42,544 nucleotides of DNA. Origin: a virus. The notes beneath the pieces are model-generated. The model did no database searches. It worked only from the letters and a program-made list of their open reading frames with translations, and was not told the DNA's origin. The number at the start of each line of letters is the position of its first letter. Within the stretch, counting starts at the first letter, position 1. This document shows, in pieces, positions 1-42,544 of this stretch. Where the stretch lies: positions 1-42,544 of IMG/VR virus record IMGVR_UViG_3300042402_002483; one strand, written 5' to 3'. The position numbers were made by a program, and so were the translations under genes.

Positions 1-2
1 AC

Positions 3-992
3 GTCCAGATGTTTGCGGCATGGCCGACCGCCAAGTTTATCGGCGTGACGGCGACGCCAGAGCGCCTCGATGGCAAGGGCCTCGGGGCCATGTTCGACCG
101 CATGGTCATGGGTCCGTCCGTCCAGTGGCTTATCGACAACGGATTCCTGGCTCAGCCTGTGTACTACGCGCCTCGTGAGGTGGTTGATCTATCTCAGGTT
201 CACACGATTGCCGGCGACTTCGATCGCTCCGAGACCGAGGAGATCGTTGATACACCACGGATTACGGGCGATGCCGTGACTCATTACGTGAGATTCTGTA
301 ACCGACAGCGGGCCGTCGCGTTCTGTATATCGGTCGCTCACGCTCAGCACGTCGCCGATACGTTCAACTCCTGCGGAATACCATCTGCTAGCATCGACGG
401 AACCCTAGATCCCGAGGTCCGAAAGCAGCGCGTGGAGGATCTAACCGCTGGAAAAATCCTGGTCCTTACCTCCTGCGAACTCATTTCCGAGGGATTCGAT
501 CTGCCGGCTGTGAACGCGGCCATCCTGCTTCGGCCGACTCAGTCTCTGTCTATGCACCTTCAGCAGGTGGGCCGGGCCCTGCGGCCGTACCCGGGCAAGG
601 CTAACGCCATCATCCTCGATCACGTCGGGAACTGTCTCCGCCATGGACTCGCTGAGCAGGAGCGCGACTGGGATCTCAGCGGGCGCGAGAAGAGATTAAA
701 GAAATCCTCCCTCGTTGAAACCAAGCAGTGCTCCAAGTGCTTCGCGATTTTTGCAGGAACCGTTTGCCCTCAGTGCGGATCGCAGCGTGAGATAGCCGCT
801 CGCGAAATCGAAGAGGTCGATGGTGAGCTTCAGCGCCTGTCGATCGAAGATATCTCCAAGAAACGCGAAGATCGCCGTGAAGAAGGTAAATGCAAAACGC
901 TCGACGACTTCCGAGCACTCGCCAAGCAGCGGGGATATAAGTTAGGCTGGGCCTTCTTCCGCTGGCAAGCACGTCAACGCAAATCTCTATGA
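3..992 (+). CDS. Superfamily 2 DNA helicase, C-terminal part (5' end outside window)
   Basis: The reading frame is open to the left edge, so this is the C-terminal portion of a longer protein. Seen: a VTATPERLDG motif (SF2 motif III type) near the start, a RecA-like second domain with LTSCELISEGFDLP and QQVGRALRP (motifs V and VI), then a possible zinc finger (CSKC, CPQC) around residues 240-260 and a charged C-terminus. The family uses ATP to unwind or remodel DNA, and phage members usually sit with primase and nuclease genes, as here. The Walker A and DEAD-box motifs must lie upstream of the window. It overlaps the next gene by 4 bases (ATGA), which implies translational coupling. Replication or recombination helicase is the likely role; a restriction-type helicase is less likely. 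Confidence 0.88.
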   Translation, partial: VQMFAAWPTAKFIGVTATPERLDGKGLGAMFDRMVMGPSVQWLIDNGFLAQPVYYAPREVVDLSQVHTIAGDFDRSETEEIVDTPRITGDAVTHYVRFCNRQRAVAFCISVAHAQHVADTFNSCGIPSASIDGTLDPEVRKQRVEDLTAGKILVLTSCELISEGFDLPAVNAAILLRPTQSLSMHLQQVGRALRPYPGKANAIILDHVGNCLRHGLAEQERDWDLSGREKRLKKSSLVETKQCSKCFAIFAGTVCPQCGSQREIAAREIEEVDGELQRLSIEDISKKREDRREEGKCKTLDDFRALAKQRGYKLGWAFFRWQARQRKSL

Positions 993-1360
993 CCGAATCC
1001 GAACTCCAAGCCCTGATCCTCCGCGCCGCTGGATCTAAACCGCACGTCCGCGTCTTCCGTAATCAGGTCGGCGAGGGCTACGTCGGTCAGGCGCTACGCG
1101 ATCCCGAAGGCGTCTTCCTGCGCGACGCACGTCACGTCCGCATGGGCCTGTTCCCCGGGTCCGGTGATCTCATCGGCTGGCGTACCATTACCGTGACACC
1201 CGACATGGTCGGCAAGCCTATCGCCCAATTCCTCTCCATCGAAGTAAAAACCAAAACCGGCCGGGTCCGTCCTGACCAACAGAACTGGCTCGACCAAATC
1301 ACCATAGCCGGCGGGCACGCCATCGTGGCGCGATCCGTTTCAGACACCGACAACCTATGA
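989..1360 (+). CDS. VRR-NUC domain nuclease
   Basis: A 123-residue protein with the short phage VRR-NUC layout: FRNQVGEG near residue 24, GSGDLIGW near residue 57 (catalytic Asp), then IEVKTKTGR near residue 84 (the E-x-K active-site pair) and a Q-x-x-W helix. VRR-NUC enzymes are PD-(D/E)XK nucleases that cut branched or structured DNA. All key residues are present, so it is probably active. The start codon overlaps the stop of the upstream helicase and its stop overlaps the next start, giving one coupled operon with the helicase and primase. A role in processing replication or recombination intermediates is inferred from this context. Confidence 0.88.
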   Translation: MTESELQALILRAAGSKPHVRVFRNQVGEGYVGQALRDPEGVFLRDARHVRMGLFPGSGDLIGWRTITVTPDMVGKPIAQFLSIEVKTKTGRVRPDQQNWLDQITIAGGHAIVARSVSDTDNL

Positions 1361-1554
1361 GCGACCCTACAATCCGCGCAGCTGCTATCACGCAGGCCCT
1401 GCGCCAGACAGCGCCCGAACACCTCTCACCGGAAGCCACCTACCGCTTCTACGAACGCCTCGGAATCATCTGCGGCAACGCTGCCGCCACCGAGAGCCAG
1501 CTCCGCATCGCGCTCCTGGAGGCAGCGGAATACGACCTGAACAGCGACGACTAA
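1357..1554 (+). CDS. Small conserved-looking protein of the replication operon
   Basis: A 65-residue protein of mixed helix content with an acidic end (NSDD). No domain is recognised. It overlaps the upstream nuclease gene by 4 bases and is followed after about 20 bases by the primase-helicase, so it is co-transcribed with replication genes. Third codon positions are almost all G or C, as in its neighbours, which supports it as a real gene. Function unknown. Confidence 0.6.
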   Translation: MSDPTIRAAAITQALRQTAPEHLSPEATYRFYERLGIICGNAAATESQLRIALLEAAEYDLNSDD

Positions 1555-1575
1555 CCTCACTCACTCACTACAAGC

Positions 1576-3795
1576 ATGACCCTCACAGAACTCTCGGACG
1601 CCCTCTCCGTCCGGGTCGCAGAACTCTGCTCTCAACTCCTACCCGCCGGCCGTCAGATCGGCCCCCAGTGGATCGTCGGCAACGTCTTCGGCGACGCTGG
1701 CGACTCTCTCTACGTCGAACTCACCGGCCCTAAGCAGGGCCTCTGGTACGACCACGCCGCTGGTCAGGGCGGTGATCTCCTCGAACTCATCGGCCAGCAT
1801 CACGTCTACTCCAAGGCGCAGTCCGCCCAGTGGGCTCGCGACTTCCTCGGCATACGCGACGATTACCAACCTGAGCCTCGCCGCTTCGATCCCCTGAAAC
1901 ACGGCCACCGCAACGACGCCTCTCAACCCTACCGATACGGCTCCGCTGCCTGGCCATATCCCGACGCCGACGGCGCCATCTACGCCTACGTCGTCCGATT
2001 CGACCTCCCAGACGGCTCTAAGGACGTCCGCCCCCTCCGGTTCCTCCCACCGGAAAACCAGCCGCCGGACCCCCTGAACCCACGCCACTGGCGCTGGAAG
2101 GGCTGGACCAGTCCCGAATCCGTCCCCCTATTCAACCTCCACCTCCTCGCACGGCGCCCAACCGACCCGGTTCTCATCGTCGAGGGTGAGAAAACCGCCA
2201 TCGCGGCCTCGAAACTCTTCCCGTCCCACGTCGTTATCACCTGGCAGGGCGGCTCCAAGCGCATCCAGCGGGCCGCTATCGACCCCCTTCTCACACGCGA
2301 TACCCCCGTAATCCTCTGGCCCGACGCCGATAAACCCGGCCGCGACGCCATGATCTACCTTAAGGCCCGCCTCCCCGCCTCCCGCCTCGTCCACCTCCCC
2401 GATACGCTCCCCGAGGGCTGGGACCTCGCCGACCCTATCCCGCCTGACGTATCCATCCAGGGCCTCCTCGACGCCGCTGGCGATCCACCGCGACCCGTTC
2501 AGGCTGAACCCGTACCGGCTGCGGCTAACCCGCTCGACGACCTCCACTACGATCCGAACTCCGGCCAGTGGTGGACCCGCAACGCGTGGGGCGATTACGC
2601 CCAGATCAACGGCGACCGCGCCCGCACGTTCCTCCTCGAATCCGGTGTGTCCCACGTTAAGGACGAAACCGGCACCTCCGAGGTCGATCGCCAGCTCCTG
2701 CGCCGCACCCGCGATACCCTCATCGAATACGCCGGTCCCCTCGCCGGCCACCGCGCTGGCCTCTACGGCACGATCCTCGTCACTCGTTCCGTCGTCCCAC
2801 TCCCGGGCGCCCCCGGCGACTGCGCCCGTATCCTAACCTACATCCACAACCTCCTGGACCAGAACGACGACCAATACTGGCGCATCATCTTCTGGCTCGC
2901 GCTCCGCCGGCAGGCTGTCCTGACAGGCACCTGGCGATCCAGTCAGGCCCTCGCCCTCGTAGGACCCGCCGCCTGCGGTAAGTCCTTCCTCCAGTCTGCC
3001 GTCATCACGCCCCTCCTCGGCGGCCGCATCGCCAAACCCTACCGCTATATGTCCGGAGCGACCGATTTCAACGGCGACCTCTTCGCATCCGAGCACCTGG
3101 CAATCGAAGACGAGGCACCCGGCCGCGACATCCACTCCCGCCGCGCTCTGGGTTCCAACATCAAATCCATGCTCTTCGCCCAGAACCAGTCCTGCCACCC
3201 CAAGAACCGCCAAGCCATAACCCTCCGCCCCATCTGGGCCATGTCCATCTCCCTGAACGACGAGCCCGAAAACCTCCAAGTCCTCCCCCCGCTCGACCCG
3301 TCTCTACTCGACAAACTCATCATCCTCCGCTGCGTCCGCCATACCCTCCCCTGGCCCGGCGACGAAATCACCGTCCTTAAGGACATCCTCCAGTCCGAAC
3401 TCCAGCCCTTCGCCCACTACCTCGACGGCCTCGTCGTGCCTGAGCACCTCGTCGAACCCCGCTGCGGCCTGAAAGCCTACCAGCACCCGGCCATCCTTGA
3501 AGAACTCATGCAGCTCTCCCCGGAGCATCAGCTCGTCGGTCTCATCGACACCGTGATCTTCGAGAAGGAGTTCCTCATCTGGCGAGGTACAGCTGCCGAC
3601 CTCGAAACCGCCCTACGCGATTCTAAGTACGCCCGGGAGGCTGACCGGCTTTTTCGGTTCAACACCGCGTGCGGCGTCTACCTCGCTCGACTGCACGAGC
3701 AGGATCCTGAGCGCATCTCGAAGACAAAATCCAACGGGAAGGTCCGCTGGGCAATTTCTCCTCCAGCTGGGTCTACCGGCAACGCGTGGGCTTGA
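1576..3795 (+). CDS. Fused DNA primase-helicase (TOPRIM plus P-loop ATPase)
   Basis: A 739-residue two-part replication protein. The N-terminal part resembles phage primases: a GLWYDHAAGQGGDLLELI segment (about 55-72), then a TOPRIM-like domain with VEGEK (about 202-206) and DAD (about 249-251), the acidic residues that bind Mg2+. The C-terminal part has a Walker A motif GPAACGKS (about 462-469) and an acidic Walker B-like IEDEA (about 510), as in phage DUF5906-type helicases. It should make RNA primers and unwind the fork. Codons end in C to an unusual degree, more so than in genes after 5 kb. It is last in the coupled 3-3795 operon; the following gene appears to have its own promoter overlapping this stop codon. 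Confidence 0.88.
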   Translation: MTLTELSDALSVRVAELCSQLLPAGRQIGPQWIVGNVFGDAGDSLYVELTGPKQGLWYDHAAGQGGDLLELIGQHHVYSKAQSAQWARDFLGIRDDYQPEPRRFDPLKHGHRNDASQPYRYGSAAWPYPDADGAIYAYVVRFDLPDGSKDVRPLRFLPPENQPPDPLNPRHWRWKGWTSPESVPLFNLHLLARRPTDPVLIVEGEKTAIAASKLFPSHVVITWQGGSKRIQRAAIDPLLTRDTPVILWPDADKPGRDAMIYLKARLPASRLVHLPDTLPEGWDLADPIPPDVSIQGLLDAAGDPPRPVQAEPVPAAANPLDDLHYDPNSGQWWTRNAWGDYAQINGDRARTFLLESGVSHVKDETGTSEVDRQLLRRTRDTLIEYAGPLAGHRAGLYGTILVTRSVVPLPGAPGDCARILTYIHNLLDQNDDQYWRIIFWLALRRQAVLTGTWRSSQALALVGPAACGKSFLQSAVITPLLGGRIAKPYRYMSGATDFNGDLFASEHLAIEDEAPGRDIHSRRALGSNIKSMLFAQNQSCHPKNRQAITLRPIWAMSISLNDEPENLQVLPPLDPSLLDKLIILRCVRHTLPWPGDEITVLKDILQSELQPFAHYLDGLVVPEHLVEPRCGLKAYQHPAILEELMQLSPEHQLVGLIDTVIFEKEFLIWRGTAADLETALRDSKYAREADRLFRFNTACGVYLARLHEQDPERISKTKSNGKVRWAISPPAGSTGNAWA

Positions 3796-3819
3796 CAGCC
3801 AGTGGAGGGGTCGTAATCA
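3792..3819 (+). promoter_or_regulatory. Putative sigma70-type promoter
   Basis: TTGACA (3792-3797), overlapping the primase stop codon, is followed after 16 bases by TAATCA (3814-3819). This fits a -35/-10 pair and would start transcription near 3826, just ahead of the next gene. Based on sequence match only. Confidence 0.45.
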
Positions 3820-3865
3820 TACGATCGTGAATATAACATGGCAGCTGAAACGGTGGAGCGTTGGA

Positions 3866-4246
3866 ATGACGCTTCACCGATCTAACTTCGACGCAAACCC
3901 AGAGCATTGGAATTTGCTGAAGCATCACGCCCTCAAGATGCCGCACCTCAATGTTACCGACGACTACATCCAGGCGTGGACAACCTACAAAGCTGCCACG
4001 ACCCCGGTTGACTCCGCCGACGAGCGTTTCGAGAAATCGTTTCAGTGGCCTTTACCCAAGTGGCAAGGCTCGATGGACAGCCTCTATAAGACCCAAAACG
4101 ACTCAACCTACGACGCTGTGACCTTCGCCGTCCTCTTCGGTCGCCTGGCAAAGCGAACTCCGCATCGAGTTAGGAAAGTTCGCGTAAACCGGAGAAACTA
4201 TTGGGTGATACTGGATTCAGAGGAGGAAATTCAAAACGCAGGGTGA
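3866..4246 (+). CDS. Hypothetical protein, 126 residues
   Basis: No family is recognised. The protein is rich in Trp and basic residues (FQWPLPKWQGSMDSLY, then a basic RTPHRVRKVRVNRRNYW tail), which could suit nucleic-acid binding, but this is a guess. The ATG at 3866 is preferred because GGAG lies at a good distance before it. A GTG at 3827 in the same frame would add 13 residues but falls almost on the predicted transcription start. It stands alone behind its own putative promoter, and its last codons run into the first copy of a 16-bp repeat that recurs 272 bases later. Confidence 0.6.
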   Translation: MTLHRSNFDANPEHWNLLKHHALKMPHLNVTDDYIQAWTTYKAATTPVDSADERFEKSFQWPLPKWQGSMDSLYKTQNDSTYDAVTFAVLFGRLAKRTPHRVRKVRVNRRNYWVILDSEEEIQNAG

Positions 4247-4604
4247 GGCTCTTTAGGGGTGCAGTGAGGATCAGCACCCCCCCTCCTACTCCGTTTGACC
4301 CCTGTAAACAGGGCTCCGAATGAGTTCGACATGAAAATGGTAGGGGACCTCAAGGGTATGCTCTGAATTGCTGGCGGGCGGCGGCGGAGGCTTGCTGAAA
4401 CTGCGGAGCCTCTGGAGATTTATCCAACGAACAATACATCTAACCCCCCTCTACCCTCCCCTAGAAAGAACGGAATATTAAGAAAGGCCAATGAACAGGG
4501 GTCGAAAACGCAGGGTGAGGGTCGGGCTATACCCCTAAGTGACCCCTCTACCCCTAGGAGGCACCCTCCCCTGGTAAAGCGGTTTATGTGAGTTCGGAAA
4601 ATGG
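4233..4604 (+). repeat. Two diverged direct copies in non-coding DNA
   Basis: The 16-mer AAAACGCAGGGTGAGG occurs exactly at 4233-4248 and again at 4505-4520. Downstream of each copy the same order of short blocks recurs: TGAGTTCG (4321 and 4589) and AAAATGG (4334 and 4598). The roughly 110-base segments therefore look like an old duplication with indels. Apart from the end of the preceding gene the area has no open reading frame of note and is rich in C-runs such as CCCCTCTACCCC. It could be an origin, a regulatory array or a non-coding RNA locus. Confidence 0.65.
4256..4280 (+). other. Hairpin with 7-bp perfect stem
   Basis: GGGGTGC (4256-4262) pairs with GCACCCC (4274-4280) around an 11-base loop, just after the stop codon at 4246. 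No T-run follows, so it is not a canonical intrinsic terminator. It lies inside the first copy of the 4233-4604 repeat. Confidence 0.5.
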
Positions 4605-4640
4605 CCTAGGTATTGGAGAGGGGGACCCACGTTGACCAGT

Positions 4641-4774
4641 CGCCGGGTCGGGCCCCCGCCCCCGGGCACCCCGCCCCCACGGTCTGGCCTTTAAGGTATC
4701 TTTTACTTAAGCCCACGGCCGGGGCCCATGCTAGCAGCAAGCGCCGTCCATGCTAGCAGCAACCCGGGGGCACC
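4641..4774. other. Non-coding GC-rich stretch
   Basis: Long C and G runs (around 4650-4680) are followed by an A/T-rich island (TTTAAGGTATCTTTTACTTAAG, which contains the inverted words CTTAA/TTAAG) and then a paired 15-bp repeat at 4726-4762. No gene is seen here. Confidence 0.5.
4726..4762. repeat. Two 15-bp direct repeats, 22-bp period, each with GCTAGC
   Basis: CCATGCTAGCAGCAA is present exactly at 4726-4740 and 4748-4762. The 22-base period is two helical turns, so both copies face the same side of DNA, as in tandem operator sites. Each copy contains the GCTAGC palindrome that is iterated across the window. They lie just downstream of the minus-strand gene that ends at 4775. Confidence 0.75.
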
Positions 4775-5119
4775 TCAGTCTAGGTCCGGCGGAGTGGGGG
4801 ACACGTCGAGCATCGGGGCTGAGGCTTTCCCTTTGCCGGCAGCGGCGGGGCGCTTGGGTAGGGATAGAAGATCCATCAGTTGGTCCCTGAGTTTGACTGA
4901 GGTGCTAACGAGGCAGGCGCGATCGGTTGGGCTCAGGCCCGGGGCGGCCGCTTCCTGATGGACGATCTCCAATTCCCGGCGTGCGCTCAGCACCATTCGC
5001 CCGGGCATCGTGAGCCGGCAGGCCGCTAGCACATTCTCATTCCGCTTCGCCCTCCTCGCCAACGATTGGGGGCTGGCATTGGGGGCAACAGATTCGAGCT
5101 CTGACATACCCTCAGACAT
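4775..5119 (-). CDS. Hypothetical protein, 114 residues, divergent to the AAA+ operon
   Basis: The only minus-strand gene in the left 10 kb. The likely start is MSEGMSELESV at 5119 (a second ATG lies at 5107); a longer frame upstream to 5224 has poor coding character and crosses the palindromic control region. The protein is mainly helical and charged in the middle (RRAKRNENVLAACRL, SARRELEIVHQEAA, KLRDQLMDLL) with a low-complexity Pro/Ala end. No family is recognised. Its position, divergent from the 5227-10453 operon across a palindrome, would suit a regulator, but there is no clear helix-turn-helix. A small terminase-like role cannot be excluded. Confidence 0.5.
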   Translation of the reverse strand: MSEGMSELESVAPNASPQSLARRAKRNENVLAACRLTMPGRMVLSARRELEIVHQEAAAPGLSPTDRACLVSTSVKLRDQLMDLLSLPKRPAAAGKGKASAPMLDVSPTPPDLD

Positions 5120-5190
5120 ACAATGTCCGACGCTAATTCCAAGCCCGAAAACATTGGGAAAACCGAAAGAACTTACGCTAAGTGCTTGAC

Positions 5191-5208
5191 GCATAAAACG
5201 GTTTATGC
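5191..5208. promoter_or_regulatory. Palindrome in divergent intergenic region (operator-like)
   Basis: GCATAAA (5191-5197) and TTTATGC (5202-5208) form a perfect 7-bp inverted repeat with a 4-base centre. It lies between the divergent starts at 5119 and 5227, and TTGACG (5186-5191), a possible -35 box, overlaps its left arm. No convincing -10 box is seen. Confidence 0.5.
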
Positions 5209-5226
5209 AAAAGTGACGACTCACCT

Positions 5227-5340
5227 ATGAAAAACCAAACGAAAGAACGAATCAAAGCGGCGCTTCTGGCGCTGTTGGTGCTGGCCGTGTTGCTGGCGCT
5301 TGGATACCTCGAAACCGAAGCCGGCCTACCCAACCACTGA
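5227..5340 (+). CDS. Small single-pass membrane peptide, 37 residues
   Basis: ATG at 5227 opens a 37-residue frame: a basic N-terminus (MKNQTKERIK), one strongly hydrophobic Leu/Ala/Val segment of about 17 residues, and a short polar tail ETEAGLPNH. It is the first gene after the divergent control region, and its stop is one base from the ATG of the ATPase gene. There is no clear Shine-Dalgarno sequence. The layout (positive-inside, one helix) suits a small phage membrane protein, but the function is unknown. At this size it could be a chance frame. Confidence 0.45.
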   Translation: MKNQTKERIKAALLALLVLAVLLALGYLETEAGLPNH

Positions 5341-5341
5341 T

Positions 5342-6406
5342 ATGGATTACCAGAACATGACGGTTCAGGCCCTGAGGGCCGAAGCAAACCAGAGGAACAT
5401 TGGAACCGGCGGACAACGGGCCGTTGCATCCAAGGCTCAGTTGGTTCAGGCGCTGACGTCCGGAACATGGCCGGCCGGTTCCCCTGCCTCCGACCCAGCG
5501 GCGGCGCTTTCGGCCGCTCTGCTCGCAATGATGCCGGCCCCCGGGTTGGACGAGGAGCGAGTCCGGCAGATTGTCCGCGAGGAAGTCCCGGCCCCGCCCA
5601 CGATCCGGATTCGGGTCTCAGGCGCTGAGCCCATCGAAATCAGCCGGCAGCACGAAAGGTTTCCGCTCCTCCTCCAAACGCTGGCCGTGGGGCTGAACGT
5701 GCTCCTCGTAGGCCCGGCCGGAACCGGGAAAACGTCGGCGGCCCGGGCGGCGGCTCAGGCGCTGGGGTTGGAGTTTGCCTGCCTGAGTGTGGGACCCCAG
5801 ACGTCGAAAAGCGACTTGCTAGGGTTTACCGACGCCGGGGGCACGTACCGGGAGTCCATGTTTGTGGCTACGTACCGCGACGGCGGGGTGTTCCTCCTCG
5901 ATGAAATGGACGCTGGCAACGCCGGGGTTTTGACGGTTTTGAACGCCGCGCTATCGGGCGACGTGATGCCGACGCCGGCCGGAATGGTGAAGCGATCGGC
6001 CCGGTTTATCTGCGTTGCAGGCGCGAACACCTACGGCCAAGGCGCGAGCCGGCAGTACGTCGGCCGCAATCAGCTAGACGCCGCGACTTTGGATCGCTTC
6101 GCGGTTTTGGACTGGCCCGTCGATGAGGGCCTCGAAGCCGTGATGATCGGCCTGCCGGCCCCGGCTTCCGGTTTGGACGTCGGATGGGGCGGGACGCTTG
6201 ACCCGGCCGGATGGCTGGCCCGGGTGCGTGCTGTACGTGCTAGCGTTGAGCGGGAGCAGATTCGAGCCGTCGTTTCGCCCCGGGCGACGCTGGCCGGCGT
6301 TGCGCTTCTGGGTGCTGGCGTGGGGCGTCATTGGGTTGAGGAGATGGTCCTCTGGCGCGGTATGCCTTCCGACGCACGCACCCGGGTTGAAGGGGGTGCA
6401 AAATGA
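5342..6406 (+). CDS. MoxR/CobS-like AAA+ ATPase
   Basis: A 354-residue protein with, at the N-terminus, a small helical segment like a SAP/HeH fold (MTVQALRAEANQRNIGTGG) and then a linker. The AAA+ module follows: Walker A GPAGTGKT (about 124-131), Walker B VFLLDEMD (about 183-190), sensor I CVAGANT and an LDRF motif. This is the layout of the MoxR/CobS (AAA_5) group, ring ATPases that remodel protein partners. ATG 5342 is preferred over an in-frame TTG at 5300 because that TTG lies inside the preceding peptide gene. It overlaps the next gene by 4 bases. MoxR-type ATPases usually work with a VWA or CobT-like partner, so the next gene is the obvious candidate. Confidence 0.85.
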   Translation: MDYQNMTVQALRAEANQRNIGTGGQRAVASKAQLVQALTSGTWPAGSPASDPAAALSAALLAMMPAPGLDEERVRQIVREEVPAPPTIRIRVSGAEPIEISRQHERFPLLLQTLAVGLNVLLVGPAGTGKTSAARAAAQALGLEFACLSVGPQTSKSDLLGFTDAGGTYRESMFVATYRDGGVFLLDEMDAGNAGVLTVLNAALSGDVMPTPAGMVKRSARFICVAGANTYGQGASRQYVGRNQLDAATLDRFAVLDWPVDEGLEAVMIGLPAPASGLDVGWGGTLDPAGWLARVRAVRASVEREQIRAVVSPRATLAGVALLGAGVGRHWVEEMVLWRGMPSDARTRVEGGAK

Positions 6407-7224
6407 GCGAGTGGAAGCGAGTTGGAACGTCCCCGGCGACGGGATGCGGCCACTATGTGGCGAAGTGCTACACCACGGCGGAATTTTTGAATCCTCCGGC
6501 CCGGTTGTCTGAGTGCACCGCCTGCGAGACTCACCAAGCCGGCGCGGGGTTTATGGGCTCTGAGGATTACGCCAGTGGCGTGGCGCTCATCCGATCGGGT
6601 TGGCCGTCGGGCGCTGAACGTGCCCGGGAGATGGCTGAGAAGCTCGACGGCGTGCTAGCGGCCGCGAGCCGGCGCGAGACGTTTCAGACTGAGTGGGACG
6701 TCGCAGGTGATGAAGCCGACGTGAGCCGGTTCCTGTCGGGTGAGCCGGAAAACATGGCGCTGAGTGTTCCGGTTCCTGCTGAGGGGGACGGCGGCGCGGT
6801 TGTCCGGCTGGCGATTAAAGGGGGCGGTTCCGCTGAGGTGAGCGTTGAAACGTTTACCCGGGCGGCCGTGCTGATAACGGCGGCAGTGGATCGGATGGAA
6901 GCGGCCGGCCGGCGGGTTGAAGTCTGGGTTTACTATGCCGCGAAGTTCGGAACGGAGTTAGCTGAGGTTTGGCACCTGCTGAAACGGGCGGAAGACTCAG
7001 TGGACCTGCCCCGGCTGGTCGCCGGCCTGAGTGCGGCCGCTTTCCGGCGGGTTGGCTGGCGCTGGCGGGAATCGCGAAAGGCGCTGAAGCCGTCCCACTC
7101 CTACGGGTACTCGCAGGCGTCGGAACTGCCCCTCGAATCGGGTGAGATCCGGCTGGATGCGGTGCACGTCGGGCGGGTGATGAATGGCCTTGAGGCAGAG
7201 TGGATGCGGTCAATCGGAGCCTGA
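6403..7224 (+). CDS. DUF7192-like partner of the AAA+ ATPase
   Basis: A 273-residue protein. The N-terminus has His/Cys pairs (CGHYVAKCY, then CTACETH) that could bind zinc. Next come a GVALIRSGWPSGAERAREM segment and a DVSRFLSGEPENM motif, which from memory are typical of phage DUF7192 proteins found beside CobS/MoxR-like ATPases. The middle (RAAVLITAAVDRMEAAGRRVEVWVYYAA) looks like an alpha/beta core comparable to the CobT/VWA partner role, but no MIDAS motif (DxSxS) is visible. The 4-base overlap with the ATPase gene supports a shared complex. The substrate is unknown; the family name rests on recall, not a search. Confidence 0.65.
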   Translation: MSEWKRVGTSPATGCGHYVAKCYTTAEFLNPPARLSECTACETHQAGAGFMGSEDYASGVALIRSGWPSGAERAREMAEKLDGVLAAASRRETFQTEWDVAGDEADVSRFLSGEPENMALSVPVPAEGDGGAVVRLAIKGGGSAEVSVETFTRAAVLITAAVDRMEAAGRRVEVWVYYAAKFGTELAEVWHLLKRAEDSVDLPRLVAGLSAAAFRRVGWRWRESRKALKPSHSYGYSQASELPLESGEIRLDAVHVGRVMNGLEAEWMRSIGA

Positions 7225-7324
7225 GCGGCCTGAGTAGAGCACGGCCGGCCCTGCGGGGCCTGCCCTCTCTGCCCAGAACGGACAGGCGGCCGCCGGACTG
7301 AATCCGGCCGACGGTTATAAAAAT
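7225..7324 (+). other. Intergenic gap with GC hairpins
   Basis: A 100-base gap inside the operon. GCCGGA (7292-7297) pairs with TCCGGC (7303-7308) around CTGAA, and GCCTG (7258-7262) can pair with CAGGC (7283-7287). The next gene follows an A/T-rich GGTTATAAAAAT leader with no Shine-Dalgarno sequence. Confidence 0.5.
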
Positions 7325-7951
7325 ATGAGTCAGAACATTAAAGCCCGGGTCCTCCGAATTGACCCGGCGGCGCGGACGATTACAGCGGCGATCGATACCT
7401 TCCAAAGCGCCCGGGAATGGATCGGGGCGGACTTGTTAGAGCGGGTGGGGTGCGGGGCCGGCGTTGACGTCTGGATCGATGAGGAGGGAATGCTCCGCGA
7501 CGGGGCGGACCACTGGATCCTTGGCGGCGACCAGATGCTTGCTGGCCGGGCCGTTATGCTAGGCGGGGCGCTCGGGGAGTGGGTTGACCTGCCGATCCCG
7601 ACCGGAGTCGCGGCAGGGGCGATCGCTTGGATTCCGGCCGGGTTCCGGCGTCGCGCTCAGGAAATCGCCGACGGTATGCGCCCGGTCGCGGTGTCGTGGG
7701 ACGCTGAGGGGATGGCGCAGCTGGACGCGATGAACCGGGAGCAGACCGGCCGGGTTGAGCTGCTGGCAGTGGCGTCGATCCCGGCGCTGCTGGCCGGGGA
7801 GGCGCTGGAGCTGGGGGACGTCGTGACGTCTGCGGATGGCCGAACCGGGTTCGTCAACGCGATCGACGGGGACGTGATCACGGTGCGGTTCATAGACGGG
7901 ACATGGACTTACCCCCGGGCGCAGCTTGCGAAGGTTGAGATAATCGACTGA
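7325..7951 (+). CDS. DUF3846-like protein with C-terminal beta domain
   Basis: A 208-residue protein. Residues 1-80 resemble phage DUF3846 proteins: a short beta start, then VDVWIDEEGMLRDGADHWILGGDQMLAGRAVMLGG. The C-terminal 45 residues (LELGDVVTSADGRTGFVNAIDGDVITVRFIDGTW) form a repeated-turn beta pattern like KOW or SH3-type modules. The family is common in phage early regions; its function is not known to me. The start is placed at ATG 7325 after ATAAAAAT. It is separated from its neighbours by GC-rich hairpins on both sides, so its expression may be tuned separately. Confidence 0.6.
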   Translation: MSQNIKARVLRIDPAARTITAAIDTFQSAREWIGADLLERVGCGAGVDVWIDEEGMLRDGADHWILGGDQMLAGRAVMLGGALGEWVDLPIPTGVAAGAIAWIPAGFRRRAQEIADGMRPVAVSWDAEGMAQLDAMNREQTGRVELLAVASIPALLAGEALELGDVVTSADGRTGFVNAIDGDVITVRFIDGTWTYPRAQLAKVEIID

Positions 7952-7970
7952 CCGGCTCGACTGACCCGGC

Positions 7971-7997
7971 GGGCCCCTGAGTGACAGGCGGGGGCCC
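7971..7997 (+). other. Intergenic hairpin, 7-bp stem, GTGACAG loop
   Basis: GGGCCCC (7971-7977) pairs perfectly with GGGGCCC (7991-7997) around the 13-base loop TGAGTGACAGGCG. No T-run follows. The loop size and GTGACAG core match the hairpin at 9017-9043. Confidence 0.65.
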
Positions 7998-8024
7998 TGC
8001 GGATCGGTTGATCCATATAAAACC

Positions 8025-8237
8025 ATGATAACACTAATCGACACGTTTAACGGGCGCTCGCTGAGCCGGCACCGGACATTGGAAAACGCCGTGCTAGCAC
8101 AGAGGAAGCACAGTGCCCAGGTGATAAAAAACAACGGGCCGGGGTCCTATGTGACTTACTGCTTCGAGGCCGACGGCGAGCCGGTTGGATGGGATAAAAT
8201 CGAATCCTTAAAGATGGAAATCGAGGGACGCCGATGA
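8025..8237 (+). CDS. Hypothetical protein, 70 residues
   Basis: A small alpha/beta protein (MITLIDTFNGRSLSRHRTLENAVLAQRKH at the front, a beta-like GSYVTYCFEADGEPV in the middle). No family is recognised, though the pattern resembles short phage accessory proteins that process an aligned residue list. The start follows CATATAAAACC with no Shine-Dalgarno sequence, like the gene at 7325. A 4-base overlap couples it to the next gene. The GCTAGC palindrome at 8093 is read here as the rare Leu codon CTA plus Ala. Confidence 0.55.
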   Translation: MITLIDTFNGRSLSRHRTLENAVLAQRKHSAQVIKNNGPGSYVTYCFEADGEPVGWDKIESLKMEIEGRR

Positions 8238-8512
8238 ACAACGAACCCAACGCATTCGATGCGGCGTTCGCGGCCGCTGGACTGATGGCCCGGCTGGACG
8301 ACGGAGCCTCGATGGAAAAGATGACCCGAGTCGCGCTGGCTGCGTGCGCCATTGCTGAACAGGAGGGCGGCGATCTGATTCACGAGGGGGATTATGACTC
8401 CCTGCTGGACCGAGTCGGGCAGTGCCTGAAGGATCGGAATTGGCCGATGCCCGGCGTCCGAATTGAAACCGCCGTGCGTGACGTGCTGGCTGGAATGAAA
8501 GGGCTTCTGTGA
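8234..8512 (+). CDS. Hypothetical protein, 92 residues
   Basis: A mainly helical, acidic protein (FDAAFAAAGLMARLDDGASMEKMTRVALAACAIAEQEGGDLI). No domain is recognised. It overlaps the genes on both sides by 4 bases, so it is part of a tightly coupled accessory set at 8025-9008 whose products may act together. Codon use matches its neighbours. Confidence 0.55.
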   Translation: MNNEPNAFDAAFAAAGLMARLDDGASMEKMTRVALAACAIAEQEGGDLIHEGDYDSLLDRVGQCLKDRNWPMPGVRIETAVRDVLAGMKGLL

Positions 8513-8748
8513 CTGACCAGACCATCGAGCGCGGCCGGGGCGAGACGTATTCCTCGGACCGCTGGACCGTTTACGAGCACGGCGTCTATGACAGGGACAG
8601 TGTCCTGTCTGGCCAGAGTCGCCGCAGCTGGCTGGATGACTTCGACTCACTGGAGGAAGCCCAGAAGGCATATCCCGAGGCGGTGGTCTGCGTTACCTCG
8701 ACATACTCGGCGGCGTGCCTGAACCACTTGCCCGGGGAGGATGAATGA
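8509..8748 (+). CDS. Hypothetical protein, 79 residues
   Basis: It starts with GTG in a 4-base overlap with the previous stop. The order of beta-like and helical parts (WTVYEHGVYDRDSV, then WLDDFDSLEEAQKAYPEAVV) resembles small phage proteins with a DSLEEAQ-A-P motif, usually unannotated. No function is assigned. It is coupled to the next gene by another 4-base overlap. Confidence 0.55.
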   Translation: MTDQTIERGRGETYSSDRWTVYEHGVYDRDSVLSGQSRRSWLDDFDSLEEAQKAYPEAVVCVTSTYSAACLNHLPGEDE

Positions 8749-9008
8749 CCCTCGACGAAGCTCAATTATCAACCCGGCTGGCCATGCTCGTGGGGCCCGA
8801 GTCCGTTCGGGGCCCGGTGTTGTCGGCCTATGACGCCCTGCTGCTAGCTCGGGAAATCCACAGGTGGGGCCGGGATCTGCCGCAGGGATGCGAAGAGTTC
8901 CTAGCCAACTGCCTGCGTCGTCGTGAGCGCCGGCTGACCAAGGACTCCGCCCGGGATCTGGTTGTGCTGGCTGTTGACTACTGCGGAAAACGCCTTACGG
9001 TGTACTGA
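8745..9008 (+). CDS. Hypothetical protein, 87 residues
   Basis: A helical protein with a basic centre (FLANCLRRRERRLTKDSARDLVV). No family is recognised. It is the last of four coupled small genes and ends just before a 174-base gap rich in hairpins. GCTAGC at 8843 is read as CTA-GCT (Leu-Ala) amid two CTG leucine codons, an example of rare-codon use tied to the palindrome. Confidence 0.55.
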   Translation: MTLDEAQLSTRLAMLVGPESVRGPVLSAYDALLLAREIHRWGRDLPQGCEEFLANCLRRRERRLTKDSARDLVVLAVDYCGKRLTVY

Positions 9009-9182
9009 CTCAGCGCGAGCGCCTCGGTGACAGCGGGGCGCTCTGGCTGGGCCTGAGCATGGTGTGCGGGGAGAGCCCGCAACGGGGGAGGTCTATCCTA
9101 TAGAAACACTCAGGTCTTTCGATTTAGCCCCGGTGAGGCAAGTATCACCTCAGGGGCGCGACTGATTAACGCGCACGATTTT
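9009..9182 (+). ncRNA. Candidate structured RNA or leader with serial hairpins
   Basis: No open frame is seen. Four inverted repeats follow each other: GAGCGCC/GGCGCTC (9017-9043; 13-base loop; outer CTCAG/CTGAG arms at 9009 and 9053), TGCGGG/CCCGCA (9065-9081), CCCC..TGAGG/CCTCAGGGG (9128-9156) and GCGCG/CGCGC (9156-9174). The last ends 8 bases before the lysin start. It could be a small RNA, a riboswitch-like leader or processed mRNA hairpins. It is not a tRNA: no T-loop motif and no cloverleaf. Confidence 0.4.
9017..9043 (+). other. Intergenic hairpin, 7-bp stem, GTGACAG loop
   Basis: GAGCGCC (9017-9023) and GGCGCTC (9037-9043) flank the 13-base loop TCGGTGACAGCGG. The stem differs from that at 7971-7997, yet loop length and the GTGACAG core are the same. 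Confidence 0.65.
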
Positions 9183-9527
9183 ATGACAGCCGAATTGCTA
9201 GCAGCACTGATCGCCGTGGAATCCGGCGGGAACGACCTCGCCCGAGGCCGGCACGGGGAACTCGGCGCTTTGCAGGTGCGCTCCTGCGTCGTGAAGGACG
9301 TGAACCGAGTCGTCGGGGGGAATTATCGCTGGTCCGAGATGACCAACCGGGTGACGGCTACCCGAGTCGCTCGGGCGTACCTCGATCACTGGGGTTCACC
9401 GAGTCGTCTGGGGAGAAAACCGACTGACCGGGATCTGGCGATGATCTGGCATCATGGCCCGACGGGCTGGAGGCGAGGGTCGATAACGTATTGGAAGCGG
9501 GTACAGGCTCGGATGGGTGCCTCCTAA
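9183..9527 (+). CDS. Lytic transglycosylase-like lysin
   Basis: A 114-residue protein with the signature of small SLT/goose-type lysozyme folds. IAVESGGND near residue 10 carries the presumed catalytic Glu13, and GELGALQVR follows near residue 25. A helical end (RVARAYLDHWG, then MIWHHGPTGWRRG) completes the short domain. It would cleave the glycan strands of peptidoglycan. There is no signal peptide or membrane helix, so export would need a holin; two holin-like genes lie far off at 41.4 kb. It could instead be a virion-associated enzyme. It is preceded by the hairpin-rich gap and starts at ATG 9183. Confidence 0.72.
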   Translation: MTAELLAALIAVESGGNDLARGRHGELGALQVRSCVVKDVNRVVGGNYRWSEMTNRVTATRVARAYLDHWGSPSRLGRKPTDRDLAMIWHHGPTGWRRGSITYWKRVQARMGAS

Positions 9528-9541
9528 CAGGAGTTACCGAT

Positions 9542-9558
9542 CCGCGCCAGTAACGCGG
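9542..9558 (+). promoter_or_regulatory. Short hairpin before TATACT
   Basis: CCGCG (9542-9546) pairs with CGCGG (9554-9558) around 7 bases, directly followed by TATACT (9559-9564) and the ATG at 9568. TATACT resembles a -10 box, but no good -35 box is present and the start would be leaderless, so its role is uncertain. Confidence 0.3.
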
Positions 9559-9567
9559 TATACTAAC

Positions 9568-9921
9568 ATGGAAAACGAAACACCTATCGAAACACCTATC
9601 GAACCCACCGAGGTCCAGCTTGCTGCCTCTCAGCTGGGTAAACGCGGCCGAGGTAAAACGAAGACACTCACTCCCGAGGACCGGCAGCGCCGGGTTGACC
9701 AGATGGGGGCGATCAACGAGAAGCGCCGGACCGTGCGCGTGCAGGGCATCGTCGTGAACAGCCCGGGTGGCAACACCACGGTGCAGCAACGAGTGAAGGC
9801 TCCCCAGATTCAGCAGGTAACGAATCCTGCCTTGGTCGAACAGATCGCACAGGAGTCGAAGAAGCCAACGCCGTGGGCCGGTGAGCGCACCGTCCGAGTA
9901 CAGGGGAGGGTTGTATCGTGA
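9568..9921 (+). CDS. Hypothetical basic protein with TVRVQG repeat, 117 residues
   Basis: Start chosen at ATG 9568 (MENETPIETPIEPTEVQ); a GTG at 9517 in frame would overlap the lysin gene. The front is acidic with a doubled ETPI-E-P phrase, then a basic stretch GKRGRGKTKTLTPEDRQRR. The phrase RTVRVQG-VV occurs twice, near the middle and at the very end. No family is recognised. The following gene overlaps it by 4 bases. Its basic stretch and position beside an HU-like gene suggest nucleic-acid binding, but that is only an inference. Confidence 0.5.
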   Translation: MENETPIETPIEPTEVQLAASQLGKRGRGKTKTLTPEDRQRRVDQMGAINEKRRTVRVQGIVVNSPGGNTTVQQRVKAPQIQQVTNPALVEQIAQESKKPTPWAGERTVRVQGRVVS

Positions 9922-10151
9922 GCGAGATCACACACCGCAAGGTCACGATCGTGATCGAAGACGCCGAGGGTGGGTTTACCCTCTCGATGGATTGCGTGCC
10001 GCCGATCGAAGCTGATGGATCGCAGGTGCGTCCGACTCCGGCGCTGATGGCCGGATCAGTCGCTCGCCGGGCGATTGAGGAACTGGTGAACCGGCAGACG
10101 CCCGAGGCCCCCGAGGCACCGCCCGAGGCACCGCCCGAGGCCGCTAACTGA
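9918..10151 (+). CDS. Small protein with Pro-Glu-Ala repeat tail, 77 residues
   Basis: It starts with GTG in a 4-base overlap. The front half is beta-like (HRKVTIVIEDAEGGFTLSMDCVPP), followed by a helix (ARRAIEELVNRQ) and a tail of PEAPE/APPEAPPEA encoded by a 12-bp tandem repeat. No family is recognised. Its stop codon shares a base with the ATG of the HU-like gene (TGATG), so the two are translationally coupled. Confidence 0.5.
   Translation: MSEITHRKVTIVIEDAEGGFTLSMDCVPPIEADGSQVRPTPALMAGSVARRAIEELVNRQTPEAPEAPPEAPPEAAN
10101..10143 (+). repeat. 12-bp tandem repeat in coding DNA
   Basis: CCCGAGGCACCG is present in full at 10110-10121 and 10122-10133, flanked by partial copies on both sides. 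It encodes the Pro-Glu-Ala-Pro tail of the 9918-10151 gene and is a likely slippage site. Confidence 0.75.
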
Positions 10152-10453
10152 TGAAGCGCCGGCACATAGCGCAGCGCCTGAGCGATGAGTGCGGGCTCTT
10201 GGTCATGCACGCCGACAAGGTTGTCGGGTCGTTGACCGAGATCATCGTGCAGGAAATCCTCAAGGGGGAGTTTGAACTGCCCGGCGTGGGTAAGTTCGAG
10301 GTGCGTTGGACCAAGCCAATGATTGGCCGCAACCCCCTGAAGCCCAAGATCGAGATCGAGATCCCGCCGAGGCCGAAGATATTCTTCAAGCCGACCAAGG
10401 ATCTGTCCGATCGGGTGATAAAAACACTTGCTGTTGTGGCCTCTAAGAAATAA
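10151..10453 (+). CDS. HU/IHF-like DNA-binding protein
   Basis: A 100-residue protein matching the histone-like HU/IHF pattern. It has an N-terminal helical dimerisation part, then ELPGVGKFEVRWTKPMIGRNP (the family GFG-F ... GRNP signature) and KIEIEIPPRPKIFFKPTKDL (the I-IP-...-F-P-K-L end). Members bend and compact DNA and assist replication or recombination. The basic start (MKRRHIAQRLSDECG) replaces the usual MNK-L start, and the Pro-rich stretch is where the DNA-binding arm ends. It is the last gene of the 5227-10453 operon and is followed by a strong terminator. Confidence 0.78.
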   Translation: MKRRHIAQRLSDECGLLVMHADKVVGSLTEIIVQEILKGEFELPGVGKFEVRWTKPMIGRNPLKPKIEIEIPPRPKIFFKPTKDLSDRVIKTLAVVASKK

Positions 10454-10488
10454 GGTACTACCGCTTGTAGTGGTTTTTGGTTGTTTTT

Positions 10489-10524
10489 ACCCCCGGGATT
10501 GTGAGGTCCTGGGGGTTTTCTTTT
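10489..10524 (+). terminator. Intrinsic terminator after the HU-like gene
   Basis: ACCCCC (10489-10494) pairs with GGGGGT (10511-10516), with extra GG/CC pairs inside, followed by TTTTCTTTT. It ends the leftward block of plus-strand genes where it meets the convergent minus-strand operon. Confidence 0.85.
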
Positions 10525-10732
10525 ACCGATACTGTGCTGATATCACCCCAGGAATCCTCTTGAGGTTCGCCAGGAGCGCCGCTGGATCTTGCGAGTTCGA
10601 CACGCAGCTGCCGATGATATCCTTCTCACCTCGGTCGGATATGTCCTTGGTCTCGACGATCACCACGCGGTTACCGCTGAGGTTTATCCGGCGCTGCGTT
10701 GATGCGGGCGTCTTCGCGGGCGATTGCTTCAT
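10523..10732 (-). CDS. Hypothetical protein, 69 residues (last gene of minus operon)
   Basis: A short protein with a basic start and a later VVIVETKDISDRGEKDIIGSC segment. No family is recognised. Its 5' part overlaps the 10671-10844 gene by about 60 bases; a GTG start just after that gene's stop would leave a 47-residue protein and remove most of the overlap. It ends directly against the terminator of the converging operon. Confidence 0.4.
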   Translation of the reverse strand: MKQSPAKTPASTQRRINLSGNRVVIVETKDISDRGEKDIIGSCVSNSQDPAALLANLKRIPGVISAQYR

Positions 10733-10844
10733 ATTTCCGTTTCACCTGCTGGCAGGTCCAGCATGGGTTTGGATGACAGCCACAGGCGATGCGCTCATGG
10801 AGTTCTCTGGCGATTTGAGCGAATTTTTCTGCGCGGTCTTCCAT
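10671..10844 (-). CDS. Small Cys-rich protein, 57 residues
   Basis: An ATG at 10844 opens a frame to TAA at 10671. It has a helical acidic-basic front (MEDRAEKFAQIARELHERI), then CGCHPNPCWTC, four cysteines and a histidine that could bind one zinc ion, then a helical VKRKYEAIARED tail. The Cys knuckle and helical ends argue for a real gene, although it overlaps both neighbours (50 bases with the gene upstream, about 60 with the one downstream). Function unknown. Confidence 0.5.
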   Translation of the reverse strand: MEDRAEKFAQIARELHERIACGCHPNPCWTCQQVKRKYEAIAREDARINAAPDKPQR

Positions 10845-11022
10845 CGGCGTAACGGTATCTTTGAATGGTGGTATAGGAGAGGCGAAAGAGGCGTGCTAGA
10901 TCGGCATCCGTCACGTCGATGGGAGCGGATTTGATGGCGTCTTGTTTGGATTGAGAAATCCTAGGACGTCCGACTCTGGATTTGAATCCGAGGAATTTTT
11001 TGATTCGGTCGATGAGTTTCAT
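10795..11022 (-). CDS. Small helix-turn-helix protein, 75 residues
   Basis: The start ATG at 11022 overlaps the upstream stop as ATGA, which settles the start over a longer upstream frame. The protein has a basic front (MKLIDRIKKFLGFKSRVGRPRIS) and then VTDADLARLFRLSYTTIQRYR, a likely helix-turn-helix, and a basic tail. The GRP-I and TTIQRYR elements look like short DNA-invertase or transposase-type binding domains, but no catalytic part is present. It may regulate its own minus-strand operon. Confidence 0.6.
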   Translation of the reverse strand: MKLIDRIKKFLGFKSRVGRPRISQSKQDAIKSAPIDVTDADLARLFRLSYTTIQRYRYADGRPRRKIRSNRQRTP

Positions 11023-11564
11023 TCGCAGGTGTAGATTTCGGTTGTGGTTTTGAGATCCGTCGGCCACTCGGGGGTGACGACGAACGAGGGGTCGCAAAAT
11101 AAGACCTTATCGGTGGGCTGGATCATAAGGCGTCCATTGTGACCGCGCAGAAACATGAGCTCCTTAGCCTGCTCTGGATGCCGAGAGAAGCCGTCGTCGA
11201 TGGGTGCGGCCGTAAAGATGTAGGTGCCGTACCTGAATGTGTCAGAGCATTTCACTACGGCTTCCATGCCTCGGAGGTAGGTGTATTCGATGGTCGAGAA
11301 CTCCCGGCCGTAGCAGTCCCAGCGTTGGGCTTGGTATTCGCGCCAGTCCAGTTCAGGCTGTGGATCGAATGCTAGCGCGTGAGGCGGCACGGCGCGATAG
11401 ACCGCTCCGCATTCAAGCATGATGGTGCAGCCCCACATTCGACCAGGGATAGAGACCAGGCCGAACCAGACGCAGGGGATGAACCCGGTGCGACTGGAGA
11501 TGAACGAGGCATCGACGAGACAGTATTGGTGGTGTGGAATTTGTCCGGATTGGGAGTAGGTCAT
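11019..11564 (-). CDS. Hypothetical protein, 181 residues
   Basis: A mixed alpha/beta protein rich in aromatic residues and cysteines (PHHQYCLVDAS, WDCYGREFSTIEYTYLRG, VLFCDPSFVVTPEWP). No domain is recognised. The ATGA overlaps at both ends lock its boundaries. It sits among tiny genes downstream of the recombination pair. It is the only medium-sized protein in this group, so it may be the one with an enzymatic or structural role. Confidence 0.55.
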   Translation of the reverse strand: MTYSQSGQIPHHQYCLVDASFISSRTGFIPCVWFGLVSIPGRMWGCTIMLECGAVYRAVPPHALAFDPQPELDWREYQAQRWDCYGREFSTIEYTYLRGMEAVVKCSDTFRYGTYIFTAAPIDDGFSRHPEQAKELMFLRGHNGRLMIQPTDKVLFCDPSFVVTPEWPTDLKTTTEIYTCE

Positions 11565-11773
11565 GCTAGCAGGTGTTTGATGATGAGGTTCCTGTCTTTG
11601 ATCGAAGCTCGGAGAATGCTCTCCAGCACAACGTGAGGGTTCACCGTGCTAACGTGTTTCCACTCTGGATTGCCATCAATGTTTCGAGCTGTATCAATAC
11701 TCTCAACGCGAACGATGCCGTTAAATGCGTGGACGTAGACAAAAGCCGCTGTATCAAACCTGATTTGGTTCAT
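11561..11773 (-). CDS. Hypothetical protein, 70 residues
   Basis: A small protein with two beta-like strands at the front (TAAFVYVHAFNGIVRVESIDTARNI) and a C-terminal helix (VVLESILRASIKDRNLIIKHLLA). No family is recognised. It is bounded by 4-base overlaps on both sides. The DNA here is noticeably more A/T-rich than in the left third of the window. Confidence 0.5.
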   Translation of the reverse strand: MNQIRFDTAAFVYVHAFNGIVRVESIDTARNIDGNPEWKHVSTVNPHVVLESILRASIKDRNLIIKHLLA

Positions 11774-11970
11774 GGTTTAATTTCGATTCCGTTAACCCTA
11801 ACTTTGCCGGTTTTTGTGACGAATATTTGAAGTGCGTTTCCGCCTTTATGCTTCGGTGTTTCCACAAGAATGGTTACCCATCCTTTTTTATCATCAGAAA
11901 AGCAGCGTGTGATTTTTGCAGAACCATAATCAAATCCGTATTTTGTCTCGGCGTAATGGATTGCGCTCAC
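11770..11970 (-). CDS. Hypothetical beta-rich protein, 66 residues
   Basis: Starts with GTG at 11970 inside the repeated gene junction that supplies an AAGGAGG ribosome binding site. The protein looks like a small beta sheet (SAKITRCFSDDKKGWVTILVETPK, LQIFVTKTGKVRVNGIEIKP). No family is recognised. It is coupled to the next gene by ATGA. Confidence 0.5.
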   Translation of the reverse strand: MSAIHYAETKYGFDYGSAKITRCFSDDKKGWVTILVETPKHKGGNALQIFVTKTGKVRVNGIEIKP

Positions 11971-11984
11971 AGCTTAACCTCCTT
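11966..11984 (-). repeat. Gene-junction repeat, copy 1 (SD plus GTG start)
   Basis: On the minus strand this reads AAGGAGGTTAAGCTGTGAG. It encodes KEVKL-stop of the upstream gene, carries a full Shine-Dalgarno core and ends in the GTG start of the next gene. It differs from copies 2 and 3 by one base. Confidence 0.8.
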
Positions 11985-12149
11985 CTCATTCCACAGCAGC
12001 AGATCCGCTCGCATGGCGTCGTTCTCCTGCTCCAGTTGTTTCACCCGATCCTCCAGCTTACGGACATCGAGAGCGATTGCGCGGAGTTGGCGGCGGTCGT
12101 TGTAATCGGCAAAAGCCGGCAGGTCCAAGATTCGTTGTTCTACGCTCAC
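11967..12149 (-). CDS. Small coiled-coil protein, 60 residues
   Basis: GTG start at 12149 within junction-repeat copy 2. The sequence is almost one continuous coiled coil (LRAIALDVRKLEDRVKQLEQENDAM) followed by LLLWNEKEVKL. It shares the R-[IV]-K-x-LE phrase and the KEVK end with the 12146-12640 and 12822-13061 proteins, so these three look like relatives. It may oligomerise with them. The function is unknown. Confidence 0.55.
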   Translation of the reverse strand: MSVEQRILDLPAFADYNDRRQLRAIALDVRKLEDRVKQLEQENDAMRADLLLWNEKEVKL

Positions 12150-12163
12150 GGCTTAACCTCCTT
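12145..12163 (-). repeat. Gene-junction repeat, copy 2 (SD plus GTG start)
   Basis: On the minus strand this reads AAGGAGGTTAAGCCGTGAG, identical to copy 3 at 12821-12839. It encodes KEVKP-stop and the GTG start of the following gene. Confidence 0.85.
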
Positions 12164-12640
12164 TGCTTTGTGCCACTTCTCGGATGCGCTACGGCAATCA
12201 CTACAAGGTCCATCGCATCCACACCCACATCCAAGCCTACCATCAGTCTCATTACCCGCATCCTCCAGCCGCTTGATGCGGTCTTTAAGCTCACGCACTA
12301 AAGCCACTGCTTCGGAGATATCGTCGGTTCCAAATAGATCGTGAAACTCCTGCCGAAGCTTCCATTTTTGATCAGCATATCCTCTAGCCGTGTCGCGCTC
12401 TGAGATGAGCAAGCGAACGCGCTTCTCCGCTGCATCGCGTTCGTCAGCAATTCGAGCCACGTCAGCATTGGCGGACATGAGAAGTTCGATCTTGCTGTTG
12501 GTCGCGTTGAGTTCGCGTTCTAGCTGGCGAGCGAACTCCGATGGAACTGCGGCATTACGCAGCGAATCACCAGCTAGTATTTCAAATCGAGTGCATGGTT
12601 TACCGTTGATCTGTTCGTCTGTTCTAGGGGTGTCGTTCAT
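12146..12640 (-). CDS. Coiled-coil protein with Cys cluster, 164 residues
   Basis: A long helical protein (FARQLERELNATNSKIELL, ARIADERDAAEKRVRLLISER) with a later RELKDRIKRLEDAG coiled-coil motif. A cysteine-rich knuckle CGCGCDGPCSDC follows (residues about 137-148), then an end HKAKEVKP made by the junction repeat. The RIKRLE-D/E-AG motif recurs in the 12822-13061 protein, which suggests duplication and fusion. Metal binding by the Cys cluster is likely. There is no known family and the role is unknown. Confidence 0.55.
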   Translation of the reverse strand: MNDTPRTDEQINGKPCTRFEILAGDSLRNAAVPSEFARQLERELNATNSKIELLMSANADVARIADERDAAEKRVRLLISERDTARGYADQKWKLRQEFHDLFGTDDISEAVALVRELKDRIKRLEDAGNETDGRLGCGCGCDGPCSDCRSASEKWHKAKEVKP

Positions 12641-12825
12641 TTACATTCCTTCCATTTAAATTGCGGTTTGCCGCTTGTGTCGGCCACCCATTCGGCATGG
12701 CCTTTTAAAACTGCTTCTTCGCGCATTAGGGTTTCTCCACGGCCCAAGCCAATGACTGTTGAAAGAGCTACGAAGAAACAACCGATTAAGGCATACGCAA
12801 TTGGAGGAAGATCTAAGTCTCTCAC
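12637..12825 (-). CDS. Small membrane protein, 62 residues
   Basis: GTG start at 12825 within junction-repeat copy 3. One clear membrane segment (IAYALIGCFFVALSTVIGLG, about residues 9-28) is followed by a soluble, charged tail ending WKECK. The next gene overlaps by 4 bases. It may be a membrane-anchored accessory protein, for example in superinfection exclusion, but nothing in the sequence proves this. Confidence 0.5.
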   Translation of the reverse strand: MRDLDLPPIAYALIGCFFVALSTVIGLGRGETLMREEAVLKGHAEWVADTSGKPQFKWKECK

Positions 12826-12839
12826 GGCTTAACCTCCTT
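12821..12839 (-). repeat. Gene-junction repeat, copy 3 (SD plus GTG start)
   Basis: On the minus strand this reads AAGGAGGTTAAGCCGTGAG, the same as copy 2; the match continues upstream for several bases (AAAGC-AAGGAGG). It encodes KEVKP-stop and the GTG start of the membrane protein. Confidence 0.85.
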
Positions 12840-13061
12840 GGCTTTCAGCCAGTTTGATTGGTCTATTATCTTTCGAGCAGCGGCTGCTGGTGAATCCCAG
12901 CGTGATAAATTGGAGTTTTCGCATAGCGCATCCCCCGCCTCTTCCAACCGTTTGATGCGCTCTTGTAGCTCGCGGATCTTTTTCGGCGCATCACTGCCTC
13001 CGCTCGTTGTCCGTGCATTGTGTTTCCTGGAATGCTCGTTGGCTAATTCACGGGGTGTCAT
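12822..13061 (-). CDS. Small coiled-coil protein, 79 residues
   Basis: A polar front, then KKIRELQERIKRLEEAGDAL (coiled coil) and an end WLKAKEVKP. The second half is related to the end of the 12146-12640 protein, sharing REL-x-x-RIKRLE-x-AG and KAKEVKP. The start ATG overlaps the previous stop as ATGA and is preceded by AAGGAGG on the minus strand. No function can be assigned. Confidence 0.55.
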   Translation of the reverse strand: MTPRELANEHSRKHNARTTSGGSDAPKKIRELQERIKRLEEAGDALCENSNLSRWDSPAAAARKIIDQSNWLKAKEVKP

Positions 13062-13306
13062 TTCTCCTCCTTCGCTTTAGATTTCCCCTCTTCAATAATT
13101 GCCATCACGCACCGCTTCTTTACGCCGACAGCCTTCGCCACGTAGGCCAAGCTCTGGCCTTCGTTCCACAGTTTCCAGGCGCGTTGGGCATTGTAGTTCG
13201 GCGAGTTGATTCGTGCCCGGACCACGTCTGGATGTGCCGTCACCGCAGCTGGGTGAGGGAAGCTGATCCAACCTCGGGCCACTGCGTTTTGGATGAGTGA
13301 GTTCAT
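13058..13306 (-). CDS. Small helix-turn-helix-like protein, 82 residues
   Basis: Start set at ATG 13306 because it overlaps the previous stop as ATGA; a longer frame to 13468 lies on top of the upstream gene. The C-terminal half (AQRAWKLWNEGQSLAYVAKAVGVKKRCVMAIIEEGKS) has the spacing of a helix-turn-helix of the resolvase/Hin kind: W-L-W-x-EGQSL-x-x-VA-x-x-x-GV. It may bind DNA and regulate the operon. The end KAKEEK again encodes the next gene's AAGGAGG. Confidence 0.6.
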   Translation of the reverse strand: MNSLIQNAVARGWISFPHPAAVTAHPDVVRARINSPNYNAQRAWKLWNEGQSLAYVAKAVGVKKRCVMAIIEEGKSKAKEEK

Positions 13307-13557
13307 GGGCGTTTCTTTTGAATCTTCAATCCAGCTTTTTTGCACAGACCACAGATCACGCTCGGAGCGCGGCCGAACTTCTTGGACAGTTCTTTGTAGG
13401 AAAATGTTGGGTTGTCTTTTACGAACCGCTCGATGGCTGCCTTCTCTTTCTCGGTCATCGGGCTCCAACCTTCTTTGGGTTTCTCGACTACAACGGTTTT
13501 CGTGATCGTGGGCTGTGGCCCCATCAGGCGTTCAATGGCTTCACGGGAGAGTTTCAT
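13303..13557 (-). CDS. Small helix-turn-helix-like protein, 84 residues
   Basis: Start at ATG 13557 (MKLSREAIERLMG), overlapping the exonuclease stop by 17 bases. A basic linker precedes TFSYKELSKKFGRAPSVICGLCKKAG, a likely helix-turn-helix, and a basic end. Together with the next gene it makes two consecutive candidate DNA-binding proteins directly downstream of the recombination genes. Their targets are unknown; the GCTAGC repeats are one testable possibility. Confidence 0.6.
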   Translation of the reverse strand: MKLSREAIERLMGPQPTITKTVVVEKPKEGWSPMTEKEKAAIERFVKDNPTFSYKELSKKFGRAPSVICGLCKKAGLKIQKKRP

Positions 13558-14335
13558 CTTTAAGAATCCAGGTGGGCGATTGAATGATTTGAATGGAGTC
13601 GCCGTTGTAACCCGGCCAGCTGTCGGTGTCCTCGCAGACCATCCACTGTCGGATCCACGACTGCCATGTGGCTGATCCCTTGTCCAAGGATTCGGTGTCC
13701 ATCTGGTAAACAGCGACCGCGTAGGGCGCTTGATCTTCAACGCAAATCCACTGCCAGGCGCGAGTCTCCCCGGTGATATCCCGGTAGAGGTCCCGGTAGT
13801 ACGCCGCCTGCACGTCGTAGCGCAGCTGGCCGATCTGCCGGCGGAACCCAGCCTTGCTAGCATCGCGGCATTTCTTCAGGTCCACGATCACCGGGGTCGT
13901 GTTAGGCAACCAGTCGATCAGGCCCTTCCGGTCGCAGCCATCGAACTCGCCAAACATCCCGACCTGGGCCTTACCCGGCTCGGCCAGCAGGCGGCCGGCG
14001 ACCGGGTGTTCACGGACGGACTTAACCATGCGCTCGACAGTCTCGATCGCGTCCTGCTTAAACACGGTGACCCGGCGGTACTCCTGGTCATCTCGCCAGG
14101 CGCGTGCTTCCTTGGTTCTGAAGTCGTCGTAAGGAGATGTGGTCCAAAGGTACGGCGTCCCGAGGACCTTGTGATCCAGCAGGGAGCCGATCGCCATGGC
14201 CTCGGACGGTTCGCGTTCTTCCTCAAAGCCGACCTCAGCGTGCGCTGGCGACCGGCTGAACGCCTTGAGACTGGAGATGTTGATCGCCGGGTGACTGCGG
14301 TAGGTGTTTACGTCGATGGGGTGGACTAACTTCAC
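13541..14335 (-). CDS. RecE-like PD-(D/E)XK exonuclease
   Basis: A 264-residue protein. The front has SSLKAFSRSPAHA and GSLLDHKVLG, as in RecE/PDDEXK_12-type phage exonucleases. The core follows: GLIDWLP (catalytic Asp about 142), then VIVDLKKCRDAS (D-x-K about 152-154), and QIGQLRYDVQAAYY, the Q-x-x-x-Y helix. Members chew double-stranded ends 5' to 3' and hand single strands to an annealing protein. The gene overlaps the RecT-like gene upstream by 4 bases, the normal pairing. All expected catalytic residues are visible. Confidence 0.85.
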   Translation of the reverse strand: MKLVHPIDVNTYRSHPAINISSLKAFSRSPAHAEVGFEEEREPSEAMAIGSLLDHKVLGTPYLWTTSPYDDFRTKEARAWRDDQEYRRVTVFKQDAIETVERMVKSVREHPVAGRLLAEPGKAQVGMFGEFDGCDRKGLIDWLPNTTPVIVDLKKCRDASKAGFRRQIGQLRYDVQAAYYRDLYRDITGETRAWQWICVEDQAPYAVAVYQMDTESLDKGSATWQSWIRQWMVCEDTDSWPGYNGDSIQIIQSPTWILKDETLP

Positions 14336-15318
14336 AGCGCACCTCCCGCCTTCACCACTGCACGGCCGATACCCCGCTTATTCCGGATGATCCAGTTGCA
14401 GATATCAGGGGGCAGGTCTGCCACCGTGGGATAGGCTTCGGGGTTTTCCCACCACTTCAGGTCTATGACCAGCTTCACCAGCTGCTCGTAGGTGATCCCA
14501 GCGGATGCTAGCGTCCCTTCGACGGTTTCCAATTCAGGCTCCGGTGTGGGAACGGGAGCGAGCGGGGCGGGTGCGGTCTCAACGATCTCCGGTGTGGGTT
14601 CAGGAGCGGCGGGAGCGGGCGGCTCCACGATTGCGATAGCCTCGGCCTCCTTCTTCTTGCGCGGCTTGGGCTCGGTAGGTGCGGGAGGCGTGGGTGTAAC
14701 GTCCATGATGGATGAACTCACGGTGACCGACTGGACCACTTGCTGGGCCGCAGGGGTGTCCTGGACCTCTTCCGAGGTGTGCATCCCGAGTGCGATCTCG
14801 GGCGCGTAGGTGCGACACCAGAAGGCGCCGGCCCGGTACTGGAGCATCTGCTCCGGCATGGTCTTCCACTTGGAGCCAGACTTGCCGTACCAACCCTCGA
14901 CCTTGGCCATGTTGATATTCACGAGGGCGCCAACGAGTTCCAGGTTGGAATCGCGCTCGACTGCGAAGGCGCGGCAGCCCCACTCATCTGTCCCCTCTTT
15001 TCCAACCCATCGGAAACGCATCGGACTGAACCGACCGCAGCTGTTGACGGTGGCGATCAAGAACGAAGCAGACCAGGTGGGCTTGCCGTGGATAGGAACC
15101 ATGGACTGCATGACAGCCATGACTGAGGCGCCAATGCGTTGGCTGAGTTCCAACGCGATGATGCAGTTCCCGAGGTTAGCCTCGCCCCGGTAGGCGTCGG
15201 GAACGAGGGTGCTGGACGCAAGGGCCTTGGCCATGCGTTGGACTGAAACGAACGCGTTCTCCGAAGAGAAGGCGCTGAGAGGTTGTGCTTGCTGTGTTGC
15301 GACTTGTAGGTTGCTCAT
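14332..15318 (-). CDS. recT: RecT-like single-strand annealing protein
   Basis: A 328-residue protein whose first 190 residues match phage RecT annealing proteins: LGNCIIALELSQRIGASVMAVMQSM, IHGKPTWSASFLIATVNSCGRF, and SKWKTMPEQMLQYRAGAFW with RTYAPEIALGMHTSEEV. A Pro/Ala/Glu-rich linker (about 210-275) joins a small C-terminal helical segment (EQLVKLVIDLKWWENPEAYP). It anneals complementary single strands produced by the exonuclease encoded next to it, for recombination or concatemer formation. SSB, encoded at 35.2 kb, is the likely third partner. Confidence 0.88.
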   Translation of the reverse strand: MSNLQVATQQAQPLSAFSSENAFVSVQRMAKALASSTLVPDAYRGEANLGNCIIALELSQRIGASVMAVMQSMVPIHGKPTWSASFLIATVNSCGRFSPMRFRWVGKEGTDEWGCRAFAVERDSNLELVGALVNINMAKVEGWYGKSGSKWKTMPEQMLQYRAGAFWCRTYAPEIALGMHTSEEVQDTPAAQQVVQSVTVSSSIMDVTPTPPAPTEPKPRKKKEAEAIAIVEPPAPAAPEPTPEIVETAPAPLAPVPTPEPELETVEGTLASAGITYEQLVKLVIDLKWWENPEAYPTVADLPPDICNWIIRNKRGIGRAVVKAGGAL

Positions 15319-15362
15319 ACGTCAGTCAACGTATGGCAAGTGGCGTTAGGTGTCCAGCAATT

Positions 15363-18300
15363 TCAGAACGAATTTTTCAGATTTGTTCGGGCATTTCGAC
15401 GAATGCGATCTGCATTTTTGTCGATGAAGTCGGATGCCTGGGCAGGCGGAAGAGCTAGCAGCCGCTCCCTATTCTGCTCGATAAACTTGCGGTAACCCTG
15501 ACCAACGGCCTGCTGGTAGGTGTATTTCTCTTCGCGTGTGAGTTCTCGGCGCGTGCCGTTTTCGTTGACCTTGACCGTGATTGCCGGCACCGGCATAAAG
15601 ACGCCTTTGCTCGCGAGCTGGCCGAGGGTATTCCAGGCGGGGTCTTCTGAACGCTGAGTAATCCAGCGGCTGTACGGGTAACGCTCGACGCGCACTGGCT
15701 CACCAAGGACGTTCAGGATCGGACCTGGCCCAATCTCGCGACGGGCATACGGCACCTGCTGAAGGAAGTATTCGTGACCAAGACCACCGGGTTCAGCCTT
15801 AAAGATCGACGGGTCAGACCAAGCATCGACTTCCTTGAGGATGTTGGGAACGAACGACCCACCAAGCCGTGCCAAGTAACGCGGCATTGATTTCTCGATA
15901 ACCTCGTTGGTGTCGTACTTGTAGGCGTTAGCGAAGCCTAAGAACTCCGTGAGACCAGAGATCGCAGATGAGTCCTTCACGATGAACAGGCCGGCCGTGG
16001 CTGCATCTTGAACCTTGGCGATAATGCCCTCCTCATTCCATTTTTCTGGTTCAAACAGCTGGCGATCACGAAGTTCACCGATGGCGCCAAGCAAACCTCC
16101 GAATCCTAGCTGACGGTAGGAAACGTAGGTGTCGCCAACGCGGATCGAATAGGGCTGTCGGCCTTCTGATAGCAGCTGCTTTCGCTTGTTTGGATCGAGG
16201 GACTTGAACGATCCAGTGATGTCGATGTCACGATCCTCTTCCTTGTCATCGTCACCGAGGAACAGTGCGGCTGCCGTTGCGCCCAACGCCGTACCTAGTG
16301 AAGCCTTTGCTAGCAGCAGGTCACGTCGGGCCGGTGTAAACTGAAGCCCGCCGGGCTGGTCAGACTTGCCAGGTGCGGATTGAACCCAACGATAGACCGC
16401 AATCGGAGCCGCGTAGTTGAGAAGCTCGTTGGTGTAGTTGGCGGCAAAGCGAACAAAATTGGTTCCAGTCAGGAACTTCAGTGCCGGGAACTTACGTGAA
16501 GCGGCGTTCAGTCCTTCGTAAAGCGAACCCATCACACCCTGCGGAACCTCGGTAAACGTCACGGCCTCGCGGATATCCTTAGAGGTCATCAAGACATCGA
16601 CCGGGAAGCTCTCCTGGAGAATCTCACGGGTGCGCTTGTTGACTAGGTCAGGGCGGGTGCCTTCAGCGATGGCGCGATCGCGGGCGGCCTTCACTATGTC
16701 CGCCTCTGGAAGCATCAGGTTGCGTGCTTCTTCGGATCCGACTTCCTTGTTGAGCGCGTAAGCCTTCGCGGCTCCGTCAGACATCATGGCGGTCACGTGA
16801 TCTAGCGCCAACATCAGCCGGCTCACGTACTTGGCTTGACTGATTCCCTTGGCAAACAGGTTGCGAGATTCTCCGAGACCTTCGAGTGCGTTGCCGGGTT
16901 GGTCTGGATTGAAGTTCACTGAGCGGTAAAGCTCGCCGCGCCAGAGCATTGGCCAAAAGTCTCGGAGACCTTCGTTGAGCCCTTTGAGTGCAGACTTGGT
17001 AACCAGCCCGGCTTCTTTACCGGCCATGCCCGCAAGCATAACCGTGTTCAGTGCGCCGTTGAGGATGTTGAGCGCGTTGTCCAGCTGGGTTCGAGTTCCC
17101 GACAGAACCGCCGCGTACCAGTAATCCCTTAGGACATCCGAGAACCGCACGCCGCCGTCCCGGGCCATAAGGCGGAACATCTCTTGGATAATCTGGTTTC
17201 GATTAACACCCTGAGCGGCTTGTGCCCGCTGTGCTAGCTCGGTGAGCTTGCGAGCGGTAAGGCCGTTGATCTCGGCTACACCAAACTCTGGCGCCACTGC
17301 ATCTCGGAAAGCCTGATCCCACAGAAGGAATGTGTCGGGGCCATCAGTCGTAATTTGATCGCCGGCTGTAGCCCTGGCGATGTTGGCGTACTTTAGGATG
17401 CGAGGCAGAGAGCGAAAGAGTTTCTCGCGAGCATCCGGCTTGACCGTCGGCAGCGGAACTTTCTTAGCAAACTCGGATCTGAAAATCTGATCGCGCTTCT
17501 TTTCCCAAGCATTGGTCAAGAGATTCGTGATCTCAGCGATGCCAGCAGGACTGAGGTTCTTCAGCCGAGGATCGGCCAAAATAACCTGAAGCATCTTCTG
17601 ACGCACGGAACCCTGGGTTTGCAGGGACTTAGTTAGAATATCCTGCCACTTGATCTCGATGGGGGGGCCTTTAGGTTGACCGGGGACCTGCTTGATTTTC
17701 TTAAACTCGCGGGCAAACACGTTGTCCGCCTGCTTCATAGCTTCTTTGACTTGGTCGATCGCCTGCTGACCAGACTGAACGAGCCAATCGCGCACCTGCT
17801 GGGCAACGATCTCGGGGAACGGTATCTTGCGCTTCTGCTGTTCGTTCACCAGTCGGCGATATACCAGCTGCGGAACCATCCACGCGTAGCGAGCGAACGT
17901 CAGCTGGCGAGCGCGGCCCTGTTTACCGAAGTCAGAGCCTGCTTGAACCAACGCAGTTGCAATGCGTGCTTGCAGGTAGAGTGCGCGCAGCAAGTCGATA
18001 GGATTCTTTGCGCGTGCGATCTCCAGCTCAGATCGCTGAAGCAGTTCGCCGCCAACGTATTCACGCAGAGCCTTGTCGATGTCGGCGCCCATGAAACCCT
18101 GAAACGCCCGCTCCAGGTTCCCCTTGTAAAAGTCTACCCACTTGCGGGCTTCGGACTGCCAGTTTTCATCGGTGTCTCGGGCTACATCACCACGGAAGAT
18201 GCCTCGTGATTCAACGCGCTCGGTTGGAGACGGAGGCTGAGGCCGGCCAGGAGCCCCAGCAGGAATCTCCTGGTTCGGGAAAGCCTTGATGTACTCCTCG

Positions 18301-21300
18301 AAGTTAGCGGCAGTCTCCGCTTCGTTGCTCAGCTGGACGTGGGATTTGATGTAGTCCATGCCAGCATTACGGGCGGCCACCCAGGACTTGGTAGCCTGGT
18401 AGATCCGGAGTGCGATCTTCGAGGCTTGATAAATCACGAAGTTCGACAACCCGGTTATGGCCTCGAATACCTTGCCCTTGGGATCGGTAGCGGCGATTAC
18501 CTTTTGAAGGATGGCTTCGACGGAGTCGGGGCGTTGATTGCGCTCAGCCTCAGCATCCAATCGGGAAATAAAGGTAATATCGGAGACAATGTCAGCAGTC
18601 GCAGTAGATTTGTTCGGAATGCTTTGCAGCCATCGAACGTATTCTGGAGCAGCCTCATCCGAGATTGATTGCAGATCGGAGATAACATCTCCAAAGGTCG
18701 CTTGTTCTCCAGTCGATGGATTCGTAAATCGCACCCGGCGAGTAGCTTCGTCGGTATCATTCCTAGCCCAATCGGACAGCCGCTTTCCGATTCCACGGTT
18801 TAAACCGGATGCTCCTCGAATGTCAGCCGTGCTAGCTTGGAAACGCTGGCTTAACGGAACGACGTTACCCTCATCGTCGCGAGTGACGGGGTCGGCGGAT
18901 TTGATTTGAGAAGCATCAAACACCGCAATTTCGTGAGCATTGAAATCACGCCCGCCTTCTACCGAGTCATATCCTAAAGACTTTAGTTTATCTACAACCT
19001 CCTTTTGAAGGAATGATGAACTGATAATGATCTCGCCTTCTTTTGCTGTATTTTGAGCTTTGAGATAAACAGCCATTACGTTTGATGGTCTTTTTGCCCA
19101 TCTTTCAACTGCTGCCTTATCTATGCTTGCATAAAATGCTGGAAAATTTGCTTCTGAGGCAATCCATTTAGTGAACTTAGTAGCTGGCAATATTGCCGGT
19201 GGAGATGATTCGGTCCCCATGCGATAACGCTCACGAACGCCATGATACACCGGACCAACATTGTACCCCGCCGCCTTCGCAGCAGCATCCACCATCCGCT
19301 GGGCTGTCTCCATGTCACCGGCTGCAACAGCTGCGGTATACTCCGCATCTCGAATCAGTCGATCGGCCAACTGGATGTCGTCAGTAGGATCATTCGGAAA
19401 CTGCTGTCTAGCCTGCGCGATGGCTTGGCGAATTGCTTTATCAACCGCAACACCAACCTGAATTAGTCCCTTGGCAATTTGCAGTGCTAGCTTTGCCAGC
19501 GGGGTTAGAAACAGCGGATCGGAGTACGAATTTTCTGACAGCCCTTTGCTGACCTTGTCGATGGCGTCTATGGCGGATTGGGCGGCTGTTTTGGGAGCCG
19601 CCTTTTCAGCCTTCGCCTCATCAGCCAACTCCTGTTCCCGCTCTTGAATCGCCGTATCCCGGGCCTCCTCAACGCGTTCTAGCAGCTGACCGACAAGCTC
19701 ATCCACTCCAGTGTCACGGCCTTCATCATCCAACTCAGAGTCATCAATGACGCCGCTAGCCTCCAGTTTACGCGCCATGGCTTTAACCTGGCTCTTTTTC
19801 ATGTCGGAGCCTTCATCCTCCAACTTCTGCTTGGCTTGGCCAATGGGGCCAGCGTCGATCTCTTGCTCAGCTTGAGCTAGGCGGGCTTCCTCAGCTGCTT
19901 GAAGTTCGGCTTCGGTGGGTTCGGCGACTACTGGGGTAATCATGTCCGCAACAACCTTCAAGTCGTTGCGCTGTGCATCAGTAAGTTCAAGGTCGGTATT
20001 AGCAGCCTGCTCCCGTAGCTTTGCAGCGGCGTTCTTTCCGTACACCTGGGTCGCCTGCTTCGCCATCCGCATCAGCATTTCGTTTGCGCGCTCAGGCTTT
20101 CTAGCAGCAGCTGGAGCACGAACGGGTCCTTTTGCCGTGGAAGTGTTGAGCTTCTGGGCTTTTGCTAAAACCTGATTCAGCGCCTGCTTTGTGTTAGCAA
20201 TGGTGTAAGTGCCATCTCCAGGGATCTCGATCGTAACCTTGGGAACGCTTGGCCCGTACTTGGCGAGCAACTGCTTCCCGAGTTCGTGAGCTTTTCGGTA
20301 CTTGGCCTCAAACCCGGCGCCCATGTTCTTGTCGTTCACGGTCTTGAATCGCTCTTCAAGATCCGTTTGACCTGTCGAAATCAGGTCTCGGTACTGCTGA
20401 TCGCTTTCAGCAGGCGCAGCTTCTACGGCCCGCTCCAGCTGCTGAACGAGTTTAGCCTTGGCATCCTTAGCGTCCATGCCACCGCCGCGAGCTTGAGCAA
20501 CGGGTTCGCTGACAAACTTGATGTTGTCGATGCCTTCTTGCATCGGGGCACCGGCCGCAGCTGGAGGTTGAACCTGTTCTCCGGGGGATGCGGGACGGAC
20601 TTTGGAGGTGCGATTAGCGTTTTCTTGGTCAAGCGTGCGTTTTTGCAGCTGAGCCAGTTTACGATACTGCTTCTCCCAATCAGACATCGCGGCTTTGTGT
20701 GCCGCCTTTTGTTTTTCGGTTGGGTTGGGGCCAAAAAGCTTCTTAAGCGGCCTCGGTTTTTGCGCTCTTAAAAGCGCAAGATCCCCAGCGAGTTCATTGG
20801 CTGTTTTTGTGGCAGGCGTAATCGCCGCAGGGGCAGGCGCAGGTGTAGGAGTCGTGACCGTAGCCGGCGCGGGTGCAGGCGCAAGACGAACGCCACGTTT
20901 TGCCGCCCGCATTTCAGCCTGCTTTTCCGCGACCGATTTACTGACTGCTGGCGCCATGTATCCCTGCGGCACAGACTGAGGGTGCTGCTTACGAAGAAAT
21001 TCAATCCGCGCTTCCGGCAGTCGATTCAGCGTTTCGACCTTTAGTTGCTTTCCAGACTCAGCAGCATTCCGAATCGCCTGCCAATGTTCGAGATTCGAGT
21101 CTTCACGTGAAAACTGTTCGCGTACCTCGGCTTGGGTAGCTTTGTTGTCCCGGGCAATTTCTTTGACCCGTGCGTCGTAGTATTGCTGCTCGGTGAGTTC
21201 ATCATCGGGCTTGGGACCAATAGGAGCGGGCTTAGGCGCAGGCCTCGGCGTTTCGCCAGCCACGGCCTCCTGCTTGTCGCGCAGTATAAACCCTTCGTCT

Positions 21301-23495
21301 GAAGGATATCCTGTAACCTGCGATTTCTCTTGCAGCAGAAATTGGTCGGTTTCCTGAAGCCCTCCAAAGCGGGTGCGGAGAACCAACCTCTGTCCTGGGG
21401 CTAGATTTTTGATCTCGTACAACCCTTTGCCGACAGCTGTGGCCTTGGCTTTGAGCTTCCGGAGTAGGCTGTTTATTCGTGCTGGAGTGTACTCGGGGGC
21501 GGGAGTGGGAGTAGGCGCTACTGGAGTAGGGGCAGGGGTTACCGGGGCAGCGACAGGCGCCGACACTGGAGTCGCCGTAGCCTTCACCTCCGGCATCGCA
21601 ATCGTCACCGAAGGCACAACCAACGCAGCAGGTTTCTGTGCAGTTCCAGCCTTCGTCTTAGCTGCTAGCTTCTTGAGTTCAGCACGAACCTGAAGGCCGT
21701 GTTTACGCACTTCCTCTGGAGTCATTCCAGACCGCTCGACTGCCCACTTCAAGTAATCCGCGTCGCTATCAGATTTTTTTGTCTGCGTCACAATGTACGC
21801 AGCTAGATCAAAATCGCTGTCAAATTTCGGCAGGTACGTATCCTGAGAGATGCTGTAACGGGGCTTGGCACCGGCAAGATTCTTAGGGAGTTTCGTGGAT
21901 GTGGTGACCTGCGGCGCGGGCGTAACCGGAACAGGCTCTGGAGTCCGAACCACCGGAGTGGCGGCTTTCGCGGCAGGTGTCACCACCGCCTGAGCCCCAC
22001 CCAATCGGGCACGGTAATCTGCAAGAGTGATAGCACCCTCTTCGCTCAGCATTCCTTCATCTTCGGCCGTGATTAGCTGATCGAGTTCATCCTGCTCGTC
22101 GGGGGCTAGGCCGGTTTCGGGATCGACAGTTGCGGCGGCAGGAGTGGGCGCGGGGGTGGGAGTTACAACAGGAGTTACAACAGGAGTTACAACAGGAGTT
22201 ACAACAACCTGCGGCTGTGCAGGTACAGGTGTAACTTTCGGGGCGGGCTCAGTAACCACCTCCTCTTGACCCGGTAATCCAGCTTCTTGAGACCTCCTCA
22301 GGACATCTTCAGCTGTGATCTCGGGCTCACCCTCTTGCTGTGTGTCTTCCAAACCTGCCACGGTGGCGTTTGCACGCGGCAACGGGTTTGTCGGATCACC
22401 GCCAAGTGCTTCGTTTGCAGCACCAGCTAATTTAGCATTGCGGCTTGAACCAACGAGACCGCCAACGATGCCTCCAGATAGGGAACCAACGAAGCCCGCT
22501 TGTGCAACGCCATCAAGCCATCCGCGTTCGGGATCATAGACCGCAGCTGCGGCAATGTTTCCTCCAAGCTGCTCAGCTGATTCTTGGACGCCCTCAGTGG
22601 CCAGCGCCTCGACAGCGCCCCGGACACGTTCAGCACCTGTGGCTCCAAGAAACTTTCTTTGGTACTTGGCAGACTTGGGTACAAGACTTTCGGCAAGCCG
22701 CTCGCCGATGCCTCCGATCCGACCAGTTACAAAACGTCTCGCTACCTTAGGCGCTGCGCCTAAAAAAAACTCAGTGGCGGCGCCAATCGGAGCAGTTGTG
22801 ATGAATGCTTGAGTCTTCATCTGCTCGCGGCGATCTTGAAGATCCGCAGCAACATCGTACTGCTGGCTAGCCATAGCCTCGGCAATGCGACGATTTATGG
22901 TGGTATCAGCCTCTTCGGCTGCTGACTCACCTGATTGAAGTCCGTAGGAGATAGCGGCCCCAAGGGGAGCGGCCGGCCCAGCAATTAGCGCAGCTGGTAG
23001 TGTGGCAACTGTACTTCCAATACCGCCCATAACCTGAGCGGGCAAAGACTCTCGCACGCCGGGTAGACCAGGGTAGGTTTCTTTCCCAAACTCTTGGATG
23101 GCTTGGCCAGCGCGGTAAAGAGGCTCCTGCTCCAGGGGAACTTCGGCAGTCTGCTCAATCTTCCTTCCGGTGTATGGGTTGACTGTTGGTGGAGGGAAAA
23201 AAGTGGCGGCGCGGGCTGCTGCTTTCGCGGTAAGACCAAGCCCCTCGATCGCCCCACGCGGTAACTCAGACAGCGTGTTGAGCGCAGTTTCGACCGTGTC
23301 GTACTGCCCCAACTGAAACTTAGCCTTCTCTTCCGCCTCGGTCTCAGCTGCTAGCTCTTCCTGCCTCCGACCAATAAGGCCCTGTCGGATCGCCTGGTAA
23401 TTCTCACGAACGTAGGACTGAGCCTGTTCGTCCGTAACATCATCCGGAAACGCAACCCGGCCAAGCTCGCGTCCAAAGTCGATCTCGATTGCCAT
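15363..23495 (-). CDS. Giant internal virion/polyvalent protein with ADP-ribosyltransferase-like domain
   Basis: A 2,710-residue uninterrupted protein. The N-terminus has AFPDDVTDEQAQSYV, a phrase common at the start of large phage inner-virion proteins, then Ala/Gly-rich hydrophobic stretches near residues 155-200 and 310-350. Residues about 400-900 are coiled or Pro-Val-Thr-rich linkers. Around 1400-1550, NVGPVYHGVRERY, FPAFYASIDKAAVERWA, YDSVEGGRDFNAHEIAVFDASQIKS fits the ADP-ribosyltransferase module of phage polyvalent proteins. The C-terminal 900 residues include YWYAAVLSGTRTQLDNALNI (about 2,130), another polyvalent-type element. The protein is probably packaged and ejected to modify host targets. 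ART activity is inferred from pattern, not shown. Confidence 0.72.
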   Translation of the reverse strand: MAIEIDFGRELGRVAFPDDVTDEQAQSYVRENYQAIRQGLIGRRQEELAAETEAEEKAKFQLGQYDTVETALNTLSELPRGAIEGLGLTAKAAARAATFFPPPTVNPYTGRKIEQTAEVPLEQEPLYRAGQAIQEFGKETYPGLPGVRESLPAQVMGGIGSTVATLPAALIAGPAAPLGAAISYGLQSGESAAEEADTTINRRIAEAMASQQYDVAADLQDRREQMKTQAFITTAPIGAATEFFLGAAPKVARRFVTGRIGGIGERLAESLVPKSAKYQRKFLGATGAERVRGAVEALATEGVQESAEQLGGNIAAAAVYDPERGWLDGVAQAGFVGSLSGGIVGGLVGSSRNAKLAGAANEALGGDPTNPLPRANATVAGLEDTQQEGEPEITAEDVLRRSQEAGLPGQEEVVTEPAPKVTPVPAQPQVVVTPVVTPVVTPVVTPTPAPTPAAATVDPETGLAPDEQDELDQLITAEDEGMLSEEGAITLADYRARLGGAQAVVTPAAKAATPVVRTPEPVPVTPAPQVTTSTKLPKNLAGAKPRYSISQDTYLPKFDSDFDLAAYIVTQTKKSDSDADYLKWAVERSGMTPEEVRKHGLQVRAELKKLAAKTKAGTAQKPAALVVPSVTIAMPEVKATATPVSAPVAAPVTPAPTPVAPTPTPAPEYTPARINSLLRKLKAKATAVGKGLYEIKNLAPGQRLVLRTRFGGLQETDQFLLQEKSQVTGYPSDEGFILRDKQEAVAGETPRPAPKPAPIGPKPDDELTEQQYYDARVKEIARDNKATQAEVREQFSREDSNLEHWQAIRNAAESGKQLKVETLNRLPEARIEFLRKQHPQSVPQGYMAPAVSKSVAEKQAEMRAAKRGVRLAPAPAPATVTTPTPAPAPAAITPATKTANELAGDLALLRAQKPRPLKKLFGPNPTEKQKAAHKAAMSDWEKQYRKLAQLQKRTLDQENANRTSKVRPASPGEQVQPPAAAGAPMQEGIDNIKFVSEPVAQARGGGMDAKDAKAKLVQQLERAVEAAPAESDQQYRDLISTGQTDLEERFKTVNDKNMGAGFEAKYRKAHELGKQLLAKYGPSVPKVTIEIPGDGTYTIANTKQALNQVLAKAQKLNTSTAKGPVRAPAAARKPERANEMLMRMAKQATQVYGKNAAAKLREQAANTDLELTDAQRNDLKVVADMITPVVAEPTEAELQAAEEARLAQAEQEIDAGPIGQAKQKLEDEGSDMKKSQVKAMARKLEASGVIDDSELDDEGRDTGVDELVGQLLERVEEARDTAIQEREQELADEAKAEKAAPKTAAQSAIDAIDKVSKGLSENSYSDPLFLTPLAKLALQIAKGLIQVGVAVDKAIRQAIAQARQQFPNDPTDDIQLADRLIRDAEYTAAVAAGDMETAQRMVDAAAKAAGYNVGPVYHGVRERYRMGTESSPPAILPATKFTKWIASEANFPAFYASIDKAAVERWAKRPSNVMAVYLKAQNTAKEGEIIISSSFLQKEVVDKLKSLGYDSVEGGRDFNAHEIAVFDASQIKSADPVTRDDEGNVVPLSQRFQASTADIRGASGLNRGIGKRLSDWARNDTDEATRRVRFTNPSTGEQATFGDVISDLQSISDEAAPEYVRWLQSIPNKSTATADIVSDITFISRLDAEAERNQRPDSVEAILQKVIAATDPKGKVFEAITGLSNFVIYQASKIALRIYQATKSWVAARNAGMDYIKSHVQLSNEAETAANFEEYIKAFPNQEIPAGAPGRPQPPSPTERVESRGIFRGDVARDTDENWQSEARKWVDFYKGNLERAFQGFMGADIDKALREYVGGELLQRSELEIARAKNPIDLLRALYLQARIATALVQAGSDFGKQGRARQLTFARYAWMVPQLVYRRLVNEQQKRKIPFPEIVAQQVRDWLVQSGQQAIDQVKEAMKQADNVFAREFKKIKQVPGQPKGPPIEIKWQDILTKSLQTQGSVRQKMLQVILADPRLKNLSPAGIAEITNLLTNAWEKKRDQIFRSEFAKKVPLPTVKPDAREKLFRSLPRILKYANIARATAGDQITTDGPDTFLLWDQAFRDAVAPEFGVAEINGLTARKLTELAQRAQAAQGVNRNQIIQEMFRLMARDGGVRFSDVLRDYWYAAVLSGTRTQLDNALNILNGALNTVMLAGMAGKEAGLVTKSALKGLNEGLRDFWPMLWRGELYRSVNFNPDQPGNALEGLGESRNLFAKGISQAKYVSRLMLALDHVTAMMSDGAAKAYALNKEVGSEEARNLMLPEADIVKAARDRAIAEGTRPDLVNKRTREILQESFPVDVLMTSKDIREAVTFTEVPQGVMGSLYEGLNAASRKFPALKFLTGTNFVRFAANYTNELLNYAAPIAVYRWVQSAPGKSDQPGGLQFTPARRDLLLAKASLGTALGATAAALFLGDDDKEEDRDIDITGSFKSLDPNKRKQLLSEGRQPYSIRVGDTYVSYRQLGFGGLLGAIGELRDRQLFEPEKWNEEGIIAKVQDAATAGLFIVKDSSAISGLTEFLGFANAYKYDTNEVIEKSMPRYLARLGGSFVPNILKEVDAWSDPSIFKAEPGGLGHEYFLQQVPYARREIGPGPILNVLGEPVRVERYPYSRWITQRSEDPAWNTLGQLASKGVFMPVPAITVKVNENGTRRELTREEKYTYQQAVGQGYRKFIEQNRERLLALPPAQASDFIDKNADRIRRNARTNLKNSF
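22159..22206 (-). repeat. Four exact 12-bp tandem repeats in the giant gene
   Basis: GGAGTTACAACA (plus-strand reading) occurs four times without change at 22159-22206, encoding repeated VVTP in a flexible linker near residue 435. Perfect identity implies recent expansion or slippage. Confidence 0.9.
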
Positions 23496-23501
23496 AGTAA
23501 A

Positions 23502-24920
23502 TTAAAGTTCCACGGGCGCACGACCACGCGGCATTCGCAGGATTGCGTCAAATTGCTCCTGAGACAACCCCAATGGAAGGGAGTTCGTTCCAGCGCCTGC
23601 CTCATTGAGTGATCGACGCAGTTGAAGTCCGAGAACAGTGGGGTCAATGCCATTGTATTCGCTCATGGCTTGGCGCAGCTCTTCTGGATCAATTCCCAGC
23701 GACTCGCTTGACATCGAGCTGGCTGGCGCAAGGGAATCAACCGGAAGCCTTACTTGAGGTGGTGCGTTGGTTGTAGCTACTGGAGCGTTGGTGCCGCGTC
23801 CGATGCGGGGGAGATTTGGGATTGATCGAACGTCTATAACTTGGTTGGGCGAGATTGAAGGAACCCGATTGGTTCCTTGTTTGATGCCAGCCTCTGGACC
23901 TGGAAGTGTTTCCAGATCTTTCATATTTTGCTTTCGGTCCTTCCGTATCACCTCCAGCTGCGCTTTGGCTTCTCCAAAGGTGAGACCCCTGCTCTCTCCA
24001 AAATATCCGAACTGATCCTTGCGAACCTTTACGTTCCCCTTGTCGTCTGTGTAGACATTGACTTCTGAATCATTGTCTTTGGCCAGCTTGCGAAGGTTTT
24101 TCATTGCTTCATCAATGTCAGCATACGGGTCTTGCTCACCTTCTGGTGAGGCCAAGCGTTTGGTTAGCAACTCGCGAGCAGCTTCGGGCGAAACAGGCAA
24201 AGTGTATTCGCCGCTAGGGTCAGAGAATTTCACGGTCCCCGCCTTCTCGGTCTTCTTTAACGCAGCCGCCGGAGCCCTGTACTGCTGGCCACCGATTGTG
24301 ACGATTTGCCCACCGCCAGACGGCGCACTAGCACCCATAGGCGCCTCAGTTAAAGGCTCTCCACCTCCGTCGAAAATGTCAGGAGAAAATCCCTCGATCT
24401 GGTTTAGTACATCTTGTGGAAGTTCTTGATCTTGTTTTTTACCAAACGGGATAAACCCCCGCCGAATCAATGCCACGTTCTCGGCTCTTTTGTCGGCCAT
24501 CGCTCGCGCTGTACCTCGTAGGCGTCCAGCTTGGTATGCTGGGCTTCCGATAACTTCCGGAGATAACGGAGGCTGAGTTCCGTACATAGCATAAAGTTCC
24601 CCCTCCGCGCCTGCTAGCGTATCGGATTGAAGACGGCGATCGCGCTTCAAAGCAGATCCTGCGTAGTCGGGTAAACCTTGAGAATTTAAAATTAAATCCT
24701 GACCAAACTGGCTGGCTGCCGCATCAAGCCGCGCCTGAATACGTTCTTTCAAAGCAGCCTCCCGATCGGTGCCCATCTGGGTGTAATACTGCTCGCGCAC
24801 TCGCGTATCTTCAGCACGCTGCGCTGCTGCTTCCTCTCTGGCCTGGCGTTGATTCGCCAGCTGCACGCCTTGGAGGTACGACTGCCCGATGTTTTCGAGT
24901 CCTGAGAAGGGGTTTGCCAT
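23502..24920 (-). CDS. Putative internal virion protein, 472 residues
   Basis: The start MANPFSGLENIGQSYLQGVQLANQRQAREEAAAQRAED resembles internal virion proteins of podoviruses that begin with a short Gly-Leu phrase and a long Gln/Ala/Arg helix. The middle is helical with polar linkers; the end has Pro/Ser-rich and ordinary helical parts. It has no catalytic motif. Its position between the giant protein and the Ala/Gly-rich 24927-25697 protein suggests an ejection or inner-core component. It is followed after 6 bases by the giant gene, so the two are co-translated. Confidence 0.55.
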   Translation of the reverse strand: MANPFSGLENIGQSYLQGVQLANQRQAREEAAAQRAEDTRVREQYYTQMGTDREAALKERIQARLDAAASQFGQDLILNSQGLPDYAGSALKRDRRLQSDTLAGAEGELYAMYGTQPPLSPEVIGSPAYQAGRLRGTARAMADKRAENVALIRRGFIPFGKKQDQELPQDVLNQIEGFSPDIFDGGGEPLTEAPMGASAPSGGGQIVTIGGQQYRAPAAALKKTEKAGTVKFSDPSGEYTLPVSPEAARELLTKRLASPEGEQDPYADIDEAMKNLRKLAKDNDSEVNVYTDDKGNVKVRKDQFGYFGESRGLTFGEAKAQLEVIRKDRKQNMKDLETLPGPEAGIKQGTNRVPSISPNQVIDVRSIPNLPRIGRGTNAPVATTNAPPQVRLPVDSLAPASSMSSESLGIDPEELRQAMSEYNGIDPTVLGLQLRRSLNEAGAGTNSLPLGLSQEQFDAILRMPRGRAPVEL

Positions 24921-24926
24921 AAAATT

Positions 24927-25697
24927 TTAGCTTAGTCCTTGGCGACCGTAACCTGTCGGCATTCCGGTTGAATAATCCCAATTACCACCTGTGCCAGCAT
25001 TAGCGCGAGTTTGCGCCCCCAGCTGCGCGAATCCAAGGTTGGTCAACCCTGATCCGAGCGATCCCAACGCCTGACCCGCGACACCAGTTCCGCTTGGCAT
25101 ACCGGCAACACCAAGCAGCGCCTGTTGCTGGGCGCCACGCTCACCGCCTCGCAGGGCTGCTATCTGTTGCGGAGTGAACTCGTAGTTGGCTAGCGGTGCC
25201 ATTGGTGTGGTTCCGATGATGTTGGCGAATTGTTGTTCACCGAGTCTTGCGGCTTCATAAGAACCCCGACCAATGTCTCGAAGAACCAAATTCTTCCCGG
25301 CTCCACTTCCGGCAAACCCTTTCTCAAGAGCTTGGCTGGCCGCTCTACGTTGAATCTGAGCCGCGACATCAGGTGGCAGTTCCCCTCGAAGCAGCGCTAG
25401 CGCGTTCTGCGTGCGCTGAGCTTGGCCTTCCTGATAACCAGGAATCTGAATACCGAGCGACTCCAGAAGCTGGGCGCGACTAATCGCATTTCGCTCAGCC
25501 TCCATCTCACGGGCACGAGGCGCGTTTAGGGAGGATTCTCCCATCACGGAGCCAATGTTGATTCCCGGGAGGTTAGCGGCGTCACGGGCCTGCCGGCGCG
25601 AGGCGCTAGCAGACGATGCCGACATACCGGCACCAATCCCTGCCGACACAATTCCGCCTGCGATTACTGGCCCAACTGCTGATGCGAATATTGACAT
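24927..25697 (-). CDS. Putative internal virion/DNA-ejection protein, 256 residues
   Basis: The front is a hydrophobic, Gly/Ala/Ser-rich segment (FASAVGPVIAGGIVSAGIGAGMSASSASASRRQ) typical of podovirus inner-core proteins that insert into the membrane. Helical, Gln/Ala-rich parts follow (RAQLLESLGIQIPG, QIQRRAASQALEKGF), and the end is Gly-rich. No enzyme motif is seen. It overlaps the previous gene by 34 bases, which is longer than usual; if the start were MSASSASA (residue 25) the overlap would vanish, but the hydrophobic segment would be lost. Confidence 0.58.
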   Translation of the reverse strand: MSIFASAVGPVIAGGIVSAGIGAGMSASSASASRRQARDAANLPGINIGSVMGESSLNAPRAREMEAERNAISRAQLLESLGIQIPGYQEGQAQRTQNALALLRGELPPDVAAQIQRRAASQALEKGFAGSGAGKNLVLRDIGRGSYEAARLGEQQFANIIGTTPMAPLANYEFTPQQIAALRGGERGAQQQALLGVAGMPSGTGVAGQALGSLGSGLTNLGFAQLGAQTRANAGTGGNWDYSTGMPTGYGRQGLS

Positions 25698-26158
25698 AGT
25701 AAGTATTGATTTTCCCTCACGGACGCAATGTCGTTCAGGATGTCTTCGTGATCCGTCTTATTGCTGGGGTTTAAGTGGACCGTCGTCCAAGTGGTATCTT
25801 CATGGATAAACAGCACACGGCGGGTTCCTGGCTTCGTGATGCCAGAATACGGCGCTACGTAGGTAACTAGACCTTCGTTCTCGCTGATGACTGTGACCCT
25901 GCCTTTGGTGATGAAGAACGGGTTGTCGAACTTATGAATGCGACTGGTTACGATTGACCCAGCCGGCATGAAGATTTCACGCACGTACATCCCCTCTGGG
26001 AACGTGTGCTTCAGTGGGCACTCCTGCTGCGGAAGATTCGCCACGAACGCTTCCCACCTGTCCAGACGATCGTCGAACGTGATGGTCTCATCCGTCAGGA
26101 TGTCGAGCCACGTAACGGGCTGAACGGCTACTGGAAGCTCCTCAGTTATCAGAGTCAT
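25664..26158 (-). CDS. Cupin-fold-like protein, 164 residues
   Basis: The middle is a run of beta strands with cupin-like spacing: EIFMPAGSIVTSRIHKFDNPFFITKGRVTVIS, then PGTRRVLFIHEDTTWTTVHLN. A metal-binding set G-x5-H-x-H is only partly present (one His in RIHKF and one in FIHED), so it may bind no metal. Such proteins are frequent beside tail genes in environmental phages, with an unknown role. Its start overlaps the 365-residue gene stop by one base (TGATG). Confidence 0.55.
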   Translation of the reverse strand: MTLITEELPVAVQPVTWLDILTDETITFDDRLDRWEAFVANLPQQECPLKHTFPEGMYVREIFMPAGSIVTSRIHKFDNPFFITKGRVTVISENEGLVTYVAPYSGITKPGTRRVLFIHEDTTWTTVHLNPSNKTDHEDILNDIASVRENQYLLCQYSHQQLGQ

Positions 26159-27255
26159 CAGATGAATCCACCGAACCGATATTGAATCTTCGCGGACCCG
26201 AACGGCTGCACGTTAATCACGCTGCGCTCATTGGGGCTGTACGCCTCAAGCTCATTCCGAAGCGACCGCAGTGCTAGCTGGATCTCGCGCTCGGCCTCGG
26301 TGTACTGATTCCGGTCTTCCTTCTGGATCGCTTTCATCATGTGCTTGATCGCCTGGAGGTTCCCAATAAACAGCCAGTCTGAATCAACAATCGCCGGTAT
26401 GAAGTCCAGACGAACGATCGCTTCTACGACGGTGTTGGTGCAAGTCTCGTCTGCTGGCACGCAGCCGTCTCCGTTGTCGATGCAGCAGTTGTCCTGGGTG
26501 GTGCTGCACGAGTTGGCGCCACCGCACACCTCGGGCATACCGACAAGGTAGGTGCGACGGTACTCAGGGTTCTGCTCGCTCGGGCCCCAGATGGCGATCT
26601 GGGTCTGTACGCCGGTCGTCGTGTTAACCGCGTTGATCGTTAGACTCCCTTGGGTCAACGGCTTCTGGGCGCCAGTCAGACCTGGCATCTTGAAGATGTT
26701 TATTGCGGATGTCTCGACGTATGCGACCACCGATGGGTTAGGCAGCGTCACGTACTCACCCCAGACGTACTCTCCAGTTACCGCATCTAAGGTCCGGATC
26801 GGCTGGTTGGTGGCAGCATTCAAACCCTGAAGTAGCACGCGCTTACCTGCATCAGCTGCTAGCTGTGGGTAGATACGAATCTTGGACGCGCCTGTGAAAT
26901 CCCGAAACTGCGTCACCATGCCACGATCCAGCAGCTGGTCTTGCTCGCATCCTTCACGGCCGCATCCGGTACGCGGTGCCCGGGTGTCCGTCTGGAACTC
27001 GTACCACTGGTTCTGGATGGGGATGTTGTAGCCGCAGAGGTTCATCGCCTCGATCGTCTTGACCTCCCGAGGCCAGGTGATGCAGCCAGCGGTGACGCAG
27101 ACGCGAAGCTTCTTGTACGTACCCCACCACTTGCCCATGTCCGCCAAACGAGCCTGAGCCTCGTTGAGCAGCTGGACGAAACGCTCGTCGCAGGTGGCCA
27201 GACCGACTGCCTGCGGGATCGTGGAGTTCTTGGCTTGGGCGAGGGTTTTTCTCAT
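26158..27255 (-). CDS. Putative short-tail/adaptor protein, 365 residues
   Basis: The front (LATCDERFVQLLNEAQARLADMGKWWGTYKKLRVCVTAGCITWPREVKTIEAMNLCG) resembles proteins at the head-tail junction of environmental podoviruses, where FVQLLNEAQ and WPREV-TIEA recur. Later beta-rich parts and the end FIGNLQAIKHMMKAIQKEDRNQYTEAEREIQLALRSLRNEL are helical. Twelve or more cysteines are present, with an extra cluster (CGGANSCSTTQDNCC...CVPADETC) around residues 245-275. It lies in the tail block and overlaps the fibre gene by 4 bases. Tail tubular/adaptor is my best guess. Confidence 0.55.
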   Translation of the reverse strand: MRKTLAQAKNSTIPQAVGLATCDERFVQLLNEAQARLADMGKWWGTYKKLRVCVTAGCITWPREVKTIEAMNLCGYNIPIQNQWYEFQTDTRAPRTGCGREGCEQDQLLDRGMVTQFRDFTGASKIRIYPQLAADAGKRVLLQGLNAATNQPIRTLDAVTGEYVWGEYVTLPNPSVVAYVETSAINIFKMPGLTGAQKPLTQGSLTINAVNTTTGVQTQIAIWGPSEQNPEYRRTYLVGMPEVCGGANSCSTTQDNCCIDNGDGCVPADETCTNTVVEAIVRLDFIPAIVDSDWLFIGNLQAIKHMMKAIQKEDRNQYTEAEREIQLALRSLRNELEAYSPNERSVINVQPFGSAKIQYRFGGFI

Positions 27256-28232
27256 GGGACGTAAGCCGGGTTTAGTGCGGTAGCGTAGACTTTTACTTGG
27301 TAATCCGCAGCGACAAGACCTGGATTGAAGAACGGAATTGAAATCACTCCTAAAAGATTAAGCGAAACCCAAACATTCGTGAAGTCGCAGACATACCTGA
27401 ATGACGGAAGTTTTTCATACGGAGCAGTTCCTGAGCTTACAAAATGCAAGCAATCAACTTCTTGTCCGCTGTACCAAGTGTAAGTTGTTACACCGCTTAC
27501 TCCATTAAATACAACAGACCCAGCTGCGATTCTTACTAGTACAACGCGTACCATAAACGGCATTAATGGAGCGCCGCTGGTTGGATTTATAAATCCGTGC
27601 GAGAAAGGGACAAGCACGTCGCTAGCAAAAGATGTAAGCGCAACTCCAGCCGACGCATACGTCAAAAACTGTTTCAAACTCAACCGCGTCAAATCCCGCT
27701 TCTGTGAAAGCAGCTGGAAATTCACACCATCGTACAGCACTGAAACCACCTGCCCAGTCAGGATGTCGTTCGCTGACAGCGCCACCGTGGCATCCTTCGT
27801 GATTGTCTTAGCTCCCTGGCCATCGACGTTCAACGTACAGCCGGCAGTGTTGGTGTGATTCGCAATGAAAGTGTAAATCTGGCCGGTCCGATAGGCTGAC
27901 GCCGGGCTTGGATATGGCGGCGAGTTTATGACTGCGTAAACTCCAGCGGCGCCGCTAGCAGTTCCGGCAAACACCACTTCACTCGACAGTCGAATGAACT
28001 GAGCATCTCCGGCCGCCGACGAAAACTTCAACACCTCAACTGGGCGATTACTGATGTCGGTGCGAAGCCAGTAGAGTCCAGGGTTCCCGGGCACGGTCTG
28101 AGAGCTTGCCCACTCTGCTCCAGTGTTCAGGTTACCAATCAACGCGGCGGCGTAGGCGTCAAGCCGATCCTGTTCCGAGGCGTAGCAGGTTGGTGGCGGC
28201 AGTGTGCCAGCGGAAATGTCAATGGTTGGCAT
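27252..28232 (-). CDS. Tail fibre-like protein, 326 residues
   Basis: The N-terminal part (TCYASEQDRLDAYAAALIGNLNTGAEW) is followed by beta strands of a kind common in phage fibres: GQIYTFIANHTNTAGCTLNVDG, then AKTITKDATVALSANDILTGQVVSVLYDGVNFQLLS, a motif of fibres that bind surface receptors. The C-terminal half is a beta-rich domain with no recognised homologue. It sits next to the tailspike, so it is likely part of the host-recognition set. Base composition is A/T-richer than the left arm, as expected of exchanged receptor-binding genes. Confidence 0.68.
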   Translation of the reverse strand: MPTIDISAGTLPPPTCYASEQDRLDAYAAALIGNLNTGAEWASSQTVPGNPGLYWLRTDISNRPVEVLKFSSAAGDAQFIRLSSEVVFAGTASGAAGVYAVINSPPYPSPASAYRTGQIYTFIANHTNTAGCTLNVDGQGAKTITKDATVALSANDILTGQVVSVLYDGVNFQLLSQKRDLTRLSLKQFLTYASAGVALTSFASDVLVPFSHGFINPTSGAPLMPFMVRVVLVRIAAGSVVFNGVSGVTTYTWYSGQEVDCLHFVSSGTAPYEKLPSFRYVCDFTNVWVSLNLLGVISIPFFNPGLVAADYQVKVYATALNPAYVP

Positions 28233-28234
28233 GG

Positions 28235-31200
28235 TTAGATGCGGTAAAGGTAGTCGTTTGGCTTACACGGGCCTGGGTCGCATTCAAGCGCCAAACAGCC
28301 CTCGGGACAATCGAAATAGAAGAACTGCTCAAGAGGCGCAACGCAGCGGTTCGGGCGCCCTGTGAGAAATGCGTTGCCGAACTGGCCTCCGTTATTGCGT
28401 ACCAACCCTTGTCCGCTGAGCCTTCGGACGCTGTTGCATCCAATCTGGATGTTATCGACGTACCGGAAGAAGTTTCCGATCGAGGAGGTGAACGCTACGT
28501 CTGGCCCAGGACTCGCGCAGGTAAACGTCGTGGTGGTCGGTGTTCCGGTCACGATCACCTGGTCGTTGAACGAAGCGTTGCTGAGCCCCTCAACGGTTAC
28601 GTGGTATCCAAGGAGTATCTGGTGCGCCTTGTTCGTCGTGTACGTGGCGACTCCGGCGGTGCGCTGGAATCCGATGGGTTTGATTTCCCACGGGAAGTTG
28701 ATCGGGCTGTTGATGCCGAGGAATCCGCCGGAAGATGTAGTGACCACACCTGGATTGGAAACCGTAAACTGATTCGAAGCTGGAACGGAAAGGACCGTGA
28801 ACACCCCGTTGAACGTGCCGTCTGACACGCCAATCGTCGAAATTTCCATTCCCACCTGAAGCTCGTGAGCTGATGTGGTGGTGAATGTTGAGATACCGCT
28901 ACCATCTCTTGACGCGCCCGCCGGAACCGCAAGCGGAGGATTGATCGGTATCTGGTAGTCCGTCGGGTAGTACCAGGTGGACTTGTTGACATCATGGTTG
29001 TTGACCAGGAAAACGGCGTCCAAGGGGGTGTACGCGGTCTGGTAGAACCACGATCCCGGTCCTGTCAGGAGAACATCGTTGTTCTCGATCAACATATCCT
29101 TATGCCCTGAGATCAAGGTTGAGTAAGCCTCTGGGTTAGTAATAGTTGGAACCCCTGAAATCAACGTAAACCAATCCTGCACAACCAAGGCAATAAAAGC
29201 TGATATGTTCAGCGCCGAGTTGTGATGGATGTGGGTTCCCTTGTGTTGGTAGGAATCGACGTAGAAGCAGGTGCCACGGAACCCGTCGAAATTGTTGTAG
29301 CTGATATCCGCGCCGTTGGCTTCACGAACGGTGATAGCAGTAACCGGACTCTGCTGATTAACGGGGTCGGGTCCACCCTGAACCCGGTTGTATTTGAACT
29401 CGCATCCTGTAGCAAAAATGCGCTGGCTTCGGAGCATGGTTACCTGGCCGTCGAGGTAGAGGCCGGGGAGTATGTCTGGACCAGGTGCGGCAACAGTAAA
29501 CTTAAACGCGTCCGGAATGCTTACCACTGTCGAATTTACGTAAAGTGTGACGTTAGCTACTACTGCTGGAAATACGTTTGGTAACGCCTGAACAACAGTA
29601 AAATTCAAATCGTCTATAATAGATGCAACCGTCCAAGTTCCATTAAATGAAGCATCAGTAACAATACCTTGAATTTTAACCGTTGCGCCAACATTGGCGA
29701 AATGCCTTCCATAAGTCGTATACGTAGCTATACCAGCATTGCGCTGAGCAAATTGAACCGCAGTCATCGTCACCAGCACCACATCACCCACCCTCAACGT
29801 GTGCTTCATCACGCAGGTGTAGGTCGCAACACCACCAACACGAGAAACCACATTGATCGGGTTAATAAGACTTGAAAACCCTCCAACCACACACTGAGTG
29901 TTCGACTCTGCGCTACCGGGGTACAGGGTGCTTTGAATCGAGTTGCGTCCTTGGTAGCTGAAATCGTTGTTTAGAACCCTTGCTCCCTGAGTGTTGTCAG
30001 AAACATTCATCGGAAGAAACGACTTCACGATAAACGTCTCGGCATCTGCAATTCCAACTCCGAAATCGTAGAACTGGTTGTTCTGAATGAGCGCGTTCTC
30101 GCCGACGTGGTTGATTCCAGCGACGGTGTAAGAGGAGTTTACGCCAGCTGTTGATTGAGCCGTCAGTAGGACATCTGGGTATTGTGTCGGAGAGTAGACG
30201 CGTCCGTTTTGAGCGGGAAGCGTAATGGTTGGATTTGGTGCAGTATCAAGAAAGTAAACTTCGTTGGCTGAAACAAACCCTGCAACCGTAAAAGTTCCAT
30301 TGAATGTTGCATCCGTAATCCCCGTGACAATGATTGAATCACCAACTGTAAACCCAAAATTCCAAGCTGGATGTTTTGTTAGTGTTATGTAGCTGAAAGT
30401 AATGTAATTTACCCTAAGTGCGCCAATAATTACAGCCCTGAGATCGCGTTGAAACGACATCGAGGTAATGTTTTCAACCTGACCAAATCCAACAAACGAA
30501 GAATCGTTTCCTGGTCCAACTGTGATTATGTTACTTATGTACTGCCCTAATACACTGACGTTAGTGTATGGAGCCGGAACAACCGGCGGCATGTATGCCG
30601 GTGTTGCTTTTGTTTCAATGAAATGTGGATACGCCGTATTGTAAGTGTTTACACCGTTTGTCCGTTGAACCGAAGTAATCTTAGTGTCTGCGACCGAGTT
30701 GTTGGCGTAGTTTCCATCGAAAGTAATTCCATCAATTATCGTGTTCTTGCAGTTAATACTGTCTAGCGGCGCACCTGCATAAGCTCCAGGTGCCCCTACT
30801 ACCCCAAACCCTGGGTAATTTCCAAGAGTCTTCAGCATCTGGATGTTGGCGCCGTAAGTGTCCCCTCTTTTGGTTGAAGTGTGGTCGGCAAACTTCAGGA
30901 TCGTCTTTCCGATGCCCTGGCCTGTGAATTCTACGTTGTTGATTACGCCTGTGAATGGTGGATATCCCATCACAAGTGACGAGGTGTAGCCGCCGCCAAT
31001 TAGGTTGATCCAGCCGTCTTCGGTTACCAGGGGTGCATCAGCTCCAGGAACCGCTGCTGTAAATTGCGTCGGAGTAGGTATGCTGAGAACCGCGAATCCA
31101 AACTGTAACGGCCCGGTGCCATTGAAGCTAGCGTCCGTAAACCCGTACAAGGTGATCTTCTCGCCGACAACGAGCCCGTGCGGTGTGGACGTGTTGAACG

Positions 31201-31381
31201 TCGCAACGCCTGCGGTGCGGACACGGTCGATGATCTTCGCCCCAGGACTCGATCCAAGCAGGAATGTCCCTACTGGAAAGTCGCAGCGCAGCGCAGCGAA
31301 TAGGCATTCATTGATCGCCCACGCGCTGTTTCTCAGTCCACAGGGATCGGCGCCGTAATCGACTGGGTTTGAAGAAGGCAT
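28235..31381 (-). CDS. Tailspike with parallel beta-helix and repeated FNGT modules
   Basis: Start set at ATG 31381 (MPSSNPVDYGAD), two bases after the previous gene's stop; an upstream in-frame start at 31453 would overlap that gene. The 1,048-residue protein has the DYGADP start and N-x-D/N-rich turns of pectin-lyase-like beta-helix tailspikes. At least five copies of a module run through it: RxAGVATYTT...H-L-VG..V.I.G..DASFNGTFTV..... FTV..PGPD. These look like inserted immunoglobulin-like beta domains between helix rungs. It probably binds or degrades surface glycans. No catalytic residues could be assigned. Confidence 0.75.
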   Translation of the reverse strand: MPSSNPVDYGADPCGLRNSAWAINECLFAALRCDFPVGTFLLGSSPGAKIIDRVRTAGVATFNTSTPHGLVVGEKITLYGFTDASFNGTGPLQFGFAVLSIPTPTQFTAAVPGADAPLVTEDGWINLIGGGYTSSLVMGYPPFTGVINNVEFTGQGIGKTILKFADHTSTKRGDTYGANIQMLKTLGNYPGFGVVGAPGAYAGAPLDSINCKNTIIDGITFDGNYANNSVADTKITSVQRTNGVNTYNTAYPHFIETKATPAYMPPVVPAPYTNVSVLGQYISNIITVGPGNDSSFVGFGQVENITSMSFQRDLRAVIIGALRVNYITFSYITLTKHPAWNFGFTVGDSIIVTGITDATFNGTFTVAGFVSANEVYFLDTAPNPTITLPAQNGRVYSPTQYPDVLLTAQSTAGVNSSYTVAGINHVGENALIQNNQFYDFGVGIADAETFIVKSFLPMNVSDNTQGARVLNNDFSYQGRNSIQSTLYPGSAESNTQCVVGGFSSLINPINVVSRVGGVATYTCVMKHTLRVGDVVLVTMTAVQFAQRNAGIATYTTYGRHFANVGATVKIQGIVTDASFNGTWTVASIIDDLNFTVVQALPNVFPAVVANVTLYVNSTVVSIPDAFKFTVAAPGPDILPGLYLDGQVTMLRSQRIFATGCEFKYNRVQGGPDPVNQQSPVTAITVREANGADISYNNFDGFRGTCFYVDSYQHKGTHIHHNSALNISAFIALVVQDWFTLISGVPTITNPEAYSTLISGHKDMLIENNDVLLTGPGSWFYQTAYTPLDAVFLVNNHDVNKSTWYYPTDYQIPINPPLAVPAGASRDGSGISTFTTTSAHELQVGMEISTIGVSDGTFNGVFTVLSVPASNQFTVSNPGVVTTSSGGFLGINSPINFPWEIKPIGFQRTAGVATYTTNKAHQILLGYHVTVEGLSNASFNDQVIVTGTPTTTTFTCASPGPDVAFTSSIGNFFRYVDNIQIGCNSVRRLSGQGLVRNNGGQFGNAFLTGRPNRCVAPLEQFFYFDCPEGCLALECDPGPCKPNDYLYRI

Positions 31382-31382
31382 A

Positions 31383-33422
31383 CTATTCGGAGAGTAACGG
31401 GCAGGCGACGCGGCTGAGATCGCCGTAAATATCCTCTTGAAGGCGTTGAGCAACCATCGCCACGCGCTTGAGCCGGAAGCGGCCAGTGTTCACGTACCGC
31501 AGCTGGAACTCATAGCCATCACGAGTAAATCCCCCGGTCTGCACGTCACACTTGTCCGGAGGCTGCGGGAGGGCAATGCGCGATCTGGCTGGCGGCTGGT
31601 AGTATTTGACCTCTTGGCAGTTAATCACCGCAGGAGGGCATGAAATCTCGCCTGGCTCGCAGTTGCGGTACTTGGCGCAGTCTTTAATCTCAGCCCATGG
31701 TTGCCAGCACTCGCCCTCGTTAGCCTTGAAGTAGACCTTAGCTTCGATATTGCCCATTACCTGGTCGTACCACTGCTCGGCGCTAACAAGGCGCTTCTTG
31801 TTTGTAGGTTCACCAAACGTCAGTGAGCGGGTCTCAATGGTCCAGTCGATCGGTACATCATCGAACCCATCGAAATCAAACTGGCCGTTCTTCGTGACTT
31901 CAAAAAGACCGATGTCCCCTTGATTCAGTCCAAACATAAAGCAGCGTTCTTGCTTCTGGATTCGGATCGTCAGCATCTGGAACACATCGACTCCAGTCCA
32001 GACTCCCTCCCATGCCGGCGGGAGTTTTCTGCCTATGCCCGAGACCAGATCAAAGTCCAGCACTACGACCCCTCGGTGTACGATACCTCGGTTGTTGACC
32101 TTCTGAGGCTGAATGGTCATCAGCATCCGATTGTCAAAGTTCACGGAGCTAGCAGCCGTCAGGTAAAAATCCGTGTCGTAAGCCAACGCACGGGTCACTT
32201 GTCGGCTGATCGGAGTATTTCCAAGCTCAGTAAAGTCGCGCCTGGCGTAGATCAACGAGCGAATACCGTCCTGAGCACGGAAGAAAAGATCACCGTTTAC
32301 CGGCACGATGGATTCGTGGTTGAACGATCCGAAGTTCAGGAGTGCAAATCGCTGGATAGGATAACTGAGATCCTTCCAAACATCCCGGTCCACAGGCGCG
32401 TTAAACGCGTAAGTGGCGGTCGGGGTGAACACCAGCAGGTCGCCGTCGCCAAGGGACGTGTCCAGGTTGGCCGCGAATGCCAGCCCTGTAATCGGACCGT
32501 TTGAGACCGCAAAGGCGCCGCCTTCATTGATGAACGTGTTTTCCGTGAATCGAATCACGCTGTCTCGACCAAAAGCAGGATCGCCGTAGACTAGGTCTCC
32601 GCCGTAGTATTCCGATCCATTAGCAACCCAGAGCCGGCCTTTTCCGTAAGCCATCGGGCCTCCAACGGGAACTTCATTGCTTGCAGCTCGTCTAAACGAA
32701 GTTCCGTCGTAGAGATATGGCGCATTCTGCTCGTCTTGAATGATCAACCAGTTCTCTGCCTGCTGAAAGTAAACGTGATCCGCATTCGGATTATTTGCCG
32801 CTAGCAAATATCCGGTGAAATTCGGTCCCAAAAGAGGTCCAGCATCAACTCCTGGGCTGTAGGTCGTGAAAGTTGTTGGGCTGGGAATCGTCTGGACAAT
32901 GAAGTCTCCGAAAAATCCTGCGGAAAAACTTGCTGCAACAGGCTCCGGAAGTCGCACCACCATTCCTGGAAATAATCCATGCGGCGCTCCGCAGACGTAA
33001 GTCGCAACATTTGACACGCGGCCACGTGTGCTTACGGAAAATGTGCTGGTTTGCGGAGTTTGATCTGTGACTAGGAAATTATTTCCTATGTCGATCTGGA
33101 AGACTTTGCCTCCGATTGAAGCGTAAATGTAAGGGTCTCCGTTGTCGTTGGTGTAAGATCCGCACCCTTGAAAAAACCCCTCTTTAAACGCCGATTGCAC
33201 CGCAGCGTTGTAGTAACCTCCGTTGTAGAGAACGGCGGGATCGTTAAACGTCAGCAGCTTGGTCCAAATCCCCGGCCGCGCTTTCGGGAATCCTCCGCGC
33301 ACCGTCGTGTTCACCGCCCATGCTAGCTGGTTGGGTTGGATGAGTGAGGGCGAAAAACCGCTATCCACCCCACCTTCAGCGGTGAGGAGGCCATCTACTA
33401 TGCGATTTTTTTCTGCGACCAT
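31383..33422 (-). CDS. Tail nozzle/tubular-B-like protein, 679 residues
   Basis: The preferred start is ATG 33422 (MVAEKNRIVDGLLTAEGGVDSGFSPSLI), which shares bases with the divergent terminase start; a TTG at 33464 would overlap terminase further. The N-terminal AWAVNTTVRGGFPKARPGI and the following beta propeller-like parts (ADHVYFQQAENWLIIQDEQNAPYLYDGTSFRRA) are typical of podovirus nozzle proteins. One copy of the tailspike-type module (VSNVATYVCGAPHGLFPGMVV) is inserted near residue 145. Late Cys-rich loops (DCAKYRNCEPGEISCPP) are unusual. The N-terminal position at the head of the minus block suits a tail protein. Confidence 0.68.
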   Translation of the reverse strand: MVAEKNRIVDGLLTAEGGVDSGFSPSLIQPNQLAWAVNTTVRGGFPKARPGIWTKLLTFNDPAVLYNGGYYNAAVQSAFKEGFFQGCGSYTNDNGDPYIYASIGGKVFQIDIGNNFLVTDQTPQTSTFSVSTRGRVSNVATYVCGAPHGLFPGMVVRLPEPVAASFSAGFFGDFIVQTIPSPTTFTTYSPGVDAGPLLGPNFTGYLLAANNPNADHVYFQQAENWLIIQDEQNAPYLYDGTSFRRAASNEVPVGGPMAYGKGRLWVANGSEYYGGDLVYGDPAFGRDSVIRFTENTFINEGGAFAVSNGPITGLAFAANLDTSLGDGDLLVFTPTATYAFNAPVDRDVWKDLSYPIQRFALLNFGSFNHESIVPVNGDLFFRAQDGIRSLIYARRDFTELGNTPISRQVTRALAYDTDFYLTAASSVNFDNRMLMTIQPQKVNNRGIVHRGVVVLDFDLVSGIGRKLPPAWEGVWTGVDVFQMLTIRIQKQERCFMFGLNQGDIGLFEVTKNGQFDFDGFDDVPIDWTIETRSLTFGEPTNKKRLVSAEQWYDQVMGNIEAKVYFKANEGECWQPWAEIKDCAKYRNCEPGEISCPPAVINCQEVKYYQPPARSRIALPQPPDKCDVQTGGFTRDGYEFQLRYVNTGRFRLKRVAMVAQRLQEDIYGDLSRVACPLLSE

Positions 33423-33423
33423 G
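33420..33423. promoter_or_regulatory. Overlapping divergent start codons (CATG)
   Basis: CATG reads as ATG on the plus strand for terminase (33421) and as ATG on the minus strand for the nozzle-like protein (33422). There is no intergenic DNA between the two major operons if both starts are right. The nearest strong GAGGAGG-type sequence (33383-33391) lies about 30 bases before the plus start. Promoters would have to lie inside coding DNA. Confidence 0.5.
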
Positions 33424-35238
33424 ACGCTTGAACCTATTGAAAGGCCGCAGCAGCATTCCCGCAAGATGAATGAAAGCCCAGATTACCTGTCTATACCGTG
33501 GCGTACAAAAGACCGCTTTCTCATCGAAGCCGAAATGGTTCGTCGCGGCGGTTACATAATGTCCGGTGGCGTCAAGTACGGATGCGGGAAATATCATCAC
33601 TTCAAAGCGGCCATGACGGCGCTTTGGCCTCACTTCGATTGGCACATCTGGTCTGACCTGCTAATCAAGACTTTCGCGGAAAATCAAGAGGTTGGAATCA
33701 TGGGCCCAGGATCATCTGGCAAGACCTACACCTCTGCAGCATTCGGGCTCTGCACGTTTTACATCTACCCTACCGGCACCTCGATCATCATGTCGTCAAC
33801 GACGCGTGAGGGTCTCCAGCTGCGAATCTGGGGCTCGATCAAGGAGTTGCACAACAAGGCCAAGGCCCGCCGGGAATGGCTTCCTGGGCGCGTTATCGAG
33901 AGCCGGTTTATCCTGACCAGTTCTGACCAAGACGCCGAGGCGCAGGATTTCCGCGATGGAATCATCGGTGTAGCGTGCAAGGTTGGTGGTACGTTCGTTG
34001 GCCTCTCGAACTACGTCGGACTCAAGAACGACCGAGTGATGCTGATTGCAGACGAGGCGTCTCTTATGAGCCGAGGGTTCCTCGATTCAGTCGCCAACCT
34101 TCGCAAGAATCCTGAGTTCAAGCTGATCGCGATGGGGAATCCCAAGGATCGCAACGACGCGCTTGGGGTTGTCTGTGAGCCGCACTCTACGATGGGCGGC
34201 TGGGAAGGCATTGAATACCTTGAGCAGACACGCACCTGGAGAACGCGGGCTCCAGGAGGGGTTGCTGTCCAGCTGTGCGGGTACGACACGCCGAACGCAA
34301 AGTTTCCGAAAGGCACTAATCCGTACCGAGGCATCATCACGCCAGAGCAGATTCAGGCGGACTTGGATTACTACGGCCGAGACTCGTTGCAGTTCTCGAT
34401 GATGAACCTCGGGCTGCTGCCCCGAGACGGCGGTACGCGGCGCGTGGTAACTATGTCGCTGTGCGAGCAGAACCAGGCGTTCGATGAAATTATTTGGCAG
34501 GGCGCCGACAAGATCACACGAATCATTGGGATCGACGCGGCGTACTCAGGCATCGGTGGTGACCGATGCGTTATGATCGACCTTCAGTACGGCCCGGACA
34601 GCACCGGGCGAATCGTGCTAGCATTCGCTGAGGCCCCGATCGTAATCCCTGTTACGGCCGTCAAAGCGCAGCAGGCGGAGGAGCAGATTGCCGAGTACGT
34701 GCTTCTGTACTGCAAGCAACGCAACATCCCGCCTAATCAAGTGGGATTCGATTCCACTGGACGCGGCACGCTAATGTCTGCGTTCGCCCGCCTGTGGTCG
34801 CCTGAGGTTGTGCCAATCGAGTTTGGTGGTCGCCCGACGGATCGCCCTGTTCGGAAAGGTGATCCAAAGACCGAGCGTGAAGCCTACGGCAAGATGGTCA
34901 CAGCCCTCTGGTATTCGTCGCGCCTGCTGATCGAATCCAAGCAGCTGAGGAAACTTCCCCGGGAAGTCGCTGAGGAAGGGTCGATGCGCGAATGGGGAAT
35001 CTCCCGCACTGGTTTGATCGACGTGGAGCCCAAGCACAAAACTAAGGAACGCATGGGCAGATCCCCTGATTTATGGGACTCTTTCGTGGTCGCACTCGAA
35101 ATGGCTCGCAGAACGGGATTTGAGATTGCAGGCGGGCAGGGGGTTGGTATTGTCAAGCGACAGACACCAAAGTGGCTGACACGTCTGTCAGATAAGCGTC
35201 GCACGATGGATACTGAGCATTCGCTAACCTATTCCTAA
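33421..35238 (+). CDS. terL: Terminase large subunit
   Basis: A 605-residue packaging motor. Seen: Walker A GPGSSGKT (about 95-102), Walker B VMLIADEAS (about 206-214), a coupling-type GNPKD, and the RNase H-like nuclease: IIGIDAAYSGIGGDR (Asp near 370), VGFDSTGRG, and DLWDSFVVALEMA near the end. All acidic nuclease residues appear intact. ATG 33421 is used; ATG 33466 (MNESPDYL) is an alternative that would leave a 590-residue protein and free the divergent start. The small subunit was not identified. The gene heads the head-assembly operon and is followed after four bases by SSB. Confidence 0.9.
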   Translation: MTLEPIERPQQHSRKMNESPDYLSIPWRTKDRFLIEAEMVRRGGYIMSGGVKYGCGKYHHFKAAMTALWPHFDWHIWSDLLIKTFAENQEVGIMGPGSSGKTYTSAAFGLCTFYIYPTGTSIIMSSTTREGLQLRIWGSIKELHNKAKARREWLPGRVIESRFILTSSDQDAEAQDFRDGIIGVACKVGGTFVGLSNYVGLKNDRVMLIADEASLMSRGFLDSVANLRKNPEFKLIAMGNPKDRNDALGVVCEPHSTMGGWEGIEYLEQTRTWRTRAPGGVAVQLCGYDTPNAKFPKGTNPYRGIITPEQIQADLDYYGRDSLQFSMMNLGLLPRDGGTRRVVTMSLCEQNQAFDEIIWQGADKITRIIGIDAAYSGIGGDRCVMIDLQYGPDSTGRIVLAFAEAPIVIPVTAVKAQQAEEQIAEYVLLYCKQRNIPPNQVGFDSTGRGTLMSAFARLWSPEVVPIEFGGRPTDRPVRKGDPKTEREAYGKMVTALWYSSRLLIESKQLRKLPREVAEEGSMREWGISRTGLIDVEPKHKTKERMGRSPDLWDSFVVALEMARRTGFEIAGGQGVGIVKRQTPKWLTRLSDKRRTMDTEHSLTYS

Positions 35239-35242
35239 CCTT

Positions 35243-35662
35243 ATGGCATCATTCAACAAAGTCATCCTGATCGGCAACCTCACCCGAGACGTAGAACTCA
35301 AGTACCTTCCGAAAGGGACTGCCGTTTGCAACCTGAGCTTGGCGGTCAATCGCCGCTGGAAGACCGAGGCTGGTGAGGAAAAGGAAGACGTGTACTTTGC
35401 TGAGTGCAAGGCGTTCGGGAAGCAGGCTGAAACGCTCGCTCAATACGTCAGGAAAGGGAATCCGCTGATGATTGAAGGGCGCTTGACCCGGGAAGAGTGG
35501 GACGACAAGAAGACCGGAGACAAGCGGTCCACCACGCGGATTATGATCGAAACCTTCCAGTTTCTTAAGGAACGCAGCGAAGGTGCCGCTCCCGCGCCGC
35601 GTCAGGAGTCCGCCCCTACCGCGCCAAAGCCTGATCTCGACGCCGATGATCTGCCGTTTTAA
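35243..35662 (+). CDS. ssb: Single-stranded DNA-binding protein
   Basis: A 139-residue protein with the SSB OB fold from the start: FNKVILIGNLTRDVELKY, VCNLSLAVNRRW, YFAECKAFGKQAETLAQYVRKGNPLMIEGRL. A Pro/Ala linker precedes the acidic tail DADDLPF, the bacterial-type tip that recruits replication and repair proteins. It should protect single strands for the RecT-like protein and the replication proteins. It is encoded between terminase and portal genes rather than with replication, an unusual place. The near-canonical tip suggests descent from a bacterial SSB. Confidence 0.95.
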   Translation: MASFNKVILIGNLTRDVELKYLPKGTAVCNLSLAVNRRWKTEAGEEKEDVYFAECKAFGKQAETLAQYVRKGNPLMIEGRLTREEWDDKKTGDKRSTTRIMIETFQFLKERSEGAAPAPRQESAPTAPKPDLDADDLPF

Positions 35663-35674
35663 AAATCAGGCAGC

Positions 35675-35953
35675 ATGAATTACAACACGTTTCCAAACGG
35701 TGGATGGCAGTTCTACGAACCCGCAACCAAGTGGACCGCGCCAAACCCGATGAATTACGATTTTCATTCGATGGCGCGATTGATCCAGCAGCACAGGATT
35801 GCCAACCACCTTCCATCGTCATTTGAACAAGCGGTGAGTGATCTGGAAGCCTACACAAAAGCTCGTTTTCCCCAGCAAACAACAACTCAATCCACTCAAA
35901 CCAATGCTCAACCAAGGGTATCAGGCTGTCGCTCGTGCGGTGGAAAGGGTTAA
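35675..35953 (+). CDS. Small protein with C-terminal Cys-Gly motif, 92 residues
   Basis: A front rich in aromatic residues (NYNTFPNGGWQFYEPATKWTAPNPMNYDF), then a helix (RLIQQHRIANHLPSSFEQAVSDLEAYTKARF). The tail ends CRSCGGKG, a possible half of a zinc site. Related phage proteins with a LEAYT-x-AR phrase occur next to terminase or portal genes, without a known role. It overlaps the next gene by about 50 bases (start of that gene at 35904). Confidence 0.6.
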   Translation: MNYNTFPNGGWQFYEPATKWTAPNPMNYDFHSMARLIQQHRIANHLPSSFEQAVSDLEAYTKARFPQQTTTQSTQTNAQPRVSGCRSCGGKG

Positions 35954-36296
35954 AAATACGGCGCAAGGGGTAAGGATTCTTGCGGAATGGCTGGGCGATG
36001 GCGGTATTCCCGTTGATCGCTCAGTAGCGCAGCATCGTCTTGATACGTGTCTGCACTGCCTGCACAACAAACCCACCAAGCCAGATGCAATCGAGAAGAC
36101 TGTCGCTGAGGTCATCATTGAGCAGGAGCAGCTGCGCCACGACATGGCTATGATCCTTCAAGGTGAGTCTAATGCTGGCACCTGCGAAGTCTGCGGCTGC
36201 TACCTGAAGCTCAAGGTCTGGGTGCCATTGAGTTACCTAGGCGATCGTGAAATGCCTGATAAATGCTGGATTTCGCAGGAACGGAAAGCAATCTGA
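35904..36296 (+). CDS. Zinc-binding protein of the head operon, 130 residues
   Basis: Start chosen at ATG 35904 (MLNQGYQAVARAVERVKN); a longer frame to 35838 would lie on top of the previous gene. Cysteine pairs are CLHCLH (about 51-56) and CEVCGCYLKLKVWVPL with a later CW. This pattern of two to three knuckles, C-x-x-C ... C-x-V-C-x-C-x-L-K-L-K, is common in small phage proteins near the portal. A metal-binding structural or DNA-binding role is likely but unproven. Confidence 0.62.
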   Translation: MLNQGYQAVARAVERVKNTAQGVRILAEWLGDGGIPVDRSVAQHRLDTCLHCLHNKPTKPDAIEKTVAEVIIEQEQLRHDMAMILQGESNAGTCEVCGCYLKLKVWVPLSYLGDREMPDKCWISQERKAI

Positions 36297-36303
36297 GATC
36301 AAT

Positions 36304-38577
36304 ATGAGTTTCAAAGAACCAAGTAGAGTCTGGAATGTTGTTAGTGCGATGCTAGAGGCTGAACAGCCTCGTTCTCGCAATCGCGCTCGCATTAACGCTA
36401 CCTTTAACGGTAATCCTCCATACAGCGAAGAGGAGGCTCGCGACAACAAGATCCAGACAAACGTCAACTTCCTGGAAGGTACGCGCATCATTCATGCGGC
36501 ACGCCAGCAGTTTACGAACGCGTTCCTGAAGCCTCAGAATTACTTTTCTGTGGGCCTCGATACCGGCCCTCGGGATAAGCGCACTGAGTGGGGCAACATC
36601 ATTACCAAGCAGTTGAACCGCGTGATGAAGCGGTCTCCGAAGTATTCCACGGTCTTGGAATCTCAGTTTGCTGCGACGGTTCTGCACGGTATCGGGCCGG
36701 TGACTTGGCTACGTGATCGTGAATGGTGCCCGTCGGCTCGTGGAACCGAAGACATTCTGGTTCCTACGAACACGCTGACCACAATGGAGAATATGTCGCA
36801 CTTCGCGATCTACACCTCCTTCACAGCTGCGGACCTAATCCGCATGACTCGCGGTGAGAACGTCGATCCCGGCTGGAACCTAAAGCTGGTGAACGAGCTG
36901 CTGGCCGCGATGATCCAGCGCGAGGCATCGAGTCTCCAGGTAAACGATTGGTCCGGCCAATACTTCCCTGAAAAGATTGAGGAAGACTTCAAGGAGAACT
37001 CTGGTTACTGGGGTTCCGATGCGACTCCGGTGCTGCGGTGCTACGATTTCTACTTCCTAGACACGACCAGCGACGATCCTTCTTGGCGCCGCCGCATCAT
37101 CGTTGACCAGTACAACAGCGGCATCGGTAATATGCAGACCGCTGGCCAATGGCTCTTTGATGCCGGCGACCGCTGCTACGGCCGGGATATCTTCGAGCTG
37201 ATGCACATCCAGTTCGCTGACGGCGCTGTGGTTCCGCCGTTCCGCTGGCACTCGGTGCGTTCCCTTGGCTACCTGCTTTATGCGGTGTGCCACCTCCAGA
37301 ATCGCCTGCGCTGTAAGTTCACCGACTCCGTTTTCGAGCAGATGCTCTGGCTCTTCCGTAATGTCGCTGATGGTGACATGGAACGGATGGAGAAGATCGA
37401 CCTGGTGAACATGGGCGTGATTCCCGAGGGTCTCTCCTGGGTTCCGCAGTCTGAGCGTCACGTTGTCGATTACCCGATGCTGTCCGGCGCTATGGCGATG
37501 CACCGCCAGATCATGTCTGAGTCGAGTGCTGCCTACACGCAGGACGTGAATGACGGATCATCGAAGGAGCTGACCGCTACCGAGGTTATGGCTCGCGTGA
37601 ACAACGCCAACGCGCTGATGGGCTCTATGCTTACACGCGCCTACACGCAGCAGAATTTCCAGTACCGCGAGATCGCTCGCCGGTTCTGTACGATCGACCA
37701 TCCCGACTGCAAGCAGTTCCGTCGCAAGTGCGAGGCTGACGGTGTTGATCCCTCCGTCTGGAGCAACCTCGACGCATGGGACATCATGCCCGAGCGCGTC
37801 ATGGGTTCCGGCAACAAGATGCTGGAGATCGCTCAGGCTGACCGCCTGATGGCTATCCGACCGCTGCTAGCTCCGGATTCTCAGGCCGAGGTCGTGCATA
37901 TGTATGTCGAGGCCAACACCGATGATCCCCTCCTGGCGAATCGCTTGGCTCCGATCGACAACAAGCCGGTCTCCCCGGCTGTCGAACGCGCTACCCTGGC
38001 GTGGGGCACGCTTATCGACGGTCAACCTGTCGTTATCGCAAGCGCACTCAATCGCCCCGAGTACATCCAGACGCTGCTTCAGATGCTTGGTGGCGCCATT
38101 GGCCGCATTGAAAAGGAAGGTGGCGGCATGACCACGATGGATCGCGTGCTGGGATTGGCCAACGTAATCCAGCATATCCAGGAGCAGATCCAGTTGATAT
38201 CCCAGGACCCGGGCCAGGAGCAGAACATCAAGCTCTACAACGACGGCATCAGCCAGGCTTCAAACTACATCAAGGGCTACGTACAGCGCCTCCAAGAGCA
38301 GGCTCAAGCTCAAGCCGAAGCTGGCGCAGCTGGCAACGGAATGGACCCCGAGACGGCTGCAAAGATCCAGGCGATGCTCATCACCGCGCAGTCCAAGTCG
38401 CAGATCGCTGCGGCAAACTCCGAACAGAAGCGGACTCAGAAGCAGGTCGCGTTCGATCAAGATCAGCAGCGCAAGAATGCTAGCACGATCGCTGAAGCTC
38501 AGCGTAAAGGCGCTCTGACTCGCGCAGACATTGCCGCCATGGATCTCAAGACTCAGGCCAATATTCTCAACCAATGA
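36304..38577 (+). CDS. Portal protein
   Basis: A 757-residue protein. Start at ATG 36304 (MSFKEPSRVWNVVSAML); an upstream frame to 36247 overlaps the previous gene. It has the size and pattern of podovirus portals of the P22/N4-like kind: TNVNFLEGTRIIHAARQQFTNAF near the front, a stem region, and a long C-terminal helical barrel rich in Gln/Ala (QAQAEAGAAGNG, then AKIQAMLITAQSKSQIAAANSEQKRTQ). Twelve copies form the ring through which DNA enters and leaves. It is followed by a small gene and the scaffold. Confidence 0.82.
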   Translation: MSFKEPSRVWNVVSAMLEAEQPRSRNRARINATFNGNPPYSEEEARDNKIQTNVNFLEGTRIIHAARQQFTNAFLKPQNYFSVGLDTGPRDKRTEWGNIITKQLNRVMKRSPKYSTVLESQFAATVLHGIGPVTWLRDREWCPSARGTEDILVPTNTLTTMENMSHFAIYTSFTAADLIRMTRGENVDPGWNLKLVNELLAAMIQREASSLQVNDWSGQYFPEKIEEDFKENSGYWGSDATPVLRCYDFYFLDTTSDDPSWRRRIIVDQYNSGIGNMQTAGQWLFDAGDRCYGRDIFELMHIQFADGAVVPPFRWHSVRSLGYLLYAVCHLQNRLRCKFTDSVFEQMLWLFRNVADGDMERMEKIDLVNMGVIPEGLSWVPQSERHVVDYPMLSGAMAMHRQIMSESSAAYTQDVNDGSSKELTATEVMARVNNANALMGSMLTRAYTQQNFQYREIARRFCTIDHPDCKQFRRKCEADGVDPSVWSNLDAWDIMPERVMGSGNKMLEIAQADRLMAIRPLLAPDSQAEVVHMYVEANTDDPLLANRLAPIDNKPVSPAVERATLAWGTLIDGQPVVIASALNRPEYIQTLLQMLGGAIGRIEKEGGGMTTMDRVLGLANVIQHIQEQIQLISQDPGQEQNIKLYNDGISQASNYIKGYVQRLQEQAQAQAEAGAAGNGMDPETAAKIQAMLITAQSKSQIAAANSEQKRTQKQVAFDQDQQRKNASTIAEAQRKGALTRADIAAMDLKTQANILNQ

Positions 38578-38831
38578 CCCCAAAACAAGAGTTTCAAAAA
38601 AACCAACAGCGCCTCAACGAGCTTAAGCGCCTCCTGGATAATCAGGACTTACAAGCTGCCATACTCGTTGCGTTCAATAATTTCTGCTGGAACCTGCCAG
38701 CCTCAGAGAATCCTCAACATGGATGGAATGCAAACTGTCGCAGACAGGGCGCAAAGGCATTGATTGATGAACTCAACGGGCTTGCAGAGATGCGGAAAGA
38801 AAAACCGACCACCACTCAAAACCTCGAATGA
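38574..38831 (+). CDS. Hypothetical protein between portal and scaffold, 85 residues
   Basis: A Gln/Asn-rich front (PKQEFQKNQQRLNELKRLLDNQDLQAAILVAFNNF), a conserved-looking WNLPASENPQHGWNANCRRQGAKALIDEL and a polar end. It overlaps the portal stop and the scaffold start by 4 bases each, so it is translated with them. Small genes at this place are common in environmental podoviruses; the function is unknown. Confidence 0.6.
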   Translation: MTPKQEFQKNQQRLNELKRLLDNQDLQAAILVAFNNFCWNLPASENPQHGWNANCRRQGAKALIDELNGLAEMRKEKPTTTQNLE

Positions 38832-40075
38832 GAATCCTATTATCACCTGATGCCCCAACTGATCGCGGGGCGGATTACACTGACGCATTTGCAGGAATCG
38901 ACGCCATCGAAGGCAGCGGGCTGGACAACCCAATGGGATCACCGTCCCAGCAGGCTCCTCAAGAGGTAGCTCCTGCGCCTGCGGTATCCGCTCCAGAGGT
39001 TCAGGCGGCTGCCCCCGCTGACCTTGCTAAGCCCAAGAACGAGGATTTCTTCAACCTCGATAAGTTCACCCCCAAGAAGGATGAACCGGCACCGACCGCT
39101 AAGGCTGAGCCCGCCAAGCCTGAGCCCACGTCTATCAAGCAGTTCCGTGAGCAGTACGACCTGACCAAGAAGGAGCGCGATGATTTTGCGGCCAAGGTCT
39201 CTGAGCTTGAGCGTGCTAGGTCTGAAGGCACTCGGAAGGAAGTCGAAGAGGCCACCAAGTCACTGAAGGCCGAGATGGATTCCATCCGGAAGAACGCCGA
39301 GGAGCTGGACACCGAGGTGCGGTATCTGAACTACACACGTTCCGGTGAGTACAAACAGAAGTACGAGACCCCTTTGCGCGAAGCCTGGCAGACCGCCCTA
39401 GGCGATATTGACGGAATCCGCGTCACTGATGCCGATGGCACTGAGCGCGACGCCAGTCACCATGATATCATGGCGATCCTGAACGTGCCGGTCGCCAAGG
39501 CCGCGATTATCGCCCAGGAGATGTTTGGTGCAGCTGCGCCTGAGATAATGACTCACCGCCGCCGGTTACTCGAACTCACTCAGTCTCGCGACAAGTCCAT
39601 CGCTGAATGGAAGGAGAAGGGAGCGCAGCGTGAGGTTGAGCGATCGAAGCAGGTGGAAGGACGTCAGTCTCGCTCGCGTGAGCTGTTTGAATCGCAGTTC
39701 TCGGATTACGAAAAGAGCCACCCGCAGCTGTTCGGCAGGGAAGATGGTGACGATGATGGCAACAAACTCCTGGACGAAAGCGATCGGCTGATCCGAATCG
39801 CGCTGAAAGGCGAGGGCGTCGATGCTGACATGGGCTACGAGGACAAGGTTGACCTCATTACGAAGGCCCAGGCCCAGGTTGCCCTACGTGCTCGGGCCTA
39901 CGGCCGTGAGCGCCTGCGAGTGATCCGTCTCCAGCAGAAGGTGGCAGAGCTGGAGAAGAAGGTTGGAAAGGTCCGATCCTCGGAACCCGGTCAGGGTGAG
40001 GGGACTTCGACTGCGACGCGTATAGCTCCTAAGAGTGCTGAAGACGCGATCGACGAGTTGCCGTCGGCGTACTGA
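38828..40075 (+). CDS. Scaffold-like protein, 415 residues
   Basis: A highly charged protein with a disordered Pro/Ala-rich front (about 35-110), a long coiled coil (KKERDDFAAKVSELERARSEGTRKEVEE, KAEMDSIRKNAEELDTEV), a middle globular part and a second coiled coil (RVIRLQQKVAELEKKVGKV) before a flexible end IDELPSAY. No enzyme motif. This and its position after the portal fit a capsid scaffold. A major capsid gene would normally follow, but a terminator comes at once. Confidence 0.75.
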   Translation: MRILLSPDAPTDRGADYTDAFAGIDAIEGSGLDNPMGSPSQQAPQEVAPAPAVSAPEVQAAAPADLAKPKNEDFFNLDKFTPKKDEPAPTAKAEPAKPEPTSIKQFREQYDLTKKERDDFAAKVSELERARSEGTRKEVEEATKSLKAEMDSIRKNAEELDTEVRYLNYTRSGEYKQKYETPLREAWQTALGDIDGIRVTDADGTERDASHHDIMAILNVPVAKAAIIAQEMFGAAAPEIMTHRRRLLELTQSRDKSIAEWKEKGAQREVERSKQVEGRQSRSRELFESQFSDYEKSHPQLFGREDGDDDGNKLLDESDRLIRIALKGEGVDADMGYEDKVDLITKAQAQVALRARAYGRERLRVIRLQQKVAELEKKVGKVRSSEPGQGEGTSTATRIAPKSAEDAIDELPSAY

Positions 40076-40083
40076 GCTACCAG

Positions 40084-40117
40084 GCCCGGTGTGGTTCAAA
40101 CCTCATCGGGCTTTTTT
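40084..40117 (+). terminator. Intrinsic terminator after the scaffold gene
   Basis: GCCCG (40084-40088) pairs with CGGGC (40107-40111), with an inner GGT/ACC helix, followed by TTTTTT (40112-40117). It starts 9 bases after the scaffold stop and includes the last codons of the convergent HNH-like gene. Confidence 0.85.
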
Positions 40118-40608
40118 ACGTCTACATTCGGAGGAGTATAGGGCTTTGAACAAATCCTGCGGTTTTTTGGCTGATCTCGCAACGGTATCCAGCGGCAGTT
40201 TTCCTTAAGGTAACCCAAGTCGTTGTCGATTCGATCCAAGCTGTATCCTTCAGGGCGATCCTTCATGTCCTCGTAGAACCCTGTGAACGACATCCATTTT
40301 TCGCAAATTCCAATACCCCGCTCAAGGTAGTACCGCGAATGAGCATGGTTTGGATTCAAGCACCTATCCTTCATTTTGATCCAAGATCGGTAGGCGCCCG
40401 AATAATACTTGCCGTGCTTAGTCGATATCTTGGTTGCGTATTCTGATGCGGTGCATTGATTGCACCTCCACAGCCTGGCCTCTTTTTCCAATCTCCGAAC
40501 GACATCAATGCGAACCAGTTTGTGCGTGCCACAGGTAACGCACGACAGGTCAAGGTGCTTCCATCTTCCAACTCTTACGATTGGGAGGCTTGATTCAAAA
40601 GATTGCAC
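40096..40608 (-). CDS. HNH-like endonuclease
   Basis: A 170-residue protein. The front has a zinc ribbon-like CVTCGT ... CNQC pair (about 23-52). Next are SWIKMKDRCLNPNHAHSRYYLERGIGICEKW and YSLDRIDNDLGYLKENCRWIPLRDQPKNRR, the typical end of HNH/AP2-associated phage endonucleases (D-R-I-D-N-x-x-G-Y---N-C-R-W). Such enzymes are often free-standing homing endonucleases. The start is GTG 40608, overlapping the upstream gene by 34 bases, and there is no clear Shine-Dalgarno sequence. The stop lies within the opposite-strand terminator, so the gene may be a late arrival in this slot. Confidence 0.72.
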   Translation of the reverse strand: MQSFESSLPIVRVGRWKHLDLSCVTCGTHKLVRIDVVRRLEKEARLWRCNQCTASEYATKISTKHGKYYSGAYRSWIKMKDRCLNPNHAHSRYYLERGIGICEKWMSFTGFYEDMKDRPEGYSLDRIDNDLGYLKENCRWIPLRDQPKNRRICSKPYTPPNVDVKKPDEV

Positions 40609-40889
40609 GCCGCGATGATAGCGCCGCTACCAATCATTGCAAGACCCCACGCCGCGCAGCTCCAAAACTTCGCAGAGAGCTTCGTGCCCGGTGTGTCACA
40701 ACCATGCCGGGCACGGAAGCTCTTTCGGTTCTTCGGGATGTGCTTCTTGATGGTCATGTTCGGATCGCCGAAACGCACGAGCTTTACTTGCCCACCCTCC
40801 TTAGCCAAGACAGCAGACTTCTTCGGGGCGCCTGGCGTAGACTTCGGTTTGTTGTACCCGGCAAATTTCTGGCCCCGGTAGGTAATCAT
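40575..40889 (-). CDS. DUF6321-like phage protein with added membrane tail, 104 residues
   Basis: Start at ATG 40889 (MITYRGQKFAGYNKPK), an ATGA overlap with the lipoprotein stop; a longer frame to 40913 is rejected. The phrases KFAGYNKPKSTPGAPKKSAVLAKEGGQVKLVRFG, then KNRKSFRARH and KLSAKFWSCAAWG match, from memory, a widespread small phage family (DUF6321-like) of unknown function. Here the family part is followed by WGLAMIGSGAIIAACNLL, a possible membrane segment. The usual QQG-SP loop is altered. It sits in the lysis cluster. Confidence 0.68.
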   Translation of the reverse strand: MITYRGQKFAGYNKPKSTPGAPKKSAVLAKEGGQVKLVRFGDPNMTIKKHIPKNRKSFRARHGCDTPGTKLSAKFWSCAAWGLAMIGSGAIIAACNLLNQASQS

Positions 40890-41104
40890 TTGGCTTTCGG
40901 CAGTACGTACCACCCAGCTGGAAGGGTAACCCGACTCGGACCGGAGAGCTTGCCGTCCTTATCGAACGCGTAGACGCGAGCGCGGACGGGATCTGCTAGC
41001 ATCACGGGATCACCGCTAGGAACGAGGATCACTTTTGTCTGCTGGCAGCCCAGGCAGATTGGCAACACGAGCAGCCAAATCGTTCTTGAGAGGCTTTGGC
41101 GCAT
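40886..41104 (-). CDS. Small lipoprotein (spanin-like candidate), 72 residues
   Basis: The second ATG (41104) is preferred: GGAAG lies 6 bases before it, too close for the ATG at 41110. A basic start, a hydrophobic core (TIWLLVLPICLGC) and Cys at the end of the signal suggest a lipoprotein, though the -3 residue is Cys, so the lipobox is imperfect. Mature part: QQTKVILVPSGDPVMLADPVRARVYAFDKDGKL and TLPAGWYVLP, seen in phage lipoproteins beside holins. Its first 90 bases lie within the end of the preceding small gene, as in Rz/Rz1 pairs. Outer-membrane spanin subunit is the best guess. Confidence 0.55.
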   Translation of the reverse strand: MRQSLSRTIWLLVLPICLGCQQTKVILVPSGDPVMLADPVRARVYAFDKDGKLSGPSRVTLPAGWYVLPKAK

Positions 41105-41183
41105 TTCCATCTTCCACTTTCGGTGCAGGCGTCTCCCGGAGGAAATCCAGAAGAGCCTTCACGAGTTGGTAGATCCAGTTCAA
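41016..41183 (-). CDS. Small protein overlapping the lipoprotein gene, 55 residues
   Basis: A TTG start at 41183 overlaps the holin stop as TTGA and gives 55 residues: an amphipathic helix (NWIYQLVKALLDFLRE), a PKVEDGNAPKPLKNDLAARVANLPG middle and a polar end. The next gene (lipoprotein) begins inside it, in another frame, and 89 bases are shared. The overlap recalls inner-membrane spanins, but there is no clear transmembrane helix. The TTG start and spacing are inferred from coupling. Confidence 0.45.
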   Translation of the reverse strand: MNWIYQLVKALLDFLRETPAPKVEDGNAPKPLKNDLAARVANLPGLPADKSDPRS

Positions 41184-41374
41184 ACCGGAGGAACGACAGG
41201 AGTCTTCTCGGCATCTTTGGCCATTATAAGACCGATTCCGGCGGTCACCGCTGCGATGGTCGAAGCGATGTCGATGTTGGTGCTGGGATCGGCATCGAAG
41301 GCAGCCCGAAGGGCGCCACCGACAGCGATAAGGATTGCACCGATACCGGCGAGAGTTGTTTTCGTGTTTTTCAT
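41180..41374 (-). CDS. Holin-like membrane protein, 64 residues
   Basis: A short basic start (MKNTKTT), a first hydrophobic segment LAGIGAILIAVGGALRAAF, a short loop DADPSTNID, a second segment IASTIAAVTAGIGLIMAKDA, and a polar tail. Two membrane helices with a short loop fit small phage holins, which form the hole that releases or triggers the lysin. ATGA overlap with the 56-residue gene upstream. A second holin-like gene lies directly upstream. Confidence 0.65.
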   Translation of the reverse strand: MKNTKTTLAGIGAILIAVGGALRAAFDADPSTNIDIASTIAAVTAGIGLIMAKDAEKTPVVPPV

Positions 41375-41541
41375 TTGGATTTGAACAGCCTATAGGCTCC
41401 GTAACAGGCGCACAAGAGACCAACCACAGCGGTCACCAGTCGCACCCAATCGGTTAGGATTGGCAGGAATGATGCAGCGGTGGCACCTGCTGCTGCTGCT
41501 AGGGATAGTCCAGGGCTGGTGCTGCTGTTCGTTGGTTCCAT
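41371..41541 (-). CDS. Second holin-like membrane protein, 56 residues
   Basis: ATG 41541 shares one base with the upstream stop (TAATG). Two hydrophobic stretches are seen, LSLAAAAGATAASFLPIL and WVRLVTAVVGLLCACYGAYRLF, then a basic end KSK. The size, two-helix form and basic tail fit a small holin or its antiholin. It lies end to end with another two-helix protein, so one may inhibit or pair with the other. Confidence 0.55.
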   Translation of the reverse strand: MEPTNSSTSPGLSLAAAAGATAASFLPILTDWVRLVTAVVGLLCACYGAYRLFKSK

Positions 41542-41801
41542 TACTCGTTAGGCTGTGCGGCTTCAACCACCGGATTCGCCGCTTTGTACGCAACAACAAC
41601 CGCCGGAGTCCACAGCGCATTGGCAATCGAGACCACCTCGGTCGGCTGACCAGTAAGGTCGTCACCGGGGTTCAATGTGTACTGAGCGGTAATCTCAGAA
41701 CCGACAATCGCGCCGTCGCTGTCGTAATCGATTCCGGTCGTCACGAACAGTGAGTTGTTCTGGTTGACCTGCACTGCGACAATATCAACTGGAATGATCA
41801 T
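41541..41801 (-). CDS. Small protein, tandem-duplicate copy 2, 86 residues
   Basis: The middle matches the 41798-42043 protein: PG-D-LTGQP-x-x-V-x-IANA-WTPA---AY. This indicates tandem duplication and divergence. The front (IIPVDIVAVQVNQNNSLFVTTGIDYD) is beta-like. Such small proteins are common between tail fibre and holin genes; their function is unknown, perhaps a virion decoration or chaperone. ATGA overlap with copy 1. Confidence 0.6.
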   Translation of the reverse strand: MIIPVDIVAVQVNQNNSLFVTTGIDYDSDGAIVGSEITAQYTLNPGDDLTGQPTEVVSIANALWTPAVVVAYKAANPVVEAAQPNE

Positions 41802-42043
41802 TGGATGGTGGGTTTGAGGTTGGCGTTGTAAGCGGTAATCGCGGCAGGAGTCCAGACGGCGTTGGCAATGGCGACAACCTGCTCGGGCTGACCCGTAAGG
41901 TCTGAGCCGGGAGCGAGACAGTAGCGGCGGAAGGTGGAGGCTTTGACAACCTCGCCATCGACGATCTGGTCCGACAGGCGAACCTGAAGGACGGTTGAAG
42001 GAAGAACCTCGCAGAGCGAGAAAATGGTGCGTTCTGTTAGCAT
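41798..42043 (-). CDS. Small protein, tandem-duplicate copy 1, 81 residues
   Basis: Related to its neighbour: CLAPGSDLTGQPEQVVAIANAVWTPAAITAY against TLNPGDDLTGQPTEVVSIANALWTPAVVVAY. The front (FSLCEVLPSTVLQVRLSDQIVDGEVVKASTF) is again a short beta run. It begins four bases after the tail-fibre stop, so it is likely read from the same transcript. No function is known. Confidence 0.6.
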   Translation of the reverse strand: MLTERTIFSLCEVLPSTVLQVRLSDQIVDGEVVKASTFRRYCLAPGSDLTGQPEQVVAIANAVWTPAAITAYNANLKPTIQ

Positions 42044-42047
42044 AGGG

Positions 42048-42544
42048 TTAGGCGACGGTGTAAGAAACGGAGGTTGAAATATATCGACCGGTACCTGCGT
42101 TGTGAGTTACATTAGAAGAAACCGCGTTTGAAACACTTGCAAAAAATTCTATAACAGACGCAGACGTATCCACTCTGATAAAAGGACTTCCCGTGAATGT
42201 TCCTGCTTGATATATACTTACAGGACCTATTGATGGAACCGAAGCGTTGTTTGCAAATGGTAAACCAGATATTCCAATATTTCCCGATGCTCCAACTGTG
42301 CTTACACTTTCATAGTGGATTGAAACAGTAACAACTCGACCAACCTTAGTGTAACGTCCAGTCGCAGTGACAGCAGTGGTTGGGTTGGTTGTGCTTCCAG
42401 TCAACGTCCCAACCCAAGTCCCCTCCTCGTAATCGTTCAGTAGCTCGGAGGTTTTTCCGGCAGGATCAGGATTATTTGCGGAGAAGTCGATGCCTTTGCC
42501 GGACGTAGCCATCACTACGTTGCCGAGAGCTATATTTACGTCGC
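42048..42544 (-). CDS. Tail fibre-like protein, C-terminal part (cut by window edge)
   Basis: The frame is open to the right edge, so the N-terminus is missing. The visible part reads DVNIALGNVVMATSGKGIDFSANN, then TSELLNDYEEGTW, a phrase frequent in the C-terminal knob of phage fibres and their metagenomic relatives, followed by a beta-rich, Ser/Thr/Gly-rich end (VGRVVTVSIHYESV, IGISGLPFANN). It likely carries receptor-binding or knob function. It heads the minus-strand cluster containing the holins. Low GC content suggests exchange. Confidence 0.7.
   Translation of the reverse strand, partial: DVNIALGNVVMATSGKGIDFSANNPDPAGKTSELLNDYEEGTWVGTLTGSTTNPTTAVTATGRYTKVGRVVTVSIHYESVSTVGASGNIGISGLPFANNASVPSIGPVSIYQAGTFTGSPFIRVDTSASVIEFFASVSNAVSSNVTHNAGTGRYISTSVSYTVA

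What the first reader, a model, noticed from the sequence alone, without database searches (positions are those of the whole stretch)
387..41000. GCTAGC is a highly iterated palindrome in this phage
About 38 copies were counted by hand, near 1 per kb. With base use as in the window, roughly a dozen are expected by chance. CTAG is usually scarce in bacterial DNA, yet nearly half of the CTAG sites here sit in GCTAGC, where about 8% would be expected. Copies lie in genes and gaps. Several coding ones use the rare Leu codon CTA (8843, 9197, 6654), so the motif, not protein sequence, seems favoured. Possible roles: methylation mark, Chi-like recombination signal, repressor or organising site, or a host-wide palindrome such as HIP1 in cyanobacteria.
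Basis: partly seen in the sequence, partly recalled or inferred. Interest (0 to 1): 0.82.

Follow-up and report, generated by a model that had tools for sequence, protein, structure and literature searches.

The report
Scattered 8-base site in uncultured phages
A family of uncultured phages carries the 8-letter DNA word TGCTAGCA and one-letter variants of it roughly every one to two thousand bases, apparently kept by selection even inside genes, which looks like a genome-wide set of docking sites for an unidentified DNA-binding protein.

Summary
In detail: GCTAGC occurs exactly 38 times, against 12 expected from third-order chance; in genes 36 against 7.7 when synonymous codons are shuffled. 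The hexamer is not the real unit. Copies with a T before or an A after carry the whole excess (33 against 2.9); the other 5 match chance (5.1). The unit is TGCTAGCA with graded one-base tolerance: 46 class sites against 5.1. All 21 family genomes read are enriched. The two poorest in CTAG use TGCTGGCA instead, and a distant member has drifted to TGCTGGCA/TGATGGCA. Variants replace one another at the same positions. In 19 of 19 genomes carrying one 88-aa gene, a site lies in its leader. None of 548 bacterial genomes counted reaches the phage density, but the host is unknown, so a host-wide palindrome is disfavoured, not excluded. No Chi-like strand bias was seen. Most likely this is a lineage-specific, dispersed binding-site network, perhaps working like mycobacteriophage stoperators. 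The binding protein is not identified, and a phage sharing only three detected genes has the same motif, so a host protein remains a serious rival.

The parts
386..393 (.). class site TGCTAGCA, in helicase gene
1383..1390 (.). class site TGCTATCA
4729..4736 (.). class site TGCTAGCA, intergenic pair (first)
   Evidence: kept in 4 of 4 aligned far genomes
4751..4758 (.). class site TGCTAGCA, intergenic pair (second, 22 bp on)
   Evidence: kept in 4 of 4 aligned far genomes
5024..5031 (.). class site CGCTAGCA
6238..6245 (.). class site TGCTAGCG
6653..6660 (.). class site TGCTAGCG
7761..7768 (.). class site TGCTGGCA
8092..8099 (.). class site TGCTAGCA
8842..8849 (.). class site TGCTAGCT
9196..9203 (.). 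class site TGCTAGCA
10747..10754 (.). class site TGCTGGCA, kept in 7 of 8 aligned far genomes
11370..11377 (.). class site TGCTAGCG, kept in 10 of 13 far genomes
11564..11571 (.). class site TGCTAGCA
13855..13862 (.). class site TGCTAGCA in RecE-like gene, a class site in 13 of 13 far genomes (10 TGCTAGCA, 3 TGCTGGCA)
14506..14513 (.). class site TGCTAGCG
15453..15460 (.). class site AGCTAGCA; TGCCAGCA or TGCTAGCA in 6 of 9 far genomes
16167..16174 (.). class site TGATAGCA; CGCTAGCA or TGCCAGCA in 7 of 9 far genomes
16308..16315 (.). class site TGCTAGCA (0 of 7 far genomes)
17232..17239 (.). class site TGCTAGCT
17540..17547 (.). class site TGCCAGCA
18359..18366 (.). class site TGCCAGCA
18830..18837 (.). 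class site TGCTAGCT
19485..19492 (.). class site TGCTAGCT
21663..21670 (.). class site TGCTAGCT
22028..22035 (.). class site TGATAGCA
23349..23356 (.). class site TGCTAGCT
24612..24619 (.). class site TGCTAGCG
24992..24999 (.). class site TGCCAGCA (0 of 9 far genomes)
25604..25611 (.). class site CGCTAGCA
26272..26279 (.). class site TGCTAGCT (0 of 13 far genomes)
26452..26459 (.). class site TGCTGGCA (2 of 13 far genomes)
26857..26864 (.). class site TGCTAGCT (1 of 13 far genomes)
27620..27627 (.). class site CGCTAGCA
27953..27960 (.). class site CGCTAGCA
29332..29339 (.). class site TGATAGCA
31702..31709 (.). class site TGCCAGCA, kept in 11 of 13 far genomes
32147..32154 (.). class site AGCTAGCA
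32799..32806 (.). class site CGCTAGCA (0 of 13 far genomes)
33321..33328 (.). class site TGCTAGCT (0 of 13 far genomes)
34616..34623 (.). class site TGCTAGCA in terminase gene, a class site in 13 of 13 far genomes (10 TGCTAGCA, 3 TGCTGGCA)
36173..36180 (.). class site TGCTGGCA
37865..37872 (.). class site TGCTAGCT; TGCTAGCA or TGCTGGCA in 10 of 13 far genomes
38478..38485 (.). class site TGCTAGCA
40994..41001 (.). class site TGCTAGCA, kept in 8 of 13 far genomes
41040..41047 (.). class site TGCTGGCA, 46 bp from the last
4778..5107 (-). conserved 110-aa protein of unknown function, three helices in the model; candidate binder. Paired sites lie 19 and 41 bp past its last sense codon
13306..13557 (-). 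small HTH protein A, just after recE; candidate binder, not found in G029
13058..13468 (-). small HTH-like protein B; candidate binder, not found in G029
10795..11097 (-). small protein with an HTH-like stretch between two GRPR motifs; candidate binder, not found in G029 and several members
10151..10453 (+). HU/IHF-family protein; candidate binder, not found in G029

Best explanation
The GCTAGC copies are the visible core of a dispersed, lineage-specific network of binding sites with consensus TGCTAGCA. A sequence-specific protein, probably a symmetric dimer reading TGCT on each strand, binds the perfect palindrome best and tolerates one change (outer base, third base, or the flexible YR centre). 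The phages keep about 20 to 50 such sites per genome, including pairs past one gene and a fixed site in one gene leader. I think it most likely that the protein is phage-encoded and that bound sites restrain transcription across the genome, as stoperators do, or organise the phage DNA. Shown: the word, its graded degeneracy, selection at nucleotide level, interchange of variants, family-wide spread and drift. Inferred: that a protein binds, that it is a dimer, that it is phage-encoded, and what binding does. The confidence is for the phage-encoded binding network; the transcription-restraint reading alone is about 0.25.
For: Enrichment beyond third-order and synonymous nulls, and in each of 21 family genomes above the largest of 100 synonymous shuffles (pooled 562 against 109). 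Graded one-mismatch spectrum in 17 of the 21 genomes, with little tolerance at bases 2 and 7. Hexamers without the outer T/A are not enriched: 46 against 80.8 over the 21 genomes (my sum). Where CTAG is scarcest (observed/expected 0.21 and 0.22 in G020 and G021) TGCTGGCA takes over: 19 against 2.5 and 31 against 2.8. Window sites stay identical in 271 of 535 aligned cases against 177 expected from flanks, and 45 more have become another class word; same-composition control words give 6569 against 6334. Variants interchange at the same place. A leader site in 19 of 19 genomes holding the 88-aa gene. Drift in the distant member G029: TGCTGGCA 52 against 3.2, TGATGGCA 27 against 2.5. Two outgroup phages that share RecT and a weak RecE match are not enriched (G034 5 against 2.5, G032 3 against 3.2). 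None of 548 bacterial genomes counted is as dense.
Against: No binder is identified: HTH A, HTH B, HU and the GRPR protein were not found in G029, and the 110-aa protein, found there, has a three-helix model without a significant structural match. G089, in which only three window genes were detected, has the same motif (TGCTAGCA 13 against 1.0), which a host protein would explain more simply; it was found by a scan for the motif, so it is a selected case. Unlike stoperators, most sites are inside genes (632 coding, 67 intergenic, pooled) and palindromic, and no integrase was found among the ORFs scanned; repressor-like matches are weak (phrog_4583, E 0.066, for 10795-11097) or confined to G002 and G004. 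Exact retention is at or near background in G003, G005, G010, G014, G016, G020 and G021 (e.g. G021 3 against 3.1, G020 1 against 2.8). The site class was defined after seeing the mismatch spectrum of these genomes. A second palindrome, CAGCTG, is also enriched (47 against 19.1). TGCTGGCA is commoner on the coding strand (145 against 77), though codon use predicts an excess too (44.6 against 15.0).
Confidence: 0.5

Rival explanations
1. A host-encoded DNA-binding protein shared by the hosts of this family and of G089 binds TGCTAGCA, and the phages exploit or need it (for transcription, replication or DNA organisation).
For: Only a CobS-type ATPase, DUF7192 and one small protein of the window were detected in G089, yet it has TGCTAGCA 13 against 1.0 and TGCTGGCA 14 against 3.3, and 35 class sites in genes against 7.6 by synonymous shuffle. 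None of the five candidate proteins was found in all motif carriers.
Against: The preferred word drifts between members (TGCTAGCA, TGCTGGCA, TGATGGCA), which suggests a co-evolving phage protein; a conserved host protein would hold it more constant. Part of the drift can be CTAG avoidance.
Confidence: 0.25
2. A host-wide highly iterated palindrome like HIP1 of cyanobacteria, linked to an orphan methyltransferase; the phage merely matches its host.
For: A density near 1 per kb resembles HIP sites (Elhai 2015, PMC4390886, outline and passages read). The ferredoxin-like gene has its best hits in Pseudanabaena and Aphanizomenon phages, and 44 of 58 hit records are Synechococcus or Prochlorococcus phages, a hint of a cyanobacterial host.
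Against: TGCTAGCA reaches at most about 59 per Mb in 386 Cyanobacteriota, 34 per Mb in 49 genomes preselected for TGCTAGC clusters, and 32 per Mb in 115 genomes of the phylum of G061; the window has 259 per Mb (genome sizes are rounded). No methyltransferase family was hit among the window ORFs scanned. The host is unknown, so this is not decisive.
Confidence: 0.15
3. A Chi-like signal that protects phage DNA ends from the host's recombination nuclease.
For: The phage has RecT and RecE-like genes. TGCTGGCA shares GCTGG with known Chi sequences (recalled; GCTGGCGC as a Pseudomonas Chi: PMC5959072, search listing only).
Against: The strongest form is palindromic and the non-palindromic form lies on both strands (13/18 in G021, 22/30 in G029). 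The tolerated changes are those of a palindrome.
Confidence: 0.06
4. Compositional or codon-pair artefact, with tolerated palindromes standing out because others are avoided.
For: Many palindromes are strongly avoided in the window and CAGCTG is also enriched. The order-4 expectation is 32. Hexamer retention is no higher than that of several other words.
Against: Enrichment in two reading frames, intergenic copies denser than coding ones (1.35 against 0.72 per kb), codon-preserving nulls exceeded in all 21 genomes, graded octamer tolerance, octamer retained at 2.6 times expectation in far genomes.
Confidence: 0.04

Closest known systems
Stoperators of Cluster A mycobacteriophages (L5, TipsytheTRex): PMC9283540 and PMC6550527, passages read
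   Same: More than twenty short sites of one motif scattered over a phage genome; the motif differs between related phages; conserved sites beside particular genes.
   Different: Those sites are 13-bp and asymmetric, oriented with transcription, in promoters and short intergenic spaces, and bound by a known phage repressor of temperate phages. Here the site is an 8-bp palindrome, mostly inside genes, binder unknown, lysogeny not shown.
HIP1 (GCGATCGC) and alternate HIPs of cyanobacteria: PMC4390886, outline and passages read
   Same: Highly iterated palindrome at about 1 per kb, with one-base deviations and rapid gain and loss.
   Different: HIPs are a property of the cellular genome, most with methyltransferases for them; here no cellular genome examined shows the word at phage density, it is 50% GC (HIPs that replace HIP1 are 75-100%), and it is degenerate in the centre too.
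SPBRE sites of Bacillus phage SPbeta bound by MrpR: PMC10516654, passages read
   Same: One repeated element across a phage genome, first seen by computation, later shown to bind a phage master repressor.
   Different: 15-bp sites at about ten promoter regions, not dozens of sites inside genes.

Membership tests
Cluster A stoperators | Twenty or more copies of one motif dispersed over the phage genome | tested here: met
   46 class sites in the window; 20 to 49 in the 21 family genomes
Cluster A stoperators | Asymmetric site oriented with transcription | tested here: not met
   Palindromic consensus. The asymmetric variant TGCTGGCA occurs both ways in genes: 145 on the coding strand and 77 on the other, against 44.6 and 15.0 from codon shuffles, so both are enriched
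Cluster A stoperators | Sites mainly in short intergenic spaces and promoters | tested here: not met
   632 coding, 67 intergenic; intergenic density 1.9 times higher, with mechanical ORF calls
Cluster A stoperators | Bound by a phage repressor of a temperate phage | tested here: inconclusive
   No integrase among the ORFs scanned (not every ORF was scanned); only a weak repressor-family match for 10795-11097 and an XRE plus sigma-like protein in G002 and G004. Binding not testable here
HIP of cyanobacteria | High frequency in the cellular genome | tested here: inconclusive
   Not seen in 548 genomes sampled; host unknown
HIP of cyanobacteria | Methyltransferase for the sequence | not testable with these tools
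   None hit in the window ORFs scanned; the host is unknown and methylation cannot be read from sequence
HIP of cyanobacteria | GC-rich (75% or more) where it replaces HIP1 | tested here: not met
   TGCTAGCA is 50% GC; the rule and its one 50% exception, TCGATCGA, which only supplements HIP1, are from PMC4390886
Chi site | Non-palindromic with strand bias | tested here: not met
   13/18 and 22/30 on the two strands for the asymmetric variant; main word palindromic
Chi site | Alters the host recombination nuclease | not testable with these tools
   Biochemistry needed
SPBRE-type master-repressor sites | Sites in promoter regions | tested here: not met
   Mostly coding

The most novel reading that the evidence does not exclude
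A phage-borne counterpart of the HIP sequences: a phage lineage writes a dense, synonymous-compatible mark across its whole genome, read by a phage protein that coats or organises self DNA or restrains transcription everywhere, with the mark's spelling drifting between lineages as its reader evolves. DNA recently acquired by these phages might then lack the mark and gain it with residence.
Probability: 0.2. Interest if true: 0.85.

Novelty: new variant of a known kind. Interest (0 to 1): 0.6.

Why it matters
The dispersed phage binding-site networks I could find described belong to temperate phages with known repressors. Here a palindrome about as dense as HIP1 is kept by selection in an apparently phage-specific way, inside coding DNA, with its spelling drifting across a family that can be compared genome by genome. 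That gives a tractable case for the question of why some genomes accumulate highly iterated palindromes: the candidate readers are few and small, and the sites can be tested in vitro.

Tried and rejected
Host DNA in G009: this 92.5-kb contig has the motif almost only in its middle, which first looked like a prophage in motif-free host DNA. The flanks carry a different phage's terminase and tail fibre and are joined through a 1.16-kb repeat, so it is a chimera or two phages and says nothing about the host.

CobS/DUF7192 cassette as cause: among 17 family genomes holding the 110-aa gene, the 9 with the cassette all have 2 or 3 sites just past that gene and 0.66 to 1.08 class sites per kb; the 8 without have none there and 0.42 to 0.64 per kb. 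But G029 has the cassette and no site there; in shared aligned DNA the contrast is small (fewer sites in 6 of 8 pairs, equal in one, more in one); and two other phages with the cassette have no TGCTAGCA in about 40 kb each (RHph_X2_24 class sites 12 against 5.7, Tunturi_4 3 against 6.7). Left as a confounded correlation.

HTH A as binder: found in all 21 family genomes and G030 but not in G029; an apparent G029 match of the longer ORF overlaps recE in another frame and was discarded.

Even spacing: gaps are more even than chance in G026 and G018, more clustered in G015, G017 and G020, and unremarkable in the other 16.

One, G089, has the same spectrum; G130 has a longer palindrome; G086 has 7 against 1.0 and G087 8 against 2.2, not followed.

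RecE in 299 genomes of the phylum of G062: 0 matches at 1e-40; this shows little.

Rows left out: one search counted 28 family records; 20 were read in full and 8 were not, for want of calls. One search uses 17 of the 21 genomes. G009 was cut to its phage part. G019 is nearly identical to part of the window and is not independent.

Errors of mine: one search used plus-strand ORFs for 10.4-14.3 kb where the genes are on the minus strand; one search had one CDS out of frame. One search corrects both. Searches use a mechanical longest-ORF choice.


Full report
Observation. GCTAGC is present exactly 38 times in the 42,544-bp window, first at 387 and last at 40995. A third-order model predicts 11.9, and 200 third-order simulations gave a mean of 12.0 and a maximum of 24. 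The order-4 expectation is 32.3, but that model already contains GCTAG and CTAGC, which are mostly motif. Shuffling synonymous codons within the window's genes (500 shuffles) gives 7.7 against 36 observed (maximum 16), the largest deviation of the 64 six-base palindromes; CAGCTG is second (47 against 19.1) and many palindromes are avoided. Both reading frames that avoid a stop are raised: GCT-AGC 13 against 4.1, G-CTA-GC 23 against 4.0.

What the motif is. Splitting the hexamers by flanks shows that those with a 5' T or 3' A are 33 against 2.9 expected, the rest 5 against 5.1. Summed over the 21 family genomes the figures are 350 against 46.9 and 46 against 80.8 (my sums). The one-mismatch table, made on 17 of the 21 genomes in four groups, has TGCTAGCA at 17 to 37 times expectation, tolerance at the outer bases (in the window's group A over T over G, with no C at the 3' end), at position 3 (C to A) and at the centre (TA over TG/CA), and little at positions 2 and 7; small exceptions there are TTCTAGCA 5 against 2.0 and TACTAGCA 4 against 0.6, each in one group. 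I therefore defined a site class: TGCTAGCA, TGCTAGCT, TGCTAGCG, TGCTGGCA, TGCTATCA and their reverse complements. The class was chosen on these same genomes, so its enrichment is partly by construction; the retention and drift tests are less dependent on it. The window has 46 class sites against 5.1.

Relatives. Megablast found no match among 50,697 phage records for the first 25 kb, but a terminase scan gave 104 IMG/VR relatives, of which the best 80, at 81-100% identity, were kept. That several source contigs come from lakes is my recall of their numbers and was not checked. Of 28 family records counted, 20 were read in full; GCTAGC ranges from 0 to 33 in them. All 21 genomes, window included, have class-site enrichment of 4 to 10 times, each above the largest of 100 synonymous shuffles (pooled 562 against 109). 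The two genomes with the strongest CTAG depletion (observed/expected 0.21 and 0.22) have GCTAGC 2 and 0, but TGCTGGCA 19 against 2.5 and 31 against 2.8. A more distant member, G029 (terminase 76%, RecT 53%), has TGCTGGCA 52 against 3.2 and TGATGGCA 27 against 2.5; G030 has TGCTGGCA 18 against 2.3; two outgroup phages that share RecT and a weak RecE match are not enriched.

Selection. Window sites aligned to 20 relatives (535 cases) stay identical in 271 against 177 expected from flanking identity, and 45 more have become another class word; 17,807 control words of the same composition give 6569 against 6334. Among the 13 distant relatives the excess is clear for G004, G009, G011, G012, G015 and G002 and small or absent for G003, G005, G010, G014, G016, G020 and G021. 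Over these 13 the octamer TGCTAGCA is kept 2.6 times more than expected (44 against 16.9) and the hexamer 1.3 times; other words such as CAGCTG and CGGCCG reach 1.65, so hexamer retention alone is not special. At single positions the variants interchange: 13855 and 34616 are class sites in 13 of 13 far genomes, each 10 TGCTAGCA and 3 TGCTGGCA; 16167 is TGATAGCA here and CGCTAGCA or TGCCAGCA in 7 of 9; other sites (26272, 32799, 33321) are in none of 13.

Anatomy. Sites are spread over the genome, 632 in coding and 67 in intergenic DNA pooled over 21 genomes (0.72 and 1.35 per kb; mechanical ORF calls). Two arrangements recur. In 19 of 19 genomes that hold an 88-aa acidic gene, a class site stands at a nearly fixed place in its leader, after what looks by eye like a terminator hairpin: two TGCTGGCA 28 bp apart in 11 genomes, one site in the other 8 (TGCTAGCA in six, TGCTGGCA in G010 and G021), with the upstream copy changed to gctggta in those 8. 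The flanks there are conserved too, so position alone does not prove function. The window and G026 lack this gene. Second, 9 of 18 genomes have two or three sites 8 to 106 bp past the last codon of a conserved 110-aa protein (window 4778-5107, minus strand), 20 sites against 1.96 expected over the 18; the window's pair at 4729 and 4751 is one of these.

Who reads it. Candidates in the window are the 110-aa protein (three helices, no structural match at E below 0.001), two small HTH-like proteins next to recE (HTH-type model for one, with weak matches to AsnC, Mos1 and FapR, none at E below 0.001), a protein with an HTH-like stretch between two GRPR motifs (its likeness to the Hin DNA-binding domain is recalled, not searched), and an HU/IHF-family protein (PF00216, 5e-15). 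Of these five only the 110-aa protein was found in G029. Among family genomes it was missing from G018, G022, G024, G026 and G030, all contigs under 39 kb, where I take the region to be absent. G089, in which only three window genes were detected, has TGCTAGCA 13 against 1.0. This leaves a host protein as a serious rival.

Host-wide palindrome. TGCTAGCA per genome was counted in 49 genomes taken from a scan for TGCTAGC clusters (highest density 74 in 2.2 Mb), 386 genomes of the phylum of a Nodosilinea record, that is Cyanobacteriota (highest 287 in 4.9 Mb), and 115 of the phylum of an Opitutus-named record (highest 29 in 0.9 Mb) (two genomes counted twice, so 548). The window has 11 in 42.5 kb. 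A cyanobacterial host is hinted at by the ferredoxin-like gene but is not established.

Mechanism. Shown: a real, graded, nucleotide-level word under selection, spread through a phage family, with drifting spelling. Inferred: that a dimeric protein binds it, that this protein is phage-encoded, and that it acts across the genome by restraining transcription or organising DNA. A search for the word TGCTAGCA in 5.39 million open papers found one unrelated hit. Searches for GCTAGC with 'overrepresented' (24 papers, 20 listed), for overrepresented palindromes in phage genomes, for cyanophage with HIP1, and for dispersed palindromic octamers in phages listed nothing that by title and abstract start describes this system; these searches cover only that library and those words.

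Noticed in passing
whole window, coding sequence: CAGCTG is a second enriched palindrome (47 against 19.1 in synonymous shuffles, all three frames) and is among the top palindromes in most family genomes.
   Followed up: partly
whole window: Many six-base palindromes are absent or nearly so (CGCGCG, CCGCGG, CTCGAG, GTCGAC, CTGCAG), as under restriction pressure.
   Followed up: no
window 5300-7224: CobS-type ATPase with DUF7192 (phrog_249 and phrog_1909), an exchangeable cassette also found in Gordonia, Mycobacterium, Rhizobium and Tunturiibacter phages; its presence tracks the site pair at 4729/4751 in the family.
   Followed up: partly
window 15363-23495 (-): 2710-aa protein with a weak, below-cutoff ADP-ribosyltransferase match of polyvalent proteins; replaced by other very large ORFs in three relatives looked at.
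   Followed up: no
window 11019-11564 (-): Ferredoxin-family (phrog_3704) protein closest to Pseudanabaena and Aphanizomenon phage proteins, a hint of a cyanobacterial host.
   Followed up: partly
IMGVR_UViG_3300021962_000056 (L193-L197): 92.5-kb record joins a family phage to another phage through a 1.16-kb repeat of 96% identity; probably a chimera.
   Followed up: yes
IMGVR_UViG_3300043442_000535 (L493, L494): A different phage with 8 copies of TGCTAGCA, apparently most inside a longer palindrome TGTGCTAGCACA, operator-like.
   Followed up: no
window 1-42544: The window is probably incomplete: relatives carry a further 532-aa gene without a family match (a capsid role is my guess) and an 88-aa gene that have no match here.
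   Followed up: partly
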